From contig JACRIX010000103.1 in the NCBI GenBank assembly GCA_016215645.1, positions 1 through 64,000 on the forward strand: 64,000 nucleotides of DNA. The letters are read 5' to 3'. Origin of the DNA: Rhodocyclales bacterium. Lineage in GTDB: Bacteria > Pseudomonadota > Gammaproteobacteria > Burkholderiales > Rhodocyclaceae. Positions 1 to 64,000 of the stretch are shown piece by piece (within the stretch, counting starts at the first letter, position 1; every line of letters starts with the position of its first letter). The translations under genes were made by a program, and so were the position numbers. The notes beneath the pieces were generated by a model. It was not told the DNA's origin. It saw only the letters and a list, made by a program, of their open reading frames with translations, and made no database searches.

Positions 1-80
1 GCGACATGCGGATTGAGTTGCTCGCGCACGAAGCGCAGCACGGTATCGGCAAGCTGGCGGTGTTCGGCGGTGAATTGCAT
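1..80 (-). CDS. Acyl-CoA dehydrogenase, N-terminal fragment (cut by window edge)
   Basis: Only the first 26 codons are in the window. They read M-Q-F-T-A-E-H-R-Q-L-A-D-T-V-L-R-F-V, the amphipathic N-terminal helix pattern typical of acyl-CoA dehydrogenases. The gene follows the carboxyltransferase gene on the same strand with a 12-nt gap, and AGGGATCCCC lies just before the ATG. By context it would be a flavin-dependent dehydrogenase in the same acyl-CoA pathway (citronellyl-CoA or isovaleryl-CoA type). The fragment is too short to fix the substrate. Confidence 0.6.
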   Translation of the reverse strand, partial: MQFTAEHRQLADTVLRFVREQLNPHV

Positions 81-92
81 GGGGATCCCTTT

Positions 93-1703
93 CTAAAGGC
101 GGGCAACGCCAAAGGTATTGGGGCGCAGGGTTCGCGCCTCGCTCTCGGCGCAGACGTCGAGGCAAAGGCCGAGGATGCGGCGCGTGTCGCGCGGGTCGAT
201 GATGCCGTCGTCCCACAGGCGGGCGGTGCCGAACAGCGCCGTGGATTCGGCCTCCAGCCGGCGGCGCAGGCCTTCGCTCATCGCCGCCAGCGCCGCTTCG
301 TTGGCCGGCTGGCCGGCGCGTTCCAGCTTGGCGCGGCCGACGATCTCCATGACCTTGGCCGCCTGCGCCGCACCCATCACGGCGGTGCGCGCCGAGGGCC
401 AGGCGAAGATGAAACGCGGATCGAAGCCGCGCCCGCACATGCCGTAGTTGCCGGCGCCAAACGACCCGCCGAGCACCACGGTGAGCTTGGGCACGCGGGC
501 GTTGGCCACGGCCTGGATCATCTTCGAGCCGTGCTTGATCGCGCCCTCGCGTTCCGCCGCCGCGCCGACCATGTAGCCGGTGGTGTTCTGCAGGAAGACC
601 AGCGGCGTGCCGCTCTGGTCGCACAGCTGGATGAACTGCGCGGCCTTGGTTGACCCCTTGGGCTGGATCGGGCCGTTGTTGCCGAGGATGCCGACCGCAT
701 GGCCGTGGAGGCGGGCATGGCCGCAGATCGTGTCGGGGGCGTAGCCGGCCTTGAACTCGAGGAAATCGGACGCATCGACCAGGCGGGCGATGACTTCGCG
801 CACGTCGTAGGGCTCGCGTTCGTCGGCTGGGACGAGGCCGAGGAGTTCTTCAGTCGGGAAGCGCGGATCCTGAAAAGTCGGCGCTGGCGGCACGGCGTTC
901 CAGTTGAGTTTGTCCATCACCTCGCGCGCCGTGGCGATGGCGTGGGCGTCGTTCTCGCAGAGGTATTCGCCCAGACCCGTGACCGAGGCGTGGGTTTCGG
1001 CGCCGCCCAGGGTTTCCTCGTCGCTGTCCTCGCCGATCGCGGCTTTCACCAGCGGCGGGCCGGCGAGATAGATGCTGGAGCGGCCGCGCACCAGGATCAC
1101 GTAGTCCGACAGCCCCGGCAGGTAGGCGCCGCCGGCGGTCGAGGCGCCATGCACCACGGCGATCTGCGGGATGCCGGCTGCCGAGAGCCGCGCCTGGTTG
1201 GCGAAACTGCGCCCGCCCTCGATGAAGATGTCCGCCTGGTAAAGCAGGTTGGCGCCGCCGCTCTCGACCAGGTAGATCAGCGGCAGGCGGTTGTCGCGCG
1301 CCATCTCCTGGGCGCGCAGGCTCTTTCGCAGGCCCATCGGCGGGATGGTGCCGCCCTTGATCGCGCTGTCGCTGGCCAGCACCACGCAGCGCTTGCCGGC
1401 GACCGTGCCGATGCCGATGATGGAACCGCCGCCCTGCACTGCATCCTTGCCGTCGTCGTCGTGCATGCCGAGGCCTGCGAGCGTGCAGAACTCGATGAAG
1501 TCGCTGCCGCGGTCGATCAGGCGCGCCACGCGCTCACGTGGCAGCAACTGGCCGCGCTTTTCGAACTTGTCGCGCTTGGAGGCCGATTCCTCGCGCACCT
1601 TCTGTTCCATGGTGCGTACCTCCGCCAGGCGCTCGGCCATGCGCGCGGCATTGGCGGCGAAGGCGGCCGAGGCGGTGTCGATCAGCGTGTCGAGGACCGG
1701 CAT
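93..1703 (-). CDS. Acyl-CoA carboxylase, carboxyltransferase (beta) subunit, methylcrotonyl/geranyl-CoA type
   Basis: This 536-residue protein has the two crotonase-like halves of biotin-dependent carboxyltransferases. The N-terminal half has the oxyanion motif TAGGAYLPGLSD near residue 190 and the C-terminal half has GGSFGAGNYGM near 411. It would move carboxyl from carboxybiotin to the gamma carbon of a branched enoyl-CoA; the biotin subunit is not in the window. Its ATG overlaps the SDR stop by one base (TGATG), so the genes are translationally coupled. The order SDR, carboxyltransferase, acyl-CoA dehydrogenase matches atuB-atuC-atuD of acyclic terpene (citronellol) degradation better than the leucine liu operon, but methylcrotonyl-CoA carboxylase remains possible. 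Residues ~270-277 carry one copy of the dispersed repeat (AVPPAPTF). Confidence 0.85.
   Translation of the reverse strand: MPVLDTLIDTASAAFAANAARMAERLAEVRTMEQKVREESASKRDKFEKRGQLLPRERVARLIDRGSDFIEFCTLAGLGMHDDDGKDAVQGGGSIIGIGTVAGKRCVVLASDSAIKGGTIPPMGLRKSLRAQEMARDNRLPLIYLVESGGANLLYQADIFIEGGRSFANQARLSAAGIPQIAVVHGASTAGGAYLPGLSDYVILVRGRSSIYLAGPPLVKAAIGEDSDEETLGGAETHASVTGLGEYLCENDAHAIATAREVMDKLNWNAVPPAPTFQDPRFPTEELLGLVPADEREPYDVREVIARLVDASDFLEFKAGYAPDTICGHARLHGHAVGILGNNGPIQPKGSTKAAQFIQLCDQSGTPLVFLQNTTGYMVGAAAEREGAIKHGSKMIQAVANARVPKLTVVLGGSFGAGNYGMCGRGFDPRFIFAWPSARTAVMGAAQAAKVMEIVGRAKLERAGQPANEAALAAMSEGLRRRLEAESTALFGTARLWDDGIIDPRDTRRILGLCLDVCAESEARTLRPNTFGVARL
874..897 (-). repeat. Dispersed short repeat inside the carboxyltransferase gene
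   Basis: On the minus strand GCCGTGCCGCCAGCGCCGAC followed by TTTTC. Read as A-V-P-P-A-P-T-F. Confidence 0.6.
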
Positions 1704-2605
1704 CAGTCCTCCTTCAGCACGTCGGGCGTGACGCTGCGATGGAAGCCGTCGAAAGCTGCCGAGCGGCTGTGGTCGGCGATCGGGAACAGCGGGGTGTCGA
1801 GCGGCGCGCCGCCGTCGATGGCCAGCGTGACGCCGGTGATGAAAGCCGCGCCGGGCGAGAGCAGGAAGCAGATCGCGGCGCTGACTTCGGACTCGGTGCC
1901 GAGGCGGCGCAGGGGTACGTGGCGCTTGAGCTTGGGGATCATCTCGCGCACCGGGCCCTTGTAGGTGTCCATGCCCGACGAGGCGATCCAGCCCGGGGCG
2001 ACGGCATTCACGCGCACGCCGCTGGCCGCCCATTCGACGGCGGCGGTCTTGGTCAGGTTGGCCATGCCGGCGCGCGCGGCGCCCGAGTGGCCCATGCCGG
2101 GCATGCCGTTCCACATGTCGGCGGTCATGTTGACGATGGCGCCGCCGTGGGCCTGCATCGACTGCAGGTAGAGCTCGCGCATCATCAGGAAGCCGCCGGT
2201 CAGGTTGTTGGCGATCACGGTTTCGAAGCCCTTCTTGCCGATGGCCATCAACGGCGCGGGGAACTGCCCGCCGGCGTTATTGACCAAACCATGGATGCGC
2301 GAGTGCCGTGCGACGACGGCCTTCACAGCCGCCTTGACCGCGTCTTCGTCGCGGATGTCGAGGACGGCGACCTCGGCGCGGCCGCCGTCCTGCACGATTT
2401 CGGCGGCCACCGTGCGCAGCTTTTCCTCGGTGCGGCCGCTGAGGATGACGGTGGCGCCTAACGACGCCAGTTCATGGGCGACGCAGCGGCCGATGCCGCT
2501 GCCGCCGCCGGTGACCCAATGCACTTCGCCGGAGAACAGGCCGGGGCGCAGCACGCTCGCGTAGCGGGAAAACGGGGCGTTTTCGGGAGGCTGGGAATGG
2601 GTCAT
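1703..2605 (-). CDS. SDR-family oxidoreductase, 2,4-dienoyl-CoA reductase/AtuB-like
   Basis: This is a 300-residue short-chain dehydrogenase. A TGGGSGIG dinucleotide-binding loop lies near residue 33 and NNAG near 107. The usual YxxxK site is replaced by HSGAARAG, a pattern resembling 2,4-dienoyl-CoA-reductase-like SDRs, which lack the catalytic Tyr in this place; here the Lys position is Arg. It is the first gene of the minus-strand catabolic operon. AAGGAGA sits before its ATG, and a strong promoter with an internal palindrome lies about 35-60 nt upstream. The neighbours suggest reduction or oxidation of an acyl-CoA intermediate. The substrate is not decided by sequence. Confidence 0.8.
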   Translation of the reverse strand: MTHSQPPENAPFSRYASVLRPGLFSGEVHWVTGGGSGIGRCVAHELASLGATVILSGRTEEKLRTVAAEIVQDGGRAEVAVLDIRDEDAVKAAVKAVVARHSRIHGLVNNAGGQFPAPLMAIGKKGFETVIANNLTGGFLMMRELYLQSMQAHGGAIVNMTADMWNGMPGMGHSGAARAGMANLTKTAAVEWAASGVRVNAVAPGWIASSGMDTYKGPVREMIPKLKRHVPLRRLGTESEVSAAICFLLSPGAAFITGVTLAIDGGAPLDTPLFPIADHSRSAAFDGFHRSVTPDVLKED

Positions 2606-2637
2606 GCGCGGGTCTCCTTGCCGGCGTCGACCAAGCC

Positions 2638-2666
2638 ATGCTACCGAGTGCTTACGTTAACGTCAA
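2638..2666 (-). promoter_or_regulatory. Promoter of the SDR-carboxyltransferase-dehydrogenase operon
   Basis: On the minus strand TTGACG (2661-2666) and TAGCAT (2638-2643) are separated by 17 bp. The MerR-type palindrome overlaps the -35 box and spacer. Confidence 0.6.
2652..2666. promoter_or_regulatory. Candidate MerR-family operator
   Basis: The sequence TTACGTTAACGTCAA contains a perfect 10-bp palindrome, ACGTTAACGT (2654-2663). It lies between a MerR-family gene and its divergent target operon, inside the target promoter, where MerR-type activators bind. ACGT-containing palindromes are typical of LiuR/AtuR-type sites; the assignment to this regulator is inferred from position. Confidence 0.55.
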
Positions 2667-2693
2667 CAACCTGCCTTATAAGGAATATTTGTC

Positions 2694-2722
2694 TTGAAAG
2701 CGGCATGCCGGCTTGCTAGCAT
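2694..2722 (+). promoter_or_regulatory. Promoter of the MerR gene, apparently leaderless transcript
   Basis: TTGAAA (2694-2699) and TAGCAT (2717-2722) are exactly 17 bp apart. The start codon ATG is at 2729, so transcription would begin at or next to the start codon. No Shine-Dalgarno sequence precedes it. Confidence 0.55.
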
Positions 2723-2728
2723 GGCGCC

Positions 2729-3187
2729 ATGAACCCATCCCGCAGGCAACCCGTTCACGCCGCGACATCCTCGTCCGGGGACGAACTTTACGGAATTACC
2801 GAGCTGGCCGCTGAGTACGGCATCTCGCTGCGCACGATCCGCTTCTACGAGGACAAGGGCCTGCTGGCGCCACGCCGCATCAACGGCGGCCGCGCCTACA
2901 CGCGGCGCGACCGGGTGCGGCTGGGCCTGATCCTGCGCGGCAAGGCGGTGGGCATGTCGCTGGCCGAGATCGAGCACATCCTCTCGCTCTACGGCGAGCA
3001 CGGCGAGGGACACGCACGACAGCTCGACTACCTGATCGGGCGCATCGACGCGGCGATGGCCGAGCTCGATCAACGCCGTCGCCACATCGAGACCATGGTG
3101 GCGGAACTGGACAAGGTTCGCGGCGAATTGAAGCGCGAGCGGGCGGCCCGGGCCCGTGCTGCGAAGAAGCGCGCAGGGGCTACCTGA
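2729..3187 (+). CDS. MerR-family transcriptional regulator (LiuR-like)
   Basis: This 152-residue protein has a ~20-residue disordered leader and then a MerR winged helix: YGITELAAEYGIS, LRTIRFYEDKGLL and the wing GGRAYTRRD. An effector-poor dimerization coiled coil follows (residues ~85-140), ending in a Lys/Arg/Ala-rich tail. MerR regulators of this short type control branched-chain acyl-CoA catabolism (LiuR group), which fits the divergent acyl-CoA operon. It probably activates that operon from the palindrome at 2652-2666. The first residues are weakly conserved, but the winged helix starts at residue 21, so the start cannot be far downstream. Confidence 0.85.
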   Translation: MNPSRRQPVHAATSSSGDELYGITELAAEYGISLRTIRFYEDKGLLAPRRINGGRAYTRRDRVRLGLILRGKAVGMSLAEIEHILSLYGEHGEGHARQLDYLIGRIDAAMAELDQRRRHIETMVAELDKVRGELKRERAARARAAKKRAGAT

Positions 3188-3272
3188 CGCCGCCGCGGTC
3201 GAATTCCGGCCGCTCCGATTCGCATGTCCGAAAACGGCGGGTCGCGTGCCGGGGCAGGGCTACACTGCGCCC

Positions 3273-4760
3273 ATGAATTTCGCCCAGCTCAGTCCCGCGG
3301 CCTGCTACCAGGCGATGAAGTCGCATGACCTGCGCTTCGACGGACGCTTCTTCGTCGGCGTGGCCACGACGGGCATTTATTGCCGGCCGATCTGTCGCGT
3401 GCGTCTGCCACGGCAGGAGAACTGCAGCTTCCATCCCAGCGCGGCGGCGGCGGAAGCGGCCGGGTTCCGCCCCTGCCTGCGCTGTCGTCCCGAACTGGCG
3501 CCAGGATTCGCCGTCTCCGAAGCGAGCGCGACGCTGGCACGCGCGGCGGCGCGGATGATCGAGGACGGTATCGGCGACAGCGTCGACCTCGCGCAGGTCG
3601 CTGCACGCATCGGCGTTACCGGCCGCCACCTGCGGCGCATTTTTGCGGAGGAGTTCGGTGTCACGCCGATCCAGTTTGCGCAGACCCATCGCCTGCTGCT
3701 GGCCAAGCGCCTGCTCACCGATACGCGGCTGCCGGTCACCGAGGTGGCGTTCGCCAGCGGGTTTTCCAGCGTTCGCCGCATGCATGCACTGTTCGCGCAG
3801 CGCTACCGATTTTCACCGGGGCATCTGCGCAAGGAGGGGCGGCTTCCCGGCGCAGATGCTGACGGCAATGCGCTGACATTCGTCCTGCCCTACCGGCCAC
3901 CCTACGATTTTCCCCGCTTGCTGGGCTTCTTCGGCACGCGGGCGATACCGGGCGTGGAGTCGGTCACCGGCGAGGCCTATCGCCGCATCGTGCGGATCGA
4001 GGGCGATGCCGGGCCGGCGCAGCACGGCTGGCTCGACGTAAGCTGGCTGCCGCGGCGCCATGCCTTGCAATTGCGCATTTCGTCCGAACTGGCGGCGGCG
4101 ACGCCGCGCCTGCTGGCGCGTACCCGGCGGGTGTTCGATGTCGCCGCCGATCCGCAGGAAATCGGTGCGGTGCTGGTGGGCCTGGTGAATGGCGCCGAAG
4201 GCTTGCGCCTGCCCGGGGCCTACGATCCGTTCGAACTTTCGATGCGCGCCATCCTCGGCCAGCAGGTCACGGTGAAGGCCGCGCGTACCCTGGCGACGCG
4301 CTTTGTCGCGGCCTTCGGCGAAGCGGTGGTGACCCCGTTCGCCGACCTGACGCGCGCCTTTCCGACGCCGGCGCGGGTGGCCGGCGCGACGCGCGACGAC
4401 ATAGGCCGCCTCGGCATTGGCGGCCAGCGCGCGGAGGCGATGATCGCCATCGCCCGAGGCGTGGATTGCGGCGAGTTGCGGCTCGACGATCTCCAGGATC
4501 CGGCACGGACCATTGACGCCCTGGGCGCCATCCGCGGCATTGGTCAATGGACCGCCCACTACATCGCCATGCGCGCCCTGGCGTGGCCGGATGCCTGGCC
4601 GCCGCGCGATGTGGCGCTGCTCAAGGCGCTGGACCTGCCCAATACCGCGTTGGGACAGCGCGCGGCCGACGCGCGGGCGGAGGGTTGGCGTCCGTGGCGC
4701 AGCTACGCGGTGCTGCACCTGTGGCGCACGCTGGAACCTCTTGCCGACGAGGAGAACTGA
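3273..4760 (+). CDS. alkA: Ada N-terminal/AraC HTH fused to AlkA 3-methyladenine DNA glycosylase
   Basis: This 495-residue protein has three parts. Residues 1-75 are the Ada zinc/methyl-phosphotriester domain with the Cys tetrad C37, C41, C68, C71 (YCRPIC and CLRC). Residues ~85-180 are an AraC-type helix-turn-helix. The rest is an AlkA HhH-GPD glycosylase with IRGIGQWTAHYIAMRAL and the downstream Asp of PPRD as the probable catalytic residue. It excises alkylated purines and may act as its own methylation-activated regulator. The Ogt-type Cys domain of classical Ada is absent here but is encoded one base downstream as ogt, so the two genes split Ada and AlkA functions differently from E. coli. 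ATG 3273 was chosen because the Ada domain begins directly after it. TACACT ends 6 nt before this ATG and no SD is present. Confidence 0.9.
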   Translation: MNFAQLSPAACYQAMKSHDLRFDGRFFVGVATTGIYCRPICRVRLPRQENCSFHPSAAAAEAAGFRPCLRCRPELAPGFAVSEASATLARAAARMIEDGIGDSVDLAQVAARIGVTGRHLRRIFAEEFGVTPIQFAQTHRLLLAKRLLTDTRLPVTEVAFASGFSSVRRMHALFAQRYRFSPGHLRKEGRLPGADADGNALTFVLPYRPPYDFPRLLGFFGTRAIPGVESVTGEAYRRIVRIEGDAGPAQHGWLDVSWLPRRHALQLRISSELAAATPRLLARTRRVFDVAADPQEIGAVLVGLVNGAEGLRLPGAYDPFELSMRAILGQQVTVKAARTLATRFVAAFGEAVVTPFADLTRAFPTPARVAGATRDDIGRLGIGGQRAEAMIAIARGVDCGELRLDDLQDPARTIDALGAIRGIGQWTAHYIAMRALAWPDAWPPRDVALLKALDLPNTALGQRAADARAEGWRPWRSYAVLHLWRTLEPLADEEN

Positions 4761-4761
4761 G

Positions 4762-5244
4762 ATGACACGATATTTTCAATGGCATGCGTCGCCGCTGGGT
4801 GAGCTGCTGCTCGCGGCATCGGACAGGGGCGTCACCGATGTCCATGTCGGCGCCGGGAAATATGTTCCGGCGATTCCGCGGGACTGGCTAGAGGCCCCGC
4901 GCAATCCGCTGCTGCTTCAGTTGCAGCGCGAACTCGACGCCTATTTCGCCGGGCGCGTGCACCGCTTCGGCGTTCCGCTCGATGCGCGGGGAACAGATTT
5001 CCAGAAGCGCGCCTGGGCCGCGCTGGCCGAGATTCCCTATGGCGAAACGCGAACCTACGGCGAGCAGGCGGCTGCCATCGGACGCCCACAGGCGGCGCGT
5101 GCCGTCGGCGCCGCCAACGGCCGCAATCCGATCGGCATCGTCGTGCCCTGCCACCGCGTTGTCGGTGCCGATGGCGCGATGACGGGCTACGCCGGAGGAG
5201 TGGACTGCAAGGTTTATCTGCTGAAACTTGAAGGTGCGCTGTGA
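4762..5244 (+). CDS. ogt: Methylated-DNA--[protein]-cysteine S-methyltransferase
   Basis: This 160-residue protein carries the suicide acceptor motif IVVPCHRV (Cys130), preceded by the helix-turn-helix and Arg finger region (GRPQAARAVGAANGRNP). It takes methyl groups from O6-methylguanine and O4-methylthymine. It starts one base after the alkA stop with GAGGAGAACTGAG as its ribosome-binding region, so it is co-transcribed with the Ada-AlkA sensor and probably part of one adaptive response. The gene ends 13 bp from the convergent rpe stop. Confidence 0.93.
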   Translation: MTRYFQWHASPLGELLLAASDRGVTDVHVGAGKYVPAIPRDWLEAPRNPLLLQLQRELDAYFAGRVHRFGVPLDARGTDFQKRAWAALAEIPYGETRTYGEQAAAIGRPQAARAVGAANGRNPIGIVVPCHRVVGADGAMTGYAGGVDCKVYLLKLEGAL

Positions 5245-5257
5245 GCGCGCGCCTTCC

Positions 5258-5947
5258 TCAGGCCTTGGCCAGTTCGGCACGCAGCGCGCCGATCACCGTG
5301 TCGTAGCGGTTCGGATCGCTGTCCTTCGCCGCGCCGAACACGGCGGAGCCGGCGACGAAGGTATCGACCCCGGCCTTGGCTACTTCAAGAATATTCGCCG
5401 GCCCGACGCCGCCGTCGATTTCGAGGCTGACATTCAGGCCGCGGTCATCGATCATCTGCCGCACCTTGCGCGCCTTGTCGAGCACGTAGGGGATGAACTT
5501 CTGCCCTCCGAAGCCGGGGTTCACGCTCATCAGCAGCACCATGTTGAGCTTGTCCAGCGTGTAGTCGAGCACGTCGAGCGGGGTGGCCGGGTTGAACACC
5601 AGACCGGGCTTGCAGCCGCATTCGCGGATCAGGGCGATGGTGCGGTCGACGTGCTCCGACGCCTCGGGGTGGAAGGTGATGTAGGTGGCGCCGGCCTTGG
5701 CGAAGTCAGGAATGATGCGATCCACCGGCTTGACCATCAGGTGCACGTCGATCGGGGCGGTGACGCCGTGCTTCTTCAGCGCTTCGCAGACCAGCGGGCC
5801 GATGGTCAGATTGGGCACGTAATGATTGTCCATCACATCGAAGTGCACGATGTCGGCGCCGGCGCGCAGGACGTTGTCGACCTCATCACCCAGTTTGGCG
5901 AAGTTGGCGGAAAGAATGCTGGGGGCGATCCTGAAATTCCTGGCCAC
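5258..5947 (-). CDS. rpe: Ribulose-phosphate 3-epimerase
   Basis: This 229-residue TIM barrel starts with the family signature [17 protein letters not shown]. It has [12 protein letters not shown] metal-ligand residues, [18 protein letters not shown] and DGGV in the canonical order. It interconverts ribulose 5-phosphate and xylulose 5-phosphate in the cytosolic pentose phosphate or Calvin pathway. AGGGAG precedes the ATG. It lies downstream of the pilus operon on the same strand but 143 bp away, so co-transcription is uncertain. Confidence 0.96.
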
Positions 5948-6090
5948 GGCGAACTCCCTGAAAAGTATGGGCCGATTCTACCGGTGGCCCCGTCGCCTGG
6001 ATTCAGGATTTGTGATGACAGGCATAAGCGCCAATCGGGAAGTGACCCAAAATCGCCGTGCCGTGAGCGCCGACTCTTGCTAAAGGCTCA
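5948..6090. other. Intergenic region with a variant copy of the dispersed repeat
   Basis: This 143-bp gap between the prepilin gene and rpe holds no ORF of note. At 6054-6078 it contains CGCCGTGCCGTGAGCGCCGA, which shares over 20 bases with a site at 52579-52602 and resembles the dispersed repeat. Promoter elements for rpe are not obvious. Confidence 0.5.
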
Positions 6091-6864
6091 TCAGGGCAGG
6101 CGCCCTGCGGCCACCAGGCGGTTGAACAGCGTGCTCTTGGACATCCAGACCACCTGGTCGTCAGAGGCGCTGCCCTGGGCCGCGCTGACGAAGGCGCGGT
6201 CGGCCGTGGTCGTCGATCGCGGGTTGGGGTTATGGGTCTCTTCAGTGCCGGAGCCTGCCGAACCGGCATTCTTGCCGAGTGAGTAAATCACCGCGACAGC
6301 ATCGCTCGCCAGTGCCGTACCTGAGGCGCACGCCGCCGTGGCGAGCCCGGCGTTCGACATTCCCACCCCGGTGGAGCAGACCTGCAGGTCGGGCGCCAGT
6401 ACCGTGATGCCGGTGTTTTTCATGCCGGATGAGGTGGTAAAGGCGTTTGTATTGGCGGTGCTTACCGAATAGCGGATGCGGTTGTCGCTGTCGCTGCCCC
6501 AGCCGTCGACCAGGAAGCCTTGGGAGTCGACCGGGCTCAAGCCAAGCGTCGCGGCCGGAAAATATCCATCGTAGGGATAGTTGCAGGTGCCACCGCCGAC
6601 CGGATCCTCCACGCCACTGCTGGTGCTGGAGGCGGGACAGGGCAGGCGATCGTTGGCCATGGCATAGCCCAACAGGGCGTCGCGTGCTTCCGAGAGAATC
6701 TTTTGCGTGTCTCCGTACGCGCGGACATCCTGTTGGGCCGAAAGCGGCAACAACATGCCGCCCAGCAGCAGGGTGACGATGAACATCACGATCGCCAGCT
6801 CGATCAGGGTGAAGCCGCGTTCGGCGTGACCCGGTCGAACTGCCGGAAAGGGAATCAGATGCAT
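6091..6864 (-). CDS. Type IV prepilin-like protein
   Basis: This is a 257-residue class III prepilin. A 16-residue leader precedes the cleavage/methylation motif RG/FTLIELAIVMFIV, with Glu at +5 and a hydrophobic helix. After the helix it reads EARDALLGYAMANDRLPCP, which also occurs in modified form in the large neighbouring prepilin. The globular part has at least four Cys and a C-terminus ending in RLVAAGRLP. It is the last gene of the MSHA-like operon and the only pilin-sized subunit there with a canonical Glu5, so it is the best candidate for the pilus shaft or a major pseudopilin. No prepilin peptidase is in the window. Confidence 0.85.
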   Translation of the reverse strand: MHLIPFPAVRPGHAERGFTLIELAIVMFIVTLLLGGMLLPLSAQQDVRAYGDTQKILSEARDALLGYAMANDRLPCPASSTSSGVEDPVGGGTCNYPYDGYFPAATLGLSPVDSQGFLVDGWGSDSDNRIRYSVSTANTNAFTTSSGMKNTGITVLAPDLQVCSTGVGMSNAGLATAACASGTALASDAVAVIYSLGKNAGSAGSGTEETHNPNPRSTTTADRAFVSAAQGSASDDQVVWMSKSTLFNRLVAAGRLP

Positions 6865-6948
6865 GGTGATCCGTGGCGGATGGCGTTCTGCAGCAGTGGG
6901 CTATTCCGCTTCATTGTGCCACAGCGCATCGATCCACCCCAAGGCGTA

Positions 6949-9900
6949 TCAAGGCAGCCAGGTGGTCGCGCGATCACTGATCTCGACAAGTTGCCCGCGC
7001 GCTGTCGTCGTATTGGTGGTCGGTCGCTCGGACACGGTGTAGCCCAGGCGCAGGTTGCGGAAGGATGGCTTGTAGCACATGTTGTCGGAGCCGCAGGACT
7101 GGCCGGTGGGACACAGTGGTGCGCTGCCGGCGCAGGCGCTCATCTGCTCGTCGTAGATCAGCGCCGTGTCCTGGACGAAAGCTGTCGCCGTGGCGTCGAG
7201 TTCGCTCATGGGCCGCGTGGTGTTTGCCAGGGCGGTGGCGCGAGCGGTCAGCGCCTTTGGGGTGGCCACGGCGGTGGTCATGTCGCCGGGTTCATAGTCG
7301 AGTTCAAGGCCGAAGCGATACGAGTTGTCGTCGATCTTGGTGATGGTTCGGGTGCCGTTGTACTCGGGCGGGAAGGCGCCGGAAATGGTGACACTGTTGC
7401 CGGTGCTCAGTCCATGGCTGGCCGAGGTAACCGTGGCGCGGTCGGTGCTGCCACTGACGTCTGCCCAGGTGATGGCGGAAATGAATTTCCCCGGATTCGC
7501 CGTACCGCTGGGCAGCGTCGCCGTGAAGTGCGTCGTGTCGGTGACGGTGACGGTGAACTCGCCGTTGTAGCCGCTAGGAACGGCGTCCTTGATGACCACG
7601 GTGTCACCGGTCGCCAGGCTGTGGGCGGAGGCCGTGGTCACGCTCAAGGTCGGCGGGCTGCCAGAGTTGTAGGTGATCGCCGAGATGTTCGCCGCCGGCT
7701 GGGCTTCAATGAAGAATTTCAACAACACCGTGGTTACGCCATCCTTGGCGTCGGTGGGGGCGGTAAAGCTACGGGTCACTTCAAGGCGGGCATGAAATTC
7801 GCGGAATGCGACGGTGGTACTGCCCATGCGGTCCAGCGGAGCGACGCCGCCGGGCGGACTGGGCGCGGGTGAAGGATAGGGAAGCACGGGCGCCGGGTTG
7901 CGGGGTGCCGGGCGCGCGGAACTGTCGGGTGGCGTCGGGAGGCCATGATAATTGTCGTCGAGCAGGGGCAAGGTGACCCCGGCGCCGGCATTGGCCGCAC
8001 CGTGGCCCCAGTACACGATCGCGACGTGGCTGCTATTGTCCAATCCCTGGTTGGAGCCGCCGGGATAGAGGATGCTGCCTGACCAGCAACTCGAGGTGTA
8101 ACAGGGGTCGTTTCGGCCATTGGACAGACTGCTCCCCGACTCGGTGAATACGCAGGAGGGAACGCCGCTGCCGTCGAAGTAGGGGGAGTTGCAGTTGCGT
8201 ACCGTGTCGAACTCGATGGCCAGCTTGGGCCAGGCGATCTCGGGGATCAGCGCATTGCCGTTGTCGCCCGAGTAGCCGAGGTGCTGCCGTGACGCACCGC
8301 AGGCATCGGCGGCGTTGCGGTCGCCATCGACCACGGCAAAGGTAAAGCCCTCGCCGACTTTCTTGATTCGGAATCGGAAATAGCTGCGCAAGCCCGTACC
8401 GGCGGTATGTGTCTCGGGGGTCCAGGCGCAGGCGTACAAGTCGGATGCGCTGGCGCCGTAATTCGAATTGATATCCGAACTGCCGAGGGTGAGCACACCG
8501 GTACCCGGCGCATAGCGCGCCAGGTTGATGTCGCCGGCATTGGCGGAGACGGTGGGCGCGACCACGGTCAGGCTGGCGCCTGTAGGAATGCAGCGCACGA
8601 TGTCCTGGGTGGCGACCTGGGACGATGACACTTGAAGAAACTGGCTGTGTCCGCTGAGGTTGAGGGCCCCGGTCGTGGTGAAGGCGGAGAGATTGTTGCC
8701 TTCCAGGTAGTTGGCCGGCCAGTTGGTGTTGAGGATTGAATTGCTTGCCGAAACCTGGTCCGACGTACGTAGCTGCGTCACGGACTCGCCCCCGTCTGTC
8801 GGAACCGGATTCTTGGTGCCGCGCTGTCCGGCAAAAATCAGTCCCGCGGCGCAGCTCTGGGCGGCCCCGCTATCCAGGGTAACGCTGAGACTGCCGGTAG
8901 TCGGCTTGATGAGGAACAACTGATCGGCATAGTGACTGAAATAGCCAAGCGGATTCTTGGTGTCATCGTAGCAGGCGCTGCTTGGAATGCGGCCCACGGA
9001 CTTGTCCGTGGGCGACGTGAATCCGGTCAGTGCGGTCGGCGCAAAACTGCTGCCCGCCGCGATCTGGTCCCTCAGGCATTCGCTCATCCGCTCAAGCATG
9101 GAGTTGATGTCGGCACGGAAGTAGCTTGATCCACGCAGGATGCGGAACAACTGCTCGCTGGTGAGCACGGTACCTGCATCATTGGCGACCACGCTGCAGC
9201 CATCCGAACTGCCGGCCGGACATGTACCGGCCCACAGCATGCCATCGTTGCGCAGCGTTGCCGAACCGATGACGAGTGATTTGGGTGTGGCGGAGGCGTC
9301 TCCACTGGCGCTGTTGGTGCTTCCTGCAAAATAGTTGGTGACGCCGGCAAGCGCGGTGCTGGTAGCGGGGTCGAGGTAGTTGCTGACAATATAGTTGCCG
9401 CCGCATTCGGTGACGCTGTCGGTCGACGAAGCCTGGCGATTCTGGCCGGCAAGCGAAGGCCCGGGTGAAAATATGACGGCAATCGGCCGGTCGTGCGCCG
9501 AACTGATGGCGCTGACCATGGCCGCCGTGCCTTTGGCGACCACGATATCGATGTGCCCGAGCGTATCCCAGTTCATTGGCGTGGCGCGCTGGATTCGCTG
9601 GTGACTGCCGGATACGGCATACCAGAGGCATTCGCCGCTGGCGTCACGAAGGGGGCCGGTACCGAGTGCGCGCCAGGGGAAGCGGCCGATGACAGTAGTG
9701 TTTGATACGTTGCCGGCGAAGTTGGCGGCCTCGCAGCCCTCGTCCGTACACGACGTGTTGTTGTTGCGCGACGTTCCCAGGTCCGGCATCGGCAGGTAGC
9801 CGTAGACCAGCCCCGAGGTTCCGGTATTGAGCTGATCGTCGCGAAAGCGTACCGCATAGCCGACCAGCGCTTCACGCGCCTGTGCCAACGCGTCTCCGGT

Positions 9901-10053
9901 GGTTTGTTGCGCCCGTTCGCGAAGGAATTCCGGCGAAAGATTGCTGATGAAGAAGTAGAGGCCACCGATGGCCAGCATGGCCAGCAGGGCGATCAGGACG
10001 AAGCCGCTCTCCCGGGGTCGTGGGTACCTGATGGCGTGGCGGAGTCCGGTCAT
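6949..10053 (-). CDS. Giant prepilin-like protein with L-type lectin-like domain and FCCH-like repeats
   Basis: This is a 1034-residue protein. The N-terminus has a prepilin-like signal, RESG/FVLIALLAMLAIGG, but position +5 is Ala not Glu, as in GspK/PilX-like minor pilins. AQAREALVGYA then matches the small prepilin. Residues ~550-810 look like a concanavalin/L-type lectin fold: YFRFRIKK, GEGFTFAVVDGD, LGYSG, LAIEFDT and SSHVAIVYWG appear in the expected order. A Pro-rich linker follows. Around 785-930 are two similar ~60-residue units (SAITYNSG.. and SAITWADVSG..) like FCCH beta modules. The C-terminus is Cys-rich (ACAGSAPLCPTGQSCGSDNMC). It is probably the tip adhesin of the MSHA-like pilus, comparable in position to MshQ. 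An in-frame GTG at 10074 is possible; the ATG at 10053 places the signal normally. Confidence 0.75.
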   Translation of the reverse strand: MTGLRHAIRYPRPRESGFVLIALLAMLAIGGLYFFISNLSPEFLRERAQQTTGDALAQAREALVGYAVRFRDDQLNTGTSGLVYGYLPMPDLGTSRNNNTSCTDEGCEAANFAGNVSNTTVIGRFPWRALGTGPLRDASGECLWYAVSGSHQRIQRATPMNWDTLGHIDIVVAKGTAAMVSAISSAHDRPIAVIFSPGPSLAGQNRQASSTDSVTECGGNYIVSNYLDPATSTALAGVTNYFAGSTNSASGDASATPKSLVIGSATLRNDGMLWAGTCPAGSSDGCSVVANDAGTVLTSEQLFRILRGSSYFRADINSMLERMSECLRDQIAAGSSFAPTALTGFTSPTDKSVGRIPSSACYDDTKNPLGYFSHYADQLFLIKPTTGSLSVTLDSGAAQSCAAGLIFAGQRGTKNPVPTDGGESVTQLRTSDQVSASNSILNTNWPANYLEGNNLSAFTTTGALNLSGHSQFLQVSSSQVATQDIVRCIPTGASLTVVAPTVSANAGDINLARYAPGTGVLTLGSSDINSNYGASASDLYACAWTPETHTAGTGLRSYFRFRIKKVGEGFTFAVVDGDRNAADACGASRQHLGYSGDNGNALIPEIAWPKLAIEFDTVRNCNSPYFDGSGVPSCVFTESGSSLSNGRNDPCYTSSCWSGSILYPGGSNQGLDNSSHVAIVYWGHGAANAGAGVTLPLLDDNYHGLPTPPDSSARPAPRNPAPVLPYPSPAPSPPGGVAPLDRMGSTTVAFREFHARLEVTRSFTAPTDAKDGVTTVLLKFFIEAQPAANISAITYNSGSPPTLSVTTASAHSLATGDTVVIKDAVPSGYNGEFTVTVTDTTHFTATLPSGTANPGKFISAITWADVSGSTDRATVTSASHGLSTGNSVTISGAFPPEYNGTRTITKIDDNSYRFGLELDYEPGDMTTAVATPKALTARATALANTTRPMSELDATATAFVQDTALIYDEQMSACAGSAPLCPTGQSCGSDNMCYKPSFRNLRLGYTVSERPTTNTTTARGQLVEISDRATTWLP

Positions 10054-10176
10054 GGCTTCGATCCCGGCTGCCACGACAAATGATGTTCTATGCGAAACGG
10101 CATGCGGATTCGTGCACGCTGAATGCCGGAATTGTCCGCAGTGAGGTTCTGGCGGAAAGGCAAAGCCACCCCCAGG

Positions 10177-10626
10177 TCAGGGAGACCTGCTTTCGCCGCG
10201 CGATGGTGCTGCCACCCGCCCGCCGCCCAGGCGAGTATTGCGTTCACCCGTGGCCCGATTCACCGCTTCGCCTACCTTGAGTTCCGCCGGCGTGTCTTCG
10301 CCCGGGGCAATCAAGGCGCGGCCGGGGTTCCGTGGCGACAGGGTTGCCGTGACGCCGGTACGCTTGGCGTCGGTCTCGTTCTGTGCGTGCTGGTTGATCC
10401 AGACCGTGGATTTGCCACTCGACCGGTAAACCACGCCGTCCAGGCTCATGGTGGTTCCCTGCAGTGCCTGCGCCTGCTGCACGTTGTGGGTGCGCTGGCG
10501 TTCCAGGGCCAGCCGTCGCTCCGGCGTAAAGAAAAGCCGCCCCAGCGCAGCGGGTTCGGCGGCCCAGACAGGAATCGTTCCCAGCAGCGCGATCAGGAGT
10601 GAGGCGAGACGCGAGAATCTGCTCAT
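10177..10626 (-). CDS. mshK: MSHA biogenesis protein, MshK-like
   Basis: This is a 149-residue protein with an N-terminal signal peptide ending near PVWAAEP. Its core has SLDGVVYRSSGKSTVWIN, the pattern of MshK/PilP-type periplasmic proteins that link the inner-membrane platform to the secretin. The ATG overlaps the mshJ-like stop (ATGA), which decides the start over an upstream in-frame ATG. The symbol rests on position and this short motif. Confidence 0.65.
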   Translation of the reverse strand: MSRFSRLASLLIALLGTIPVWAAEPAALGRLFFTPERRLALERQRTHNVQQAQALQGTTMSLDGVVYRSSGKSTVWINQHAQNETDAKRTGVTATLSPRNPGRALIAPGEDTPAELKVGEAVNRATGERNTRLGGGRVAAPSRGESRSP

Positions 10627-11234
10627 TTGCGTTCCCTCAGGGTGATCCATTCAAGCAAGCACTCGCCTTTGAGCGGAGCCGGATTGTTGCGGTCGCCGGT
10701 GCCGGCCGGGGCGCGTTCCACACTGCATGAACGCACCTGGATGAGTGCTTGCACGGAATCGCGAATGTCGTTGATCAGGGCCAGCAGTTCGCCTTCGTGG
10801 AGGAATTGCACCTGCATGCGCATCTGGCTGGCCAGAACATCGAATCCGCCCGCCGTCGAACCCCCGGGAAGGATCGACGAGTCGACCGGGCGCTGCGGCG
10901 CGAAGTCGTACTCCAGCTTGTAGATGCGTCGCGCCGTCCTGACGCGGGCAATGGCTTCTACCCAGTCAAGGCGCTGTTCCGGGCCGATGTAGCCGCGTTC
11001 CTTGAGGGCCTGGAAGCGATTGATCTTGTCACGCAGTTCCGCCTGCTCGTCGCGGGCACGGGCCAGTTTGGTGCGGATGTCGTTACGCGCCGTACTGGCT
11101 TCCTTGATCGCCTTCTCGCTTGCCTTCTGCAATTGGAGGGTGCTCCAGACCGCGCCGCCGCCGCTGGCGGACAGGACGATCAGGAAGGCGATTGCCCATT
11201 TCAATCGACCAAGATCTGAGGTGTCGGATTTCAT
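10623..11234 (-). CDS. mshJ: MSHA biogenesis protein, MshJ/PilO-like
   Basis: This 203-residue protein has one N-terminal membrane helix (WAIAFLIVLSASGGGAVW), a long coiled coil (residues ~35-80) and a C-terminal domain with LLALINDIRD, the PilO-type pattern. Such proteins form the periplasmic alignment complex with the MshI/PilN partner encoded directly upstream (7-nt gap) and the MshK-like protein downstream (4-nt overlap). Confidence 0.7.
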   Translation of the reverse strand: MKSDTSDLGRLKWAIAFLIVLSASGGGAVWSTLQLQKASEKAIKEASTARNDIRTKLARARDEQAELRDKINRFQALKERGYIGPEQRLDWVEAIARVRTARRIYKLEYDFAPQRPVDSSILPGGSTAGGFDVLASQMRMQVQFLHEGELLALINDIRDSVQALIQVRSCSVERAPAGTGDRNNPAPLKGECLLEWITLRERK

Positions 11235-11241
11235 GATCGGC

Positions 11242-12789
11242 TCATAACGGACGTGCCAGACGCAGGGAGAACTTGGGAACGTCGGCGCTCACTGCCCGCG
11301 CGTCGCCGGCACTGCGCAGGGCCTTGTCGGACTCGATGTCGAAGGGACGGCTGAGTACCCGCACGTCGGTTTGCTGGGTTTGCAGCCGCGTGGCAAAGCT
11401 GTCGATCAAGGCCAGCTGCGCGCGCTGGTCGCTCACCAGGACCAGGGGAAGTTGCGCTTCGATTTCGATGAGGATCCAGCCGGCGGCCGCATTTGGGCTT
11501 GCCGGCACGGCCGGCTTCGGCCCGGGGGCGGAGTTTGCGGCGGCATCGGGGCGGTCTGCCATGCGCCAGGTCAGCTTGCCCAGTTCGATTCTGGGATTCT
11601 CGTTGAGCGCCTGGCTGAGATGCACCAGCATGGGTTCCATGGCCGGAAGACGCTTTTGCAATGCGTCGTAGCGGCTGGTCAAGGTGCGCAGATTGTCCGG
11701 GGTGAGATTCACCTTGGGCAAGCCGTCGAGGATAACGTCATAGCGTCGGGTATCTTCGGCGGTGGCAAGGCGGGTGAGCTCGGTCTGGTCCTGCAATTCG
11801 GCGACCTTGAGACCGGTTTTACCGGCAAACAGCAGGCAGGCGACAAACACGACCCATGCCACGCTGGTCAATGCGGAGCGAATCTTCCACAAGCGATGGA
11901 AGCGGGTTTCGCTGGCTTGCGCGAACTGCTGGTCTGGCGCCCTGGTCGCCAGACGATGCATCAGCAGCTTGTCCGCGTTGCTGTCGCCGGCGAGATCCTT
12001 CAACTTCAATTTGCGTGCCGCCGCACCCAGATCCGCGAACTCGAACTGGAGTTCCGTCGAGCTTTGGCAGTAATCCTGCAAGGTCCGGGTTTGCGCTGCC
12101 TCCGCCAGTATCACGGTACGCAGCGCGCCGCCCCGGGGGATCTGCCGTTGGGCGACGAGGTACTGGAATATCTTGGCCGAATCGCTGGCGCAAACGCGGC
12201 CGACTTCATCAACGCTGCGAGTGGCGAGCTGAGAAAGACGCGAAAAGTGGAGCTTGCCCTGATCGAAGAAGGTTTGGCGAACTCCGCCACGGCTGAGCGT
12301 CAGGAGCAGCACCGGATCACTCGTGTCCAGGAGTTGCGGCCCGAGCTGGGCCAGCACCAACGGAACCGAATATACCCCGGCCAGAATGGCCTCGCTTTCA
12401 CGCAGGGTATCCAGCCAGGGAGCAAACGCCTCTGCGCGCGTCAGCGCGGCAAAGAGGATTTTTTCGTCGCGTCGCCCGTCCTTGGCGCGACCCAGCGAGA
12501 TCGCAAGTGACAGGGGCGTGTTGTAAAAGTACTGGCTCAGGCGCCTTTGCAGCAGGGCATTGCGGTCACCCCCCTGGACGTAGGGCAGATCCTCAAGCTG
12601 GAAACCTTCCTCGGCGATATCCGCGAGCAGGAAGAACAAACTGGAGCGATGCTTCTTGATGTAGCTCGCCAGCGCTTCGAGCCCCGCCGGTTCATTGCTG
12701 AACTCGGCCTCGATCGTGATGCGCCCGGCCCTCCAGTAGTGGGCAACCAGGCCGGAGCCGTCGGTCAGAAGGATGCGTTTGGCAGCCAT
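11242..12789 (-). CDS. mshI: MSHA biogenesis protein, MshI-like (PilM/PilN type)
   Basis: This 515-residue protein has an actin-like PilM-type N-terminal cytoplasmic half (residues 1-305; GSGLVAHYW, LVLAQLGPQLL). A single membrane helix near 312-328 (SVAWVVFVACLLFAG) follows, then a coiled-coil PilN-like periplasmic half. One polypeptide therefore plays the roles of PilM and PilN. It starts one base into the mshG stop (TGATG). It would connect the cytoplasmic motor to the MshJ/K periplasmic complex. Confidence 0.7.
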   Translation of the reverse strand: MAAKRILLTDGSGLVAHYWRAGRITIEAEFSNEPAGLEALASYIKKHRSSLFFLLADIAEEGFQLEDLPYVQGGDRNALLQRRLSQYFYNTPLSLAISLGRAKDGRRDEKILFAALTRAEAFAPWLDTLRESEAILAGVYSVPLVLAQLGPQLLDTSDPVLLLTLSRGGVRQTFFDQGKLHFSRLSQLATRSVDEVGRVCASDSAKIFQYLVAQRQIPRGGALRTVILAEAAQTRTLQDYCQSSTELQFEFADLGAAARKLKLKDLAGDSNADKLLMHRLATRAPDQQFAQASETRFHRLWKIRSALTSVAWVVFVACLLFAGKTGLKVAELQDQTELTRLATAEDTRRYDVILDGLPKVNLTPDNLRTLTSRYDALQKRLPAMEPMLVHLSQALNENPRIELGKLTWRMADRPDAAANSAPGPKPAVPASPNAAAGWILIEIEAQLPLVLVSDQRAQLALIDSFATRLQTQQTDVRVLSRPFDIESDKALRSAGDARAVSADVPKFSLRLARPL

Positions 12790-13991
12790 CAGGTTTTCAT
12801 CTTGGTGATGATGTCGTAGATCGGGCCGAGCACCGCCATCATGATCCAGCCAAGAATCAAGCCGATGGTTACCGTCATGACCGGCTCGATCATGGCCTGG
12901 ACGCGTTCGATGGATTCACGTACGTCGCGATTGTAAAAATAACTGACATTGGTCAGTGCGGTGTCCAGGGCACCGGTGTTTTCGCCCACCCGCAGCATGC
13001 GCAATACCAGGGGCGGAAAGATGCCCACATTCTGGAAAGCCACGGTTACGTTCTGGCCTTCCGCGATCAATGCCCCGACGCGTTGCAGGCCGTCCTTGAC
13101 CACCAGGTTGCCGACGACATCCTCGGTGGCCTTGATCGAATCCAGGATGGTGATGCCTGACGAGTACATCATGGCGAATACCGAGGCGAAGCGCGAGAGG
13201 ATGATCTTGTTCAGGATTTCGCCGATGTACGGGATTTTCAACTTGATCGCGTCGAAACGGTAGCGAGCCTTGTGATTGGTTTTTACCAGGAAGGTGACGA
13301 TGCCGGCGACAAGGATGGGCGTGCCCAGCACGACGTACCAGTAATTGACAAAGAATGTCGAGGTGGCGATCAGCAACTTGGTCTGCGTCGGCATGTCCTG
13401 GCCCATGCTGCGGATGAAGCCAGCCATCTTGGGCACCAGGTAGATCATCATGAACAGGGTGATGGCGACCACGACGGTGCCGAGAAACGCGGGATACATG
13501 ATCAGCTTCTTGGTATGGGCCGCAAGCTCGTCCTGCCACTTGAGCGACTCCAGCAGGTTGGCCAGCACCTGGGGCAGGGCGCCGGTTTCCTCGCCGGAGC
13601 GGATCAGGCTGACCACCACGTCGTCGAAGGTTTGCGGGTGCTCGGCCATTGCCTGGGACAAGGTTTTGCCGCCTTCGATGCTTTCGATCATGCCGGCGAT
13701 GACTTCGCGAAATCGCGGATTCTCGACCGTATCGCGCAGGTCGGTCAGGCTCTCGATCAGGGAGACTCCGGCACGGGCGAGTTGTTCGAGATGAAAGCAG
13801 AAGTTGATGAGTTCCTGGCGGGTGATCGTGCCCCGATTCATCAAGCCGCCCTGTTTCACCGGATCGCCGGTAATGAAGTCCAGATCCATGCGCTTGAGAC
13901 GCATTTCGAGGTCGATCAGGTTGATGGCCTCGAGGCGACCGAGAACCATGCGTCCCTGGATGTTCATTGCCTTGTAGGCATACAGTGCCAT
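12789..13991 (-). CDS. mshG: Type IV pilus/type II secretion inner-membrane platform protein, MshG (GspF family)
   Basis: This 400-residue protein has the two tandem GspF domains (residues ~70-195 and ~275-395), each with the helical bundle. FCFHLEQLARAGVSLIESL and FASVFAMMYSSGITILDSI are equivalent stretches. Three membrane helices are visible (FLGTVVVAITLFMMIYLV, WYVVLGTPILVAGIVTFLV and the C-terminal one). It anchors the assembly ATPase MshE, encoded 22 nt upstream. Confidence 0.92.
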   Translation of the reverse strand: MALYAYKAMNIQGRMVLGRLEAINLIDLEMRLKRMDLDFITGDPVKQGGLMNRGTITRQELINFCFHLEQLARAGVSLIESLTDLRDTVENPRFREVIAGMIESIEGGKTLSQAMAEHPQTFDDVVVSLIRSGEETGALPQVLANLLESLKWQDELAAHTKKLIMYPAFLGTVVVAITLFMMIYLVPKMAGFIRSMGQDMPTQTKLLIATSTFFVNYWYVVLGTPILVAGIVTFLVKTNHKARYRFDAIKLKIPYIGEILNKIILSRFASVFAMMYSSGITILDSIKATEDVVGNLVVKDGLQRVGALIAEGQNVTVAFQNVGIFPPLVLRMLRVGENTGALDTALTNVSYFYNRDVRESIERVQAMIEPVMTVTIGLILGWIMMAVLGPIYDIITKMKT

Positions 13992-14013
13992 CGTCGATCA
14001 GGATCCGGGGCGA

Positions 14014-15717
14014 CTACATGCGCTCGGTCAGGTCGATGACACGGCCGACTTCCTCGATCGAGGTCGATCCGTCGACGACGCGCCGCAGCCCGTCATCGGC
14101 CAGGGTGCGGAATCCCTTCGATAGCGCCGCGGTACGGATCTCGCGCAAGGGAGCGCGGCGTCCGATGAGGTCATCGAGATCGTGGTCGAGACGCAGCATC
14201 TCCATGATTGCGATACGGCCCCGGTAGCCCTGATATTCGCAATGGTCGCAGCCGGCCGCGCGATAGATGATCGGCGCCGGCTGGCCGCTGGCAACGCCGA
14301 TCAGCTTGCATTCGTGCGCTTCGGCCGGGTAGGGCTTGCGGCAATGGGTGCACAGGCGCCGCACCAGACGCTGGGCGACGATGCCGATGATGTTGCCGGC
14401 CATGATGTCGGGCAGCACACCGATATCGAGCAACCTCGGAACCGCGCCCAGTGCCGAATTGGTGTGCAGCGTCGAATACACCTGGTGACCCGTCATGGCG
14501 GCGCGGAAGGCCATTTCCGCCGTATCCGCATCGCGGATTTCGCCGACCAGGATGATGTCGGGATCCTGCCGCATCATCGAGCGAATGCCGTTGGCAAAGT
14601 CGAGTTTCGCGGACTCGGCCACCGAGGTTTGGCGGATCATGGCCATTGGATACTCGACCGGATCCTCCAGGGTCATGATGTTCACGCCCTCTTCGTTGAT
14701 GTGGTTGAGTACCGAGTAGAGCGTGGTTGTCTTGCCGCTGCCGGTCGGGCCGGTAACCAGGATGATGCCTTCGGGGCGAGCCACCATGAGCTTCATCAGG
14801 CTCATCTGCTGTTCGTCGAGACCGAGTTTGTCGAGCGGGACGATGCCCTTTTGGCGGTCGAGGATGCGCAGCACGATGTTCTCGCCGTGGATCGTGGGCT
14901 GAGAGGCGACGCGGAAGTCAACCGCGCGACCGCTGATGTTGATCGAGATGCGACCATCCTGCGGGGCACGGGTTTCGGCGATGTTCATGCCGCTGATCAC
15001 CTTCATGCGCACCGCCATCGCTGCCCAGTAGGTTTTGTGCAGCGCGCGGATTTGTCGCAGGATGCCGTCGATGCGGTAACGGATGCGCAGGAAGCTCGCT
15101 TCGGGTTCGAAATGGACGTCGGAAGCGTCATGTTTTACCGCATCGGTAAGCAGGGCATCGACCAGGCGCACTACCGGCTGGCTGTACTCATCGAGCGAGG
15201 CAGCAAGACTGCGGTAATCGATTTCGCCGGTTTCGATCTCGTGCAGGATGCCGTCGATCGACAGCTCGTGGCCGTAGTACTGGTCGATGGCGCGGGCGAT
15301 TTCGGATTCGCCGGCGATCAGGGTTTCGATCAGCAGGTCGGGGTGGATCAGCGTGCGCAGCTTGTCGAGGGCGACAATGTCGTTCGGGTCGGCGATCGCG
15401 ATCTTGAGGCGCTGGTCGCGCCTGGAATAGCTGAGGGCAAGGAACAGGTGGCGTTTGGCCAGGTCACGCGGAACCAGGCGCAAGGCATCCGGGTCGATGA
15501 TCGACTTGGAGAGGTCTACAGCCCTGTGTCCGAGGGACTCGCCCAATGCGTCGCGCAGTGTGGCTTCCGAGACGAACCCCAGTGCCACCAGCAGCTTGCC
15601 GACCGGCTGGTTGGACTTCATCTGTTCCAGCAGGGCAATGCGCAACTGATCTTCGCTGATCACGCCTTGCGTGATGAGGATCTGGCCTATCGGTCGGCGG
15701 GGGCTGGGCGAGTTCAT
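14014..15717 (-). CDS. mshE: MSHA-type pilus assembly ATPase, MshE (GspE family) with MshEN domain
   Basis: This 567-residue secretion ATPase has Walker A GPTGSGKTT (residues ~322-330), Walker B DPDIILVGEIRD, and a C-terminal zinc site made of CTHC and CDHC. The first ~60 residues hold two tandem copies of the MshEN pattern, PIGQILITQGVISEDQLRIA then PVGKLLVALGFVSEATLRDA, the fold known to bind c-di-GMP in MshE. It should power pilus extension under c-di-GMP control. ATG 15717 was preferred because the MshEN motif follows at once; an in-frame ATG at 15738 is possible. Confidence 0.93.
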   Translation of the reverse strand: MNSPSPRRPIGQILITQGVISEDQLRIALLEQMKSNQPVGKLLVALGFVSEATLRDALGESLGHRAVDLSKSIIDPDALRLVPRDLAKRHLFLALSYSRRDQRLKIAIADPNDIVALDKLRTLIHPDLLIETLIAGESEIARAIDQYYGHELSIDGILHEIETGEIDYRSLAASLDEYSQPVVRLVDALLTDAVKHDASDVHFEPEASFLRIRYRIDGILRQIRALHKTYWAAMAVRMKVISGMNIAETRAPQDGRISINISGRAVDFRVASQPTIHGENIVLRILDRQKGIVPLDKLGLDEQQMSLMKLMVARPEGIILVTGPTGSGKTTTLYSVLNHINEEGVNIMTLEDPVEYPMAMIRQTSVAESAKLDFANGIRSMMRQDPDIILVGEIRDADTAEMAFRAAMTGHQVYSTLHTNSALGAVPRLLDIGVLPDIMAGNIIGIVAQRLVRRLCTHCRKPYPAEAHECKLIGVASGQPAPIIYRAAGCDHCEYQGYRGRIAIMEMLRLDHDLDDLIGRRAPLREIRTAALSKGFRTLADDGLRRVVDGSTSIEEVGRVIDLTERM

Positions 15718-15772
15718 ACGAACGTGATTATCCCGCATCTGCCAGTGAGGGCAAGCCCCGGAAAGGGCACTG

Positions 15773-17188
15773 TCAGGGTTGCAGCGTTTTTAGTCGTGCG
15801 GCGACCTGGTCCCGGTCGAAACTGGCCGGGCGGCTGGCGGCTGCGGCGATGGCCTGGGCATAGTACTGCGCGGCAAGCTTGTTCTGCCGCAAATGCTCAA
15901 GGCTGATGGCCAGGTTGTAGAGAATGTCGGGATTGTCCGGCTCGGCATTGAAGGCACGGAAGTACGCCGGCTGCGCGTCGTTCCAGCGGCCCATGCGGGC
16001 ATAGAGGTTCCCCAGCGAGAAATGCGGAGCCGCCAGTTCCGGCTGCGCCGCGGCAAGTGATTTCAAGCGGCTTTCAGTCATCCCGGGATCCACCTGTCCG
16101 CGTTGATTCAACAGCGCGGATATCGCCACCGAATCCTGCGGATCGGACTCGATGATTTGACGATACAAGGCGTCTGCCTGATCAAGGCGCCCCTGCCGCA
16201 GGGCGATTGCGGCAAGCCCATGAAGGACGTCGGTATTGCGCGGATCATTCTTGCGTGCCCGCTCGTACTCGATTTGAGCCAGCGCCAGTTCGCCACGGTT
16301 GAAGGCCTCAAAGCCACGATTCAATGCCGGGTCAATCCTGAGCGGCTGACGGGTCACGCGAATCCCGCTATCCTCGTCGGGAATCTCGGCATTCCGCGCC
16401 GGTGTGCGGCGTTGGCGCGCCGGTGGTCTGGCAACTGGTTCATCGTCATCTTCATTTGTCGCAGCAGTCCTGGGACGCGGTGCACCGGCAGTGGGGCCGT
16501 TGGCTGCAAGGCCGGGAGCAGCAGTTGACGCAGCTGGAGGGGGAAGAGTCGGCGCTGGCGTTACGGCGGCCAACACGGGTGCTGCCGGTGGCGTGGCCGG
16601 CGGCATCGGTTTCGCGATCATGCTGTTCTTGGGCTGCAGTTGCCACCAGAAATATCCACCGATGCCGGTGACGGACAAAACTGTCAGTACGCCGATAGCA
16701 ACGGCGAATGCTTTGCGGCTTTCCTGCTTTTCCGGTTGCTTTGCGGCGAAGAGGTTTTGCGCGGCAGCCTTCACCTGCGCATCGTCAACCTCCGGGACTG
16801 GGCGTCGAGGGCTTTCTGTTGGTGCCGCTGCTGCCGTTGGTAGCGGGCGCGCGACTGCTTCCACCGGCATTGGCGCAGGTGGAGGTGGCGCGATGGGCTC
16901 CATTTTTACCGCGGCGATCGAAGGCGGAGGTACCTGGCGAGCGGCCGCAGCGGCCTCTTCGAGAAACTGTGCATCCAGTTCTTCGAGATGAGATGCCAGG
17001 GACATCATGGGTTCGGTGCGACCAGCGCCCTGATCGATTTCCCGGGGCGGATCTGCGGAATCAGCCGGTAACGGCTCCAGGGCAAGGCTACCGAAGTTAT
17101 CGATCTCCGGGTTGTTGTCGCCACCGCCCTCGGCTCCCTGGCGCTTGGCCAGTTCCGCCTTCTTCAGGGCGTCCATTAGGAGACTCAT
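15773..17188 (-). CDS. mshN: TPR-repeat MSHA biogenesis protein, MshN-like
   Basis: This is a 471-residue bitopic protein: a cytoplasmic N-terminus, a membrane helix near residue 165 (AVAIGVLTVLSVTGIGGYFWW), a long Pro/Ala-rich linker and at least four C-terminal TPR repeats (FNRGELALAQIEYERA, LRQGRLDQADALYRQI, YARMGRWNDAQPAYFRA). The linker contains AAVTPAPTL, one copy of the dispersed repeat. Its ATG overlaps the mshL stop (ATGA). In MSHA loci MshN sits beside MshL/MshM and is thought to help secretin assembly. Confidence 0.8.
   Translation of the reverse strand: MSLLMDALKKAELAKRQGAEGGGDNNPEIDNFGSLALEPLPADSADPPREIDQGAGRTEPMMSLASHLEELDAQFLEEAAAAARQVPPPSIAAVKMEPIAPPPPAPMPVEAVARPLPTAAAAPTESPRRPVPEVDDAQVKAAAQNLFAAKQPEKQESRKAFAVAIGVLTVLSVTGIGGYFWWQLQPKNSMIAKPMPPATPPAAPVLAAVTPAPTLPPPAASTAAPGLAANGPTAGAPRPRTAATNEDDDEPVARPPARQRRTPARNAEIPDEDSGIRVTRQPLRIDPALNRGFEAFNRGELALAQIEYERARKNDPRNTDVLHGLAAIALRQGRLDQADALYRQIIESDPQDSVAISALLNQRGQVDPGMTESRLKSLAAAQPELAAPHFSLGNLYARMGRWNDAQPAYFRAFNAEPDNPDILYNLAISLEHLRQNKLAAQYYAQAIAAAASRPASFDRDQVAARLKTLQP
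16545..16568 (-). repeat. Dispersed short repeat inside mshN
   Basis: On the minus strand GCCGTAACGCCAGCGCCGAC followed by TCTTC. Read as A-V-T-P-A-P-T-L. Confidence 0.6.
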
Positions 17189-19062
17189 TGCGGCCCTGCT
17201 CCGGCTTGAGCTGGCTGCGTTGCAGCTTTGGTGGCGGGATCCTTGAAATAAGTCCTACTTGGCAACAAGTCGCGGAACGACTGGTAATCCGTAGTTATGC
17301 TGGGATCGCGGATGATCGTCGGCTTGAGAAAAATGACCAGTTCAGTCTTGGACATGGTGTCGCTGCGATTGCGGAAGAAATTTCCGACTCCCGGAAGGTC
17401 TCCCAGACCGGGAACCTGGCTGGAAGTATTGCTGATCTTGTCTTCCATCAATCCACCCATCACGGCGACTTCGCCATCCGACAGGCGCAACATCGATTCC
17501 ATTTCGCGGGTCTGGATGACAGGAACATTATTCACCGCACCAAGGTTGGGGGTCGGATCCTGCACATCGCCTGTTTTGCTCGATATCGTTGGGCGAACAT
17601 TGAGAAGGATGCTGCCGTTCTCGCTAATCTGTGGCGTGACGCTCATGACAAGGCCGACCGAAATGGACTTGGCGGTGGCCGTGAAATTATTTGTGGTTCC
17701 GGTTGTGGTGGTGGTCGAGTCGTTCTTGACCTCGAAGTAGACCAGATTGTTAACCACTTTGAGCATCGCCGTCTGGTTGTTGAGGACGCTCAACTTTGGA
17801 CTGGAAAGGACTTTGACCTTGCCGAAGGTTTCGAGCAGGCTGAGCGTTGACACCAGGCCAAGACCGGGGGCTACGTAATTAAGGAGGAAGGCAAAGGTTC
17901 CGGGGGAGGCACCAAAGGTTGGCGCCGTAGTCGACGTCACAAAAGAGCCAGAGGTTGTCAAAACCGGATTGGTAGCAGTGGTCGGGTTCTGTGCCAGCGA
18001 AAAACCTGCCTGAGGATTCCCCGGCCGCAGGCTACGCAGGCTTTGCCAGTTGATGCCTTGCTGGTAGGCGTCATTCAGGCTGACTTCCGCTATCGTTGCC
18101 TCGATTACGACCTGGCGCCGCGCATTGATCAGCACGAGATCAAGGTACTCCTGCACCTTCTCGTGTTGCCGAGCGCTTGCGCGCACGACGATGACGCCGG
18201 CCTCGGGATTGACGATGATCGAGGCTGCTTCGCGGAAGGTTGTGCGTTTGACCACCGTGGTTCCCTGCTGCTGCACAGTCGCCGGATTCGGGCTGCCGGA
18301 AATGCCGCCCGCCTGGGCCGAACTGCGTCCTGCAGTTTGACTGCTTTGCGCACCTGTTCCTGTCGTGGCCTGCTGGTCGGAGCGCTCGATTACGGTTTCG
18401 CTGGATCCTTCGGGAAGGATCTTGTCGCTTTCCCGCAGGATATCCTTGAGGTTTTTTTCGATGGAGAGCCAGAAGTTGTTTTGTGCGGAACTCTTTACCG
18501 ACGTCGCGGAATTGTTGCCGCTTCCCGATGACCCTCCTGCCGCGCTGGTACTGGTTGAGGCGATTTGCGTATTTATCGAGACCGAGCCGGTCAGCTCGCG
18601 CGACATGTTGACGTAATCAACCTTGTAGTTGCGCAGGAATGGCGTATCCGGCATGACCAGCAGATTTGGCCCATCGAGTTCCCAGCGCATGTCAACTTGC
18701 CTGGAAATGCGCGTGAGAATCTGTTGCAGGGTTTGGTCGATGGCATTGATGGTTACGATGCCATTGATGCCGGGATGCACATCGACATTGAGTTTGGCGT
18801 CTCGGGCCAGTGCAAACAGCAGATCCTGAACCGGGATATTGCGCACGGATACGGAATACGACTCGGTCTTGGCGGCGGCACGCGGCCGAGGCAACAGCGG
18901 TGTCGCGGCGACCGGAGTCGGGATATCCGTATTTACGGCTATCTGCGCTTCGGTGTTGATGTGCCCGGCCGACGAGGGCTGATGCTGCATGCCACCGCAG
19001 GCCGTCAGGGCCAGACAGGTAACAAGGCCTACCGGGAGTGGCGATATCACGAAAGTGCGCAA
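17185..19062 (-). CDS. mshL: MSHA-type outer-membrane secretin, MshL
   Basis: This is a 625-residue lipoprotein secretin. The signal ends in the lipobox LTAC. The N-terminal domain has SVSVRNIPVQDLLFALARDA and DVHPGIN (secretin/TonB short N-terminal and N1 domains). A Ser/Gly/Gln-rich insertion spans ~170-270, and the C-terminal beta-barrel has SVTPQISENGSILLNVRP and VMGGLMEDKISNTSSQVPGLGDLPGVGNFF. It forms the pilus exit channel. The start codon appears to be TTG, preceded by GGGGATTCG; no ATG lies closer to the signal peptide. Confidence 0.92.
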   Translation of the reverse strand: MRTFVISPLPVGLVTCLALTACGGMQHQPSSAGHINTEAQIAVNTDIPTPVAATPLLPRPRAAAKTESYSVSVRNIPVQDLLFALARDAKLNVDVHPGINGIVTINAIDQTLQQILTRISRQVDMRWELDGPNLLVMPDTPFLRNYKVDYVNMSRELTGSVSINTQIASTSTSAAGGSSGSGNNSATSVKSSAQNNFWLSIEKNLKDILRESDKILPEGSSETVIERSDQQATTGTGAQSSQTAGRSSAQAGGISGSPNPATVQQQGTTVVKRTTFREAASIIVNPEAGVIVVRASARQHEKVQEYLDLVLINARRQVVIEATIAEVSLNDAYQQGINWQSLRSLRPGNPQAGFSLAQNPTTATNPVLTTSGSFVTSTTAPTFGASPGTFAFLLNYVAPGLGLVSTLSLLETFGKVKVLSSPKLSVLNNQTAMLKVVNNLVYFEVKNDSTTTTTGTTNNFTATAKSISVGLVMSVTPQISENGSILLNVRPTISSKTGDVQDPTPNLGAVNNVPVIQTREMESMLRLSDGEVAVMGGLMEDKISNTSSQVPGLGDLPGVGNFFRNRSDTMSKTELVIFLKPTIIRDPSITTDYQSFRDLLPSRTYFKDPATKAATQPAQAGAGPQ

Positions 19063-19095
19063 ACGAATCCCCGATTAAGAGTAATAGCCATTCTT

Positions 19096-19123
19096 AGCAT
19101 AACACATTATATTTTAGATACAA
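19096..19123 (-). promoter_or_regulatory. AT-rich promoter region before mshL
   Basis: The 109-bp gap between mshM and mshL is strikingly AT-rich for this genome. On the minus strand TTGTAT (19118-19123) and TATGCT (19096-19101) are 16 bp apart, and a perfect TATAAT lies at 19106-19111. A promoter here would let the structural genes be expressed apart from the regulator and mshM. Confidence 0.5.
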
Positions 19124-19171
19124 CTCAATGATTTAATTGAATCAGCGCTGTTGTGACAGTGTCGCTTTTGT

Positions 19172-20731
19172 CTAACGCAAGCGGATGGCTTGCCGTGGAT
19201 AGGGCTTGCTGCTGCGCAACTGCCTGGGCAGGGTTCGAATCGCGGCCGAAGCGGCCTCGCGGCTGGAATAGTCGCCGTAGATTACTCCGTAACGTGGGGC
19301 GCCGCTGAGTTCGGAGTAGTAAACCCGAAGCTTTTCAGCATCTTCCCCCGCTTCCGGCAGTCGACGCAACAGACTTTCCACTTCCCCATAGTGACTGGCG
19401 TCAGTGGCAAAGACCTGTATGAACCACCGGTCGTTCGGTAGTTGCTCCAGCCAGGGCTTGCTGGCTTCAAGCCGCGCGCGGGTGAGGCGCCCGGCCTTGG
19501 GCTTTTCATTGGTGGGTTGCACTTGCTGCCTTGACGTGCCGGCGTCGGACGGGGCATTGCCCGGAGCGGCCGCCGGGGGCGGCACTGCGGACGTGGCGGC
19601 AGGTGGTGGAACGCCCGGAGGCGACGCGATGGTCACCACCCCGGATGCGGTCGCGGCAACCCCTGTGGCTGGAGTTGCCGTAGCGCCGGGTAGTGTGGTG
19701 GCCGGAGGCAGTATCGCGTCCGGAACCGGTTTGCTTGGTGTTTCAGGCGTTGGTGCCGGTGGCTTCCCGGTGGCGGCTACCGGCGGAATCGCAGGTCCCT
19801 GCGGCAACCCATCGTTCTGCGAAGCTGCCATGATTGCCAAGGCCGCAACCGCTGCCGCGGCAAGGGCGGTGCCCAGCCAGGCAAGCCTCCGCCCATTGCC
19901 TCCTCGGGATCGATAGGTGGCATCGCTGAATTCGCAATCGCGGATCGCGGCTTGCGCTTCCTTGGCTCCGATCAAATGCGTTCCTGCCGAAAACGCGGCG
20001 AGCAGCGATTTGTCGGCGATGATGTTGATGCGTCGGGTGAGTCCCAGCGAGCTATGGACGATCAGTTTCAGCGCGGCCTGGGAAAAAATACTGGGTCCGC
20101 GGTAACCTGCCGTACGCATGCGGAAGTCGAGGTAGTTCGCGATGTCGTCGCGTACCAATGGCTCCAGTCCGAAATTGTGGGTAATGCGCTCCTTGAGTTG
20201 GCGCATGTCCGGGCGCGCCAGGATATCGTTCAGCTCCGGCTGGCCGAAGAGAACGAGTTGCAGCAGCTTGCTGTGGTTGGATTCAAGGTTGGACAGGAGC
20301 CGGATTTCTTCAAGGGTGTCGGCCGGCATGGCGTGGGCCTCGTCGATCAGGACAACAACCTGGCGCCCTTCGCCGTAGGATTTGATCAACTGGTCCTGAA
20401 GCGCGCGCATGACCACGGAGGTGCGCGAGTTCGCGGCAACGTCGAGTTGCAGCTCGTCGGCAATGGCGTACAGGATGTCGTCGCGCGAGAGCGACGGATT
20501 CGCGAGATACACAATGGTTACGGTGTCGGGCAGCCGTTCCATCAGCACACGGCAAAGCATGGTCTTGCCGCTGCCGACTTCACCGCTCACCTTGACGATG
20601 CCTTCGTCATGGGTGATGGCGTAGATCAGCGCGTCGAGCGTCGCGCCGCGGTTGGCCCCGTCGAAGAAAAAGTCGGTGTGGGGCGTAATGCGGAAGGGGG
20701 GCTCGTTGAGTCCGAAGTGTTCCAGATACAT
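19172..20731 (-). CDS. mshM: ExeA/MshM-like AAA+ ATPase with C-terminal SPOR domain
   Basis: This 519-residue protein begins MYLEHFGLNEPPFRITP, the MshM/ExeA/GspA start. Walker A GEVGSGKTM is near residue 50, Walker B VVLIDEAHAMPADTLEEIR near 130, and NLESNHSKLLQLVLFGQPEL follows. A membrane helix lies near residue 280 (LGTALAAAAVAALAIMAA). After a Pro/Ala linker the last ~80 residues (WFIQVFATDASHYGEVESLL, YGVIYGDYSSREAA) form a SPOR peptidoglycan-binding domain. It likely uses ATP to fit the secretin through the cell wall. The regulator gene lies 29 nt upstream. Confidence 0.88.
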   Translation of the reverse strand: MYLEHFGLNEPPFRITPHTDFFFDGANRGATLDALIYAITHDEGIVKVSGEVGSGKTMLCRVLMERLPDTVTIVYLANPSLSRDDILYAIADELQLDVAANSRTSVVMRALQDQLIKSYGEGRQVVVLIDEAHAMPADTLEEIRLLSNLESNHSKLLQLVLFGQPELNDILARPDMRQLKERITHNFGLEPLVRDDIANYLDFRMRTAGYRGPSIFSQAALKLIVHSSLGLTRRINIIADKSLLAAFSAGTHLIGAKEAQAAIRDCEFSDATYRSRGGNGRRLAWLGTALAAAAVAALAIMAASQNDGLPQGPAIPPVAATGKPPAPTPETPSKPVPDAILPPATTLPGATATPATGVAATASGVVTIASPPGVPPPAATSAVPPPAAAPGNAPSDAGTSRQQVQPTNEKPKAGRLTRARLEASKPWLEQLPNDRWFIQVFATDASHYGEVESLLRRLPEAGEDAEKLRVYYSELSGAPRYGVIYGDYSSREAASAAIRTLPRQLRSSKPYPRQAIRLR

Positions 20732-20760
20732 GGGTGGGTCCGTCAGTCTGGTGCCAGGTC

Positions 20761-22260
20761 CTATTGCGCGGAAGTTCGCTTTTCCCTTGCCAGAGTTTCG
20801 ATGCGATTGTAAAGCGTGGTGCGATTGACGCCGAGCAATCGGGCTGCCTGGCTCATGTTGTTGTGCGCAAGCCGCTGTGCGGCCTCGATGTAGGCTTCTT
20901 CCCAGAGGTGGAGTGTCGCATCCAGGTTGAAATCGTGTCGGCTCTGGATGTCGTTCAGTGCGATGGCAATCAATTCAGTCCGACTGGCCATGGCGGGAGC
21001 GGCGATGGCACTGCCAGCTACGGACTCGCTCCCGGGATCGAGCTCCGCCTCAAGGTCTTCAACACCGACTTCATTTCCGGCGAATTTGGTGGTCAGGCGT
21101 ATGGCGATATTGCGTAGTTCGCGAACATTTCCGGGGAAGGGATAGGTCAGAATCCGTTGCACCGCCCCTCGGCTCAGGCGGAACTGCGGAAGATCGGCCT
21201 GGGCAGCGTAAACGCCGCGAAAATGCTCCAGCAGCACCATGCGGTCATCGCCGAGATCGCGCAGTGGCGGAATCGCAACCGTGAATACTGACAGGCGGTG
21301 GTACAAATCTGCACGAAAGCGCCCTTCACGCACTTCCTTTTTCAAGTCGCGGTTGGTGGCGGCGACGATGCGGGCCGATGATCGCCGTGCCGTGGTTTCA
21401 CCGATCCGCTGGAATTCACCGTTCTCGAGCACACGCAACAGCTTTGGTTGGAGGTCCAGCGGAAGCTCACCGATCTCGTCGAGGAACAGCGTCCCGTCGG
21501 AGGCTTCCTCAAAATATCCGGCGCGTTGGCCGCTGGCACCGGTAAAAGCCCCCTTGGCATGTCCGAAGAGAGTGGCTTCGACCAGATTGGGTGAGATTGC
21601 CGCACAATTCAATGCCAGGTAGGGTCTCGCCGCCCGATCGGACAGTTTATGCAAAGCGCCGGCCGCCAGTTCCTTGCCGCTGCCCGATTCGCCCTCGATC
21701 AGGACGGGAAACGGCGAATCGGCGAACTGCCGAAGTTGCGCGCGAAGCTTTTGCAGCGCCGCGCTGGCCCCGATCAAACCATCGTCGTTTTCAGTTGATG
21801 TGTCTCTAAAAGACAACACTCTTCGTATCAGCTTGCGCAGATATTCGGGATCCGCCGGCTTGGCGACGAACTCCGTGGCTCCCAGCGCGCGGGCGTGCCG
21901 TGCGTTCAGTTCGTCACTCTGCCCGGAGAGCACCACAATGCGGGTTCCCGGGGCATGGGCAAGGATGTCGGCGATCAAGGCAAAGCCTTCATCAGGCCGG
22001 TGGGGAGTTGGTGGCAGCCCAAGGTCAATCAACGCCAGTGCCGGCGTCTGCTTGTTGTCGCGCAGGCAACCTACTGCTTCGGCGCGCGTCGAAGCGGTGC
22101 GTACTGCGTATTCCCTGCCGAGGAAAAAGCCTAGAGCGTCGGCGATCAGTGGGTCATCGTCGACGATCAGCAATTCGATCTTGCTGTCCGGAGCGCTCAA
22201 GTCAGATTCCGCGGTGCTGGTTCGATCAGACGATGCTAGCCCATTCCCGCGCGCTTGCAT
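20761..22260 (-). CDS. Sigma-54-dependent NtrC-family response regulator
   Basis: This 499-residue protein has a receiver domain (LLIVDDDPLIADA, phospho-acceptor in ALIDLGLP near residue 78, then VVLSGQ and KPADPEYL). A sigma-54 AAA+ domain follows with GESGSGKE, the sigma-54 contact loop GAFTGA (~234-240) and TLFLDEIGELPLDLQPKLL, and a Fis-type helix-turn-helix ends it (SQAARLLGVNRTTLYNRIE). It resembles PrsR-type regulators in its receiver. It is the first gene of the pilus locus. No partner kinase is in the window. ATG 22260 was chosen; a GTG at 22290 is in frame. Confidence 0.88.
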   Translation of the reverse strand: MQARGNGLASSDRTSTAESDLSAPDSKIELLIVDDDPLIADALGFFLGREYAVRTASTRAEAVGCLRDNKQTPALALIDLGLPPTPHRPDEGFALIADILAHAPGTRIVVLSGQSDELNARHARALGATEFVAKPADPEYLRKLIRRVLSFRDTSTENDDGLIGASAALQKLRAQLRQFADSPFPVLIEGESGSGKELAAGALHKLSDRAARPYLALNCAAISPNLVEATLFGHAKGAFTGASGQRAGYFEEASDGTLFLDEIGELPLDLQPKLLRVLENGEFQRIGETTARRSSARIVAATNRDLKKEVREGRFRADLYHRLSVFTVAIPPLRDLGDDRMVLLEHFRGVYAAQADLPQFRLSRGAVQRILTYPFPGNVRELRNIAIRLTTKFAGNEVGVEDLEAELDPGSESVAGSAIAAPAMASRTELIAIALNDIQSRHDFNLDATLHLWEEAYIEAAQRLAHNNMSQAARLLGVNRTTLYNRIETLAREKRTSAQ

Positions 22261-22324
22261 TGCGGTTTCTGCATGGCGTTTACCCCGCACTTCAGCGCTT
22301 GTCTCCGTCAGTTGAAGGGGGCTC

Positions 22325-22333
22325 TGCTAGAAT
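22325..22333 (+). promoter_or_regulatory. Extended -10 promoter of the mla operon
   Basis: TGCTAGAAT (extended -10) lies 39 nt before the mlaF ATG. No good -35 is visible, as expected for extended -10 promoters. Confidence 0.4.
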
Positions 22334-22372
22334 TGCGCGTCAGGAATCGAGCCGGACATCCCCGGTGCAAAC

Positions 22373-23188
22373 ATGTCCCTGGAACCCCTCGTAGAAATCC
22401 GCGACCTGAATTTCACCTACGACAGCCGGCCTGTCCTTACCGGGATCAACATGACGATTCCGCGAGGGAAGGTTGTCGCTGTGATGGGTAGCTCGGGCTG
22501 TGGCAAAACCACCACACTTCGTCTGATCGGCGGCCAACTGAGGCCGACTTCAGGTTCGGTGAAGGTCGGCGGGCAGATGGTGCATGAACTGAGTGGCGAC
22601 GGGCTTTATGCATTGCGCCGGCGGATGGGCATGTTGTTCCAGTTCGGCGCCCTGTTCACGGATATGTCGGTGTACGACAATATTGCCTTTCAGATGCGCG
22701 AGCACACTGATCTCCCGGAGAAAGTGATTCGTGATCTGGTAATGATGAAGCTTCACGCCGTAGGCCTCAGGGGGGCCCATGACCTGATGCCCGCAGAACT
22801 GTCGGGTGGCATGGCGCGGCGGGTCGCCCTGGCGCGGGCGGTTGCGCTCGACCCGATGCTGATCATGTACGACGAACCGTTTGCCGGCCTGGATCCGATT
22901 TCGCTGTCGATCATTGGCGAATTGATCCGCAAGCTGAATGACGTGCTGGGCGCCAGTTCCGTCGTCGTCACCCATGATGTACAGGAGTCGCTGAAAATCG
23001 TCGATTACGTCTATTTTGTATCTGCGGGCAAGATCGTGGCAGAAGGCACGGCCGAGGAGATAAAACAGTCCAAAGTGCCCTATGTGCATCAGTTTGTCTG
23101 GGGCGAGGCTGACGGTCCGGTGCCCTTCCAGTATCCTGCGCGGCCCTATGGGGAAGAATTGATGGAAAGGGCAGGGCGACGTGGATAA
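22373..23188 (+). CDS. mlaF: Phospholipid ABC transporter ATPase MlaF
   Basis: This 271-residue ABC ATPase has Walker A GSSGCGKTT, the signature LSGGMARRVALARA, Walker B LIMYDEPFAGLDPIS and VVTHDVQESL. The short form and its C-terminal FQYPARPYGEEL tail are typical of MlaF. It powers MlaE-mediated phospholipid transport across the inner membrane. It opens a run of six mla genes and overlaps mlaE by 8 nt. Confidence 0.95.
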   Translation: MSLEPLVEIRDLNFTYDSRPVLTGINMTIPRGKVVAVMGSSGCGKTTTLRLIGGQLRPTSGSVKVGGQMVHELSGDGLYALRRRMGMLFQFGALFTDMSVYDNIAFQMREHTDLPEKVIRDLVMMKLHAVGLRGAHDLMPAELSGGMARRVALARAVALDPMLIMYDEPFAGLDPISLSIIGELIRKLNDVLGASSVVVTHDVQESLKIVDYVYFVSAGKIVAEGTAEEIKQSKVPYVHQFVWGEADGPVPFQYPARPYGEELMERAGRRG

Positions 23189-23975
23189 CGCGATAGTGCG
23201 CACATTGCGCGGGCTTGGCGAGAAGGTCACTTCCCGCATCTGGCGCCTGGGCTACGCCAGCCGCTTCTTCCTCGCGATACTCCTTCATTCCGGCACCTCG
23301 CTGCGTCGGATCAACCTGACCATCCGCGAGATCTATTTCACCGGCGTCCTCAGCCTGATCATCATCCTGGTGTCGGGCATGTTCGTCGGCATGGTGCTGG
23401 GACTGCAAGGCTACGACACACTTCAGCGCTACGGGTCGACCGAAGCGCTCGGGGTTCTGGTCTCGCTCTCCCTGGTGCGCGAACTCGGGCCGGTGGTCGC
23501 GGCCCTGCTGTTTGCCAGTCGCGCCGGTTCAGCCATCACCGCGGAAATCGGCATGATGAAGGCCACCGAGCAGCTGTCCGCGATGGAGATGATGGCGGTG
23601 GATCCGATTGCCAGGGTGGTCGCCCCGCGCTTCTGGGGAGGGGTCATTTCAATGCCGCTGCTGGCCGCGCTGTTCTCGGCGATGGGGATCTTCGGAGGCT
23701 ATCTGGTCGGCGTGCAGTTGATTGGTGTCGACGAGGGTTCGTTCTGGTCGCAGATGCAGGCCTCGGTTGATTTTCGTGAAGACATCCTCAACGGTGTGAT
23801 CAAAAGTTTCGTATTTGGTGTCATCGTCAGTTGGGTGGCTGTTTTCGAGGGTTACGATGCCGAGCCGACGGCGGAGGGGGTTTCCGGAGCGACTACCCGT
23901 ACCGTTGTAACATCCTCGCTGGCCATTTTGGCCGCAGATTTCATTCTCACCGCTTTCATGTTTACAGGGTCATGA
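23181..23975 (+). CDS. mlaE: Phospholipid ABC transporter permease MlaE
   Basis: This 264-residue membrane protein has the MlaE pattern: LSLVRELGPVVAALLFASRAGSAITAEIG, the EQLSAMEMMAVDP coupling helix, and five to six membrane helices. It starts with GTG inside the mlaF end (8-nt overlap) and is followed after one base by mlaD. Confidence 0.95.
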   Translation: MDNAIVRTLRGLGEKVTSRIWRLGYASRFFLAILLHSGTSLRRINLTIREIYFTGVLSLIIILVSGMFVGMVLGLQGYDTLQRYGSTEALGVLVSLSLVRELGPVVAALLFASRAGSAITAEIGMMKATEQLSAMEMMAVDPIARVVAPRFWGGVISMPLLAALFSAMGIFGGYLVGVQLIGVDEGSFWSQMQASVDFREDILNGVIKSFVFGVIVSWVAVFEGYDAEPTAEGVSGATTRTVVTSSLAILAADFILTAFMFTGS

Positions 23976-23976
23976 C

Positions 23977-24447
23977 ATGAGCCGTACTACACTGGATCTC
24001 TGGGTTGGGTTTTTCGTCGCTGTCGGATTGGGTGCACTGTTGTTTCTTGCCCTCAAAGTGGGCAACATGGCCTCGGCAAGTAGCGGCGATACTTATGCAA
24101 TTCAGGCCAAATTTGATAACATCGGCGGCCTGAAGGTACGTGGCGCAGTGAAGAGCGCCGGGGTGGTGGTAGGGCGGGTGGCGGAAATCCGGTTTGATCC
24201 GGAAGCGTATGTTGCGGTCGTGACGATAAATCTTGACGCCCGCTACAAATTTCCCCGGGACACGTTCGCCACCATCAACACCTCGGGCCTGTTGGGCGAG
24301 CAGTACATAGGATTCGAAGTCGGTGGCGATACGGCGATGCTGAAGAGTGGGGACACCATCAAGAAAACCCAGTCGGCCGTGGTGCTGGAAAAGCTGATCA
24401 GCCAGTTCATGTTCAACAAGGCTGCCGAGGATGGCGGCAAAAAGTAG
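23977..24447 (+). CDS. mlaD: Substrate-binding MCE-domain protein MlaD
   Basis: This 156-residue protein has an N-terminal membrane anchor (LWVGFFVAVGLGALLFLAL) and one MCE domain (YAIQAKFDNIGGLKVRGAVKSAGVVVGRV). LLGEQYIGFE lies near the end. It forms the hexameric periplasmic ring on MlaFE. GTCATGAC overlap with the mlaE end indicates coupled translation. Confidence 0.95.
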   Translation: MSRTTLDLWVGFFVAVGLGALLFLALKVGNMASASSGDTYAIQAKFDNIGGLKVRGAVKSAGVVVGRVAEIRFDPEAYVAVVTINLDARYKFPRDTFATINTSGLLGEQYIGFEVGGDTAMLKSGDTIKKTQSAVVLEKLISQFMFNKAAEDGGKK

Positions 24448-24468
24448 TTCATAGGTGCCCGAATAAAA

Positions 24469-25314
24469 ATGAAAACAAAGCTGTCAGCCCAACTCAAGTC
24501 ACTTGCCCTGGCCGGAATGGCGGTTGGGCTGCTCGCCGGATGCGCCACCTCGGGAAACCCCAAGGACCCGATTGAAGGCTTCAATCGCGCGGTCTTTGCC
24601 TTCAACGAGGGGTTGGATGCAGCGATTGTCAAGCCGGTCGCAAAGGGATATGACACGGTTTTGCCGTCACCGATTCGAACCGGCGTCACCAACTTCTTTG
24701 GCAATATCGAGGATGTCTTCATTGGGGTCAATAACCTGCTGCAGGGCAAAATTCCGCAAGCCTTCAACGATTTCGGCCGGGTAGTGATCAATTCCACCAT
24801 CGGTCTTCTCGGTGTGATTGACATCGCGTCTGACGCTGGCCTTGAAAAGCACGACGAAGATTTTGGCCAGACCTTCGGTCGCTGGGGTGTGGGCAATGGC
24901 GCCTATGTCGTGGTTCCGGTTTTCGGTCCTCGCACCGTACGCGATACCGTTGGGCTGGTTCTTGACGTCGCTGCCGATCCGGTTGCCAATCATCGTCCGC
25001 GGCGGACGCGAGACCTTGCCCTGGTTTTGCGGACGATCAACGACCGTGCCAACTTGTTGCCTGCCGACAAGGTGGTCGAGGAAGCGGCCCTGGACAAGTA
25101 TTCCTACATGCGCGACGCCTATCTTCAGCGTCGTCGCAACCTGATTCACGATGGCAATCCGCCGCGCGAGAGTGAGGCCGGCATCGATGGCGACATGGCC
25201 CCCCTTGCCGCACCGCATGATGCCATTGTCGAGCCGCGGGCCGCGATGGAGGCTCCCGTGGAACCGGTAGCACTTCAGCTTGCCCGGACCGAGACAGTAG
25301 CTGCCAGCCAGTAA
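24469..25314 (+). CDS. mlaA: Outer-membrane lipid-asymmetry lipoprotein MlaA (VacJ)
   Basis: This 281-residue lipoprotein has lipobox LLAGC and the VacJ signature DPIEGFNRAVFAFNEGLD, then FFGNIEDV, GRVVINSTIGLLGVIDIAS and DFGQTFGRWGVGNGAYVVVPVFGP. It removes misplaced phospholipid from the outer leaflet. In E. coli mlaA is unlinked; here it sits inside the operon, as in many betaproteobacteria. The last ~60 residues are a variable tail. Confidence 0.95.
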   Translation: MKTKLSAQLKSLALAGMAVGLLAGCATSGNPKDPIEGFNRAVFAFNEGLDAAIVKPVAKGYDTVLPSPIRTGVTNFFGNIEDVFIGVNNLLQGKIPQAFNDFGRVVINSTIGLLGVIDIASDAGLEKHDEDFGQTFGRWGVGNGAYVVVPVFGPRTVRDTVGLVLDVAADPVANHRPRRTRDLALVLRTINDRANLLPADKVVEEAALDKYSYMRDAYLQRRRNLIHDGNPPRESEAGIDGDMAPLAAPHDAIVEPRAAMEAPVEPVALQLARTETVAASQ

Positions 25315-25363
25315 TTTGTGCCGGACCGGATTTTTCCGGCTCCGGCTTTCCCAGGAAAGCCAC

Positions 25364-25984
25364 ATGAAATACCTTTTCGCCCTGCTCAGCTCCCTGCTGC
25401 TTGCCTTGCCGGCAGCTGCCCAGGAGGTGTCTCCCGATGCACTGATCAAGACAGTGACCAACGAAGTACTCGACATTGTTCGCAAGGACAAGGATATTCA
25501 GTCCGGCAATACCAAAAAGGCGATCGAACTGGTCGAAGGCAAGGTGTTGCCGCACTTCAATTTCACCCGCATGACCCAGCTTGCGATGGCCCGCGACTGG
25601 CGGCAGGCCAACGCATCCCAGCAGAAAGTGCTTATCGACGAATTCCGCACGCTGTTGGTTCGCACCTACTCCAAGGCCCTTACCGAGTACAAAAACCAGT
25701 CCATCGATTTCAAGCCCTATACCGCCAAGGCCGGAGAGACCGATGTACGCGTGCGTACCGAAATCAAGCAATCCGGTGCCGGCAAGAACATTGAGCTCGA
25801 CTACTACCTTGAGAAATCGACCGGCGGCTGGAAGGTCTATGACATCGAAGTGGGTGGCATCAGTCTGGTTACCAACTATCGTGAGTCCTTTGCCTCTGAA
25901 GTGCGTAACAACGGCGTCGACGGTCTGGTGAAATCCTTGCAGGCAAAGAACAAATCGGGCGAGGCAACTTCGGTCAAGAAATGA
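25364..25984 (+). CDS. mlaC: Periplasmic phospholipid-binding protein MlaC
   Basis: This is a 206-residue secreted protein: signal peptide MKYLFALLSSLLLALPAAAQ, then FNFTRMTQLAMARDWRQAN, VRTYSKALTEYKNQSIDF and WKVYDIEVGGISLVTNYRESF, the standard MlaC landmarks. It shuttles phospholipid between MlaA and MlaD. AGGAAAGCCAC precedes the ATG. The stop overlaps mlaB (ATGA). Confidence 0.95.
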   Translation: MKYLFALLSSLLLALPAAAQEVSPDALIKTVTNEVLDIVRKDKDIQSGNTKKAIELVEGKVLPHFNFTRMTQLAMARDWRQANASQQKVLIDEFRTLLVRTYSKALTEYKNQSIDFKPYTAKAGETDVRVRTEIKQSGAGKNIELDYYLEKSTGGWKVYDIEVGGISLVTNYRESFASEVRNNGVDGLVKSLQAKNKSGEATSVKK

Positions 25985-26262
25985 TTGAAGTCTCGGGTGA
26001 GCGCGTCGTAGTCTCCGGCCCCATGACCATGGCGGGCGCAGCCGTTTTGCTTGCCGAGGGTGAGGCGGCGATCACCAATAGCACCGCTGTGTTCGACCTG
26101 GCCGCCGTTACCGACCTGGATTCGTCGTGCCTGGCGGTTGTCTTTGGCTGGATGCGTGCCGCCCGCGATGCAGGCAAAACAGTGAAACTTCTCAATCCCC
26201 CGCAGAACCTGTTGAGCCTCGCCGAGGTTTACGGCGTTTCCGATCTGCTGCCGCAGCATTGA
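25981..26262 (+). CDS. mlaB: STAS-domain protein MlaB
   Basis: This 93-residue STAS domain has FDLAAVTDLDSSCLAVVFGWMRAA, where the central Ser pair matches the STAS phosphorylation loop. MlaB binds MlaF and stabilizes the transporter. It overlaps mlaC by four bases. The 27-nt gap that follows leads into a second ABC system. Confidence 0.88.
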   Translation: MIEVSGERVVVSGPMTMAGAAVLLAEGEAAITNSTAVFDLAAVTDLDSSCLAVVFGWMRAARDAGKTVKLLNPPQNLLSLAEVYGVSDLLPQH

Positions 26263-26289
26263 CCGCGGCTTCCCGCCAGGTCCTTCCGA

Positions 26290-27198
26290 ATGTCCCCCGC
26301 GATCCGCATCGAGCAGGTCTCCAAGCGCTTTGGCAGCGTGCATGCGCTGGATGCGGTCGACCTCGAGGTTCAGCCGGGTGAATTCTTTGGCCTGCTCGGG
26401 CCCAACGGTGCCGGCAAGACAACGCTGATTTCGGCGCTCGCCGGATTGGTTCGACCCGATGCGGGCCGGCTCCGGGTGATGAATCACGACGTACAGGCAG
26501 ATTACCGTGCAGCCAGACGCCAACTTGGCGTAGTGCCGCAGGAACTGGTCTTCGACCCTTTCTTTTCCGTGCGCGAATCCCTGCAGATCCAGTCCGGCTA
26601 TTTTGGTATTGCCGACAACGACACCTGGATCGACGAGATCCTGGAAAACCTGGGCCTGACCTCGAAGGCCAATGTCAATATGCGCATGCTTTCGGGCGGC
26701 ATGAAGCGACGGGTCCTGGTTGCCCAGGCGCTGGTGCACCGGCCACCGGTGATCGTGCTCGATGAGCCGACGGCCGGCGTTGACGTCGAATTGCGCCAGA
26801 CACTTTGGGCCTTCATCCGGCGTCTGAACCAAGCCGGACATACCGTCGTGCTGACCACGCATTATCTCGAAGAAGCCGAGATGCTTTGCAATCGTATCGC
26901 CATGCTGAAGGCCGGCCGGATCGTCGCGCTGGACACGACACACAACCTGTTGCGGCGCTTTTCCACGCACAGCCTGCGTCTGCGCGTTGAGGGCAGCATT
27001 CCGACCGAACTCCTGCGGGGGGCCACTGAAAGCGGTGGCTGGTGGTCGCTGCCCTTCGATGCTTTTGGCGAAGTCGAACCCATCCTGGCACGACTGCGCG
27101 GGGCGGACTGCCGGATCACGGATCTTGAGGTTGGCAAGCCGGATCTCGAAGAGGTTTTTGTCCGCGTCATGCAAGGCTCACTGCAGGGGCAGGGCTAA
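26290..27198 (+). CDS. ABC-2 type exporter ATPase (YadG-like)
   Basis: This 302-residue ABC ATPase has Walker A GPNGAGKTT, signature LSGGMKRRVLVAQAL, Walker B VIVLDEPTAGVDVE and TTHYLEEAE. The C-terminal ~80 residues are the small extension typical of ABC-2 exporters. Its permease starts one base after its stop. The same gene pair follows mlaB in many betaproteobacteria; the substrate is unknown. Confidence 0.9.
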   Translation: MSPAIRIEQVSKRFGSVHALDAVDLEVQPGEFFGLLGPNGAGKTTLISALAGLVRPDAGRLRVMNHDVQADYRAARRQLGVVPQELVFDPFFSVRESLQIQSGYFGIADNDTWIDEILENLGLTSKANVNMRMLSGGMKRRVLVAQALVHRPPVIVLDEPTAGVDVELRQTLWAFIRRLNQAGHTVVLTTHYLEEAEMLCNRIAMLKAGRIVALDTTHNLLRRFSTHSLRLRVEGSIPTELLRGATESGGWWSLPFDAFGEVEPILARLRGADCRITDLEVGKPDLEEVFVRVMQGSLQGQG

Positions 27199-27199
27199 G

Positions 27200-27955
27200 G
27201 TGCGCGGCGGCTTCTCCACTTTGCTCTACAAGGAAGTGCTGCGCTTCTGGAAGGTCGCCGCGCAGACGGTGGCGGCGCCGGTGCTGACGGCGCTGCTCTA
27301 CCTGCTGATCTTCTCGCATGTGCTTGAGGGCCACGTGAAAATTCACGGAATTGCCTACACCGCTTTCCTGATCCCGGGTCTGGTGATCATGTCGGTGCTG
27401 CAGAATGCCTTCGCCAATTCGTCCTCGTCGCTGATCCAGTCCAAGGTCACGGGGAACATCGTCTTCGTGCTGCTGCCACCGATCTCCTATCTGGAGTTTT
27501 TCGCGGCCTATGTGCTGGCCTCGGTGGTGCGTGGCGTCGTGGTCGGCAGCGGCGTGTTGCTCGCTACCGTCTGGTTCGCGCCGCTGGGTTTCGCCGAACC
27601 GTGGTGGATTGTGATCTTTGCCGTGCTGGGCGGGTCGATACTGGGCAGCCTGGGCGTGATTGCCGGCATCTGGGCGGAAAAGTTCGACCAGCTCGCGGCC
27701 TTCCAGAACTTCCTGATCATGCCTTTGACGTTTCTTTCCGGTGTGTTCTATTCGGTGCATTCGCTGCCGCCCTTCTGGCAGCAGCTATCGCACTGGAATC
27801 CGATCTTCTACATGATCGATGGCTTTCGCCATGGATTCTTCGGCGTCTCAGATGCCTCGCCCTGGCTAAGCCTTGCCGTGGTGGGCAGTTGCTTTGCCGT
27901 ACTCACCGTTTTCACACTCAACCTGCTCAAGAGCGGCTACAAGCTGCGTGACTGA
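27200..27955 (+). CDS. ABC-2 type exporter permease (YadH-like)
   Basis: This 251-residue protein has six predicted helices and YKEVLRFWKV, IMSVLQNAFANSSSSLIQSK, the ABC-2 signature FLSGVFYSVHSLPPFWQQL and NPIFYMIDGFRHGFFG. GTG at 27200 is the start, one base after the ATPase stop; no ATG is near. It forms the membrane part of the exporter. Confidence 0.88.
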   Translation: MRGGFSTLLYKEVLRFWKVAAQTVAAPVLTALLYLLIFSHVLEGHVKIHGIAYTAFLIPGLVIMSVLQNAFANSSSSLIQSKVTGNIVFVLLPPISYLEFFAAYVLASVVRGVVVGSGVLLATVWFAPLGFAEPWWIVIFAVLGGSILGSLGVIAGIWAEKFDQLAAFQNFLIMPLTFLSGVFYSVHSLPPFWQQLSHWNPIFYMIDGFRHGFFGVSDASPWLSLAVVGSCFAVLTVFTLNLLKSGYKLRD

Positions 27956-27965
27956 GGAATACACC

Positions 27966-29469
<1,504 letters not shown>

Positions 29470-29473
29470 GCGC

Positions 29474-30115
29474 ATGAGCGGAATCACGATTGCCCTGTCC
29501 AAGGGCCGGATCTTCGAGGAGACCCTGCCCCTGCTGGCGGCGGCCGGCATCGTGCCGGCCGAGGATCCGGAGAAATCACGCAAGCTGATCATCCCCACCA
29601 GCCGTGAAGACGTGCGGGTGGTGATCGTGCGCGCCTCCGACGTTCCTACTTACGTTCAGTATGGCGCTGCGGATCTCGGCATCGCCGGCAAGGACGTGCT
29701 GCTGGAGCACGGTGGCGCCGGGCTGTATCAGCCGCTGGACCTGAACATCGCGCGCTGCCGCATGTGCGTTGCGGCGCCGGTCGGCTTCGATTACGTCGCG
29801 GCGGTGCGTCGCGGCGCACGCCTGCGCATCGCCACCAAGTACATCGCCGTGGCGCGCGAGCATTTCGCCGCCAAGGGCGTGCATGTCGACCTGATCAAGC
29901 TCTACGGTTCGATGGAGCTGGCGCCGCTGGCGGGCCTGGCCGAGGCGATTGTCGATCTGGTGTCGTCGGGCGCCACGCTCAAGGCCAACAAGCTGGTCGA
30001 GGTCGAGGAAATCATGCCGATTTCCTCGCGCCTGGTGGTCAACCAGGCGGCGCTGAAAATTAAACGGGAACTCTTGCAGCCCGTGATTTCCGCGATCGAG
30101 GCGGCAATCAAATGA
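29474..30115 (+). CDS. hisG: ATP phosphoribosyltransferase, short form
   Basis: This 213-residue catalytic HisG starts [18 protein letters not shown], has [23 protein letters not shown] and [12 protein letters not shown], and lacks the C-terminal regulatory domain. Short HisG works only with HisZ, which is not in the window. It catalyses the first step of histidine synthesis. It overlaps hisD by four bases. Confidence 0.96.
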
Positions 30116-31404
30116 TTCGCCGTCTCTCCAGCGCCGACTCCGGGTTTGCGGCGACGCTCGACGCGTTGCTGCATTTCGACAACTCGACCGATGAGGCCAT
30201 CGAGCGCACGGTTGCGGAAATCCTCGTCCGCGTCCGTGCCGAAGGCGATCCGGCCGTCCTCGATTACACGCGCCGCTTCGACAAGCTGGACATCGGCAGC
30301 ATGGCCGAACTCGAGCTGCCGCGTGCCGAGATGCGTCACGCGCTCGATCGTTTGCCACCAGCCCAGCGCAAGGCGCTAGAGGCCGCCGCCCAGCGCGTCA
30401 CCAGCTATCACGAGCGACAAAAATCGGAGTCCTGGAGCTTCGTTGAGCCCGATGGTACGCGCCTCGGACAGAAGGTGACGGCGCTGGATCGGGTAGGCCT
30501 CTATGTTCCCGGCGGCAAGGCGGCCTATCCCAGCTCGGTGCTGATGAATGCCCTTCCGGCCAAAGTTGCCGGCGTCGGCGAACTCATCATGGTAGTGCCG
30601 ACCCCGCGCGGCGAGAGGAATGCACTCGTACTTGCGGCGGCCTGCCTTTCTGGCGTCGATCGCGTGTTCACCATCGGGGGGGCGCAGGCTGTCGCGGCGC
30701 TGGCCTACGGTACGCAGACCGTGCCACAGGTGGACAAGATCGTCGGCCCCGGCAATGCTTATGTCGCCGCCGCCAAACGCCGCGTCTTCGGCACGGTCGG
30801 CATCGACATGGTGGCCGGTCCGTCCGAGGTGCTCATCATCGCCGATGCCACCGCCAATCCGGACTGGGTGGCGATCGACCTCTTCGCCCAGGCGGAGCAC
30901 GACGAACTGGCCCAATCGATCCTGCTTTGCCCCGATGCCGGCTTCCTGGCCAAGGTGGCGGCCAGCATCGAGCGCCTGTTGCCGACCATGCCGCGCCGCG
31001 AAGTCATTGCCGCCTCGCTCAAGGGCCGCGGCGCCCTGATCCAGGTTGCCAACTTCGACGAAGCCTGCGAGATTGCCAACCGCATCGCGCCGGAACACCT
31101 TGAGCTTTCCGTGGCCGATCCGGCGCCGCTGGTGGAAAAGATCCGCCATGCCGGCGCGATCTTCATCGGGCACTATGCCTCCGAATCCCTTGGCGACTAC
31201 TGTGCCGGACCCAACCACGTGTTGCCGACCTCGCGCAGTGCGCGTTTTTCGTCACCGCTGGGCGTCTATGATTTCCAGAAGCGCTCCAGCATCATCGAGG
31301 TCTCGGCGGCCGGTGCCAGGACCCTGGGTCCGATTGCGGCCACCCTTGCGCACGGTGAAGGCCTGACGGCTCACGCCAATGCGGCGGAATTTCGGCTGAA
31401 GTAG
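30112..31404 (+). CDS. hisD: Histidinol dehydrogenase
   Basis: This 430-residue enzyme has [35 protein letters not shown] and the zinc-site stretch [12 protein letters not shown], then [14 protein letters not shown]. It makes the last two oxidation steps of histidine synthesis. After its stop the coding strand switches: hisC faces it. Confidence 0.96.
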
Positions 31405-31411
31405 TCTGGTA

Positions 31412-31436
31412 CGCCGTGGCGCCGGCGCCGACTTTC
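31412..31436 (+). repeat. Dispersed short repeat, intergenic copy between hisD and inverted hisC
   Basis: ACGCCGTGGCGCCGGCGCCG then ACTTT matches the window-wide consensus. It lies 8 bp after the hisD stop and 28 bp before the hisC stop, at one edge of the inverted segment, and contains the palindrome GGCGCCGGCGCC. Confidence 0.6.
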
Positions 31437-31464
31437 CGGATGGCGTGTCGGCGGCAAGCCCGGA

Positions 31465-32523
31465 TCAGCCGACGATAGTCTTCAAGGCTGTAATCAGTGC
31501 CGCGCACTGCTCATCCGTTCCGACCGTAATCCGCAGGAACTGCTCGATGCGCGCTTGCTTGAAGTGGCGCACGATGATGCCGTGCTGGCGCAGTGCCTGC
31601 GCCGTTTCCGCCGCATCGCGGCGCGGATGGCGGGCGAAGACGAAATTGGCGGCGGAAGGGACAAGCTCGAAGCCGAGTGCGGCAAGATCGGCCACCAGCT
31701 TTTCGCGGGTGGCGATGACGGCCCGACGGGTCTGCTCGAAATACTCGCGGTCTTCGAAGGCAGCGACCGCGCCGGCGATCGCCAGTCGATCCAGCGGATA
31801 GGAATTGAAGCTGTTCTTGACGCGCTCCAGCGCTTCGATCAGGTCGGCATGGCCGACCGCAAAGCCGACCCGCAGGCCGGCCAGGGAGCGCGACTTGGAC
31901 AGCGTCTGCACCACCAGCAGGTTGGGGTGGCGGGCGACCAGGGGAATCGCGGATTCGCCGCCGAAATCGACATAGGCCTCGTCGATCACCACCACCGAGT
32001 CGGCATTCGCTTGCAGCAGGCTCTCGACCTCGACCAGAGGCAGCAGACGTCCCGTCGGCGCATTCGGGTTGGGGAAGATGATGCCGCCGTTGGGCCGCGC
32101 GTAGTCGACGACGCGGATCGAAAAGTCCTCGCGCAGCGGCACGGTTTCATGGGCGACCTGGTAGAGCCCGCAGTACACCGGGTAGAAGCTGTAGCTGATG
32201 TCGGGGAACAGGATCGGCAGCCGATGCCTGAGCAGGCCGAGGAAGACGTGGGCCAGCACTTCGTCCGACCCGTTTCCCACAAACACGTTGTTGGCATCGA
32301 CACCGTGATTGGCGGCAATGACGCGCTTGAGCAGGTCGGCGTTGGGGTCGGGATAGAGCTTCAGCGACTCATTGGTCGCGGCGCGGATGGCTTCGAGTGC
32401 GCGCGGCGACGGGCCGTAGGGGTTCTCGTTGGTATTGAGCTTGACCAGGTTGGCGAGCTTGGGTTGCTCGCCCGGCACATAGGGCGTGAGCCCCGTGACG
32501 ACATCGCTCCAGAAGCGGCTCAT
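31465..32523 (-). CDS. hisC: Histidinol-phosphate aminotransferase, inverted within the his cluster
   Basis: This is a 352-residue PLP aminotransferase of fold type I with [12 protein letters not shown], the PLP-Lys motif [18 protein letters not shown] and [12 protein letters not shown]. It converts imidazole-acetol phosphate to histidinol phosphate. All other his genes here run on the plus strand; hisC runs on the minus strand, converging on hisD and diverging from hisB. Length and motifs are complete, so it looks functional. It must have its own promoter in the 110-bp gap before hisB; I see no strong one and no clear SD before its ATG. Confidence 0.95.
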
Positions 32524-32590
32524 GACTTGACGATTGTGCAGGGTGATGGGGAAATGGCCGGACGCGTTGGCGTGCGCGGAACTAGGCCGA

Positions 32591-32599
32591 TGGTATCAT
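32591..32599 (+). promoter_or_regulatory. Extended -10 promoter for the hisB-to-tat operon
   Basis: TGGTATCAT is a good extended -10 element, 34 nt before the hisB ATG. TTGGCG lies further upstream at a poor 21-bp spacing. A promoter is needed here because the inverted hisC breaks read-through from hisD. Confidence 0.45.
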
Positions 32600-32633
32600 G
32601 CGGACCTTCACCCCTCGCTTGATCCCTACGGCC

Positions 32634-33221
32634 ATGCGGCAAGCTGAAATTTCGCGCAATACGCTGGAAACCAAGATACGCGTCATCGTCGATCTTGACG
32701 GCACGGGTATTGCCAAACTCTCGACCGGGATCGGCTTTTTTGACCACATGCTGGACCAGATCGCGCGCCACGGCATGATCGACCTCACCGTTGAGGCCAA
32801 GGGCGACCTGCATATCGACGCGCATCACACCATCGAGGATGTCGGCATCACGCTGGGCCAGGCGCTGGCAAAAGCACTTGGCGACAAGAAGGGTTTGCGT
32901 CGTTACGGCCAAGCTTATGTACCGCTGGACGAAGCCCTGTCCCGCGTCGTAGTCGATCTCTCCGGTCGACCGGGGCTGGTGTTCAACGTGCCTTTCACCC
33001 GGGCGACGATCGGAGAATTCGATGTCGATCTGGTGCGTGAGTTCTTCCAGGGACTGGTAAACCATGCCGCAATCACGGTGCACGTCGACGCCCTGCGTGG
33101 GGACAACTCCCACCACCAGGCCGAGACCGTGTTCAAGGCCTTCGCGCGTGCGTTGCGCATGGCGGCGGAAGCCGACACCCGTGCCGCGGGCTCCATCCCC
33201 TCGACCAAGGGCGCGCTCTGA
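32634..33221 (+). CDS. hisB: Imidazoleglycerol-phosphate dehydratase
   Basis: This 195-residue monofunctional HisB starts [15 protein letters not shown] and has [27 protein letters not shown] and [13 protein letters not shown], the manganese-binding His motifs. An upstream in-frame ATG at 32598 would overlap the -10 box, so 32634 was chosen; it gives the usual family length. Confidence 0.95.
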
Positions 33222-33231
33222 TCCTTTCGCC

Positions 33232-33870
33232 ATGAGCAAGGTAGTTGTCGTCGATTACGGCATGGGCAACCTGCGCTCAGTGGCCAAGGCCATCGAGCAT
33301 GTCGCTCCCGAGGCCCAGGTGCGCGTGAGTTCGAGCGCGGTCGAGATTGGCGCTGCCGATCGTGTGGTGGTTCCCGGTCAGGGCGCGATGCCCGACTGCA
33401 TGCGCGAACTCGCAGGCCGCGGCCTGCGCGATGCGGTAATCCGCGCCGCGGCAGAAAGGCCTTTCCTGGGTATTTGTGTCGGACTGCAGATGCTATTCGG
33501 TCATGCCGAGGAGGGCGACGTGATGGGCCTGGAAATTCTGCCGGGCCGTGTACCGCGATTTCCCGATGCGGCGATGACGGCGCCCGATGGTTCTCGGCTC
33601 AAGGTGCCGCACATGGGCTGGAACCGGGTGCATCAGGCGGAGCCACACCCCGTTTGGCAGGGCATCGAGGACGACATGCGCTTCTATTTTGTCCATAGTT
33701 ACTTTGTCGAACCGCATAACCCCGACCTGATCGCCGGATCTACCCACTATGGGGTCCCCTTTACCAGCGCGGTTGCCCGCGATAACATCTTCGCCGTTCA
33801 ATTTCATCCGGAAAAGAGCGCCCAGGCGGGCTTGCGCCTGCTGGGAAATTTCATGCGCTGGAATCCTTGA
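33232..33870 (+). CDS. hisH: Imidazole glycerol phosphate synthase, glutaminase subunit
   Basis: This 212-residue class I glutamine amidotransferase has the nucleophile in FLGICVGLQMLF and the His/Glu pair in VQFHPEKS. It starts VVVVDYGMGNLRSV. It supplies ammonia to HisF, encoded two genes downstream, to close the imidazole ring. Confidence 0.95.
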   Translation: MSKVVVVDYGMGNLRSVAKAIEHVAPEAQVRVSSSAVEIGAADRVVVPGQGAMPDCMRELAGRGLRDAVIRAAAERPFLGICVGLQMLFGHAEEGDVMGLEILPGRVPRFPDAAMTAPDGSRLKVPHMGWNRVHQAEPHPVWQGIEDDMRFYFVHSYFVEPHNPDLIAGSTHYGVPFTSAVARDNIFAVQFHPEKSAQAGLRLLGNFMRWNP

Positions 33871-33909
33871 TACTTCGCCTCCCTGGCATCTTGTTCTGCA
33901 AACATTCCT

Positions 33910-34662
33910 ATGCTGCTGATACCCGCGATTGATCTCAAGGACGGCCATTGTGTCCGTCTAAAGCAGGGCGCCATGGAAGACGCCACGGTATTTTCCGAAG
34001 ATCCGGCCGCCATGGCCCGGCATTGGATAGACAAGGGCGCGCGTCGCCTGCACCTGGTCGACCTCAATGGCGCCTTCGCCGGCAAGCCGAAAAATGAAGC
34101 GGCGATCAAGGCGATTCTCACCGAAGTCGGTGACGAGATTCCGGTGCAACTCGGCGGCGGCATCCGCGATCTGGACACCATCGAGCGTTGCCTCGACGAT
34201 GGTCTCAGCTATGTCATCATCGGCACCGCCGCCGTCAAGAACCCTGGTTTCCTTCATGATGCCTGCGGGGCCTTTCCCGGCCACATCATCGTCGGACTGG
34301 ATGCCCGTGAGGGCAAGGTCGCCGTGGATGGCTGGTCGAAAATGACCGGACATGATGTGATCGACCTGGCCAGGAAGTTCGAGGACTACGGCGTCGAGGC
34401 GGTGATCTACACCGACATCGGGCGCGACGGCATGATGACCGGCGTGAATATCGAAGCCACCGTCAAGCTGGCCCAGGCTCTGCGCATCCCCGTGATCGCC
34501 AGCGGCGGCATCGCCTGCATGAAGGACGTCAAGGCACTGTGTGCCGTGGAGGGCGAGGGCATCATCGGTGCCATCACCGGGCGCGCGATCTACGAAGGCA
34601 CGCTGGATTTCAAGAAGGCTCAGGCCGAGGCCGACAAGTCGAAGAAAGCTCCAGCGGCCTGA
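33910..34662 (+). CDS. hisA: Phosphoribosylformimino-5-aminoimidazole carboxamide ribotide isomerase
   Basis: This 250-residue TIM barrel has [42 protein letters not shown] and [11 protein letters not shown], with catalytic Asp in AIDL and YTDIGRDGM. It isomerizes ProFAR in histidine synthesis. No SD is obvious before its ATG. Confidence 0.95.
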
Positions 34663-34673
34663 GTGGTCGGCCC

Positions 34674-35428
<755 letters not shown>

Positions 35429-35432
<4 letters not shown>

Positions 35433-35821
35433 CATCCGCCACCGGCTGGCTCGACGAGATCCTCTGGGACGAGCAGGGCCTGGTGCCAGCCATCGCCCAG
35501 GACGCGGCGACGGGCGAAGTCCTGATGTTCGCCTGGATGAACCGGGAATCCCTGGCGCTGACGGCCCAGACCGGCAACGCAACTTACTGGTCGCGTTCGC
35601 GCGGCCGCCTCTGGCGCAAGGGCGAGGAGTCGGGCCATACGCAGAAGGTACTGGAATTGCGCGTCGATTGCGACAAGGATGTGGTGCTGATGAAGATCGA
35701 GCAGATCGGTGGTATCGCCTGCCACACCGGGCGCCGCAGCTGCTTTTTCAACCGGCTCGATGACGCGCAATGGCGTGACGTCGAGCCGGTGCTCAAGAAT
35801 CCCAAGGAGATCTACAAATGA
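35429..35821 (+). CDS. hisI: Phosphoribosyl-AMP cyclohydrolase
   Basis: This 130-residue monofunctional enzyme has [34 protein letters not shown] and the zinc-ligand stretch DCDKD plus [10 protein letters not shown]. The GTG start overlaps the hisF stop. The pyrophosphohydrolase step is a separate gene (hisE) that overlaps by four bases. Confidence 0.95.
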
Positions 35822-36147
35822 TTGACCTCGAAGTGATCCATCGTGTCCAGGCCACCCTGCGCGAGCGCAAGGGCGCCGCTCCCGATTCGTCCTATGTCGC
35901 CAGCCTGTATGCCAAGGGTACCGACGCGATCTGCAAAAAGGTGGCCGAAGAGGCGGCGGAAACCATCATGGCGGCCAAGGACGGCGATCGCCTGCATCTG
36001 GTCCGCGAGGTCACCGATCTCTGGTTTCACAGCATGATCCTGCTGGCCCAGTTCGACATTGGCGTCGACGACGTGGTGGTCGAGTTCCGTCGGCGCGAGG
36101 GTATCTCCGGCATCGATGAAAAAAAGAGCCGGGACACCAGACCATGA
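35818..36147 (+). CDS. hisE: Phosphoribosyl-ATP pyrophosphohydrolase
   Basis: This 109-residue all-alpha MazG-like hydrolase has [28 protein letters not shown] and [16 protein letters not shown], the metal-binding Glu/Asp pattern. The C-terminus runs ~12 residues past the conserved core. It overlaps hisI and hinT by four bases each. Confidence 0.94.
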
Positions 36148-36500
36148 GTGACTGCATCTTCTGCCGCATTGTTCGCGGCGAAATACCGTCGAAGAAGATC
36201 TATGAGGACGAAGAGATCTTTGCCTTCCACGACATCAACCCGATTGCACCGGTGCATTTCATGATCGTACCCAAGGTGCATGTCGGGTCGTTGATGGATG
36301 TCGATCCCAGCCACCAGAAGGCCCTTGGCCATATCCTGCTCAAGGCCAATGAACTGGCGAAGGGCCAGGGCCTCCAGGAGGGCTTCCGTACCATCATCAA
36401 CACGGGGCGGATAGGGCATCAGGAGGTGTATCATCTCCATGTTCACATACTTGGCGGTCCCGAGCCACTTGGGTCCATGCTTAAGCGCAGGGCGTCCTGA
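36144..36500 (+). CDS. hinT: HIT-family purine nucleoside phosphoramidase
   Basis: This 118-residue protein starts CIFCRIVRGEIPSKKIYED, has the zinc Cys pair CxxC and the catalytic histidine triad HLHVHILGG. HinT hydrolyses AMP-lysine/phosphoramidates. The hisE-hinT-tatABC order is common in betaproteobacteria. Confidence 0.93.
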   Translation: MSDCIFCRIVRGEIPSKKIYEDEEIFAFHDINPIAPVHFMIVPKVHVGSLMDVDPSHQKALGHILLKANELAKGQGLQEGFRTIINTGRIGHQEVYHLHVHILGGPEPLGSMLKRRAS

Positions 36501-36526
36501 CCTGACCGCACACGAGGAGAGAAACA

Positions 36527-36748
36527 ATGGGATCTTTCAGCATTTGGCACTGGCTCATCGTGCTGGTGATAGTCATGCTGGTGTTCGGCACCAAAAAGCT
36601 GCGCAATGTCGGCTCGGATCTGGGCGGCGCGGTCAAGGGCTTCAAAGATGGAATGAAGGACGGCTCCGCGGACAAGCCCGCCGAACCGCAACAGGTCACC
36701 GGCCAGACCATCGATGTCGAAGCGCGCCGGGAGCAGTCCAAGACCTGA
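36527..36748 (+). CDS. tatA: Sec-independent translocase subunit TatA
   Basis: This 73-residue protein has an N-terminal helix [23 protein letters not shown], the hinge FG, an amphipathic helix [15 protein letters not shown] and a polar tail. TatA oligomers form the protein-conducting step of twin-arginine export. GAGGAGAGAAACA precedes the ATG. Confidence 0.95.
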
Positions 36749-36759
36749 CTGTGATCCGC

Positions 36760-36803
36760 GAAGGGAGAAGGGACGAGGGACTCCCCCTTTCCCTTCTCCC
36801 TTC
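36760..36803 (+). terminator. Strong hairpin between tatA and tatB
   Basis: GAAGGGAGAAGGGA (36760-36773) pairs perfectly with its complement at 36790-36803, a 14-bp stem with a 16-nt loop, followed by ATTTTGAT. It resembles an intrinsic terminator with a weak T-run, or an RNA-stability element, inside the tat operon. Partial termination here would raise tatA over tatBC. Confidence 0.6.
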
Positions 36804-36822
36804 ATTTTGATCCCACACCATA

Positions 36823-37215
36823 ATGTTTGACGTTGGCCTTACCGAACTGATGGTCATCGCCGTGGTGGCCCTGGTTGTCATCGGCCCTGAACGCCTGCCC
36901 AAGGTGGCCCGCACGGCGGGACTGCTGCTCGGACGGCTGCAGCGCTATGTCGGCGATGTTAAGGCGGACATCAATCGCGAGATGCAACTCGACGAACTCA
37001 AAAAACTGCAGCAGCAGGTGAGTACCGAGGTCAGCAGTGTCGAGGCGTCGGTAAGCCACGAACTCCGTGAAATCGAGGGGGACGTGAACAAAGCGATCGC
37101 GTCGGAAGTCGAGGTCGCCGTACCACCAGCGCCGACTTCCGAGGTTGTTGCTGCGGACGCGGCTCCTGCACCGAGCCTGGCCGCTGCCGAACAGGCTACT
37201 GAAAACAAGACTTGA
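36823..37215 (+). CDS. tatB: Sec-independent translocase subunit TatB
   Basis: This 130-residue protein has MFDVGLTELMVIAVVALVVIGPERLPKV, the TatB signature with Glu8 and the GPERLP hinge, then an amphipathic helix and a variable C-terminus. The tail contains AVPPAPTS, encoded by a copy of the dispersed repeat at 37116-37140. It ends one base into tatC (TGATG). Confidence 0.94.
   Translation: MFDVGLTELMVIAVVALVVIGPERLPKVARTAGLLLGRLQRYVGDVKADINREMQLDELKKLQQQVSTEVSSVEASVSHELREIEGDVNKAIASEVEVAVPPAPTSEVVAADAAPAPSLAAAEQATENKT
37116..37140 (+). repeat. Dispersed short repeat inside tatB
   Basis: CGCCGTACCACCAGCGCCGA followed by CTTCC. Read as A-V-P-P-A-P-T-S in the variable tail. Confidence 0.6.
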
Positions 37216-38033
37216 TGGCCGAAGAACAGGAAACCTTTCTCTCCCACCTGGTCGAGTTGCGCGACCGGTTGATACGCTCCCTGATCGCGATCGGCGTCGT
37301 CTTTGTGCCGCTGGCGTTTTACGCGCGCGAACTTTACTCGGTGCTCGCCGCTCCGTTATTGGCGACCCTGCCTGCCGGCGGCCAGATGATTGCCACGGAC
37401 GTGGTGGGAGTTTTCCTTGTGCCGATGAAGGTTGCGCTGGCCGTATCCTTCCTCATTGTCCTGCCCTACGTGCTGTATCAGGTCTGGGCGTTCGTCGCGC
37501 CCGGCTTGTATACGCATGAAAAGAAGCTGGCGATCCCGCTGTTGGTCGCGTCGGTACTGCTGTTCTTCATCGGCATGGCCTTCGCCTACTTTGCCTTCTT
37601 CCCCATGGTGTTCGGTTTCATGGCCAAGTTTGCGCCAGACGGCGTGGCCTGGATGACCGACATCGAGAAGTATTTCTCCTTCGTTTTGACGATGTTCCTC
37701 GCGTTTGGCGTCACCTTCGAGGTACCGGTGATTGTCATCGTGCTGGTCAAGATAGGCGTGGTGAGTGTCGTCAAACTGCGCGAGTGGCGTCCCTACGTCA
37801 TCGTCGGCGCCTTCGTCGTTGGTGCCGTGTTCACGCCGCCCGATGTGATATCCCAGTTCATGATGGCGGTGCCGCTGTGGCTGCTCTATGAGTTGGGGAT
37901 CGTACTGGCCAACCTGATCGTGCGTCCGGAGCGGGAAGGAAAGACGGACTACACGCCCCCTACCGACGACGAGATGAACCGGGAACTCGATCGCGCCGAA
38001 CAAGCGTCGGGCGATCAACCGAGCAAAAGCTAG
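37215..38033 (+). CDS. tatC: Sec-independent translocase subunit TatC
   Basis: This 272-residue protein has six membrane helices, and the N-terminus FLSHLVELRDRLIRS bears the conserved Glu/Arg used in twin-arginine signal recognition. FVAPGLYTHEKKLAIPLL and FGVTFEVPVI are present. The C-terminus overlaps the convergent GGDEF/EAL gene by four bases, so no terminator fits between them. Confidence 0.95.
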   Translation: MAEEQETFLSHLVELRDRLIRSLIAIGVVFVPLAFYARELYSVLAAPLLATLPAGGQMIATDVVGVFLVPMKVALAVSFLIVLPYVLYQVWAFVAPGLYTHEKKLAIPLLVASVLLFFIGMAFAYFAFFPMVFGFMAKFAPDGVAWMTDIEKYFSFVLTMFLAFGVTFEVPVIVIVLVKIGVVSVVKLREWRPYVIVGAFVVGAVFTPPDVISQFMMAVPLWLLYELGIVLANLIVRPEREGKTDYTPPTDDEMNRELDRAEQASGDQPSKS

Positions 38034-39331
38034 TCTTCGCTGAAGCCGTAGCGCTCGACGAAGACCTTGGGCTCGACGGCCGGGGCCTTGAATTCCGCCT
38101 GCATGAAGTCGCAGCCCAGCGCTTTCAGGCGCCCTGCGGCCTCTTCGTCGGTGACGCCGATGGCCAGCACCGAGAGCCGAACCTGATGGGCGAGATCAAC
38201 GATTGCCCGCAGGATGCGCTCCGACTTCGGCGCGCTTGTCGGATCGCCCGCGGCGGATACGTCGACACGAATTTCCTGGAAAGGCAGCTCAACGAGGCGG
38301 AACAGCGACGAGATGCGCATCACCGGGTCATCGATCGCCAGCTTGACACCCACTTCCTTGATCTTTACCAGCGTTTCCCTGGCGGTCGAATCGGCCAGCA
38401 GAGCCGAGGTCTGGCTGATACCCAGGATCAGAGTGCCGGGTCGCCGGCTCCAGGTGCCCAGCGAGCGTTGGACGACATCGACAAGTTCCGGGTGGCGCAG
38501 CGCGCTGCCTGGCAAACGCACACCGATACGGAGGTCGAGTCCGGCGCTGTAACGGAATTCCGAAACATTGCGCAACGCGCGGTTGAGGATGGAGGAGACC
38601 AGGTCGCTGACCTGGTCAAGGGTTTCCGCTGCGGCGAATGCCTGTTCCGCCTCGACCATTCCCAAGGCGGGATCCTGCCAGCGCAATAGCGCTTCGGCGC
38701 CCATTACCTGGCCGAGTCGAAGGTCGAATTGGGGCTGGAACACAAGTTCCAGAGTGTTGTCAGCGACTGCGGTACGCAGGCGATTTTCAATCAGTAACTT
38801 CGATTCGTCGACCAGATCCTGGTCTGCCTGATAGTCCGCAATCCGTCCGGGTAGCGAACGGGCTTGCGTGCAGGCGCTTCTCGCACGTTGAAGCAGGCCT
38901 TCGGCGTCCTCCGCATGCAGAGGACGCAGCGCGATGCCGATGGCCGGATTGGCATAGAGTTCCTCTTCACCGACCCAGAAGGGCGCGTTCAGGGTGCGCA
39001 GCGATTTGTTGGCCGCCAGCAGAGCTACCGTGGCGCCCTCGACTGTTGACAGTACGCAGGCGAATTCGTCCCTGCCCATCTCGCCAAGAAAATCCCCTGG
39101 TCGAAGTACCTCGGTGCAAAGCATGGAACTGACACGCTGCCGGACGGCATCGCCGACGTGGTAGCCCCAGACGGAATCAATGCGGCCGATGACGCCGCAT
39201 TCGATGACCAGTATTGCCAGTGGCCTGCCGTCGGCTTGGCGCGCCAACAGGCGCTCTCGAAGCAAGTCGGCAAATCTGTGCGAATCGACCGCAATCGGCC
39301 CGGTGGCCTCAGCGGGCGATGGCTCCGTCAC
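38030..39331 (-). CDS. GGDEF-EAL protein with degenerate catalytic motifs
   Basis: This is a 433-residue protein. The GGDEF domain has GRDEF near residue 85 in place of GG(D/E)EF. The EAL domain keeps GAEALLRW (~208) but loses most other metal and catalytic positions: the NxS loop reads RLPGS, the usual Glu of the TE(S/T) loop is Gln (LGISQTS), DDFGTGYSS is DDPVMRISS, and the AEGVE loop is AIGVT. Both domains are therefore probably inactive as cyclase and phosphodiesterase, and the protein is more likely a c-di-GMP receptor or protein-interaction module. No sensor domain or membrane helix precedes it. Its ATG overlaps the HD-GYP stop (ATGA), so the two are coexpressed. Confidence 0.82.
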   Translation of the reverse strand: MTEPSPAEATGPIAVDSHRFADLLRERLLARQADGRPLAILVIECGVIGRIDSVWGYHVGDAVRQRVSSMLCTEVLRPGDFLGEMGRDEFACVLSTVEGATVALLAANKSLRTLNAPFWVGEEELYANPAIGIALRPLHAEDAEGLLQRARSACTQARSLPGRIADYQADQDLVDESKLLIENRLRTAVADNTLELVFQPQFDLRLGQVMGAEALLRWQDPALGMVEAEQAFAAAETLDQVSDLVSSILNRALRNVSEFRYSAGLDLRIGVRLPGSALRHPELVDVVQRSLGTWSRRPGTLILGISQTSALLADSTARETLVKIKEVGVKLAIDDPVMRISSLFRLVELPFQEIRVDVSAAGDPTSAPKSERILRAIVDLAHQVRLSVLAIGVTDEEAAGRLKALGCDFMQAEFKAPAVEPKVFVERYGFSED

Positions 39332-40524
39332 AGGAACAGTTCTCTCGGGTCGATCTTGACCGTGTCGTATTCGAGAGAGCGCAGGATGCGATAGGGTTCA
39401 TCCGGCCTGCACTTGGGCTCTTTCATCAGGTCGAGCATTTTGTAGGGCACCATCGGGTTGCCGCTGGCATCCCGGACGACCATGATGCGTGGCTGCATGC
39501 GCCGAACCATGTTCTGGGCGATCACTACGGCGACCTCGCCGCTGTTCAGTTCAACAACGCTACCGACGGGGAATACCCCGATGCACTGGATGAACTGTTC
39601 CACCAATGCCGGGTGGAAGCGCTTGCCCCGCTCCTTGTAGATCTGGCTCAAGGCATTGGCGGGCGACAAATGCTCGCCGAAAGGGCGGGGTGCGGTAAGG
39701 GTGTCGAAGGTATCGACAATCCCGGCGATCAGGCCGGAGATGGCGATCGCGTCGCCGCGCAGGCCGCGCGGGTAGCCGGTACCGTCAAAGCGCTCATGGT
39801 GCAAGGAGGCCAATCCGGGCAGTTCGGGTGGCAGGCCGGGGGTGTCGCTGAGTATGCGTACCGAATGATTGACGTGTGTACGGTAGAGCTCGGTTTCCGC
39901 GTCATTGGCGGGGCCACGGGCGGCTAGTTCGCTGGGCAGCTTGAGTTTGCCGACATCCTGCAGCAGGCCGAGCATGCCGAGAATCTGGATGCGGTCTGGG
40001 GGCAACTGCAGGAAGCGACCGAAGATAGTCATCATTACCGAGATGCCGACGGCGCGGCTCAGTGTTTCGCCGCTCTTTTCCTGGAGCTTGATCAGCAGCG
40101 CCATGGCGTCGGGGTTGCGCACCACGCTTTCGGTGATCTGGGCTGCCGCTTCGTGGGACCGCTGGCTGTCGATGGAATTGCCGATTTCGACTGCGCGCGA
40201 CAACTCGTTTACCACTGTTGTGGTGCGCGCGTAAGCGCTATGCGCCTTGGGCAGTTCGACCTCGACGCTGGCGACCTCCTTGTAGACCGTGGTGCCCCGA
40301 ATCTTGGCAATGTCTTCCGCGGTTACCTTTGTCGGGTCGCGGCGTTCCTCTTTTTCGGGGTCGACGAAGACATGCTTGCAAAACTTCTTCAGCACATCCA
40401 GCTGTTTGTCGCTCTTGAGGACAAAGCCCTGAAAGACAAACGGGGTTTCCGTCCATGGCCGGTCAAGTTTGGAGATGTAGACGCCAAACGTCAGTTCATT
40501 GACGGCAATTTCCCTGAGTTCCAT
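39328..40524 (-). CDS. HD-GYP domain protein with DUF3391-type N-terminus, degenerate HD motif
   Basis: This is a 398-residue protein. Residues ~1-130 are a DUF3391-like domain (GVYISKLDRPWTETPFVFQGF). An HD-GYP domain follows, with HHERFDGTGYPRGL and GIVDTFDTLTAPRPF intact. The HD dyad itself is QD (LLQDVGK, ~187), and the first conserved His before it is absent. c-di-GMP hydrolysis is therefore doubtful. The C-terminal ~70 residues follow the family pattern (VGSVVELNSGEVAVVI). It is the first gene of a two-gene operon with the degenerate GGDEF-EAL protein. Confidence 0.85.
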   Translation of the reverse strand: MELREIAVNELTFGVYISKLDRPWTETPFVFQGFVLKSDKQLDVLKKFCKHVFVDPEKEERRDPTKVTAEDIAKIRGTTVYKEVASVEVELPKAHSAYARTTTVVNELSRAVEIGNSIDSQRSHEAAAQITESVVRNPDAMALLIKLQEKSGETLSRAVGISVMMTIFGRFLQLPPDRIQILGMLGLLQDVGKLKLPSELAARGPANDAETELYRTHVNHSVRILSDTPGLPPELPGLASLHHERFDGTGYPRGLRGDAIAISGLIAGIVDTFDTLTAPRPFGEHLSPANALSQIYKERGKRFHPALVEQFIQCIGVFPVGSVVELNSGEVAVVIAQNMVRRMQPRIMVVRDASGNPMVPYKMLDLMKEPKCRPDEPYRILRSLEYDTVKIDPRELFL

Positions 40525-40603
40525 ACGGCTATTTTATACGTCTCGACGAAGAGATAATTTTCGCGTCATTCCGGCCCAAGGGCAAGCCGGTAGCGGAAAT
40601 TTT

Positions 40604-41323
40604 TCACGATGTACTGGCGGTTGCATGCCAGAGTTTGAGCTTGTCGAGGGACAGGCGTTCCTTGGCGGTCAGCACCATGCGCGCACCTTCGAAATTCTCG
40701 TTGATCGTGTAGTCGCTAATCGTAATCACCGTAGGGATTCCTGCGGCCATGGCGGCGGTCAAACCATGCTCCGAATCCTCCACGGCCAGGCAGTCCCTTG
40801 GCGGCAGGTTGAGTTGCCCCAGCGTCCATCGATATATTTCAGGCGACGGCTTTTTCGCCGCCGCAACGCTACCCGACGCAATGGCGTCGAACCAGGAATC
40901 CGCATTGGGGCCAAGGTTTGCGCGCAGCAGGCCAACCACGTTCTCCAGCTTGGAACTCGATGAAATGGCAAGCCGAATGCCTTCGGTACGGGCGTCACAG
41001 ATCAGTTGTCCGATATCCTCCCGCAATGGAATTGCGCCGGCGGCCAGCAGGCGTTGGTAGTTGCGGGTCTTGATGTCGTGCAGGCGCTGCAGCAGATCCT
41101 CGAAATCGGGTCGCGCACAGGTGGCGGGATCATTCTGCAGGGCATAGTGGCGAATCCGTTCCAGTCCCCCGGCGACGTTCAGCAGGCTGCCATAGAAGGC
41201 CTCGTCCCAGTGCCAGGGCAAGCCGACTTCGGCAAACGCGGCGTTGAAGGCGGGTCGATGTCCGTCCCGTTCGGTGTTGGCAAGGGTACCGTCGACATCG
41301 AAAATGAGTGCGCGCAGGGCCAT
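40604..41323 (-). CDS. HAD-superfamily phosphatase, CbbY-like
   Basis: This 239-residue HAD hydrolase has motif I FDVDGTLANTERDG, motif II ISSSSK, the Lys in AKKPSPEIY and motif IV VEDSEHGLTAA. The cap region (WDEAFYGSLLNVAGGLERI) resembles CbbY, the sugar-bisphosphate phosphatase linked to RuBisCO operons, but no RuBisCO gene is present. ATG 41323 puts the start two residues before the conserved strand; an upstream ATG at 41350 is in frame. Confidence 0.82.
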   Translation of the reverse strand: MALRALIFDVDGTLANTERDGHRPAFNAAFAEVGLPWHWDEAFYGSLLNVAGGLERIRHYALQNDPATCARPDFEDLLQRLHDIKTRNYQRLLAAGAIPLREDIGQLICDARTEGIRLAISSSSKLENVVGLLRANLGPNADSWFDAIASGSVAAAKKPSPEIYRWTLGQLNLPPRDCLAVEDSEHGLTAAMAAGIPTVITISDYTINENFEGARMVLTAKERLSLDKLKLWHATASTS

Positions 41324-41451
41324 GAAATACCACCAAGGTCGAATATTCAATTAGGTGCAAAGACTAGCCGATTTTCAGCATTTGCGGGGGGCGTGCACGG
41401 TGATTCCGCCGCTGAAAGCGAGGCGCCGAGCGCTTGGCGGACCCCGTACGG

Positions 41452-41460
41452 TGCTAGAGT
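41452..41460 (+). promoter_or_regulatory. Extended -10 promoter of the kor operon
   Basis: TGCTAGAGT forms an extended -10 element; TTGGCG lies 15 bp upstream of the hexamer. It is about 70 nt before the korC start. Confidence 0.4.
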
Positions 41461-41531
41461 GCACCCGGTCAAGATCCGGCGTGTAGCCGGCCCTTTTGGA
41501 ATTCGAACCAGTGTCTGGAGACCGAGCCCAC

Positions 41532-43316
41532 GTGAAACCGACGAACATCGGCGGCCATGAGTATTTTCACAAGGTTGTGGATTGTCAGTGGGCTTGTCCC
41601 GCCCACACCCCCGTCCCCGAATATATCCGCCTGATTGCTGCCGGGCGCTATTCGGATGCCTACATGATCAACTGGCGGTCCAACGTTTTTCCGGGCATCC
41701 TCGGGCGGGTTTGTGATCGACCCTGCGAGCCGGCTTGCCGACGCGGCCGGGTCGACAAGGAGCCGGTGGCGATCTGCCGCCTGAAGCGAGTCGCAGCGGA
41801 CCTCAAGGAGGATGTCAGTGGCCGCTTGCCGCAACCGGCAAAAGCGAACGGCAAACGTATTGCCTGCGTCGGCGCCGGTCCGGCTTCGCTGACCGTCGCG
41901 CGCGACCTGGCCGTGCTGGGTTACCGGATCACGGTATTCGACAACGGCGCCTCACCGGGCGGCATGATGCGCAGCCAGATCCCGAAATTCCGCCTGCCCG
42001 ACGAAGTTATCGACGAAGAGTGCGGCTACATCATCGGCCTCGGGGTGGAAACGCGTTACAACCAGTGGGTGGGCAGCCTGCGCGGCCTGCTGGCTGAAGG
42101 CTGGGATGCCGTCTTTGTCGGTACCGGCGCGCCGCGCGGGCGGGATGCGCCGATTCCGGGGCGCGAGGAGGCCGCCAAGCACATCCACATCGGCATCGAT
42201 TGGCTGGCCAACGTGGCTTTCGGCCATACGACAAAGATCTCGAAGCGGGTGATCGTCCTCGGTGGCGGCAATACCGCGATGGACTGCTGCCGTTCGGCCC
42301 GCCGCCTTGGCGGGGATGACGTCAAGGTCATCGTCCGCAGCGGCTTTGAGGAAATGAAGGCATCCCCGTGGGAAAAGGAGGAGGCCATCCACGAAGGGAT
42401 CCCGATCATCAACATGCGCGTACCCAAGGAGTTCCGCCACGATAACGGCAAGCTTACCGGGGTGTTGTTCGAGATCGTGCGCGCCGAATACGATGCCAAG
42501 GGGCGGCGCAGCCTCATTCCTACCGGGGAGCCTGACGAGTTCCACGAATGCGACGAGGTGCTGGTGGCGATCGGCCAGGAAAATGCTTTCCCCTGGATAG
42601 AGAAGGACATCGGTCTGGACTTCGACAAGTGGGGCATGCCGGTTCTCAACGAGAAGACCTTGCAATCGACGCTGCCCAAGGTCTTCTTCGGTGGTGACGC
42701 GGCCCTGGGGCCGAAGAACATCATCACCGCGGCCGCTCAAGGACATGAGGCGGCGATTTCGATCGACCTGTTCTGTCGTGGCAAGAAACTCGATGATCGG
42801 CCGCCGCCGCAGTTCAACCTCGTCAGCCAGAAAATGGGCATCCACGAGTGGAGTTACGATAATCAGGTTTCGGAAGAAGAGCGAAAAAAGGTTCCGGTCA
42901 AGGCACTGGAAAAAACGCTCAAGGACATCAAGCTCGAACTCGAACTGGGTTTCGACCCGTTCATGGCCTGTGCCGAGGCCGAACGCTGCCTCAACTGCGA
43001 CGTCGAAACCGTTTTCACCGGCAAGAGCTGCATCGAGTGCGATGCCTGTGTCGATATCTGCCCGACCGAGTGCATCACGTTTACCGCCAATGGCGAAGAG
43101 GGCGATCTGCGCGCTCGCCTCAAGGCTCCGGCGAAGCTCGTCGAGCAGGCGCTGTACGTGTCGGATGACCTGAAGACTGGGCGCGTCATGGTCAAGGACG
43201 AGAACATCTGCCTGCATTGCGGCATGTGCGCCGAGCGTTGCCCGACAGGGGCCTGGGACATGCAGAAATTCTTCATGCAATGCGCCGAAGCCGGTACGGA
43301 GGCCAGAAGGACATGA
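41532..43316 (+). CDS. korC: 2-oxoglutarate oxidoreductase, FAD/Fe-S NAD(P)-linked subunit (KorC-like)
   Basis: This 594-residue GltD-like flavoprotein has an N-terminal Fer4_20 domain with Cys clusters (CQWACP, CDRPCEPAC), FAD motif CVGAGPASLTVARDL, NAD(P) motif VLGGGNTAMDCCRSA and FGGDAALGPKNI. It ends in two ferredoxin-type 4Fe-4S sites, CIECDACVDICP and CLHCGMCAERCP. It would pass electrons from KorAB to NADP+, as known for the KorABC enzyme of Azoarcus evansii. GTG 41532 follows GGAG at 11 nt; the frame stays open upstream to a TTG at 41496. It overlaps korA (ATGA). Confidence 0.85.
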   Translation: MKPTNIGGHEYFHKVVDCQWACPAHTPVPEYIRLIAAGRYSDAYMINWRSNVFPGILGRVCDRPCEPACRRGRVDKEPVAICRLKRVAADLKEDVSGRLPQPAKANGKRIACVGAGPASLTVARDLAVLGYRITVFDNGASPGGMMRSQIPKFRLPDEVIDEECGYIIGLGVETRYNQWVGSLRGLLAEGWDAVFVGTGAPRGRDAPIPGREEAAKHIHIGIDWLANVAFGHTTKISKRVIVLGGGNTAMDCCRSARRLGGDDVKVIVRSGFEEMKASPWEKEEAIHEGIPIINMRVPKEFRHDNGKLTGVLFEIVRAEYDAKGRRSLIPTGEPDEFHECDEVLVAIGQENAFPWIEKDIGLDFDKWGMPVLNEKTLQSTLPKVFFGGDAALGPKNIITAAAQGHEAAISIDLFCRGKKLDDRPPPQFNLVSQKMGIHEWSYDNQVSEEERKKVPVKALEKTLKDIKLELELGFDPFMACAEAERCLNCDVETVFTGKSCIECDACVDICPTECITFTANGEEGDLRARLKAPAKLVEQALYVSDDLKTGRVMVKDENICLHCGMCAERCPTGAWDMQKFFMQCAEAGTEARRT

Positions 43317-45163
43317 GCCAAGTGAAAGCCATCGAAAGCAGCAACGACTTCGTCATCAAATTTGCCAACGTCAATGGTTCGGGGTCGGCCTCGGCCAACG
43401 AACTGTTTGCCCGGGCGATCATGCGCATGGGCGTGCCGGTGGCGCCGCGCAACATTTTTCCGTCCAATATCCAGGGCATGCCGACCTGGTACGAAATGCG
43501 CGTTTCCGCCGCTGGCTGGCTGGGTCGCCGTGGCGGTTGCGATCTGATGGTGGCGATGAACCCGCAGACCTGGGATCGCGACATCGCCGAGATCGAGCCC
43601 GGCGGCTACCTGTTTTACGACTCGACCAAGAGCCTGCCGCGCTCGCGTTTCCGCGAGGACATCACGGTGCTCGGCATCCCCTTGACCGAGATGTGCAACC
43701 GGGAATACACGGATGCCCGCCAGCGCCAGCTGTTCAAGAACATCATGTACGTTGGCGCCCTCACGGCGCTGCTGGGCATCGATTTCGCCGTGGTCGAGAA
43801 GCTGATTGCCGACCAGTATCGCGGCAAGGACAAGCTGATCGGCGCCAACGTCAATGCCCTCAAGCTGGGCTTCGACCATGCCACGGCCAACCTGCCCTGC
43901 CCGATCGGCTTGCGCGTGGAACGCTCCGATGGCGTCGGCGACCAGATTTTCATCAATGGCAATGACGCCTGTGGCCTGGGTGCCGTATATGGCGGCGCCA
44001 CGGTGGCGGCCTGGTATCCGATCACGCCGTCGACCTCGGTGATCGAGGCCTTCAGCAGCTATTGCCGCAAATACCGCACCGATCCCGACAACGGCATGGC
44101 GCGCTATGCCATCGTCCAGGCCGAGGACGAACTCGCCTCGATCGGCATGGTGATCGGCGCGGCGTGGAACGGTTCGCGGGCCTTTACCGCCACTTCCGGG
44201 CCCGGCATTTCGCTGATGCAGGAGTTCTTCGGCCTGGCCTATTTCGCCGAAGTGCCGGCGGTGATCTTCGACGTGCAGCGCGGCGGCCCGTCGACCGGCA
44301 TGCCGACGCGCACCCAGCAGTCTGACCTGATCTCCTGCGCCTATGCGTCCCACGGCGACACCAAGCACGTGATGCTGTTCCCCGAGGACCCTTACGAGTG
44401 CTTCACGCTGGGCGCCCAGGCGTTCGATATCGCTGACCGCCTGCAGTCGCCGGTGTTCGTGCTGCTCGATCTGGACATCGGCATGAACGACCGACTGTGC
44501 CGGCCTTTTGATTGGGACGACAGCCGTCGTTACGACAGGGGCAAGGTGATGACTGCCGGGATGCTCGATTCCGGCAAGAACTTCGGCCGCTACCTTGACG
44601 TCGACGGCGATGGCATTCCCTGGCGCACGATTCCCGGCACCCATCCGACCAAGGGCGCCTTCTTCAGCCGCGGCACCACGCGCAACGCCTATGCAAAGTA
44701 CAGCGAGGCCGGCACCGACTACATCTACAACATGGAACGCTTGCGGCACAAGCTGGAGACCGCGAAGAAACTGGTGCCGTCACCGATGCTGACGCCGGCC
44801 GCCCAGCCCAGCCGCTTTGGCGTCATCTACTATGGGTCGACCAGCCCGGCCATGGCCGAGGCGTTGGCTCTGCTCGAAGGCAAGGGCATCCATGTCGATG
44901 CCATGCGCGTGCGCGGCTTCCCCTTCGCCGACGAGGTTATCCAATTCATTGAAGCGCACGACGAGGTCTTCGTCGTCGAGCAGAACGAAAGTGGGCAGCT
45001 GCGCATGCTGCTGCTGACCGAAGGCGAAATCGATCCGAAGAAGCTGATCCGTGTCCTGCACTATGACGGCACGCCGATCACGGCACGTTTCATTTCCGGA
45101 AAAATCGCCGACGCGCTGTCCGTGCGCAAGGTGACTCCGATACGCAAACAGGTGGCCTCATGA
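43313..45163 (+). CDS. korA: 2-oxoglutarate oxidoreductase, fused gamma/alpha subunit (KorA)
   Basis: This is a 616-residue protein. The N-terminal third is the gamma domain (NVNGSGSASANELFARAI), followed by the alpha domain with YPITPSTSVIEAF, TATSGPGISLMQEFFG and RGGPSTGMPTRTQQSDL, and the C-terminal transketolase-C-like region VVEQNESGQLRML. It forms the pyrimidine-binding half of the TPP site. It overlaps both neighbours by four bases. Confidence 0.93.
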   Translation: MSQVKAIESSNDFVIKFANVNGSGSASANELFARAIMRMGVPVAPRNIFPSNIQGMPTWYEMRVSAAGWLGRRGGCDLMVAMNPQTWDRDIAEIEPGGYLFYDSTKSLPRSRFREDITVLGIPLTEMCNREYTDARQRQLFKNIMYVGALTALLGIDFAVVEKLIADQYRGKDKLIGANVNALKLGFDHATANLPCPIGLRVERSDGVGDQIFINGNDACGLGAVYGGATVAAWYPITPSTSVIEAFSSYCRKYRTDPDNGMARYAIVQAEDELASIGMVIGAAWNGSRAFTATSGPGISLMQEFFGLAYFAEVPAVIFDVQRGGPSTGMPTRTQQSDLISCAYASHGDTKHVMLFPEDPYECFTLGAQAFDIADRLQSPVFVLLDLDIGMNDRLCRPFDWDDSRRYDRGKVMTAGMLDSGKNFGRYLDVDGDGIPWRTIPGTHPTKGAFFSRGTTRNAYAKYSEAGTDYIYNMERLRHKLETAKKLVPSPMLTPAAQPSRFGVIYYGSTSPAMAEALALLEGKGIHVDAMRVRGFPFADEVIQFIEAHDEVFVVEQNESGQLRMLLLTEGEIDPKKLIRVLHYDGTPITARFISGKIADALSVRKVTPIRKQVAS

Positions 45164-46215
45164 CCTATCTCGTCAAACCCAAGCTGTTGCGGGCAGACGC
45201 ACCGCGCAATGCCCTGGGCTATACCCGCCGCGACTATGAAGGTGCGATCTCGACACTTTGCGCTGGTTGCGGCCATGATTCGATCAGCGCCGCCGTGGTT
45301 CAGGCCTGCTTTGATCTCGACATCGAGCCGCATCGCGTCGCCAAGCTCTCGGGCATCGGCTGCTCGTCGAAGACCCCGGATTATTTCCTGGGCAACTCCC
45401 ATGGCTTCAACACTACCCACGGGCGCATGCCGTCGGTACTGACCGGCGCGGCGCTGGCTAACCGCGACCTGATCTACATGGGCGTATCCGGCGACGGCGA
45501 CTCGGCGTCGATCGGCATCGGTCAGTTTGCGCACGCCATGCGTCGCGGCGTGAACATGACGTACATCGTCGAGAACAACGGCGTCTATGGCTTGACCAAG
45601 GGTCAGTTCTCGGCCACGGCAGACAAGGGTTCGAAGAGCAAGCGCGGAGTGGTGAACAGCGATACGCCAATCGATCTGGTTGCCCTGGCCTTGCAACTCG
45701 GCGCCAGCTATGTCGGTCGCAGTTTCTCGGGTGACAAGGAGCAGTTGATACCGCTGATCAAGGGGGCGCTGCGGCATCGAGGTCCGGCTTTCATCGACGT
45801 GATCAGCCCCTGCGTTACCTTCAATAACCACGCCGGTTCGACCAAGAGCTACGACTACGTGCGGGAGCATAACGAGGCGGTCAATCGTCTGGATTTCATC
45901 CTGCCGCGCGACAAGATCGAAGCCAGCTATCCGGCGGGTTCCCTGCGCCGCATCGTCCAGCACGACGGTTCCATCCTGCATTTGCGCAAACTGGAGGCGG
46001 ATTACGATCCTTCCGATCGGGTCGGCGCCATGAACTATTTGCAGGAAAGGCAGGCGCTGGGAGAAATCGTTACCGGCTTGCTCTACGTCGACAGCGGTGC
46101 CGTGGATTTGCACCGCCACCTGAACACCGTGGAAAAGCCGCTCAACCAGCTTGGTGACGCCTATCTCTGTCCCGGCAGCAAGGCGCTGGACGCGCTCAAC
46201 GCGGCCTTGCGCTGA
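45160..46215 (+). CDS. korB: 2-oxoglutarate oxidoreductase, beta (TPP-binding) subunit (KorB)
   Basis: This 351-residue protein has CAGCGHDSIS, SGIGCSSKTPDYFLG and the TPP-Mg motif GDGDSASIGIGQFAHA...VENNGVYGLTKGQ. It carries no ferredoxin domain, the Fe-S wiring being in korC. With KorA it oxidatively decarboxylates 2-oxoglutarate to succinyl-CoA. Substrate assignment (2-oxoglutarate rather than pyruvate or an aryl pyruvate) is by family resemblance. Confidence 0.92.
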   Translation: MTYLVKPKLLRADAPRNALGYTRRDYEGAISTLCAGCGHDSISAAVVQACFDLDIEPHRVAKLSGIGCSSKTPDYFLGNSHGFNTTHGRMPSVLTGAALANRDLIYMGVSGDGDSASIGIGQFAHAMRRGVNMTYIVENNGVYGLTKGQFSATADKGSKSKRGVVNSDTPIDLVALALQLGASYVGRSFSGDKEQLIPLIKGALRHRGPAFIDVISPCVTFNNHAGSTKSYDYVREHNEAVNRLDFILPRDKIEASYPAGSLRRIVQHDGSILHLRKLEADYDPSDRVGAMNYLQERQALGEIVTGLLYVDSGAVDLHRHLNTVEKPLNQLGDAYLCPGSKALDALNAALR

Positions 46216-46222
46216 ATTCCGC

Positions 46223-46258
46223 AATAGCGGCAGGCCTCGGCCCGCCGCTTATTCTTTT
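46223..46258. terminator. Bidirectional terminator between korB and the convergent protease gene
   Basis: AATAGCGGC (46223-46231) pairs with GCCGCTTATT (46244-46253, one bulge), and GGCC/GGCC pairs inside the loop. A CTTTT run follows on the plus strand. Confidence 0.55.
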
Positions 46259-47412
46259 GGCGGGCGCGGGCGCTTGCCGATGGTTACATCCAGAGCGACG
46301 TCGCGGCCTTCGCGCTTGACAGTGAAACGTGCTGCGCTGCCGGGCTGCAATGCGGCGATCAGGTCCAGCATTGCCTGGGCATCCTTGACCTTCTTGCCGC
46401 CGACCTGTATCAGCACATCGCCGGGCTTGATGCCCGCCTTGTCAGCCGGGCTGCCGCGCATCACGCCGGCAATCAGCGCACCGTCGGTGCCCGACAGCTT
46501 GAAGGACTCGGCGAGGTCCGGAGTCAGCTCCTGAACCTCGATGCCGACCCAGCCACGGGTGACGCCACCGGTTTTGACGATCTGTTCCATGATGCTTTTT
46601 GCCAGCGAGACCGGGATCGCAAAGCCGATGCCCATCGAGCCGCCGCTCTGTGAATAGATCGCGGTGTTGATGCCGATCAGGTGGCCATTGGCATCGACCA
46701 GTGCGCCGCCGGAATTGCCGGGATTGATCGCGGCATCGGTCTGGATGAAGTTTTCGAAGGTGTTGATGCCCAGGTGGGAGCGGCCGAGCGCAGAAACAAT
46801 CCCGGAAGTCACGGTCTGGCCGACGCCGAAGGGATTGCCGATGGCCAGCACCACGTCGCCGACGCGCAGGCTGTCGCTGCTGCCGAAAGTGATCACCGGC
46901 AGCTTGTGGTCGGCCGGGATGCGCAGCACGGCGAGGTCGGATTCCGGATCGGAGCCAACCACGCGGGCCTTGTACTTGCGTCCGTCATTGTGCGCGACTT
47001 CGATTTCGTCGGCACCGTCGATGACATGGAAATTGGTCAGGATGTAACCCTCGGGCGACACCACCACGCCGCTGCCGAGCCCCGATCGCCGCTGCGACTC
47101 CTCGCCAAAGCGGTCGCCGAAGAAGTGACGGAAGATCGGGTCGTTCATGAAGGGATGGCGGGCGCCCTTCACCTCCTGGCTGGTGAAGATATGCACCACC
47201 GCCGGTACCGCCTTCTTCGCCGCCTCGGCAAACGAGCCGGGACGGGTGGCGTCGGTACCGGGCAAGGCTTCGTGGACTGTCGCGATCTCGGCGATCCCTG
47301 CGCCGGTGGCGGGTAGTTGGGCAAGCCATTCGGGCTTCAGTGTCTTGACCACGAACAGGATGGCCACGCAGACGGTCACGGTTTGGGCAAAAGTCAGCCA
47401 GAGGCGGCGCAT
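46249..47412 (-). CDS. DegS/AlgW-like membrane-anchored serine protease
   Basis: This is a 387-residue HtrA-family protein: an N-terminal membrane anchor (TFAQTVTVCVAILFVVKTL), a trypsin-like domain with catalytic His in TNFHVID, Asp in DPESDLAVL and Ser in GNSGGAL, and one PDZ domain (GVMRGSPADKAGIKPGDVLIQ). A single PDZ and a retained anchor point to the DegS/AlgW type, which senses misfolded outer-membrane proteins and starts the sigma-E cascade. The anti-sigma factor is not in the window. ATG 47412 is only 19 bp from the divergent Nif3 start. Confidence 0.9.
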   Translation of the reverse strand: MRRLWLTFAQTVTVCVAILFVVKTLKPEWLAQLPATGAGIAEIATVHEALPGTDATRPGSFAEAAKKAVPAVVHIFTSQEVKGARHPFMNDPIFRHFFGDRFGEESQRRSGLGSGVVVSPEGYILTNFHVIDGADEIEVAHNDGRKYKARVVGSDPESDLAVLRIPADHKLPVITFGSSDSLRVGDVVLAIGNPFGVGQTVTSGIVSALGRSHLGINTFENFIQTDAAINPGNSGGALVDANGHLIGINTAIYSQSGGSMGIGFAIPVSLAKSIMEQIVKTGGVTRGWVGIEVQELTPDLAESFKLSGTDGALIAGVMRGSPADKAGIKPGDVLIQVGGKKVKDAQAMLDLIAALQPGSAARFTVKREGRDVALDVTIGKRPRPPKE

Positions 47413-47431
47413 AATCGGAATTTTCGGCGGG

Positions 47432-48202
47432 ATGAAGGCGATGGCTGGCAAGGCGTTGGGACGGGATGAACTACGCGCTTTTCTCGACAGGGAGCTTGAT
47501 GCAGCGCAGTTTCGCGATTATTGCCCAAACGGTCTGCAAGTGGAAGGCTGTGAACAGGTCCGACGCGTGGTCTGCGGCGTGACGGCCAGCCAGGCATTGA
47601 TCGAGTCCGCCATCGAGCGCCAGGCCGATGCGTTGCTGGTGCATCACGGCTGGTTCTGGAAGTCGGAGGATGGACGTGTCACCGGATATCGCAAACAGCG
47701 CATGGCGCGCCTGCTGGCGCATGACATCAGCCTGTTTGCCTATCATTTGCCGCTCGACGCGCATCCCGTGCTGGGGAACAACGCCCAGCTCGCGGCACGC
47801 CTGGGCTGGACTGTCGAAGGACGCTTTGCGGAGCAGGAAATCGGCTTTTTCGGCGTACCGCCAGCGCCGACTTCCGTTGCCGAACTGTCCCACCATGTCG
47901 CCCTCACGTTGGGGCGCGAGCCCCAGCTGATCGGAGATCCGGATCGAATCGTGAAGCGTGTTGCCTGGTGCAGCGGCGGAGCGCAGGATTACTTTGAAGA
48001 TGCATTGACGACGGGTGCCGACCTGTTTCTGTCGGGCGAGATTTCGGAACAGACGGTACATATGGCGCGGGAAACCGGAATGGCGTTTCTGGCAGCCGGA
48101 CACCACGCGACCGAACGCTATGGCGTCATGGCGTTGGGCCGGCACCTGGCAGCCCAATTCGACATTGAATGCGAATTCATCGACCTTCACAACCCGGTCT
48201 GA
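47432..48202 (+). CDS. Nif3-like dinuclear metal center protein (YbgI family)
   Basis: This 256-residue protein has the Nif3 metal ligands in LLVHHGWFW, AYHLPLDAHP and the C-terminal GHHATERYGV, plus CSGGAQDYFEDAL. The family binds two metals; its role is not settled. Residues ~140-147 are GVPPAPTS, from a copy of the dispersed repeat (47851-47875). ATG 47432 follows GGCGGG; ATG 47441 is also possible. Confidence 0.9.
   Translation: MKAMAGKALGRDELRAFLDRELDAAQFRDYCPNGLQVEGCEQVRRVVCGVTASQALIESAIERQADALLVHHGWFWKSEDGRVTGYRKQRMARLLAHDISLFAYHLPLDAHPVLGNNAQLAARLGWTVEGRFAEQEIGFFGVPPAPTSVAELSHHVALTLGREPQLIGDPDRIVKRVAWCSGGAQDYFEDALTTGADLFLSGEISEQTVHMARETGMAFLAAGHHATERYGVMALGRHLAAQFDIECEFIDLHNPV
47851..47875 (+). 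repeat. Dispersed short repeat inside the Nif3-like gene
   Basis: CGGCGTACCGCCAGCGCCGA followed by CTTCC. Read as G-V-P-P-A-P-T-S. Confidence 0.6.
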
Positions 48203-48211
48203 CGGTGTTTG

Positions 48212-48694
48212 CTATTGCAGGCGGAAACTGACCGGAAACAGCAGCTGGTGCTTCGTCCCCGGCAGCCTGCCAATCCTGCGCGCCGCGTCGAGCGCGGCCT
48301 GGTCGAGAAGCGCATGGCCGGAACTGCGGGCGATGTCCACCGAGGCGAGCTGGCCGTGATCGGTCAGGGTGAGCAGAAGAATGACTTCGCCCTCGATGCC
48401 ACGCGCTACGGCTTCCGGCGGATAGAACAGGTGGGGCGTCAATGCCGCCTCGGCGCGATGCAGCGCAGCGCCTTGTAGCGACTGTGGCTTGGGTAGAGGC
48501 GGCTCCACCGAGTCGGGCGTCGCGGCGGCGGAGCTGAGATTGTCTTCCGTGGCAAGCGCTTCCTCGGGTACCAACAGACGGGCCTCGATGCGTGGTTGAG
48601 CCAGGATGGCCGGACGGGTCGCGAACCATGCCGGGCCGAGGATGATCAGGGCGTGCAGGATAATGCTCGACAAAAATGCGGTGTAGAGGGGCAT
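48212..48694 (-). CDS. TonB-family energy transducer-like protein
   Basis: This is a ~160-residue protein: an N-terminal anchor (YTAFLSSIILHALIILGPAWF), a short Pro/Ala periplasmic linker and a TonB C-terminal domain (YPPEAVARGIEGEVILLLTL, SSGHALLDQAALDAARRI). It lacks the long Pro-Lys spacer of classical TonB, and exbB/exbD are not adjacent, so it may serve a different transporter. The start is uncertain: ATG 48694 sits 7 nt after TAGAAT; an in-frame ATG at 48718 would lengthen it by eight residues. Confidence 0.75.
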   Translation of the reverse strand: MPLYTAFLSSIILHALIILGPAWFATRPAILAQPRIEARLLVPEEALATEDNLSSAAATPDSVEPPLPKPQSLQGAALHRAEAALTPHLFYPPEAVARGIEGEVILLLTLTDHGQLASVDIARSSGHALLDQAALDAARRIGRLPGTKHQLLFPVSFRLQ

Positions 48695-48816
48695 CGCAGG
48701 GATTCTAGTTCGCGTCATGCCACATCACGTGCCAGGCAGCGCCTGCGGCCCGTTGTATTGGTATACCCGCGAAGGGATATCGTCCGCCCAATCATGGCGG
48801 ACCTATACTTCAAACC

Positions 48817-50025
48817 GTGGAAAAATTTTGCGTTGCGTTTCTATTTGCTTTGCTCCCGCTTGTGGTGTCGGCGGCGAGTCTGCCCGATCCGGTAAGGTTT
48901 TCCGTGGTGATCGAGCAAGGCGATCTGCGTTCGGCGCGTGAGTGGCTGGACAGCGGGCTGTCACCGGATTTCGAAGGGGCAACCATCGGCAGCGGCCTGA
49001 TGATCGGGGCGTGGGAAGGCAGTATCCCGATGATGGAGTTGTTCCATTCGCGCGGTGCTGACATCAATAAAACCAACAGGCTTGGCGAGCAGGCTTTGCT
49101 GCATGCTGCCTGGCGCGGCAAACTCGCGGCTGTGAAATGGTTGATCGATCGCGGTGCCCGGCCCAATCGCGATGGCAGCGAGTGGTCGGCATTGCATTAC
49201 GCGGTATTCGCCGGGCACGCCGAGGTCGCCAGCTTTCTGTTGGCGCGGGGGGCGGATATCAATGCCTTGTCCACCAACGGTTCGACCCCGCTGATGATGG
49301 CCGCCCGCGAAGGGCACGAGGGCATTGCGCGATCCTTGCTGACGGCTGGGGCGCGGCGCGACATCGTCAATGACCACGGCGAAAATGCGCTGCATTGGGC
49401 GATGCGCCAGAACAATCTGAGCATCGCACGGGAGATCGGTGGTACCGAGCGTTTCGGCGTCGCCGCGTCGCGGCCGGCAGCAAGCTGGGGCCCCGCAGTC
49501 CGTTCGCAGCCCGTGCCGGACCGTGCCGAGTCGCTGATGGCGGCGGCGCGCCGCATGGAAGCCGAAGGCCGGCGCGACGAAGCCCTGAACCTGTACCGGG
49601 CGGCACTTGCGGCCATACGTCAGGCGGACGCGGCGCGCAAGATTGCGCCCGCCCGGGCGCGCGCCGCGACCGGGATGGTGATCACGGCGAGGCGAGACCG
49701 ACCGGAAGCGCAATCCGCCGCAATTCGCTACGCGACTCCGGCGTATCCCGACACGGCGAGTGTTGGCGCAGGTGACCCGAGCGCGCAACAAGGCGCTGGA
49801 GCAACGCTTCGCGCCGTCGCGGGTGGCGGTGCGGCGACGGCTGACGTAGCGGAAAGCTGGCTGCGCCGGGCCCGCGACCTGGAAGCGGCGGGCAAACGCA
49901 AAGAAGCCTTGCAAGCCTATCGCCAGGCGGCTGCAAGCTTGCGAGCGGCGTCAACGGCTTCCGGCAGAGATCCCAGTCCGGGCCTGACACCCGTATCCGG
50001 CGGTGGGCCTGCACCACCCCCTTAG
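48817..50025 (+). CDS. Secreted ankyrin-repeat protein with TPR-like C-terminus
   Basis: This is a 402-residue protein. A GTG start is followed by a signal peptide (FLFALLPLVVSAAS) and about five ankyrin repeats (residues ~30-200; ALLHAAWRGKLAAVKWLIDRGA, ALHYAVFAGHAEVASFLLARGADIN, PLMMAAREGHEGIARSLLTAGA). Two similar helical units then occur, AAARRMEAEGRRDEALNLYRAALAAI and RRARDLEAAGKRKEALQAYRQAAASL (each split here at under 20), which look like single TPR hairpins separated by a low-complexity linker. It is probably a periplasmic interaction protein. TATACT ends 7 nt before the GTG and no SD is visible. Confidence 0.78.
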   Translation: MEKFCVAFLFALLPLVVSAASLPDPVRFSVVIEQGDLRSAREWLDSGLSPDFEGATIGSGLMIGAWEGSIPMMELFHSRGADINKTNRLGEQALLHAAWRGKLAAVKWLIDRGARPNRDGSEWSALHYAVFAGHAEVASFLLARGADINALSTNGSTPLMMAAREGHEGIARSLLTAGARRDIVNDHGENALHWAMRQNNLSIAREIGGTERFGVAASRPAASWGPAVRSQPVPDRAESLMAAARRMEAEGRRDEALNLYRAALAAIRQADAARKIAPARARAATGMVITARRDRPEAQSAAIRYATPAYPDTASVGAGDPSAQQGAGATLRAVAGGGAATADVAESWLRRARDLEAAGKRKEALQAYRQAAASLRAASTASGRDPSPGLTPVSGGGPAPPP

Positions 50026-50048
50026 GGCGTTGGCGGCGCAGGAAACAA

Positions 50049-50085
50049 TTGACAACTAAAGTAAAAAATATTACGATAAGCGTAA
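50049..50085 (+). promoter_or_regulatory. Promoter and candidate operator of the aromatic catabolic cluster
   Basis: TTGACA (50049-50054) and TACGAT (50072-50077) are 17 bp apart in an unusually AT-rich stretch. The inverted repeat TTACG-ATAAG-CGTAA (50071-50085) covers the -10 and start region, a repressor-type position; a third TTACG follows at 50091-50095. No regulator gene is adjacent. Confidence 0.6.
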
Positions 50086-50130
50086 CTGGATTACGAAAAA
50101 AGAAATCACAACCATCCCCGAGGAGCTGTC

Positions 50131-51096
50131 ATGAGCGAAAAGAAGTTCGCCTCCCACGCCGACCTGGAGCAGAAAAGGGTCTCCTTCGAACAACTCTCGG
50201 ACAACGCCTGGGCCTATACGGCCGAAGGCGACCCCAATAACGGCGTGGTCATTGGCGACGATGCCGTGATGATCATCGACGCCACGGCGACGCCGGTGAT
50301 GGCCCAGGACGTGGTGCGCCGCGTGCGCCAGGTCACCGACAAGCCGATCAAGTACGTCACGCTGACGCACTACCATGCGGTGCGCGTCCTCGGCGCGTCG
50401 GGTTACAAGGTCCACGGCTTGCAGGACATCATTGCTTCCAGGCCGACCTACGAACTCATCGTCGAGCGCGGTCAGCAGGACATGGATTCCGAGATCGGCC
50501 GCTTTCCCCGCCTGTTCAATGCCGTCGAAAGCGTACCGGGCCTGACCTGGCCGAGCGTGGTCGTCGACGGCGAACTGACGCTGTGGATGGGCGACCTGGA
50601 AGTGAAGATCTGGCATCCCGGTCGCGGCCACACCAGGGGCGACACCGTGGTCTGGTTGCCGCAGCAGAAGATCCTGTTCTCCGGCGACCTGGTCGAGGCC
50701 GATGCCGCCTGCTACACCGGTGACGCCTATCTCGCCGATTGGCCGTCGACGCTCGACAAGCTGGCCGCCCTGAAGCCCGAAAAGTTGATACCCGGGCGCG
50801 GTCCGGCGCTGATGAATCCGCAGCAAGTGCAGCGTGGCCTGGCCTACACCCGCGATTTCGTCTCGACACTGTTCCGCAGCGCACAGGAAGCCGTGGCGCA
50901 GGGCATGGACCTCGCCGCCTGCATGACGCACACGCGCCGCGCGATGGACCCGAAGTTCGGCCAGGTGTTCATCTACGAGCACTGCCTGCCCTTCGATGTG
51001 ACCCGCGCCCATGATGAAGCCTCCGGCATCACGGACCCGCGCATCTGGACGGCGGAGCGCGACCAGCAGATGTGGCATGCGCTGCAGGTGGTCTGA
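50131..51096 (+). CDS. MBL-fold metallo-hydrolase with altered metal motif
   Basis: This is a 321-residue metallo-beta-lactamase-fold protein. The expected HxHxDH reads HYHAVR (~residue 80), so the Asp and third His are replaced. Later ligand candidates are present: HPGRGHTRGD, SGDLVEAD and IPGRGP. It opens the aromatic cluster and may hydrolyse a ring-cleavage product or thioester; the altered motif suggests a one-metal enzyme or different chemistry. AGGAGCTGTC precedes the ATG. Confidence 0.82.
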   Translation: MSEKKFASHADLEQKRVSFEQLSDNAWAYTAEGDPNNGVVIGDDAVMIIDATATPVMAQDVVRRVRQVTDKPIKYVTLTHYHAVRVLGASGYKVHGLQDIIASRPTYELIVERGQQDMDSEIGRFPRLFNAVESVPGLTWPSVVVDGELTLWMGDLEVKIWHPGRGHTRGDTVVWLPQQKILFSGDLVEADAACYTGDAYLADWPSTLDKLAALKPEKLIPGRGPALMNPQQVQRGLAYTRDFVSTLFRSAQEAVAQGMDLAACMTHTRRAMDPKFGQVFIYEHCLPFDVTRAHDEASGITDPRIWTAERDQQMWHALQVV

Positions 51097-51108
51097 GGCA
51101 GGGCGACC

Positions 51109-52767
51109 ATGCTGAAGACCTATACCTATCCGAAATACGCTTACCGCACGCCGCCCGAGATCGCCAGCGGCAAGGTCCTGAAGCTGCCGGTCGTCGTCGT
51201 CGGCGCCGGCCCCGTTGGCCTGGGCATGGCGCTGGATCTGGATTTGCAGGGCATCCCCGTGGTCTTGCTGGACGAGGACGACACGGTGTCGATCGGCTCG
51301 CGCGGTGTTTGCTACGCCAAGCGCGCGCTGGAAATCCTCGATCGCTACGGTGTCGGCGATGCGGTCTGCGCCAAGGGCGTGTCCTGGAACGTCGGCCGCA
51401 CCTTCTTCCGCGAAAGCGAGGTGTACAACTTCAATCTGGTTCCCGAACCCGATCATCATCGGCCGGGGATGGTGAACCTCCAGCAGTACTACCTCGAGGA
51501 ATACCTGGTGACACAGGCCGCCTCGCGCCCGGGTATCGACCTGCGCTGGACGAACAAGGTGGTTTCGGTGGCGCAGGCCGCCTCGGGCGTGGCGCTGAAG
51601 GTGGAAACGCCTGACGGCATGTACACCGTCGAGGCCGACTGGCTGATTGCCGCCGATGGTGCGCGCAGCCCGATCCGTCGCATGCTCGGGCTGGAAGTCG
51701 AAGGCAAGATCTTCATGGATCGCTTCCTTATCGCCGATGTGGTGATGAAGGCGGATTTCCCGGCGGAGCGCTGGTTCTGGTTCGATCCGCCCTTCCATCC
51801 CAACCAGTCGGTACTGCTGCACAAGCAGACCGACAGTGTGTTCCGCATCGATTTCCAGCTCGGCTGGGATGCTGATCCCGAGGAGGAGAAAAAGCCGGAG
51901 AACGTGCTGCCGCGGATCAGGGCCATGCTGGGAGACGAACGCGAGTTCGAACTGGAATGGGTCAGCGTCTATACCTTCCAATGCCGCCGCATGGGCCGTT
52001 TCAACCACGGTCGCGTGCTCTTCGTCGGCGACGCGGCGCACCAGGTATCGCCCTTCGGTGCGCGCGGCGCCAACTCCGGCCTGCAGGATGCCGACAACCT
52101 GGGCTGGAAGCTCAAACTGGTAGTGGACGGCAAGGCTCCCGCCAGCCTGCTCGACAGTTATAGCGAAGAGCGTGTCTACGCCGCCGACGAGAACCTGATG
52201 AACTCGACGCGCTCGACGGATTTCATCACACCCAAGAGTCGTGCCAGCCGAACTTTCCGCAATGCTGCCTTGGGTTTGGCCAAGGACCACGCCTTCGGCC
52301 GAGCCCTGGTCAATTCCGGGCGGCTGTCGGTACCGTCTTACCTGGTCGCGTCCAGCCTCAACACACCGGACGAGGACAGCTTTGCCGGGCGCATGCTGCC
52401 GGGAGCGCCTATGGACGACGCGCCGATCGAGCAGGACGGTATACCCGGCTGGCTGCTGCAAAGCACCGGCAATCGCTTCCAAATGATGGTCTTCGTCGAC
52501 GATCCCGCGACCGTGGATGTCGCGGCGCTGTCGGCCCTGGACTGTGACGGCATCCGCGTCGAACCCTTGATCATCTCGCGCCGTGCCGTGAGCGCCGACT
52601 CCCTGGCCTGCATTTACGATGTACGCGGCGTGACCTACCAGCGCTACGACGCCCGGCCCGGCACCGCCTACCTGATTCGTCCCGACCAGCACGTCGCGGC
52701 GCGCTGGCGCGGCGTCGACGCTGCGAAACTGCGCGCCGCCGTGGCTCGTGCCTGCGGCCGGTCCTGA
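51109..52767 (+). CDS. Class A FAD-dependent aromatic monooxygenase
   Basis: This 552-residue flavoprotein has FAD motif VVGAGPVGLGMALDL, the DG motif AADGARSPIRRMLGL and the GD motif VLFVGDAAHQVSPFGARGANSGLQDADN. A thioredoxin-like C-terminal domain follows, as in MhpA/phenol-hydroxylase types. It should hydroxylate a phenolic substrate with NAD(P)H and O2. It starts 12 nt after the MBL gene. Substrate cannot be read from sequence. Near residue 492 RRAVSADS is encoded by a variant of the dispersed repeat. Confidence 0.88.
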   Translation: MLKTYTYPKYAYRTPPEIASGKVLKLPVVVVGAGPVGLGMALDLDLQGIPVVLLDEDDTVSIGSRGVCYAKRALEILDRYGVGDAVCAKGVSWNVGRTFFRESEVYNFNLVPEPDHHRPGMVNLQQYYLEEYLVTQAASRPGIDLRWTNKVVSVAQAASGVALKVETPDGMYTVEADWLIAADGARSPIRRMLGLEVEGKIFMDRFLIADVVMKADFPAERWFWFDPPFHPNQSVLLHKQTDSVFRIDFQLGWDADPEEEKKPENVLPRIRAMLGDEREFELEWVSVYTFQCRRMGRFNHGRVLFVGDAAHQVSPFGARGANSGLQDADNLGWKLKLVVDGKAPASLLDSYSEERVYAADENLMNSTRSTDFITPKSRASRTFRNAALGLAKDHAFGRALVNSGRLSVPSYLVASSLNTPDEDSFAGRMLPGAPMDDAPIEQDGIPGWLLQSTGNRFQMMVFVDDPATVDVAALSALDCDGIRVEPLIISRRAVSADSLACIYDVRGVTYQRYDARPGTAYLIRPDQHVAARWRGVDAAKLRAAVARACGRS

Positions 52768-52778
52768 AAGGAATCCCC

Positions 52779-53003
52779 ATGGTCCTGAACCTGAACCCGA
52801 ATCTGTCCGAAGCCGGCAAGCGCTACTTCAATGCCTATTCGCCTGGCGACGATTTTTACGAACTGCTGATCGGCGCCCATCGCGATCTGTCGGACGAGCA
52901 ATCCGAACTGCTCAATGCCCGCCTGATCCTGCTGCTGGCCAACCACATCGGCGACATCGGCACGCTGCGCGAAGCGCTCGCCGTGGCCCGCGAAGGAGTC
53001 TGA
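52779..53003 (+). CDS. Small DUF2783-type protein
   Basis: This 74-residue acidic helical protein (LNPNLSEAGKRYFNAYSPGD, DDFYELLIGAHRDLSDEQS) has no catalytic motif that I recognise. AAAGGAATCCCC precedes the ATG and the VOC gene begins three bases after its stop. It resembles the small DUF2783 proteins that sit next to this type of monooxygenase. It may be an accessory or small subunit, but this is only context. Confidence 0.7.
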   Translation: MVLNLNPNLSEAGKRYFNAYSPGDDFYELLIGAHRDLSDEQSELLNARLILLLANHIGDIGTLREALAVAREGV

Positions 53004-53005
53004 AC

Positions 53006-53572
53006 ATGGGAAGCCCTCTGGTCAGGAAAGTGCACCACGTCGCCTATCGCTGCACGGATGCCAAGGCAACCGTCGAGTGGTATGGCAAGTACCTGGGCAT
53101 GAAATTCATCCTCGCCATCGCCGAGGATGCCGTGCCATCAACCGGCGAGGCCGACCCCTACATGCACGTCTTCCTCGATGCCGGCGGGGGCAACATCCTC
53201 GCCTTTTTCGAGCTGCCGACCCGACCAGGGATGGGCCGCGATCCGAACACGCCGGCGTGGACCCAGCACCTGGCGCTGGAAGTCGCCTCAATGGAGGAGT
53301 TGCTGGCGGCCAAGGCGAGGCTCGAAGCCGACGGCATCGAGGTGGTCGGGCCGACCGACCATGCATTATTCCTGTCGATCTACTTTTTCGACCCGAGCGG
53401 CCATCGCCTGGAGCTTGCCTTCAATACCGATACACCGGAAATGATGCGGCGGTTGGACGAGGTCAAGTGGGACATGCTCAACGAGTGGGCGGTGACAAAA
53501 AAGGCACCGCAGCACGCGCGCTGGATGCATGACGGCAGCTACAAGACCTGGGGCATGGGAACCTCTGAATAG
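53006..53572 (+). CDS. VOC-superfamily protein, candidate ring-cleavage dioxygenase or isomerase
   Basis: This 188-residue protein has two beta-alpha-beta-beta-beta modules and the full VOC metal triad: His in VHHVAY, His in TQHLALEV and Glu in GHRLELAF. In a cluster with a ring monooxygenase, an FAH-type hydrolase and MaiA, but no cupin gentisate or homogentisate dioxygenase, it is the only candidate in view for opening the ring. The last four codons and stop (GTSE*) lie in the left terminal repeat of the MITE at 53558, so the original C-terminus may have differed. Confidence 0.78.
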   Translation: MGSPLVRKVHHVAYRCTDAKATVEWYGKYLGMKFILAIAEDAVPSTGEADPYMHVFLDAGGGNILAFFELPTRPGMGRDPNTPAWTQHLALEVASMEELLAAKARLEADGIEVVGPTDHALFLSIYFFDPSGHRLELAFNTDTPEMMRRLDEVKWDMLNEWAVTKKAPQHARWMHDGSYKTWGMGTSE

Positions 53573-53830
53573 GTCCATGATGACCCGCGTTCGAGCCAAA
53601 ATGCCGATGATCGCAAGGCGCGCGACGACAGCCGCGGTATCTCCCGCGGCCGAGGAGCGCAACGCCGCGAGCGCGGCATTTTGGCCGAACCCTACGGGAC
53701 GTGGCTTTCCCGGGCGGTCTGCGGCGTCAGGGCTCCTTGCCAGGGTGCATGCCATGACTGCGTCGCCCTTCCTTGCATCCCATCCCGGGAAAGCCGCGTC
53801 GCGGGCATCAGCGACTTGTTCAGAGGTTCC
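53558..53830. mobile_element. 273-bp MITE-like element with ~31-bp imperfect terminal inverted repeats
   Basis: The ends are GGAACCTCTGAA (53558-53569) and its exact complement TTCAGAGGTTCC (53819-53830). The match continues inward for ~31 bp with a few mismatches, as far as CCCGCG on both arms. Inside are three further inverted repeats: GCCAAAATGCCG (53595-53606/53674-53685), GCCGCGG/CCGCGGC (53631-53637/53644-53650) and GGCTTTCCCGGG (53703-53714/53784-53795). There is no transposase. No clear target duplication is visible. The left end supplies the end of the VOC gene and the right end (AGAGG) supplies the ribosome-binding region of the FAH-family gene. Confidence 0.75.
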
Positions 53831-53833
53831 GAT

Positions 53834-54853
53834 ATGAAGCTGGCGACGCTGAAGCGGGGCGGCCGTGACGGCACGCTGGTGGTGGTCAGCCGCGATCTGG
53901 CGCGCTGCCAGGCCGTAGCCGATATCGCATCAACCCTGCAACAGGCGCTCGACGCCTGGGATGCAGTGGCGCCGCGACTCGCTGCGGTCTATGAAGCGCT
54001 GAACAACGGCGCCGCACGTCATGCCGAGCCGTTCGATCCACGGGCCTGCCATAGCCCCCTGCCGCGCGCCTACCAGTGGGCCGATGGCTCGGCCTATGTC
54101 AATCACATCGAACTGGTGAGGAAGGCGCGCAATGCCGAGATGCCGCCCGAGCTGTGGACCGATCCGCTGATGTACCAGGGCGGATCGGACAGTTTCGTCG
54201 GACCCTGCGATCCGGTATGGGCTTGCGACGAAGCCTGGGGTATCGATTTCGAGGCCGAGGTGGCGGTGATCACCGGCGACCTGCCGATGGGTGCCACGCC
54301 GGCTCGGTGCGCGCAGCAGATCCACCTGCTGATGCTGGTCAATGACGTCAGCCTGCGCAACCTGATCCCCGCCGAACTGGCCAAGGGCTTCGGCTTCCTG
54401 CAGTCCAAGCCGGCCTCGGCCTTCTCGCCGGTGGCGGTGACGCCGGACGAACTCGGCGATGCCTGGCGCGACAGCAAGGTGCATCTGCCGCTTGTCGTCG
54501 CGCTCAATGACCAGCCCTTCGGCAAACCGGATGCCGGCATGGACATGATCTTCAATTTTGCCCAGCTGATGGCGCACCTGGCGAAGACGCGCGAGATCGA
54601 AGCGGGATCCATCGTCGGCTCCGGGACCGTGTCGAACAAGCAGGGCGGGCTGTTCGGTTCCTTGGTGGCCAACGGCGGCGTCGGCTATTGCTGCATCGCC
54701 GAAGTGCGCATGTACGAGACCATCGAAGAGGGAAAGCCGCGGACGCCCTTCATGCGTTTCGGCGACCGCGTCCGCATCGAAATGTTCGATGCCAGCGGCG
54801 CGAGCATCTTCGGCGCCATCGATCAGCAAGTGGAGCGCTACGCGACTTCCTGA
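53834..54853 (+). CDS. Fumarylacetoacetate hydrolase family protein
   Basis: This 339-residue FAH-fold protein has EVAVITGDLPMG, LMLVNDVSLRNLIPAELAKGFGFLQSKP, the metal region DFEAEV, and IVGSGTVSNK. It should hydrolyse a fumaryl- or maleyl-type beta-diketone formed after ring opening. The ATG is three bases after the MITE. An open frame runs upstream through the MITE but codes only element sequence. Its stop overlaps the convergent FimV-like gene by 16 bp. Confidence 0.88.
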   Translation: MKLATLKRGGRDGTLVVVSRDLARCQAVADIASTLQQALDAWDAVAPRLAAVYEALNNGAARHAEPFDPRACHSPLPRAYQWADGSAYVNHIELVRKARNAEMPPELWTDPLMYQGGSDSFVGPCDPVWACDEAWGIDFEAEVAVITGDLPMGATPARCAQQIHLLMLVNDVSLRNLIPAELAKGFGFLQSKPASAFSPVAVTPDELGDAWRDSKVHLPLVVALNDQPFGKPDAGMDMIFNFAQLMAHLAKTREIEAGSIVGSGTVSNKQGGLFGSLVANGGVGYCCIAEVRMYETIEEGKPRTPFMRFGDRVRIEMFDASGASIFGAIDQQVERYATS

Positions 54854-56166
54854 GTCGAGCCCGAGGATTCCTTGAGGATATCCACCAGCATCAGGATTTC
54901 CTCTGCCACGGATTGGGGGAAGCCGGCACGGGCGCCATCGCGGTTGTCCTCAATCAGGTGCCGCAGGTAACTGATGCATTCCTCGGGCTGACTCCAGATC
55001 GACTGGACATGTTGCGAGACGCGCGAGAAGCCCTCCAGCGACGGCGAGTCGCCACTGTCGGCAATGGCCCAGTCCTCGGCCTGGATGTTGAAGTTCTTGC
55101 GCAGCTTTTCCGCGGTCTCCTGGAACTCGCGGTGCATCCCGCGCTTGCGGTAAATGCCGAGAAGCTTGAGCATATGGTAGATCGCATGCTTGGGGTTGGC
55201 CTCGGTGTACTCGACCAAGGTCTGCGCGGCACCTTGTTCCAGGCCCATCGACAGCATGATTTCGGCCAGTTGCAGGGTCGGCTCGACATTCTTGTTTTTC
55301 AGCTGGCTGCTGACTTCGGCGGGTGTGATGAGCGCAATCGATGGTTTTGATCGCCTTGGCGGCGCAGCGACAACGGTTTCGGGGTCGGCTTCCTCCAGGA
55401 CAAAATCGATGATCGGCGACTGGATCGGTGCCGGAAGATCCTGGACCGGCTCCGCAGCCGGCACAGCCGTCAAGACCTCGTCTGTCGTGATGTGCGCTGG
55501 TCCGGACGTTGGCGGTGCCATGGCATGTGCTTCTGCCGTGGTTTCCGCTGGCTCGGCCGCTTCGGCAGCTTCGGCTTCCAGTATCGGCAGGTCAGGGGGA
55601 CTCGGGGGCGCAGGTGGCGTTGTGAAATCGGCGAACTGCGGCATTGGTACGGCAGTAATCGCTGCCGATTCCGCGCGCACGCGCGCAGTGAGTTTCGCTT
55701 CGACGGCGGCCGCTTCGGCTTGCGCCTTGCGGCGGCTGGACCACCATATGGCTACCAGCATCAGGGCTGTGATGTTGCCTGCCATCAGCCGCCAATCCAT
55801 GCCAGCTTCAGGTTCTGCCGTGTCAACCGGCGCCCGATTGGCGGCGCGCTTCTCGGCGGGCATGCTGCGCAAGGCCTGGCCGACAATCTGGACGTTGGCT
55901 TCCATCTGCCGCAGCTTGGTCATGATTTCCAGCATGCTGCGGTCGGCATCGACGCCGCTCAGGCCGGCGCGCCATTCGATGCGCAGTACCGCGCGTTCGT
56001 CATTGGAAATCTTTCCGGCGCGCCGCATGTCCAGTGTGTCGGTACGCTTGAGTTCAGCGGGTGCCACGGCGGCTTCGGCGAGCCCGGGCGTCAGCAGGAG
56101 GAGGAGCAACACCGGGCCGATGCGCTTTCGGGAGCAGGACAGCAGTGTAACCAGGCAAGTCGGCAT
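54838..56166 (-). CDS. FimV-like membrane protein with TPR-type C-terminus
   Basis: This 442-residue protein has an N-terminal signal (GPVLLLLLLTPGLAEA), a helical periplasmic region, a membrane helix near residue 130 (AGNITALMLVAIWW) and a Pro/Ala/Glu-rich cytoplasmic linker. The C-terminus is FimV-like (LQLAEIMLSMGLEQGAAQTL, HMLKLLGIYRKRGMHREFQE, FNIQAEDWAIADSG). FimV proteins act in polar localization and pilus/type II secretion assembly; LysM is not visible. It splits the aromatic cluster from maiA and faces the other way. Confidence 0.65.
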   Translation of the reverse strand: MPTCLVTLLSCSRKRIGPVLLLLLLTPGLAEAAVAPAELKRTDTLDMRRAGKISNDERAVLRIEWRAGLSGVDADRSMLEIMTKLRQMEANVQIVGQALRSMPAEKRAANRAPVDTAEPEAGMDWRLMAGNITALMLVAIWWSSRRKAQAEAAAVEAKLTARVRAESAAITAVPMPQFADFTTPPAPPSPPDLPILEAEAAEAAEPAETTAEAHAMAPPTSGPAHITTDEVLTAVPAAEPVQDLPAPIQSPIIDFVLEEADPETVVAAPPRRSKPSIALITPAEVSSQLKNKNVEPTLQLAEIMLSMGLEQGAAQTLVEYTEANPKHAIYHMLKLLGIYRKRGMHREFQETAEKLRKNFNIQAEDWAIADSGDSPSLEGFSRVSQHVQSIWSQPEECISYLRHLIEDNRDGARAGFPQSVAEEILMLVDILKESSGSTQEVA

Positions 56167-56275
56167 GGGACCCCGAAGAGCGCAAAAGTACTGCTATTCT
56201 AGTACCAGCTCCGCGTCGGCCTGTCGCCGGATCAGGCCTCGGCAAGTCCTTCAATTAACCATTCCCGGGTCACCC

Positions 56276-56923
56276 ATGAAGCTATACAGCTACTTTCGCA
56301 GTTCGGCCAGCTTTCGTGTTCGCATCGCGCTGGCATTGAAAGGCCTGCCCTACGACTACATGCCGGTCCATCTCGTAAAGGGGGGTGGGCAGCAGTTTTC
56401 CGCCGAGTACAAGGCCATGAATCCTGCTGCCCTGGTACCGGTCCTGCAAGACGATGACGGCGGGGTGCTCAGCCAATCGCTTGCGATCATCGAATACCTT
56501 GAGGAAACCCGGCCTAGTCCGCCCTTGCTGCCGGTGGATCCGGCCGGTCGGGCGCGGGTCCGGGCGCTGGCCTTGTCGATCGCCTGCGAGATCCACCCGC
56601 TGAACAACCTGCGCGTCCTCGGCTACCTGACGAAGACGCTGGGTGTTACCGAGGAGCAGAAGAACGCCTGGTACCGGCATTGGGTCGAAACCGGGCTCGA
56701 AACCGTGGAGGCCATGCTGGCCGGCGACCCGCGCACGGGAGACTTCTGCCATGGCGATACGCCGACCCTGGCCGACGCGCTGCTGGTGCCGCAGATCTTC
56801 AATGCGCAGCGCTTCAATTGCCGCCTCGACCACGTGCCGACGGTGATGCGCATCAATCAGCGCTGCCAGACGCTGCCGGCCTTTGCGACCTCTGTTCCGG
56901 CCGAGCAGCCCGACGCGGAATAG
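56276..56923 (+). CDS. maiA: Maleylacetoacetate/maleylpyruvate isomerase (zeta-class GST)
   Basis: This 215-residue GST starts MKLYSYFRSSASFRVRIALAL, with the zeta-class SSxSxRVRIAL active-site motif, then NPAALVPVL, SQSLAIIEYLEETRP and PTLADALLVPQIFNA. It isomerizes a cis to a trans diketo acid using glutathione, one step before the FAH-type hydrolase encoded 1.4 kb upstream. Its stop is one base from the convergent msrA stop. Confidence 0.92.
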   Translation: MKLYSYFRSSASFRVRIALALKGLPYDYMPVHLVKGGGQQFSAEYKAMNPAALVPVLQDDDGGVLSQSLAIIEYLEETRPSPPLLPVDPAGRARVRALALSIACEIHPLNNLRVLGYLTKTLGVTEEQKNAWYRHWVETGLETVEAMLAGDPRTGDFCHGDTPTLADALLVPQIFNAQRFNCRLDHVPTVMRINQRCQTLPAFATSVPAEQPDAE

Positions 56924-56924
56924 T

Positions 56925-57488
56925 TCAGTTGTTCTTCAGCCGCCCGGCGAAGACCTTGCGCAGCTTGGCGGCCTTGGGCGCCACGACGGCCTGGCAATAG
57001 CCCTGGTGCGGGTTGTTGGCGTAGTAGTTTTGGTGGTAATCCTCGGCGCGCCAGAAAGTCGGCGCTGGCGACACGGCGGTGACGATGGGGTTCGGCCAGG
57101 TATCGGAGGCGCCGAGTTCAGCGATCAACTCCCGGGCAATCCGCTCCTGCTCCGCGTCGTGGGTGAAGATCACCGAGCGGTACTGGTTGCCGATGTCGTT
57201 GCCCTGGCGGTTCAAGGTGGTTGGGTCGTGCACGGCGAAAAAGGCCAGCAGGAGCGTGCGGTAGTCGATCACCGCCGGATCGAAGCGCACCTCGACCACC
57301 TCGGCGTGACCGGTGCGACCGGTACAGATGCTGTGGTAATCGGGGTTCTCCGTGGCGCCGCCGGCATAGCCGGAGACCACGGATTCGACCCCCTGCAACT
57401 GGACGAAGGCGGCTTCCAGGCACCAGAAGCAGCCTCCGCCGAGTGTGGCAACCGAGGTGCCCAATGAGGTCGCGATCTCGATGTTCAT
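56925..57488 (-). CDS. msrA: Peptide-methionine (S)-S-oxide reductase
   Basis: This 187-residue protein has the active site GGGCFWCLE, SGYAGG, YHSICTGRTGHAEVVEVRFDP and RSVIFTHD, all MsrA landmarks. In place of the usual stretch before AEDYHQ it reads AVSPAPTFWRAEDYHQ, encoded by a copy of the dispersed repeat (57055-57079). It overlaps the methyltransferase stop by four bases and is the last gene of the paa operon. Confidence 0.95.
   Translation of the reverse strand: MNIEIATSLGTSVATLGGGCFWCLEAAFVQLQGVESVVSGYAGGATENPDYHSICTGRTGHAEVVEVRFDPAVIDYRTLLLAFFAVHDPTTLNRQGNDIGNQYRSVIFTHDAEQERIARELIAELGASDTWPNPIVTAVSPAPTFWRAEDYHQNYYANNPHQGYCQAVVAPKAAKLRKVFAGRLKNN
57055..57079 (-). repeat. Dispersed short repeat inside msrA
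   Basis: On the minus strand GCCGTGTCGCCAGCGCCGAC followed by TTTC. Read as A-V-S-P-A-P-T-F. Confidence 0.6.
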
Positions 57489-58230
57489 GCTTTCCTCCCG
57501 CAGCGCAAGGCAATGGGCCAGACGATGGATTTCGTCGCCTGCGGGTCCGGCCAGACATGCCGCAGGCGTACGCCGAGTTCGACACAGGGATCGCTGCCGC
57601 GTTCCTTGATGTAGCGCTGCGTCGCCGACCAGGTGCGCAGGTAGGCCAGCACGTCGTCCAGTGTCCATTCGAGGCGGATCTCGAGACCCGGCGCGGGGAT
57701 TTCCTCGAACGGGAAGGGCATCCCGCGGTAGCCGAGGTCTACCCAGCGCCGTTCCGGCGGCCACCAGGGGCCGATGGTATGGCGGTAGAAGTCCTCGACG
57801 ATGGCGTTCAGGTCGGGTTCGCCCCGCAGCAGCGTGTAAGTCCAGGCGGCAAACACGCCGCCCGGTTTCAGCACACGTCTAACCTCGGCGTAGAAAGCCT
57901 CGCCGGCGAACCAGTGCAGGGCCTGGGCGACGGTGACGAGGTCGCCGCAGGCATCCGGCAGGCCGCTTTGCTCGGCCGGCGCGGCCAGGTAGGTGATGCG
58001 CGGGTCGGGCCTCGCCTGGGCGATCTGTTCGGCCGAGAGGTCGGTGGCATGGACGCCTACGAAATGCCCGGCCAGGGCGCGCGCGGCCTGCCCGTTGCCG
58101 GTACCGCAGTCCCAGGCCAGGTCATGGCCGGCACATTGCCGTGCCAGCCAGTCGAAAAGCTCCGCCGGGTAGGAGGGCCGCGCCCGGGCGTAGGCCGAGG
58201 CGTGGCCGGAAAAGTGATCGGAATCCAGCG

Positions 58231-58234
<4 letters not shown>
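57485..58234 (-). CDS. Class I SAM-dependent methyltransferase, likely CTG start
   Basis: This ~249-residue protein has AdoMet motif I LAWDCGTGNGQAARAL, then DLSAEQI, VTVAQALHWF and VLKPGGVFAAWTY. The SDHFSGHASAYARARPSYP start resembles the family N-terminus (x-FS..A..Y..aRP.YP). No ATG, GTG or TTG lies just before it. A CTG at 58232-58234 overlaps the paaJ stop as CTGA, with GAGCGGG upstream. Nearest standard starts are GTG 58279/58288 and ATG 58312, deep in paaJ. Substrate unknown. Confidence 0.8.
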
Positions 58235-59435
<1,201 letters not shown>

Positions 59436-59439
<4 letters not shown>

Positions 59440-59879
59440 GATTCGGTGCTTTCGTCGAAGAAATGTCCCTTGATGCGGGTGGAACGGCCGCGAAACACGG
59501 CGATCAGCTTGCCGTCCTGGTTCGTGACCTCGATGTCGTAGATGCCGGAGCGCCCGCCCTGGTGGCGGGCGCGTCCGACGGCCGTCAGTGTATCGCCGAG
59601 ATGGGCCGGGGCGATGAAGTTGATGTCGACGCCGGCGGCCACGGTGTAGTGGTTGAAGCTGTTGCAGGCATAGGCGAAGTTGGTGTCGGCCAGGGCGAAG
59701 AGGAAGCCGCCGTGGGCGATGCCGTGCCCGTTCACCATGTCCTGCCGGACTTTCATCTCGGCCACCGCGCCACCCGGCGTGGTCTCGCGGATCACGATGC
59801 CGAGGCCCTGGGCGGCGTGGTCGTTGGGCCACATCGTGGCCGTGCAGCGTTCGGCGACTTGTTGCGGAGTCAGCGCCAT
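59436..59879 (-). CDS. paaI: Hydroxyphenylacetyl-CoA thioesterase
   Basis: This 147-residue hot-dog protein has GHGIAHGGFLFALADTNFAYACN (PaaI motif, catalytic Asp in LADTNFA) and AGVDINFIAPAHLGDTLTA. It clears dead-end CoA thioesters during phenylacetate breakdown. It starts one base after the paaG stop and overlaps paaJ by four. Confidence 0.93.
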
Positions 59880-59880
59880 G

Positions 59881-60669
59881 TCACTTCCCCGTGAAATTGG
59901 CGGGACGCTTTGCCATGAAGGCGGCCACACCCTCGCGGTAGTCGGGACCGAAGCCGAGTTCGCGCTGGTAGTCGCGCTCGAGGTCGAGCTGCTGCTCCAG
60001 GGTGTTGCCGCCGCTGGCGTAGATTGCCTGCTTGGTGCGGGCCAGGCCCTTGGTCGGCGCCGTGCTGAAGTGCAGCGCAAGCTTCTCGGCTTCGGTCATC
60101 AGCTGGTCGTCGTCGAGGCACTTCCAGATCAGGCCCCAGTTCTCCGCCTGCTCGGCGGAAAGCTTGTCGCCGAGCATGGCCAGGCCCATGGCGCGGGCAT
60201 TGCCGACCAGGCGCGGCAACGCCCAGGTGCCGCCGGCATCGGGTACCAGACCGAGCTTGCAGAAGGCCTGGATGAAGGAGGCCGAGCGGGCGGCGAGGAC
60301 GATGTCGCAGGCCAGGGCGATGCTGGCGCCGGCACCGGCGGCGACGCCATTCACGGCGCAGATGACGGGCATTTCCAGCGCGTGCAGGCTGAGGATCAGC
60401 GGCCGGTAATAAGTTTCTATCGTGTAGCCAAGATCGACGGGCGCGGCATCGGCCGAGACATTGCGGTCGGCCAGGTCCTGCCCGGCGCAGAAGCCGCGCC
60501 CCGCTCCGGTCAGCAGCAGCACGCGGGCGCCGCCGTCGCGGGTACGGGTGAGTGCGTCGCGTAACTCCATGTGCATGTCGACGTTGAAGCTGTTGAGTCG
60601 GTCGGGTCGGTGCAGCGTGATGCGGGCAATGCCGGCATCGAGCGAAAAAAGAATGTGCTGGTAGCTCAT
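59881..60669 (-). CDS. paaG: Ring-1,2-epoxyphenylacetyl-CoA isomerase, enoyl-CoA hydratase family
   Basis: This 262-residue crotonase has GRGFCAGQDLADRN, AVNGVAAGAGASIALACD and FIQAFCKLGLVPDAGGTWALPRLVG, close to PaaG. It converts the ring epoxide to the oxepin-CoA. It is the first gene of paaG-paaI-paaJ-methyltransferase-msrA. The epoxidase paaABCDE, paaZ and ligase paaK are not in the window. Confidence 0.92.
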   Translation of the reverse strand: MSYQHILFSLDAGIARITLHRPDRLNSFNVDMHMELRDALTRTRDGGARVLLLTGAGRGFCAGQDLADRNVSADAAPVDLGYTIETYYRPLILSLHALEMPVICAVNGVAAGAGASIALACDIVLAARSASFIQAFCKLGLVPDAGGTWALPRLVGNARAMGLAMLGDKLSAEQAENWGLIWKCLDDDQLMTEAEKLALHFSTAPTKGLARTKQAIYASGGNTLEQQLDLERDYQRELGFGPDYREGVAAFMAKRPANFTGK

Positions 60670-60784
60670 GGGCGGGTCGGGCGGTCCTGGTCGGTTGCGT
60701 TGCACACCTTCGGTGGGTCGATAACGACACGGGAAGGCGGATCAGTTTAGAATGAAAATGTATCATTTCCTACGGTTCTGACGC
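60670..60784. promoter_or_regulatory. Divergent control region between paaG and paaY
   Basis: This 115-bp gap becomes AT-rich near paaY. It holds the inverted repeat AATGA-N7-TCATT (60751-60767), flanked by TAGAAT (60748-60753) and TATCAT (60761-60766) on the plus strand. It is a likely shared operator/promoter. Confidence 0.45.
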
Positions 60785-61390
60785 ATGAAAGTCTTTGCCA
60801 TCGACGGCATCGTGCCGGTTGTCGACCCAGCGGCGTACGTCCATCCCTCCGCGGTGCTGATCGGCGATGTGCACATCGGGCCGCGCGCCTACATCGGCCC
60901 CTGCGCCAGCCTGCGCGGCGATTTTGGTCGGCTGTTCATCGGTCCCGGCGCGAATGTGCAGGACTGCTGCGTGATGCATGGTTTTCCCGGCAGCGACACA
61001 ATCGTCGAAGAGGACGGCCACATCGGCCACGGCGCCATCCTGCACGGCTGCATCGTGCGCCGCAATGGCATGGTCGGAATGAATGCAGTGGTCATGGATA
61101 AGGCGGTGGTAGGCGAATCGGCGATCGTCGCGGCACAGAGTTTCGTCAAGGCAGGCCTGGAGATCCCGCCGCGCATGCTGGCCGCGGGCGTGCCGGCCAA
61201 GGTGATGCGCGAGCTGACCGAACTGGAAATGAGCTGGAAGATCGAGGGCACCGGCGTTTACCATGACCTTGTCCGCCGCTGCCATGGCACGCTGCGGGAA
61301 GTCGACGCCCTGACGGCGGCCGAACCCGACCGCAAGCGCCTGCAACTGCCGGACCTGAAGACCTTGAAGGAAGCGCGGCGCGGCGGCTGA
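60785..61390 (+). CDS. paaY: PaaY-type gamma-carbonic-anhydrase-like hexapeptide protein
   Basis: This 201-residue left-handed beta-helix has hexapeptide repeats ([20 protein letters not shown]), His ligands in [27 protein letters not shown] and an alpha-helical tail. The long tail and the divergent paa operon identify PaaY, a thioesterase that rescues CoA from inhibitory ring products. Its 3' end faces glpK. Confidence 0.88.
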
Positions 61391-61402
61391 GGACCAGCCC
61401 GG

Positions 61403-61417
61403 GAGTCGGCGCTGGTA

Positions 61418-61425
<8 letters not shown>
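61403..61425 (-). repeat. Dispersed short repeat, intergenic copy between paaY and glpK
   Basis: Read on the minus strand, GTAGTACCAGCGCCGACTCC matches the consensus. It fills most of the 27-bp gap between the convergent paaY and glpK stops. Confidence 0.6.
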
Positions 61426-62920
<1,495 letters not shown>

Positions 62921-63016
62921 GTTGGCTTCCCCGGGTCGAGATGGATTCATCGGGACAGTAGCCGGAGCGTGGTGGTCCGTCAATTCGGCCGCGGGGCAGC
63001 ACTCACCAGCAGCTTT

Positions 63017-63046
63017 TTGTAAGCTTCGATTAAGTCTCCTTATGTT
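63017..63046 (+). promoter_or_regulatory. Candidate promoter of sucC
   Basis: TTGTAA (63017-63022) and TATGTT (63041-63046) are 18 bp apart in an AT-rich patch, leaving a leader of about 170 nt before sucC. Confidence 0.4.
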
Positions 63047-63088
63047 AGTATTCCGCGCCGCAACAATGGTGCCGGGACGAGTTTCCAA

Positions 63089-63106
63089 ACGTCGGCGCTG
63101 GCAATC
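63089..63106 (-). repeat. Dispersed short repeat, truncated copy before sucC
   Basis: On the minus strand GATTGCCAGCGCCGACGT keeps the core GCCAGCGCCGAC but not the CGCCGT half. Confidence 0.4.
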
Positions 63107-63222
63107 GCATCCCAGGAAACTTACCGGCCACCGAGCCGATTCCGCGACAACAAGACCGGCATCCGCTGTGGCCGCTTGATGCCGGCTTCAGATCAACGCA
63201 CCTCATACAACAAGGAATACGC

Positions 63223-64000
63223 ATGAAAATCCACGAATATCAGGGCAAGGAAATCCTGAAAAAATTCGGCGTGACAGTCCCGCGCGGCATTCCCTGCTTT
63301 TCCGTGGACGACGCGGTCAAGGCAGCGGAAACCCTCGGTGGCAAGGTTTGGGTGGTCAAGGCCCAGATTCACGCCGGTGGTCGCGGCAAGGGCGGCGGTG
63401 TCAAGGTGGCCAAGTCGATGGATGAGGTCAAGGCCTACGCCGGCCAGATCCTCGGCATGCAGTTGAAGACGCACCAGACCGGCCCGGAAGGCCAGAAGGT
63501 CAACCGTCTCCTGGTCGAGGAGGGCGCCGACATCAAGAAGGAATACTACGTCGCCGCGCTGACCGATCGCGCCACGCAGAAGGTCGCCATGATGGCCTCC
63601 TCCGAAGGCGGCATGGACATCGAGGAAGTCGCTCACAAGACACCGGAGAAGATCATCAAGGTCTTCGTCGACCCGGCCGCCGGCCTGACCGACGCGCAGG
63701 CCAATGAACTGGCCAACGGCATCGGCGTTCCCGCCGGCTCGCTGGCGCAGGCGGTGGATACGCTGAAGAAGCTCTACACCTGTTATATGGAAACCGATGC
63801 CTCGCTGGCGGAAATCAACCCGCTGATCCTCGAAGGCAACGGTAACATCAAGGCCCTGGACGCCAAGTTCAACTTCGATTCCAACGCCCTGTATCGTCAT
63901 CCCGAGATCGTCGCCTACCGCGACCTCGATGAAGAGGACGCCGACGAGATCGAGGCCTCGAAATTCGACCTCGCTTACATCTCGCTCGACGGCAACATCG
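63223..64000 (+). CDS. sucC: Succinyl-CoA synthetase beta subunit, 5' part (runs off window)
   Basis: The first 259 codons are present: [17 protein letters not shown], the ATP-grasp residues [32 protein letters not shown] and [12 protein letters not shown]. SucC joins SucD to interconvert succinyl-CoA and succinate with nucleotide phosphorylation in the TCA cycle. CAAGGAATACGC precedes the ATG. Confidence 0.97.

Follow-up and report, generated by a model that had tools for sequence, protein, structure and literature searches.

The short repeat dispersed through the 64,000-nucleotide stretch of DNA analysed here (the "window") is probably a DNA uptake sequence, a bipartite tag of 22-25 bp with the form CGCCGT-NN-C-R-CCA-GCGCCGACT-YY. 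The tag would be recognised on incoming DNA, probably by a receptor at the cell surface that belongs to the natural transformation machinery (perhaps a pilin); tagged fragments would be taken up better and then recombined into the genome, and as a result of this preference tags would accumulate on both strands in permissive places within genes and spacers. If the specificity of the receptor drifts, the tags would follow, and different "dialects" would therefore arise in different genera. Receptor recognition, uptake bias and recombination are what we infer; the observations are the abundance of the motif, its balance between the strands, its conservation footprint at the level of DNA, dialects which share a scaffold, a difference of dialect at the same place in one murA site, and absences that involve divergence more than clean gaps. 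An earlier sequence-only reading had named uptake as one possible DNA function of the repeat, an idea to which the first four of these observations lend indirect support. We also lean towards regarding Sulfuritalea, Rugosibacter and related lineages, all within one betaproteobacterial family, as a third lineage in which sequence-specific DNA uptake arose independently, with a long bipartite tag in at least three dialects. The literature describes dialects of DNA uptake sequences as known from the Neisseriaceae and Pasteurellaceae only, and in the open-licence PMC literature we found no report of uptake sequences, of the motif string or of natural transformation for this clade (Rhodocyclaceae, Sulfuritalea).

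In the window, a 14-base core of the motif occurs 44 times at up to three mismatches, compared to 15.3 times in shuffled sequences, none of 100 shuffles being as high, and the fuller pattern yields 11 sites at up to three mismatches. These sites are listed below together with a relic which falls below the threshold and outside the 11.

874..897, minus strand: motif copy, 0 mismatches; sense, AVPPAPTF, in the carboxyl transferase gene at 93-2114 (minus strand)
6054..6077, plus strand: variant copy GTGAGCGCCGACT, 2 mismatches; intergenic, adjoining the ribulose-phosphate epimerase gene
16545..16568, minus strand: motif copy, 0 mismatches; sense, AVTPAPTL, in the gene of a TPR protein
28408..28431, minus strand: copy, 2 mismatches; antisense in murA, TVGAGDTV
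30118..30141, plus strand: copy, 0 mismatches to the search pattern; sense, RRLSSADS, at the hisD N-terminus
31412..31435, plus strand: copy, 1 mismatch; intergenic, after hisD
37116..37139, plus strand: motif copy, 0 mismatches; sense, AVPPAPTS, in the tatB tail
47851..47874, plus strand: copy, 1 mismatch; sense, GVPPAPTS, in the DUF34/NIF3 gene
52579..52602, plus strand: variant copy GTGAGCGCCGACT, 2 mismatches; sense, RRAVSADS, in the FAD_binding_3 gene at 51109-52767 (plus strand)
57055..57078, minus strand: motif copy, 0 mismatches; sense, AVSPAPTF, in the msrA-type gene
61402..61425, minus strand: copy, 2 mismatches; intergenic, between convergent called genes
63089..63106, minus strand: right-half-only relic, below threshold, just upstream of the FGGY kinase gene

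The sequence described in the sequence-only reading is present where that reading had placed it, and the positions in its list of copies were right, but the list lacked the hisD site at 30118 and included, as a truncated copy, the right half at 63089-63106. The five proteins it had named as containing the repeat are real (Pfam Carboxyl_trans, TatA_B_E, DUF34_NIF3 and PMSR, and the TPR protein, which is MshN-like on the basis of its position among MshE-type and secretin genes), the murA copy is antisense as it had said, and the copies at 6054, 31412 and 61402 do lie between genes. The variant GTGAGCGCCGACT, which occurs twice in the window, represents a subfamily whose 27-bp form is matched elsewhere in relatives.

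All five of these proteins read A/G-V-x-PAPT in one and the same frame, as had been claimed, and the recurrence of a single peptide in five window copies would be expected if the repeat were a by-product of codon usage, of GC content or of a favoured V-x-P-A-P-T peptide. This frame is only the commonest of four that are used, however, and copies also lie between genes: in 723 kb of sequence drawn from 22 genomes, the 134 sites comprise 27 intergenic and 107 genic ones, the latter read as sense AVxPAPT (35), sense RRxASAD (21), two antisense frames (26 and 22) or the other two frames (3), in counts which are not independent, because many of the loci are orthologous, and which rest on a simple gene caller that assigned the wrong strand to at least one site of the window (52579). 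When synonymous codons were shuffled in 223 kb of the source genome (G000), 41 sites were observed at up to three mismatches against 12.0 expected (maximum 17 in 50 shuffles). The roughly 12 matches that survive the shuffling speak for a by-product, although they are partly intergenic copies (5 of the 41 sites), which the procedure kept unshuffled; exact matches number 20 against 1.0 expected (maximum 2). The sequence-only reading had proposed to give up the repeat if its count lay near the codon-bias expectation, and in these 223 kb the count lies above it. Across the 3.41-Mb assembly, CGCCGTNNCNCCAGCGCCGACTYY at up to three mismatches has 587 copies (302 forward, 285 reverse), or 172 per Mb, against 5 for the reversed pattern, so that the motif is over-represented genome-wide as the known uptake sequences (DUS and USS) require, and the same GC-rich motif is present in Rugosibacter at 52-53% GC. 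These counts refute the by-product explanation.

Conservation between species delimits the motif itself. Within the genus, 48 query sites in six species gave 164 ordered comparisons, of which 120 were used for the conservation figures (44 were left out for having more than 30 gap columns, and the comparisons are not independent): identity is 0.91-0.98 at positions 4-5 and 14-22, 0.70-0.79 at positions 7, 8 and 10, and 0.72-0.79, no better than in the flanks, at positions 9, 11 and 13, while the specified positions jointly reach 0.905 against a flank mean of 0.785. The informative positions in the genus are 1-6 and 9-22, the conserved ones among them being 1-6, 12 and 14-22; positions 7 and 8 are degenerate, and inspection of the motif revealed no palindrome or dyad. 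The motif is longer than the 9-12 nt or so of known DUS and USS; this length, like the poor conservation of positions 9, 11 and 13, counts against the uptake reading, although 9-12 nt is a norm of length and not a functional requirement.

The sequence-only reading had also suggested a small mobile repeat, and a selfish element of this kind (RPE-, REP- or MITE-like), inserting in genes as a unit of 24 bp, would indeed keep the reading frame and might form subfamilies such as that of the variant noted above. In addition, several non-carriers (e.g. L052, L053, L082, L035) have a murA loop shorter by 18 bp, and the longer loop of the carriers is compatible with insertion. Such an element is nevertheless improbable, given the degenerate positions 7 and 8, the lack of a palindrome on inspection, the dialects that distinguish genera and the behaviour of the sites between species. 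A site is retained in 136 of the 164 comparisons, and the 28 absences, mostly with 4-12 mismatches and few large gaps, have no gap columns in the site in 8 cases, 1-5 in 15 and at least 6 in 5, with no clean motif-sized gap between intact flanks among the 25 alignments listed. The presumed hisC has the site in G019, G008 and G002 but lacks it, with 0-1 gap columns, in G000 and G006, and the orthologous place in the murA of L034 carries the D3 version described below, which is a different dialect at the same place. Rickettsia palindromic elements (RPE) resemble the motif as short repeats inside many reading frames, but they are longer palindromic insertions, which neither the inspected sequence nor the listed absences within the genus recall. 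The divergence of the absent sites is instead comparable to that of new DUS in Neisseria: in many cases, according to the part of PMC2397512 consulted, these have diverged too far from their orthologs for point mutation to account for them.

The Sulfuritalea-like genus to which the window belongs is positive in all 31 of its genomes, with 84 (in G017, the poorest) to 800 copies. Among 42 other genera of the family, each represented by one genome, 4 have at least 72 copies and 38 have at most 20. For 9 of the 68 genera sampled in the family, one genome or more has at least 16 exact copies of the scaffold GCCGTNNCRNNNNNNNNGACTTTT, compared to 0-1 control matches in those genomes. On this common scaffold there are clade-specific dialects, namely the genus's own form, D2, D3 and intermediates. 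D2, GCCGTNNCRNNNNGACTGACTTTT, has 142 exact copies in G039 (control 0), and D3, CGGCGTNNCRCCAGCACCAACTGG, has 593 at up to three mismatches in G043 (control 0), where the own form has 12; the D3 pattern is matched 40-53 times in G001, G016 and G028, those matches listed for G001 being mostly intermediates with CCAACT. A mixture of GCGCCGACT and GCACCGACT is found in G037, the copies in G048 mostly start TGCCG, and the 19 in G122 are mostly GCGTCGACTTTT. If the motif is an uptake sequence, at least three dialects of a long bipartite tag would provide the family with a ready-made series of receptors and their tags, in which tag-receptor co-evolution could be tested by comparison of genera. Self-recognition in transformation would then not be peculiar to the Neisseriaceae and Pasteurellaceae, this candidate third family being known mainly from environmental genomes, and the right tag on donor DNA may allow the transformation of bacteria now without genetics. 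A search of 20-kb loci for dialects beyond D2 and D3 returned L037, where the context shows REP-like hairpins, and repeated 10-mers in L103 and L105.

The DUS of the Neisseriaceae, as described in portions of PMC3630211 and PMC2397512, are likewise abundant short motifs that occupy both strands, lie within genes as well as spacers and form clade-specific dialects around a common core; their sites are conserved above their flanks and are found in permissive places. They differ from the present motif in sequence (GCCGT is common to ATGCCGTCTGAA, possibly by chance), in length (10-12 bp against a bipartite 22-25 bp), in their higher density and in their close inverted pairs, which are few here; they also have the receptor ComP, and for the candidate tag here no counterpart of it stood out among the prepilin genes of six genomes. 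The USS of the Pasteurellaceae resemble it in abundance and in having dialects, of which an excerpt of PMC12616744 distinguishes two groups, and the density in G000 is just under the 200-500 per Mb given there for the Apl-USS. They also have a long form, since the uptake model in the section of PMC7811141 consulted employs a full-length USS of about 31 bp. Their sequence is unrelated, and whereas that section places 17% of the USS in one strain within 30 bp of another, the closest pair of motif sites here lies 176 bp apart. Inverted pairs at close range, of which Haemophilus has many, hardly occur here.

Any binding site could produce a footprint that has sharp bounds and some degenerate positions, and the motif might instead be bound inside the cell by a protein that organises or segregates the chromosome or takes part in recombination, much as KOPS, Chi, matS or the sites of nucleoid proteins are, and be unrelated to uptake; we consider this explanation unlikely, although it deserves some weight. 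KOPS, Chi and matS-type motifs are, like the motif, recognition sites distributed genome-wide, but they are only 8-13 bp long, and KOPS and Chi are strand-polar, whereas no such bias along the replichores was seen among the matches listed in G002 and G039. A runs test on 100 of the 130 listed places in G002, a selection that may be uneven between the strands, gives P 0.18, and below 1.3925 Mb in G039 at least 34 plus and at least 27 minus places are interleaved among the matches listed; a polarity in G039 and G149, suggested by a subset of places on the plus strand only, was rejected because of these minus places in the same stretch of G039. The low counts in 38 of the 42 sister genera and the differences in dialect between genera also argue against an intracellular binder, a change of dialect between genera being unusual for core chromosome proteins. 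What favours it is a tendency of the sites in G000 to keep apart (of 32 adjacent gaps, 1 is below 1 kb against 6.0 expected, P 0.007) and the failure of comEC to track the motif. Even spacing at 1 kb is not significant in G037 and G067 (P 0.14 each) or in G039 (P 0.52, exact sites only), and the pooled figure, 4 of 94 gaps against 19.3 expected, comes from a pool that mixes orthologous loci.

The gene comEC, the sole competence gene searched, was found in 30 of the 31 genomes of the motif's own genus, including the motif-poor G017, in 70 of 76 genomes overall, and in 20 of 21 genomes in a separate search, including G229 (genus g10), which has 0 scaffold sites; G000 gave no comEC match in an assembly that is 79.6% complete. 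Since comEC is present in most motif-free genomes, it is ruled out as a tracker of the motif, and competence genes, as far as this one gene represents them, do not follow it. For the receptor that an uptake sequence would need, the prepilin genes of six genomes, read in part by eye, singled out no counterpart of ComP. One pilin cluster missing in G229 was considered and rejected, because it looks msh-type by eye, an msh-type set is also present in G017 and G229 keeps another set of minor pilins, and no receptor is therefore claimed.

A second repeat inside the motif occurred 3 times in a search of 22 genome sets. Virus-like contigs carry copies of the motif too: 120 virus-like loci, chosen for holding a site, contain 62 sites beyond one per locus, compared to 188 expected at the density of the host.

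The best-supported reading of the motif, a DNA repeat of 22-25 bp that occurs in genes and in spacers, is that of a putative DNA uptake sequence, to which its abundance, strand balance, DNA-level conservation and dialects all point. The sequence-only reading had located copies across the window, and its sequence was confirmed where it had placed them; the 14-base core is found there 44 times against 15.3 in shuffles, with none of 100 shuffles as high. In the organism's own assembly (G000), the pattern CGCCGTNNCNCCAGCGCCGACTYY has 587 copies at three or fewer mismatches, 302 forward and 285 reverse, or 172 per Mb (one per 5.8 kb), against 5 for the control in which the pattern is read backwards. 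The excess also stands against a shuffled-codon expectation, the check which that reading had proposed: 223 kb drawn from this genome contain 41 sites, against 12.0 expected once synonymous codons are permuted inside called genes (maximum 17 in 50 shuffles), and 20 exact copies, against 1.0 (maximum 2). Mismatch classes 0 to 6 in the same 223 kb contain 20, 9, 10, 2, 4, 14 and 78 sites, with a trough at 3-4 that separates true sites from background.

A set of 22 genomes (21 of the own, Sulfuritalea-like genus, plus G037) gave 134 sites in 723 kb, many of them at orthologous loci; 107 are genic and 27 (20%) are intergenic, while called non-coding DNA amounts to 8.9%. The genic sites divide into 35 in the sense frame AVxPAPT, 21 in the sense frame RRxASAD, 26 and 22 in two antisense frames, and 1 and 2 in the other two, as assigned by a gene caller which mis-stranded at least one window site (52579, where the FAD_binding_3 gene lies on the opposite strand). 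The same frame noted earlier for five proteins is the commonest one, out of four in use. Several sites are held by length-variable places, namely the murA loop, the tatB tail and part of the carboxyl transferase. The nearest adjacent pairs are separated by 176, 255, 306 and 386 bp, and among these four only the 306-bp pair is opposite in orientation.

The consensus of 131 sites of the own genus, picked with the search pattern itself at three or fewer mismatches, is t-CGCCGT-NN-C-R-CC-A-GCGCCGACT-YY-y, in which positions 7 and 8 are degenerate, position 10 is mostly G or A, and positions 23 and 24 are pyrimidines. Interspecies identity in aligned sites, computed from 120 of 164 ordered comparisons that overlap and are non-independent (44 with more than 30 gap columns were removed), is highest at positions 4-5 and 14-22 (0.91-0.98), is 0.85-0.92 at positions 1-3, 6 and 12, and is low at positions 7, 8, 10, 23 and 24 (0.64-0.79); positions 9, 11 and 13 (0.72-0.79) equal the flank level (mean 0.785). 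The conserved footprint is two blocks, CGCCGT and GCGCCGACT, a fixed distance apart, and because the sites fall in several reading frames its conservation is at the DNA level.

Among 121 genomes searched, all 31 of the own genus are positive, with 84 to 800 copies, the poorest being G017 (84), G022 (225) and G026 (283). In 42 other genera of the family, sampled by one genome each, G037 (833), G067 (777), G048 (395) and G052 (72) stand apart, G070 (20), G045 (16), G039 (15) and G043 (12) are weak, and the remainder have 0-10 own-form copies; each of 48 genomes from other families of the order has 0-8. One of these, G083, has four near-perfect own-form copies (0-1 mismatches), perhaps in DNA gained from the motif-bearing clade. 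Loci retrieved with HisF place the own genus near Sulfuritalea sp. (L032, 98% HisF identity), whose family according to NCBI is Sterolibacteriaceae, and the motif also occurs in such loci from Rugosibacter (L057, L058; 52-53% GC) and several Rhodocyclaceae MAGs.

Other genera carry dialects of the motif. Counts of 11-mers in 20-kb stretches of sister genera revealed GACTGACTTTT in G039, and its contexts there gave the D2 form GCCGTNNCRNNNNGACTGACTTTT, which matches the own motif in its left block, its length and its tail and occurs in 142 exact copies (77 plus, 65 minus; control 0), or 46 per Mb counting exact copies only. The D3 form CGGCGTNNCRCCAGCACCAACTGG, seen in locus L034, has 593 copies in G043 at three or fewer mismatches (303 and 290; control 0), about 200 per Mb, against 12 of the own form. 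Three genomes of the own genus (G001, G016, G028) have 40-53 matches to the D3 pattern; among those listed for G001 most end in CCAACT, as if they were intermediates between the own dialect and D3. The scaffold GCCGTNNCRNNNNNNNNGACTTTT, a pattern blind to D3 and other tails, is present without mismatch in 57 of 160 genomes of the family, and reaches at least 16 copies in at least one genome of 9 of 68 genera (g1, g8, g10, g19, g23, g38, g93, g94 and g112). It is uneven within g10, where G229 has none and three sampled congeners have 90-162, and within g23, where G160 has only 2. G229 and, in the own genus, G017 are thus motif-free and motif-poor members of motif-rich genera.

In a HisF/HisD/HisG tree, own-form and D3 loci form one clade (support 0.896) that also includes six loci that gave no site (L035-L038, L043, L049), and the D2 loci, placed by HisF alone, fall in a second clade (0.991) together with L039, L042 and L047; two D2-like sites occur in L042. 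For genera that belong to neither clade, each named locus has at most one chance-level match. Either an ancient origin with losses or transfer of the system may account for this spread.

For 48 query sites in six species of the own genus, the site is kept at three or fewer mismatches in 136 of 164 ordered comparisons. The 28 absences, which trace to 15 query sites in some seven places and include three borderline cases (4 mismatches), comprise 8 that are gap-free in the site, 15 with 1-5 gap columns and 5 with 6 or more. At window site 31412, site and left flank are both missing in G008, and the absence in the carboxyl transferase of G008 is accompanied by an inserted unrelated repeat; in a gene taken by its position for hisC, G019, G008 and G002 have the site, and it is missing from G000 and G006 with 0-1 gap columns. 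Most carriers have the own form in their murA loop and L034 has the D3 form there, at one mismatch, so that at one locus the dialects differ in place. Several non-carriers (e.g. L052, L053, L082, L035) have a murA loop 18 bp shorter with no site, and the loop may therefore have lengthened at the site's origin. For six Neisseria genomes, PMC2397512 reports many new DNA uptake sequences that are too unlike their orthologs to have arisen by point mutation and are probably products of recombination; the local divergence of absent sites here resembles what is described there. A search of 22 genome sets gave 3 copies of GCGAAGCGGAATYCCNGGNACGCARAGC, one of two forms (TCCCNNNGGGACGCANAGCGC or GCGAAGCGGAATYCCNGGNACGCARAGC) of short hairpin-like inserts that interrupt or border the motif in several species, at the following loci.

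murA: L120, L113, L118 and L057
tatB: L123
carboxyl transferase: L143, 16974-17061

Under the uptake reading, a receptor, possibly carried by a type IV pilus, would recognize the motif, DNA bearing it would be taken up preferentially, and the imported DNA would recombine. Models presented in PMC7811141 indicate that such tag-biased uptake alone is enough for tags to accumulate, and dialects are treated in PMC3630211 as barriers to transformation. Our search of open-licence PMC papers found, among the matches listed, no report of an uptake sequence in this clade. Of 31 genomes of the own genus, 30 have the competence gene comEC, with a partial match in G022 and none in G000 (79.6% complete), and a second search found it in 20 of 21 genomes; since these include the motif-free G229, comEC is compatible with uptake but not telling. 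The window contains the following genes, which are MSHA-like by arrangement.

14014-19062: genes for pilus or secretion assembly (an ATPase with an MshEN domain, a TPR protein, a secretin)

Prepilin genes were inventoried in six genomes: an msh-like cluster (identified as such by eye) is present in G039 and G149 and missing from G229; the motif-poor G017 also has one, and no receptor can therefore be named from these inventories. G229 has a small genome (2.4 Mb) and 6 prepilin matches, against 11 in G039 and in G149.

Exact copies of the motif also occur in at least 120 virus-like stretches (L152-L271, IMG/VR), in which 62 further sites in 1.10 Mb correspond to about a third of host density. 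Other repeats were seen in single loci: L037 has AGCCCGACCT 8 times, with two inverted, REP-like hairpin pairs accounting for four of the copies, L103 has TGACTCCTGA 7 times, and L105 has the palindrome TTGCCGGCAA at 4 places (8 when both strands are counted).
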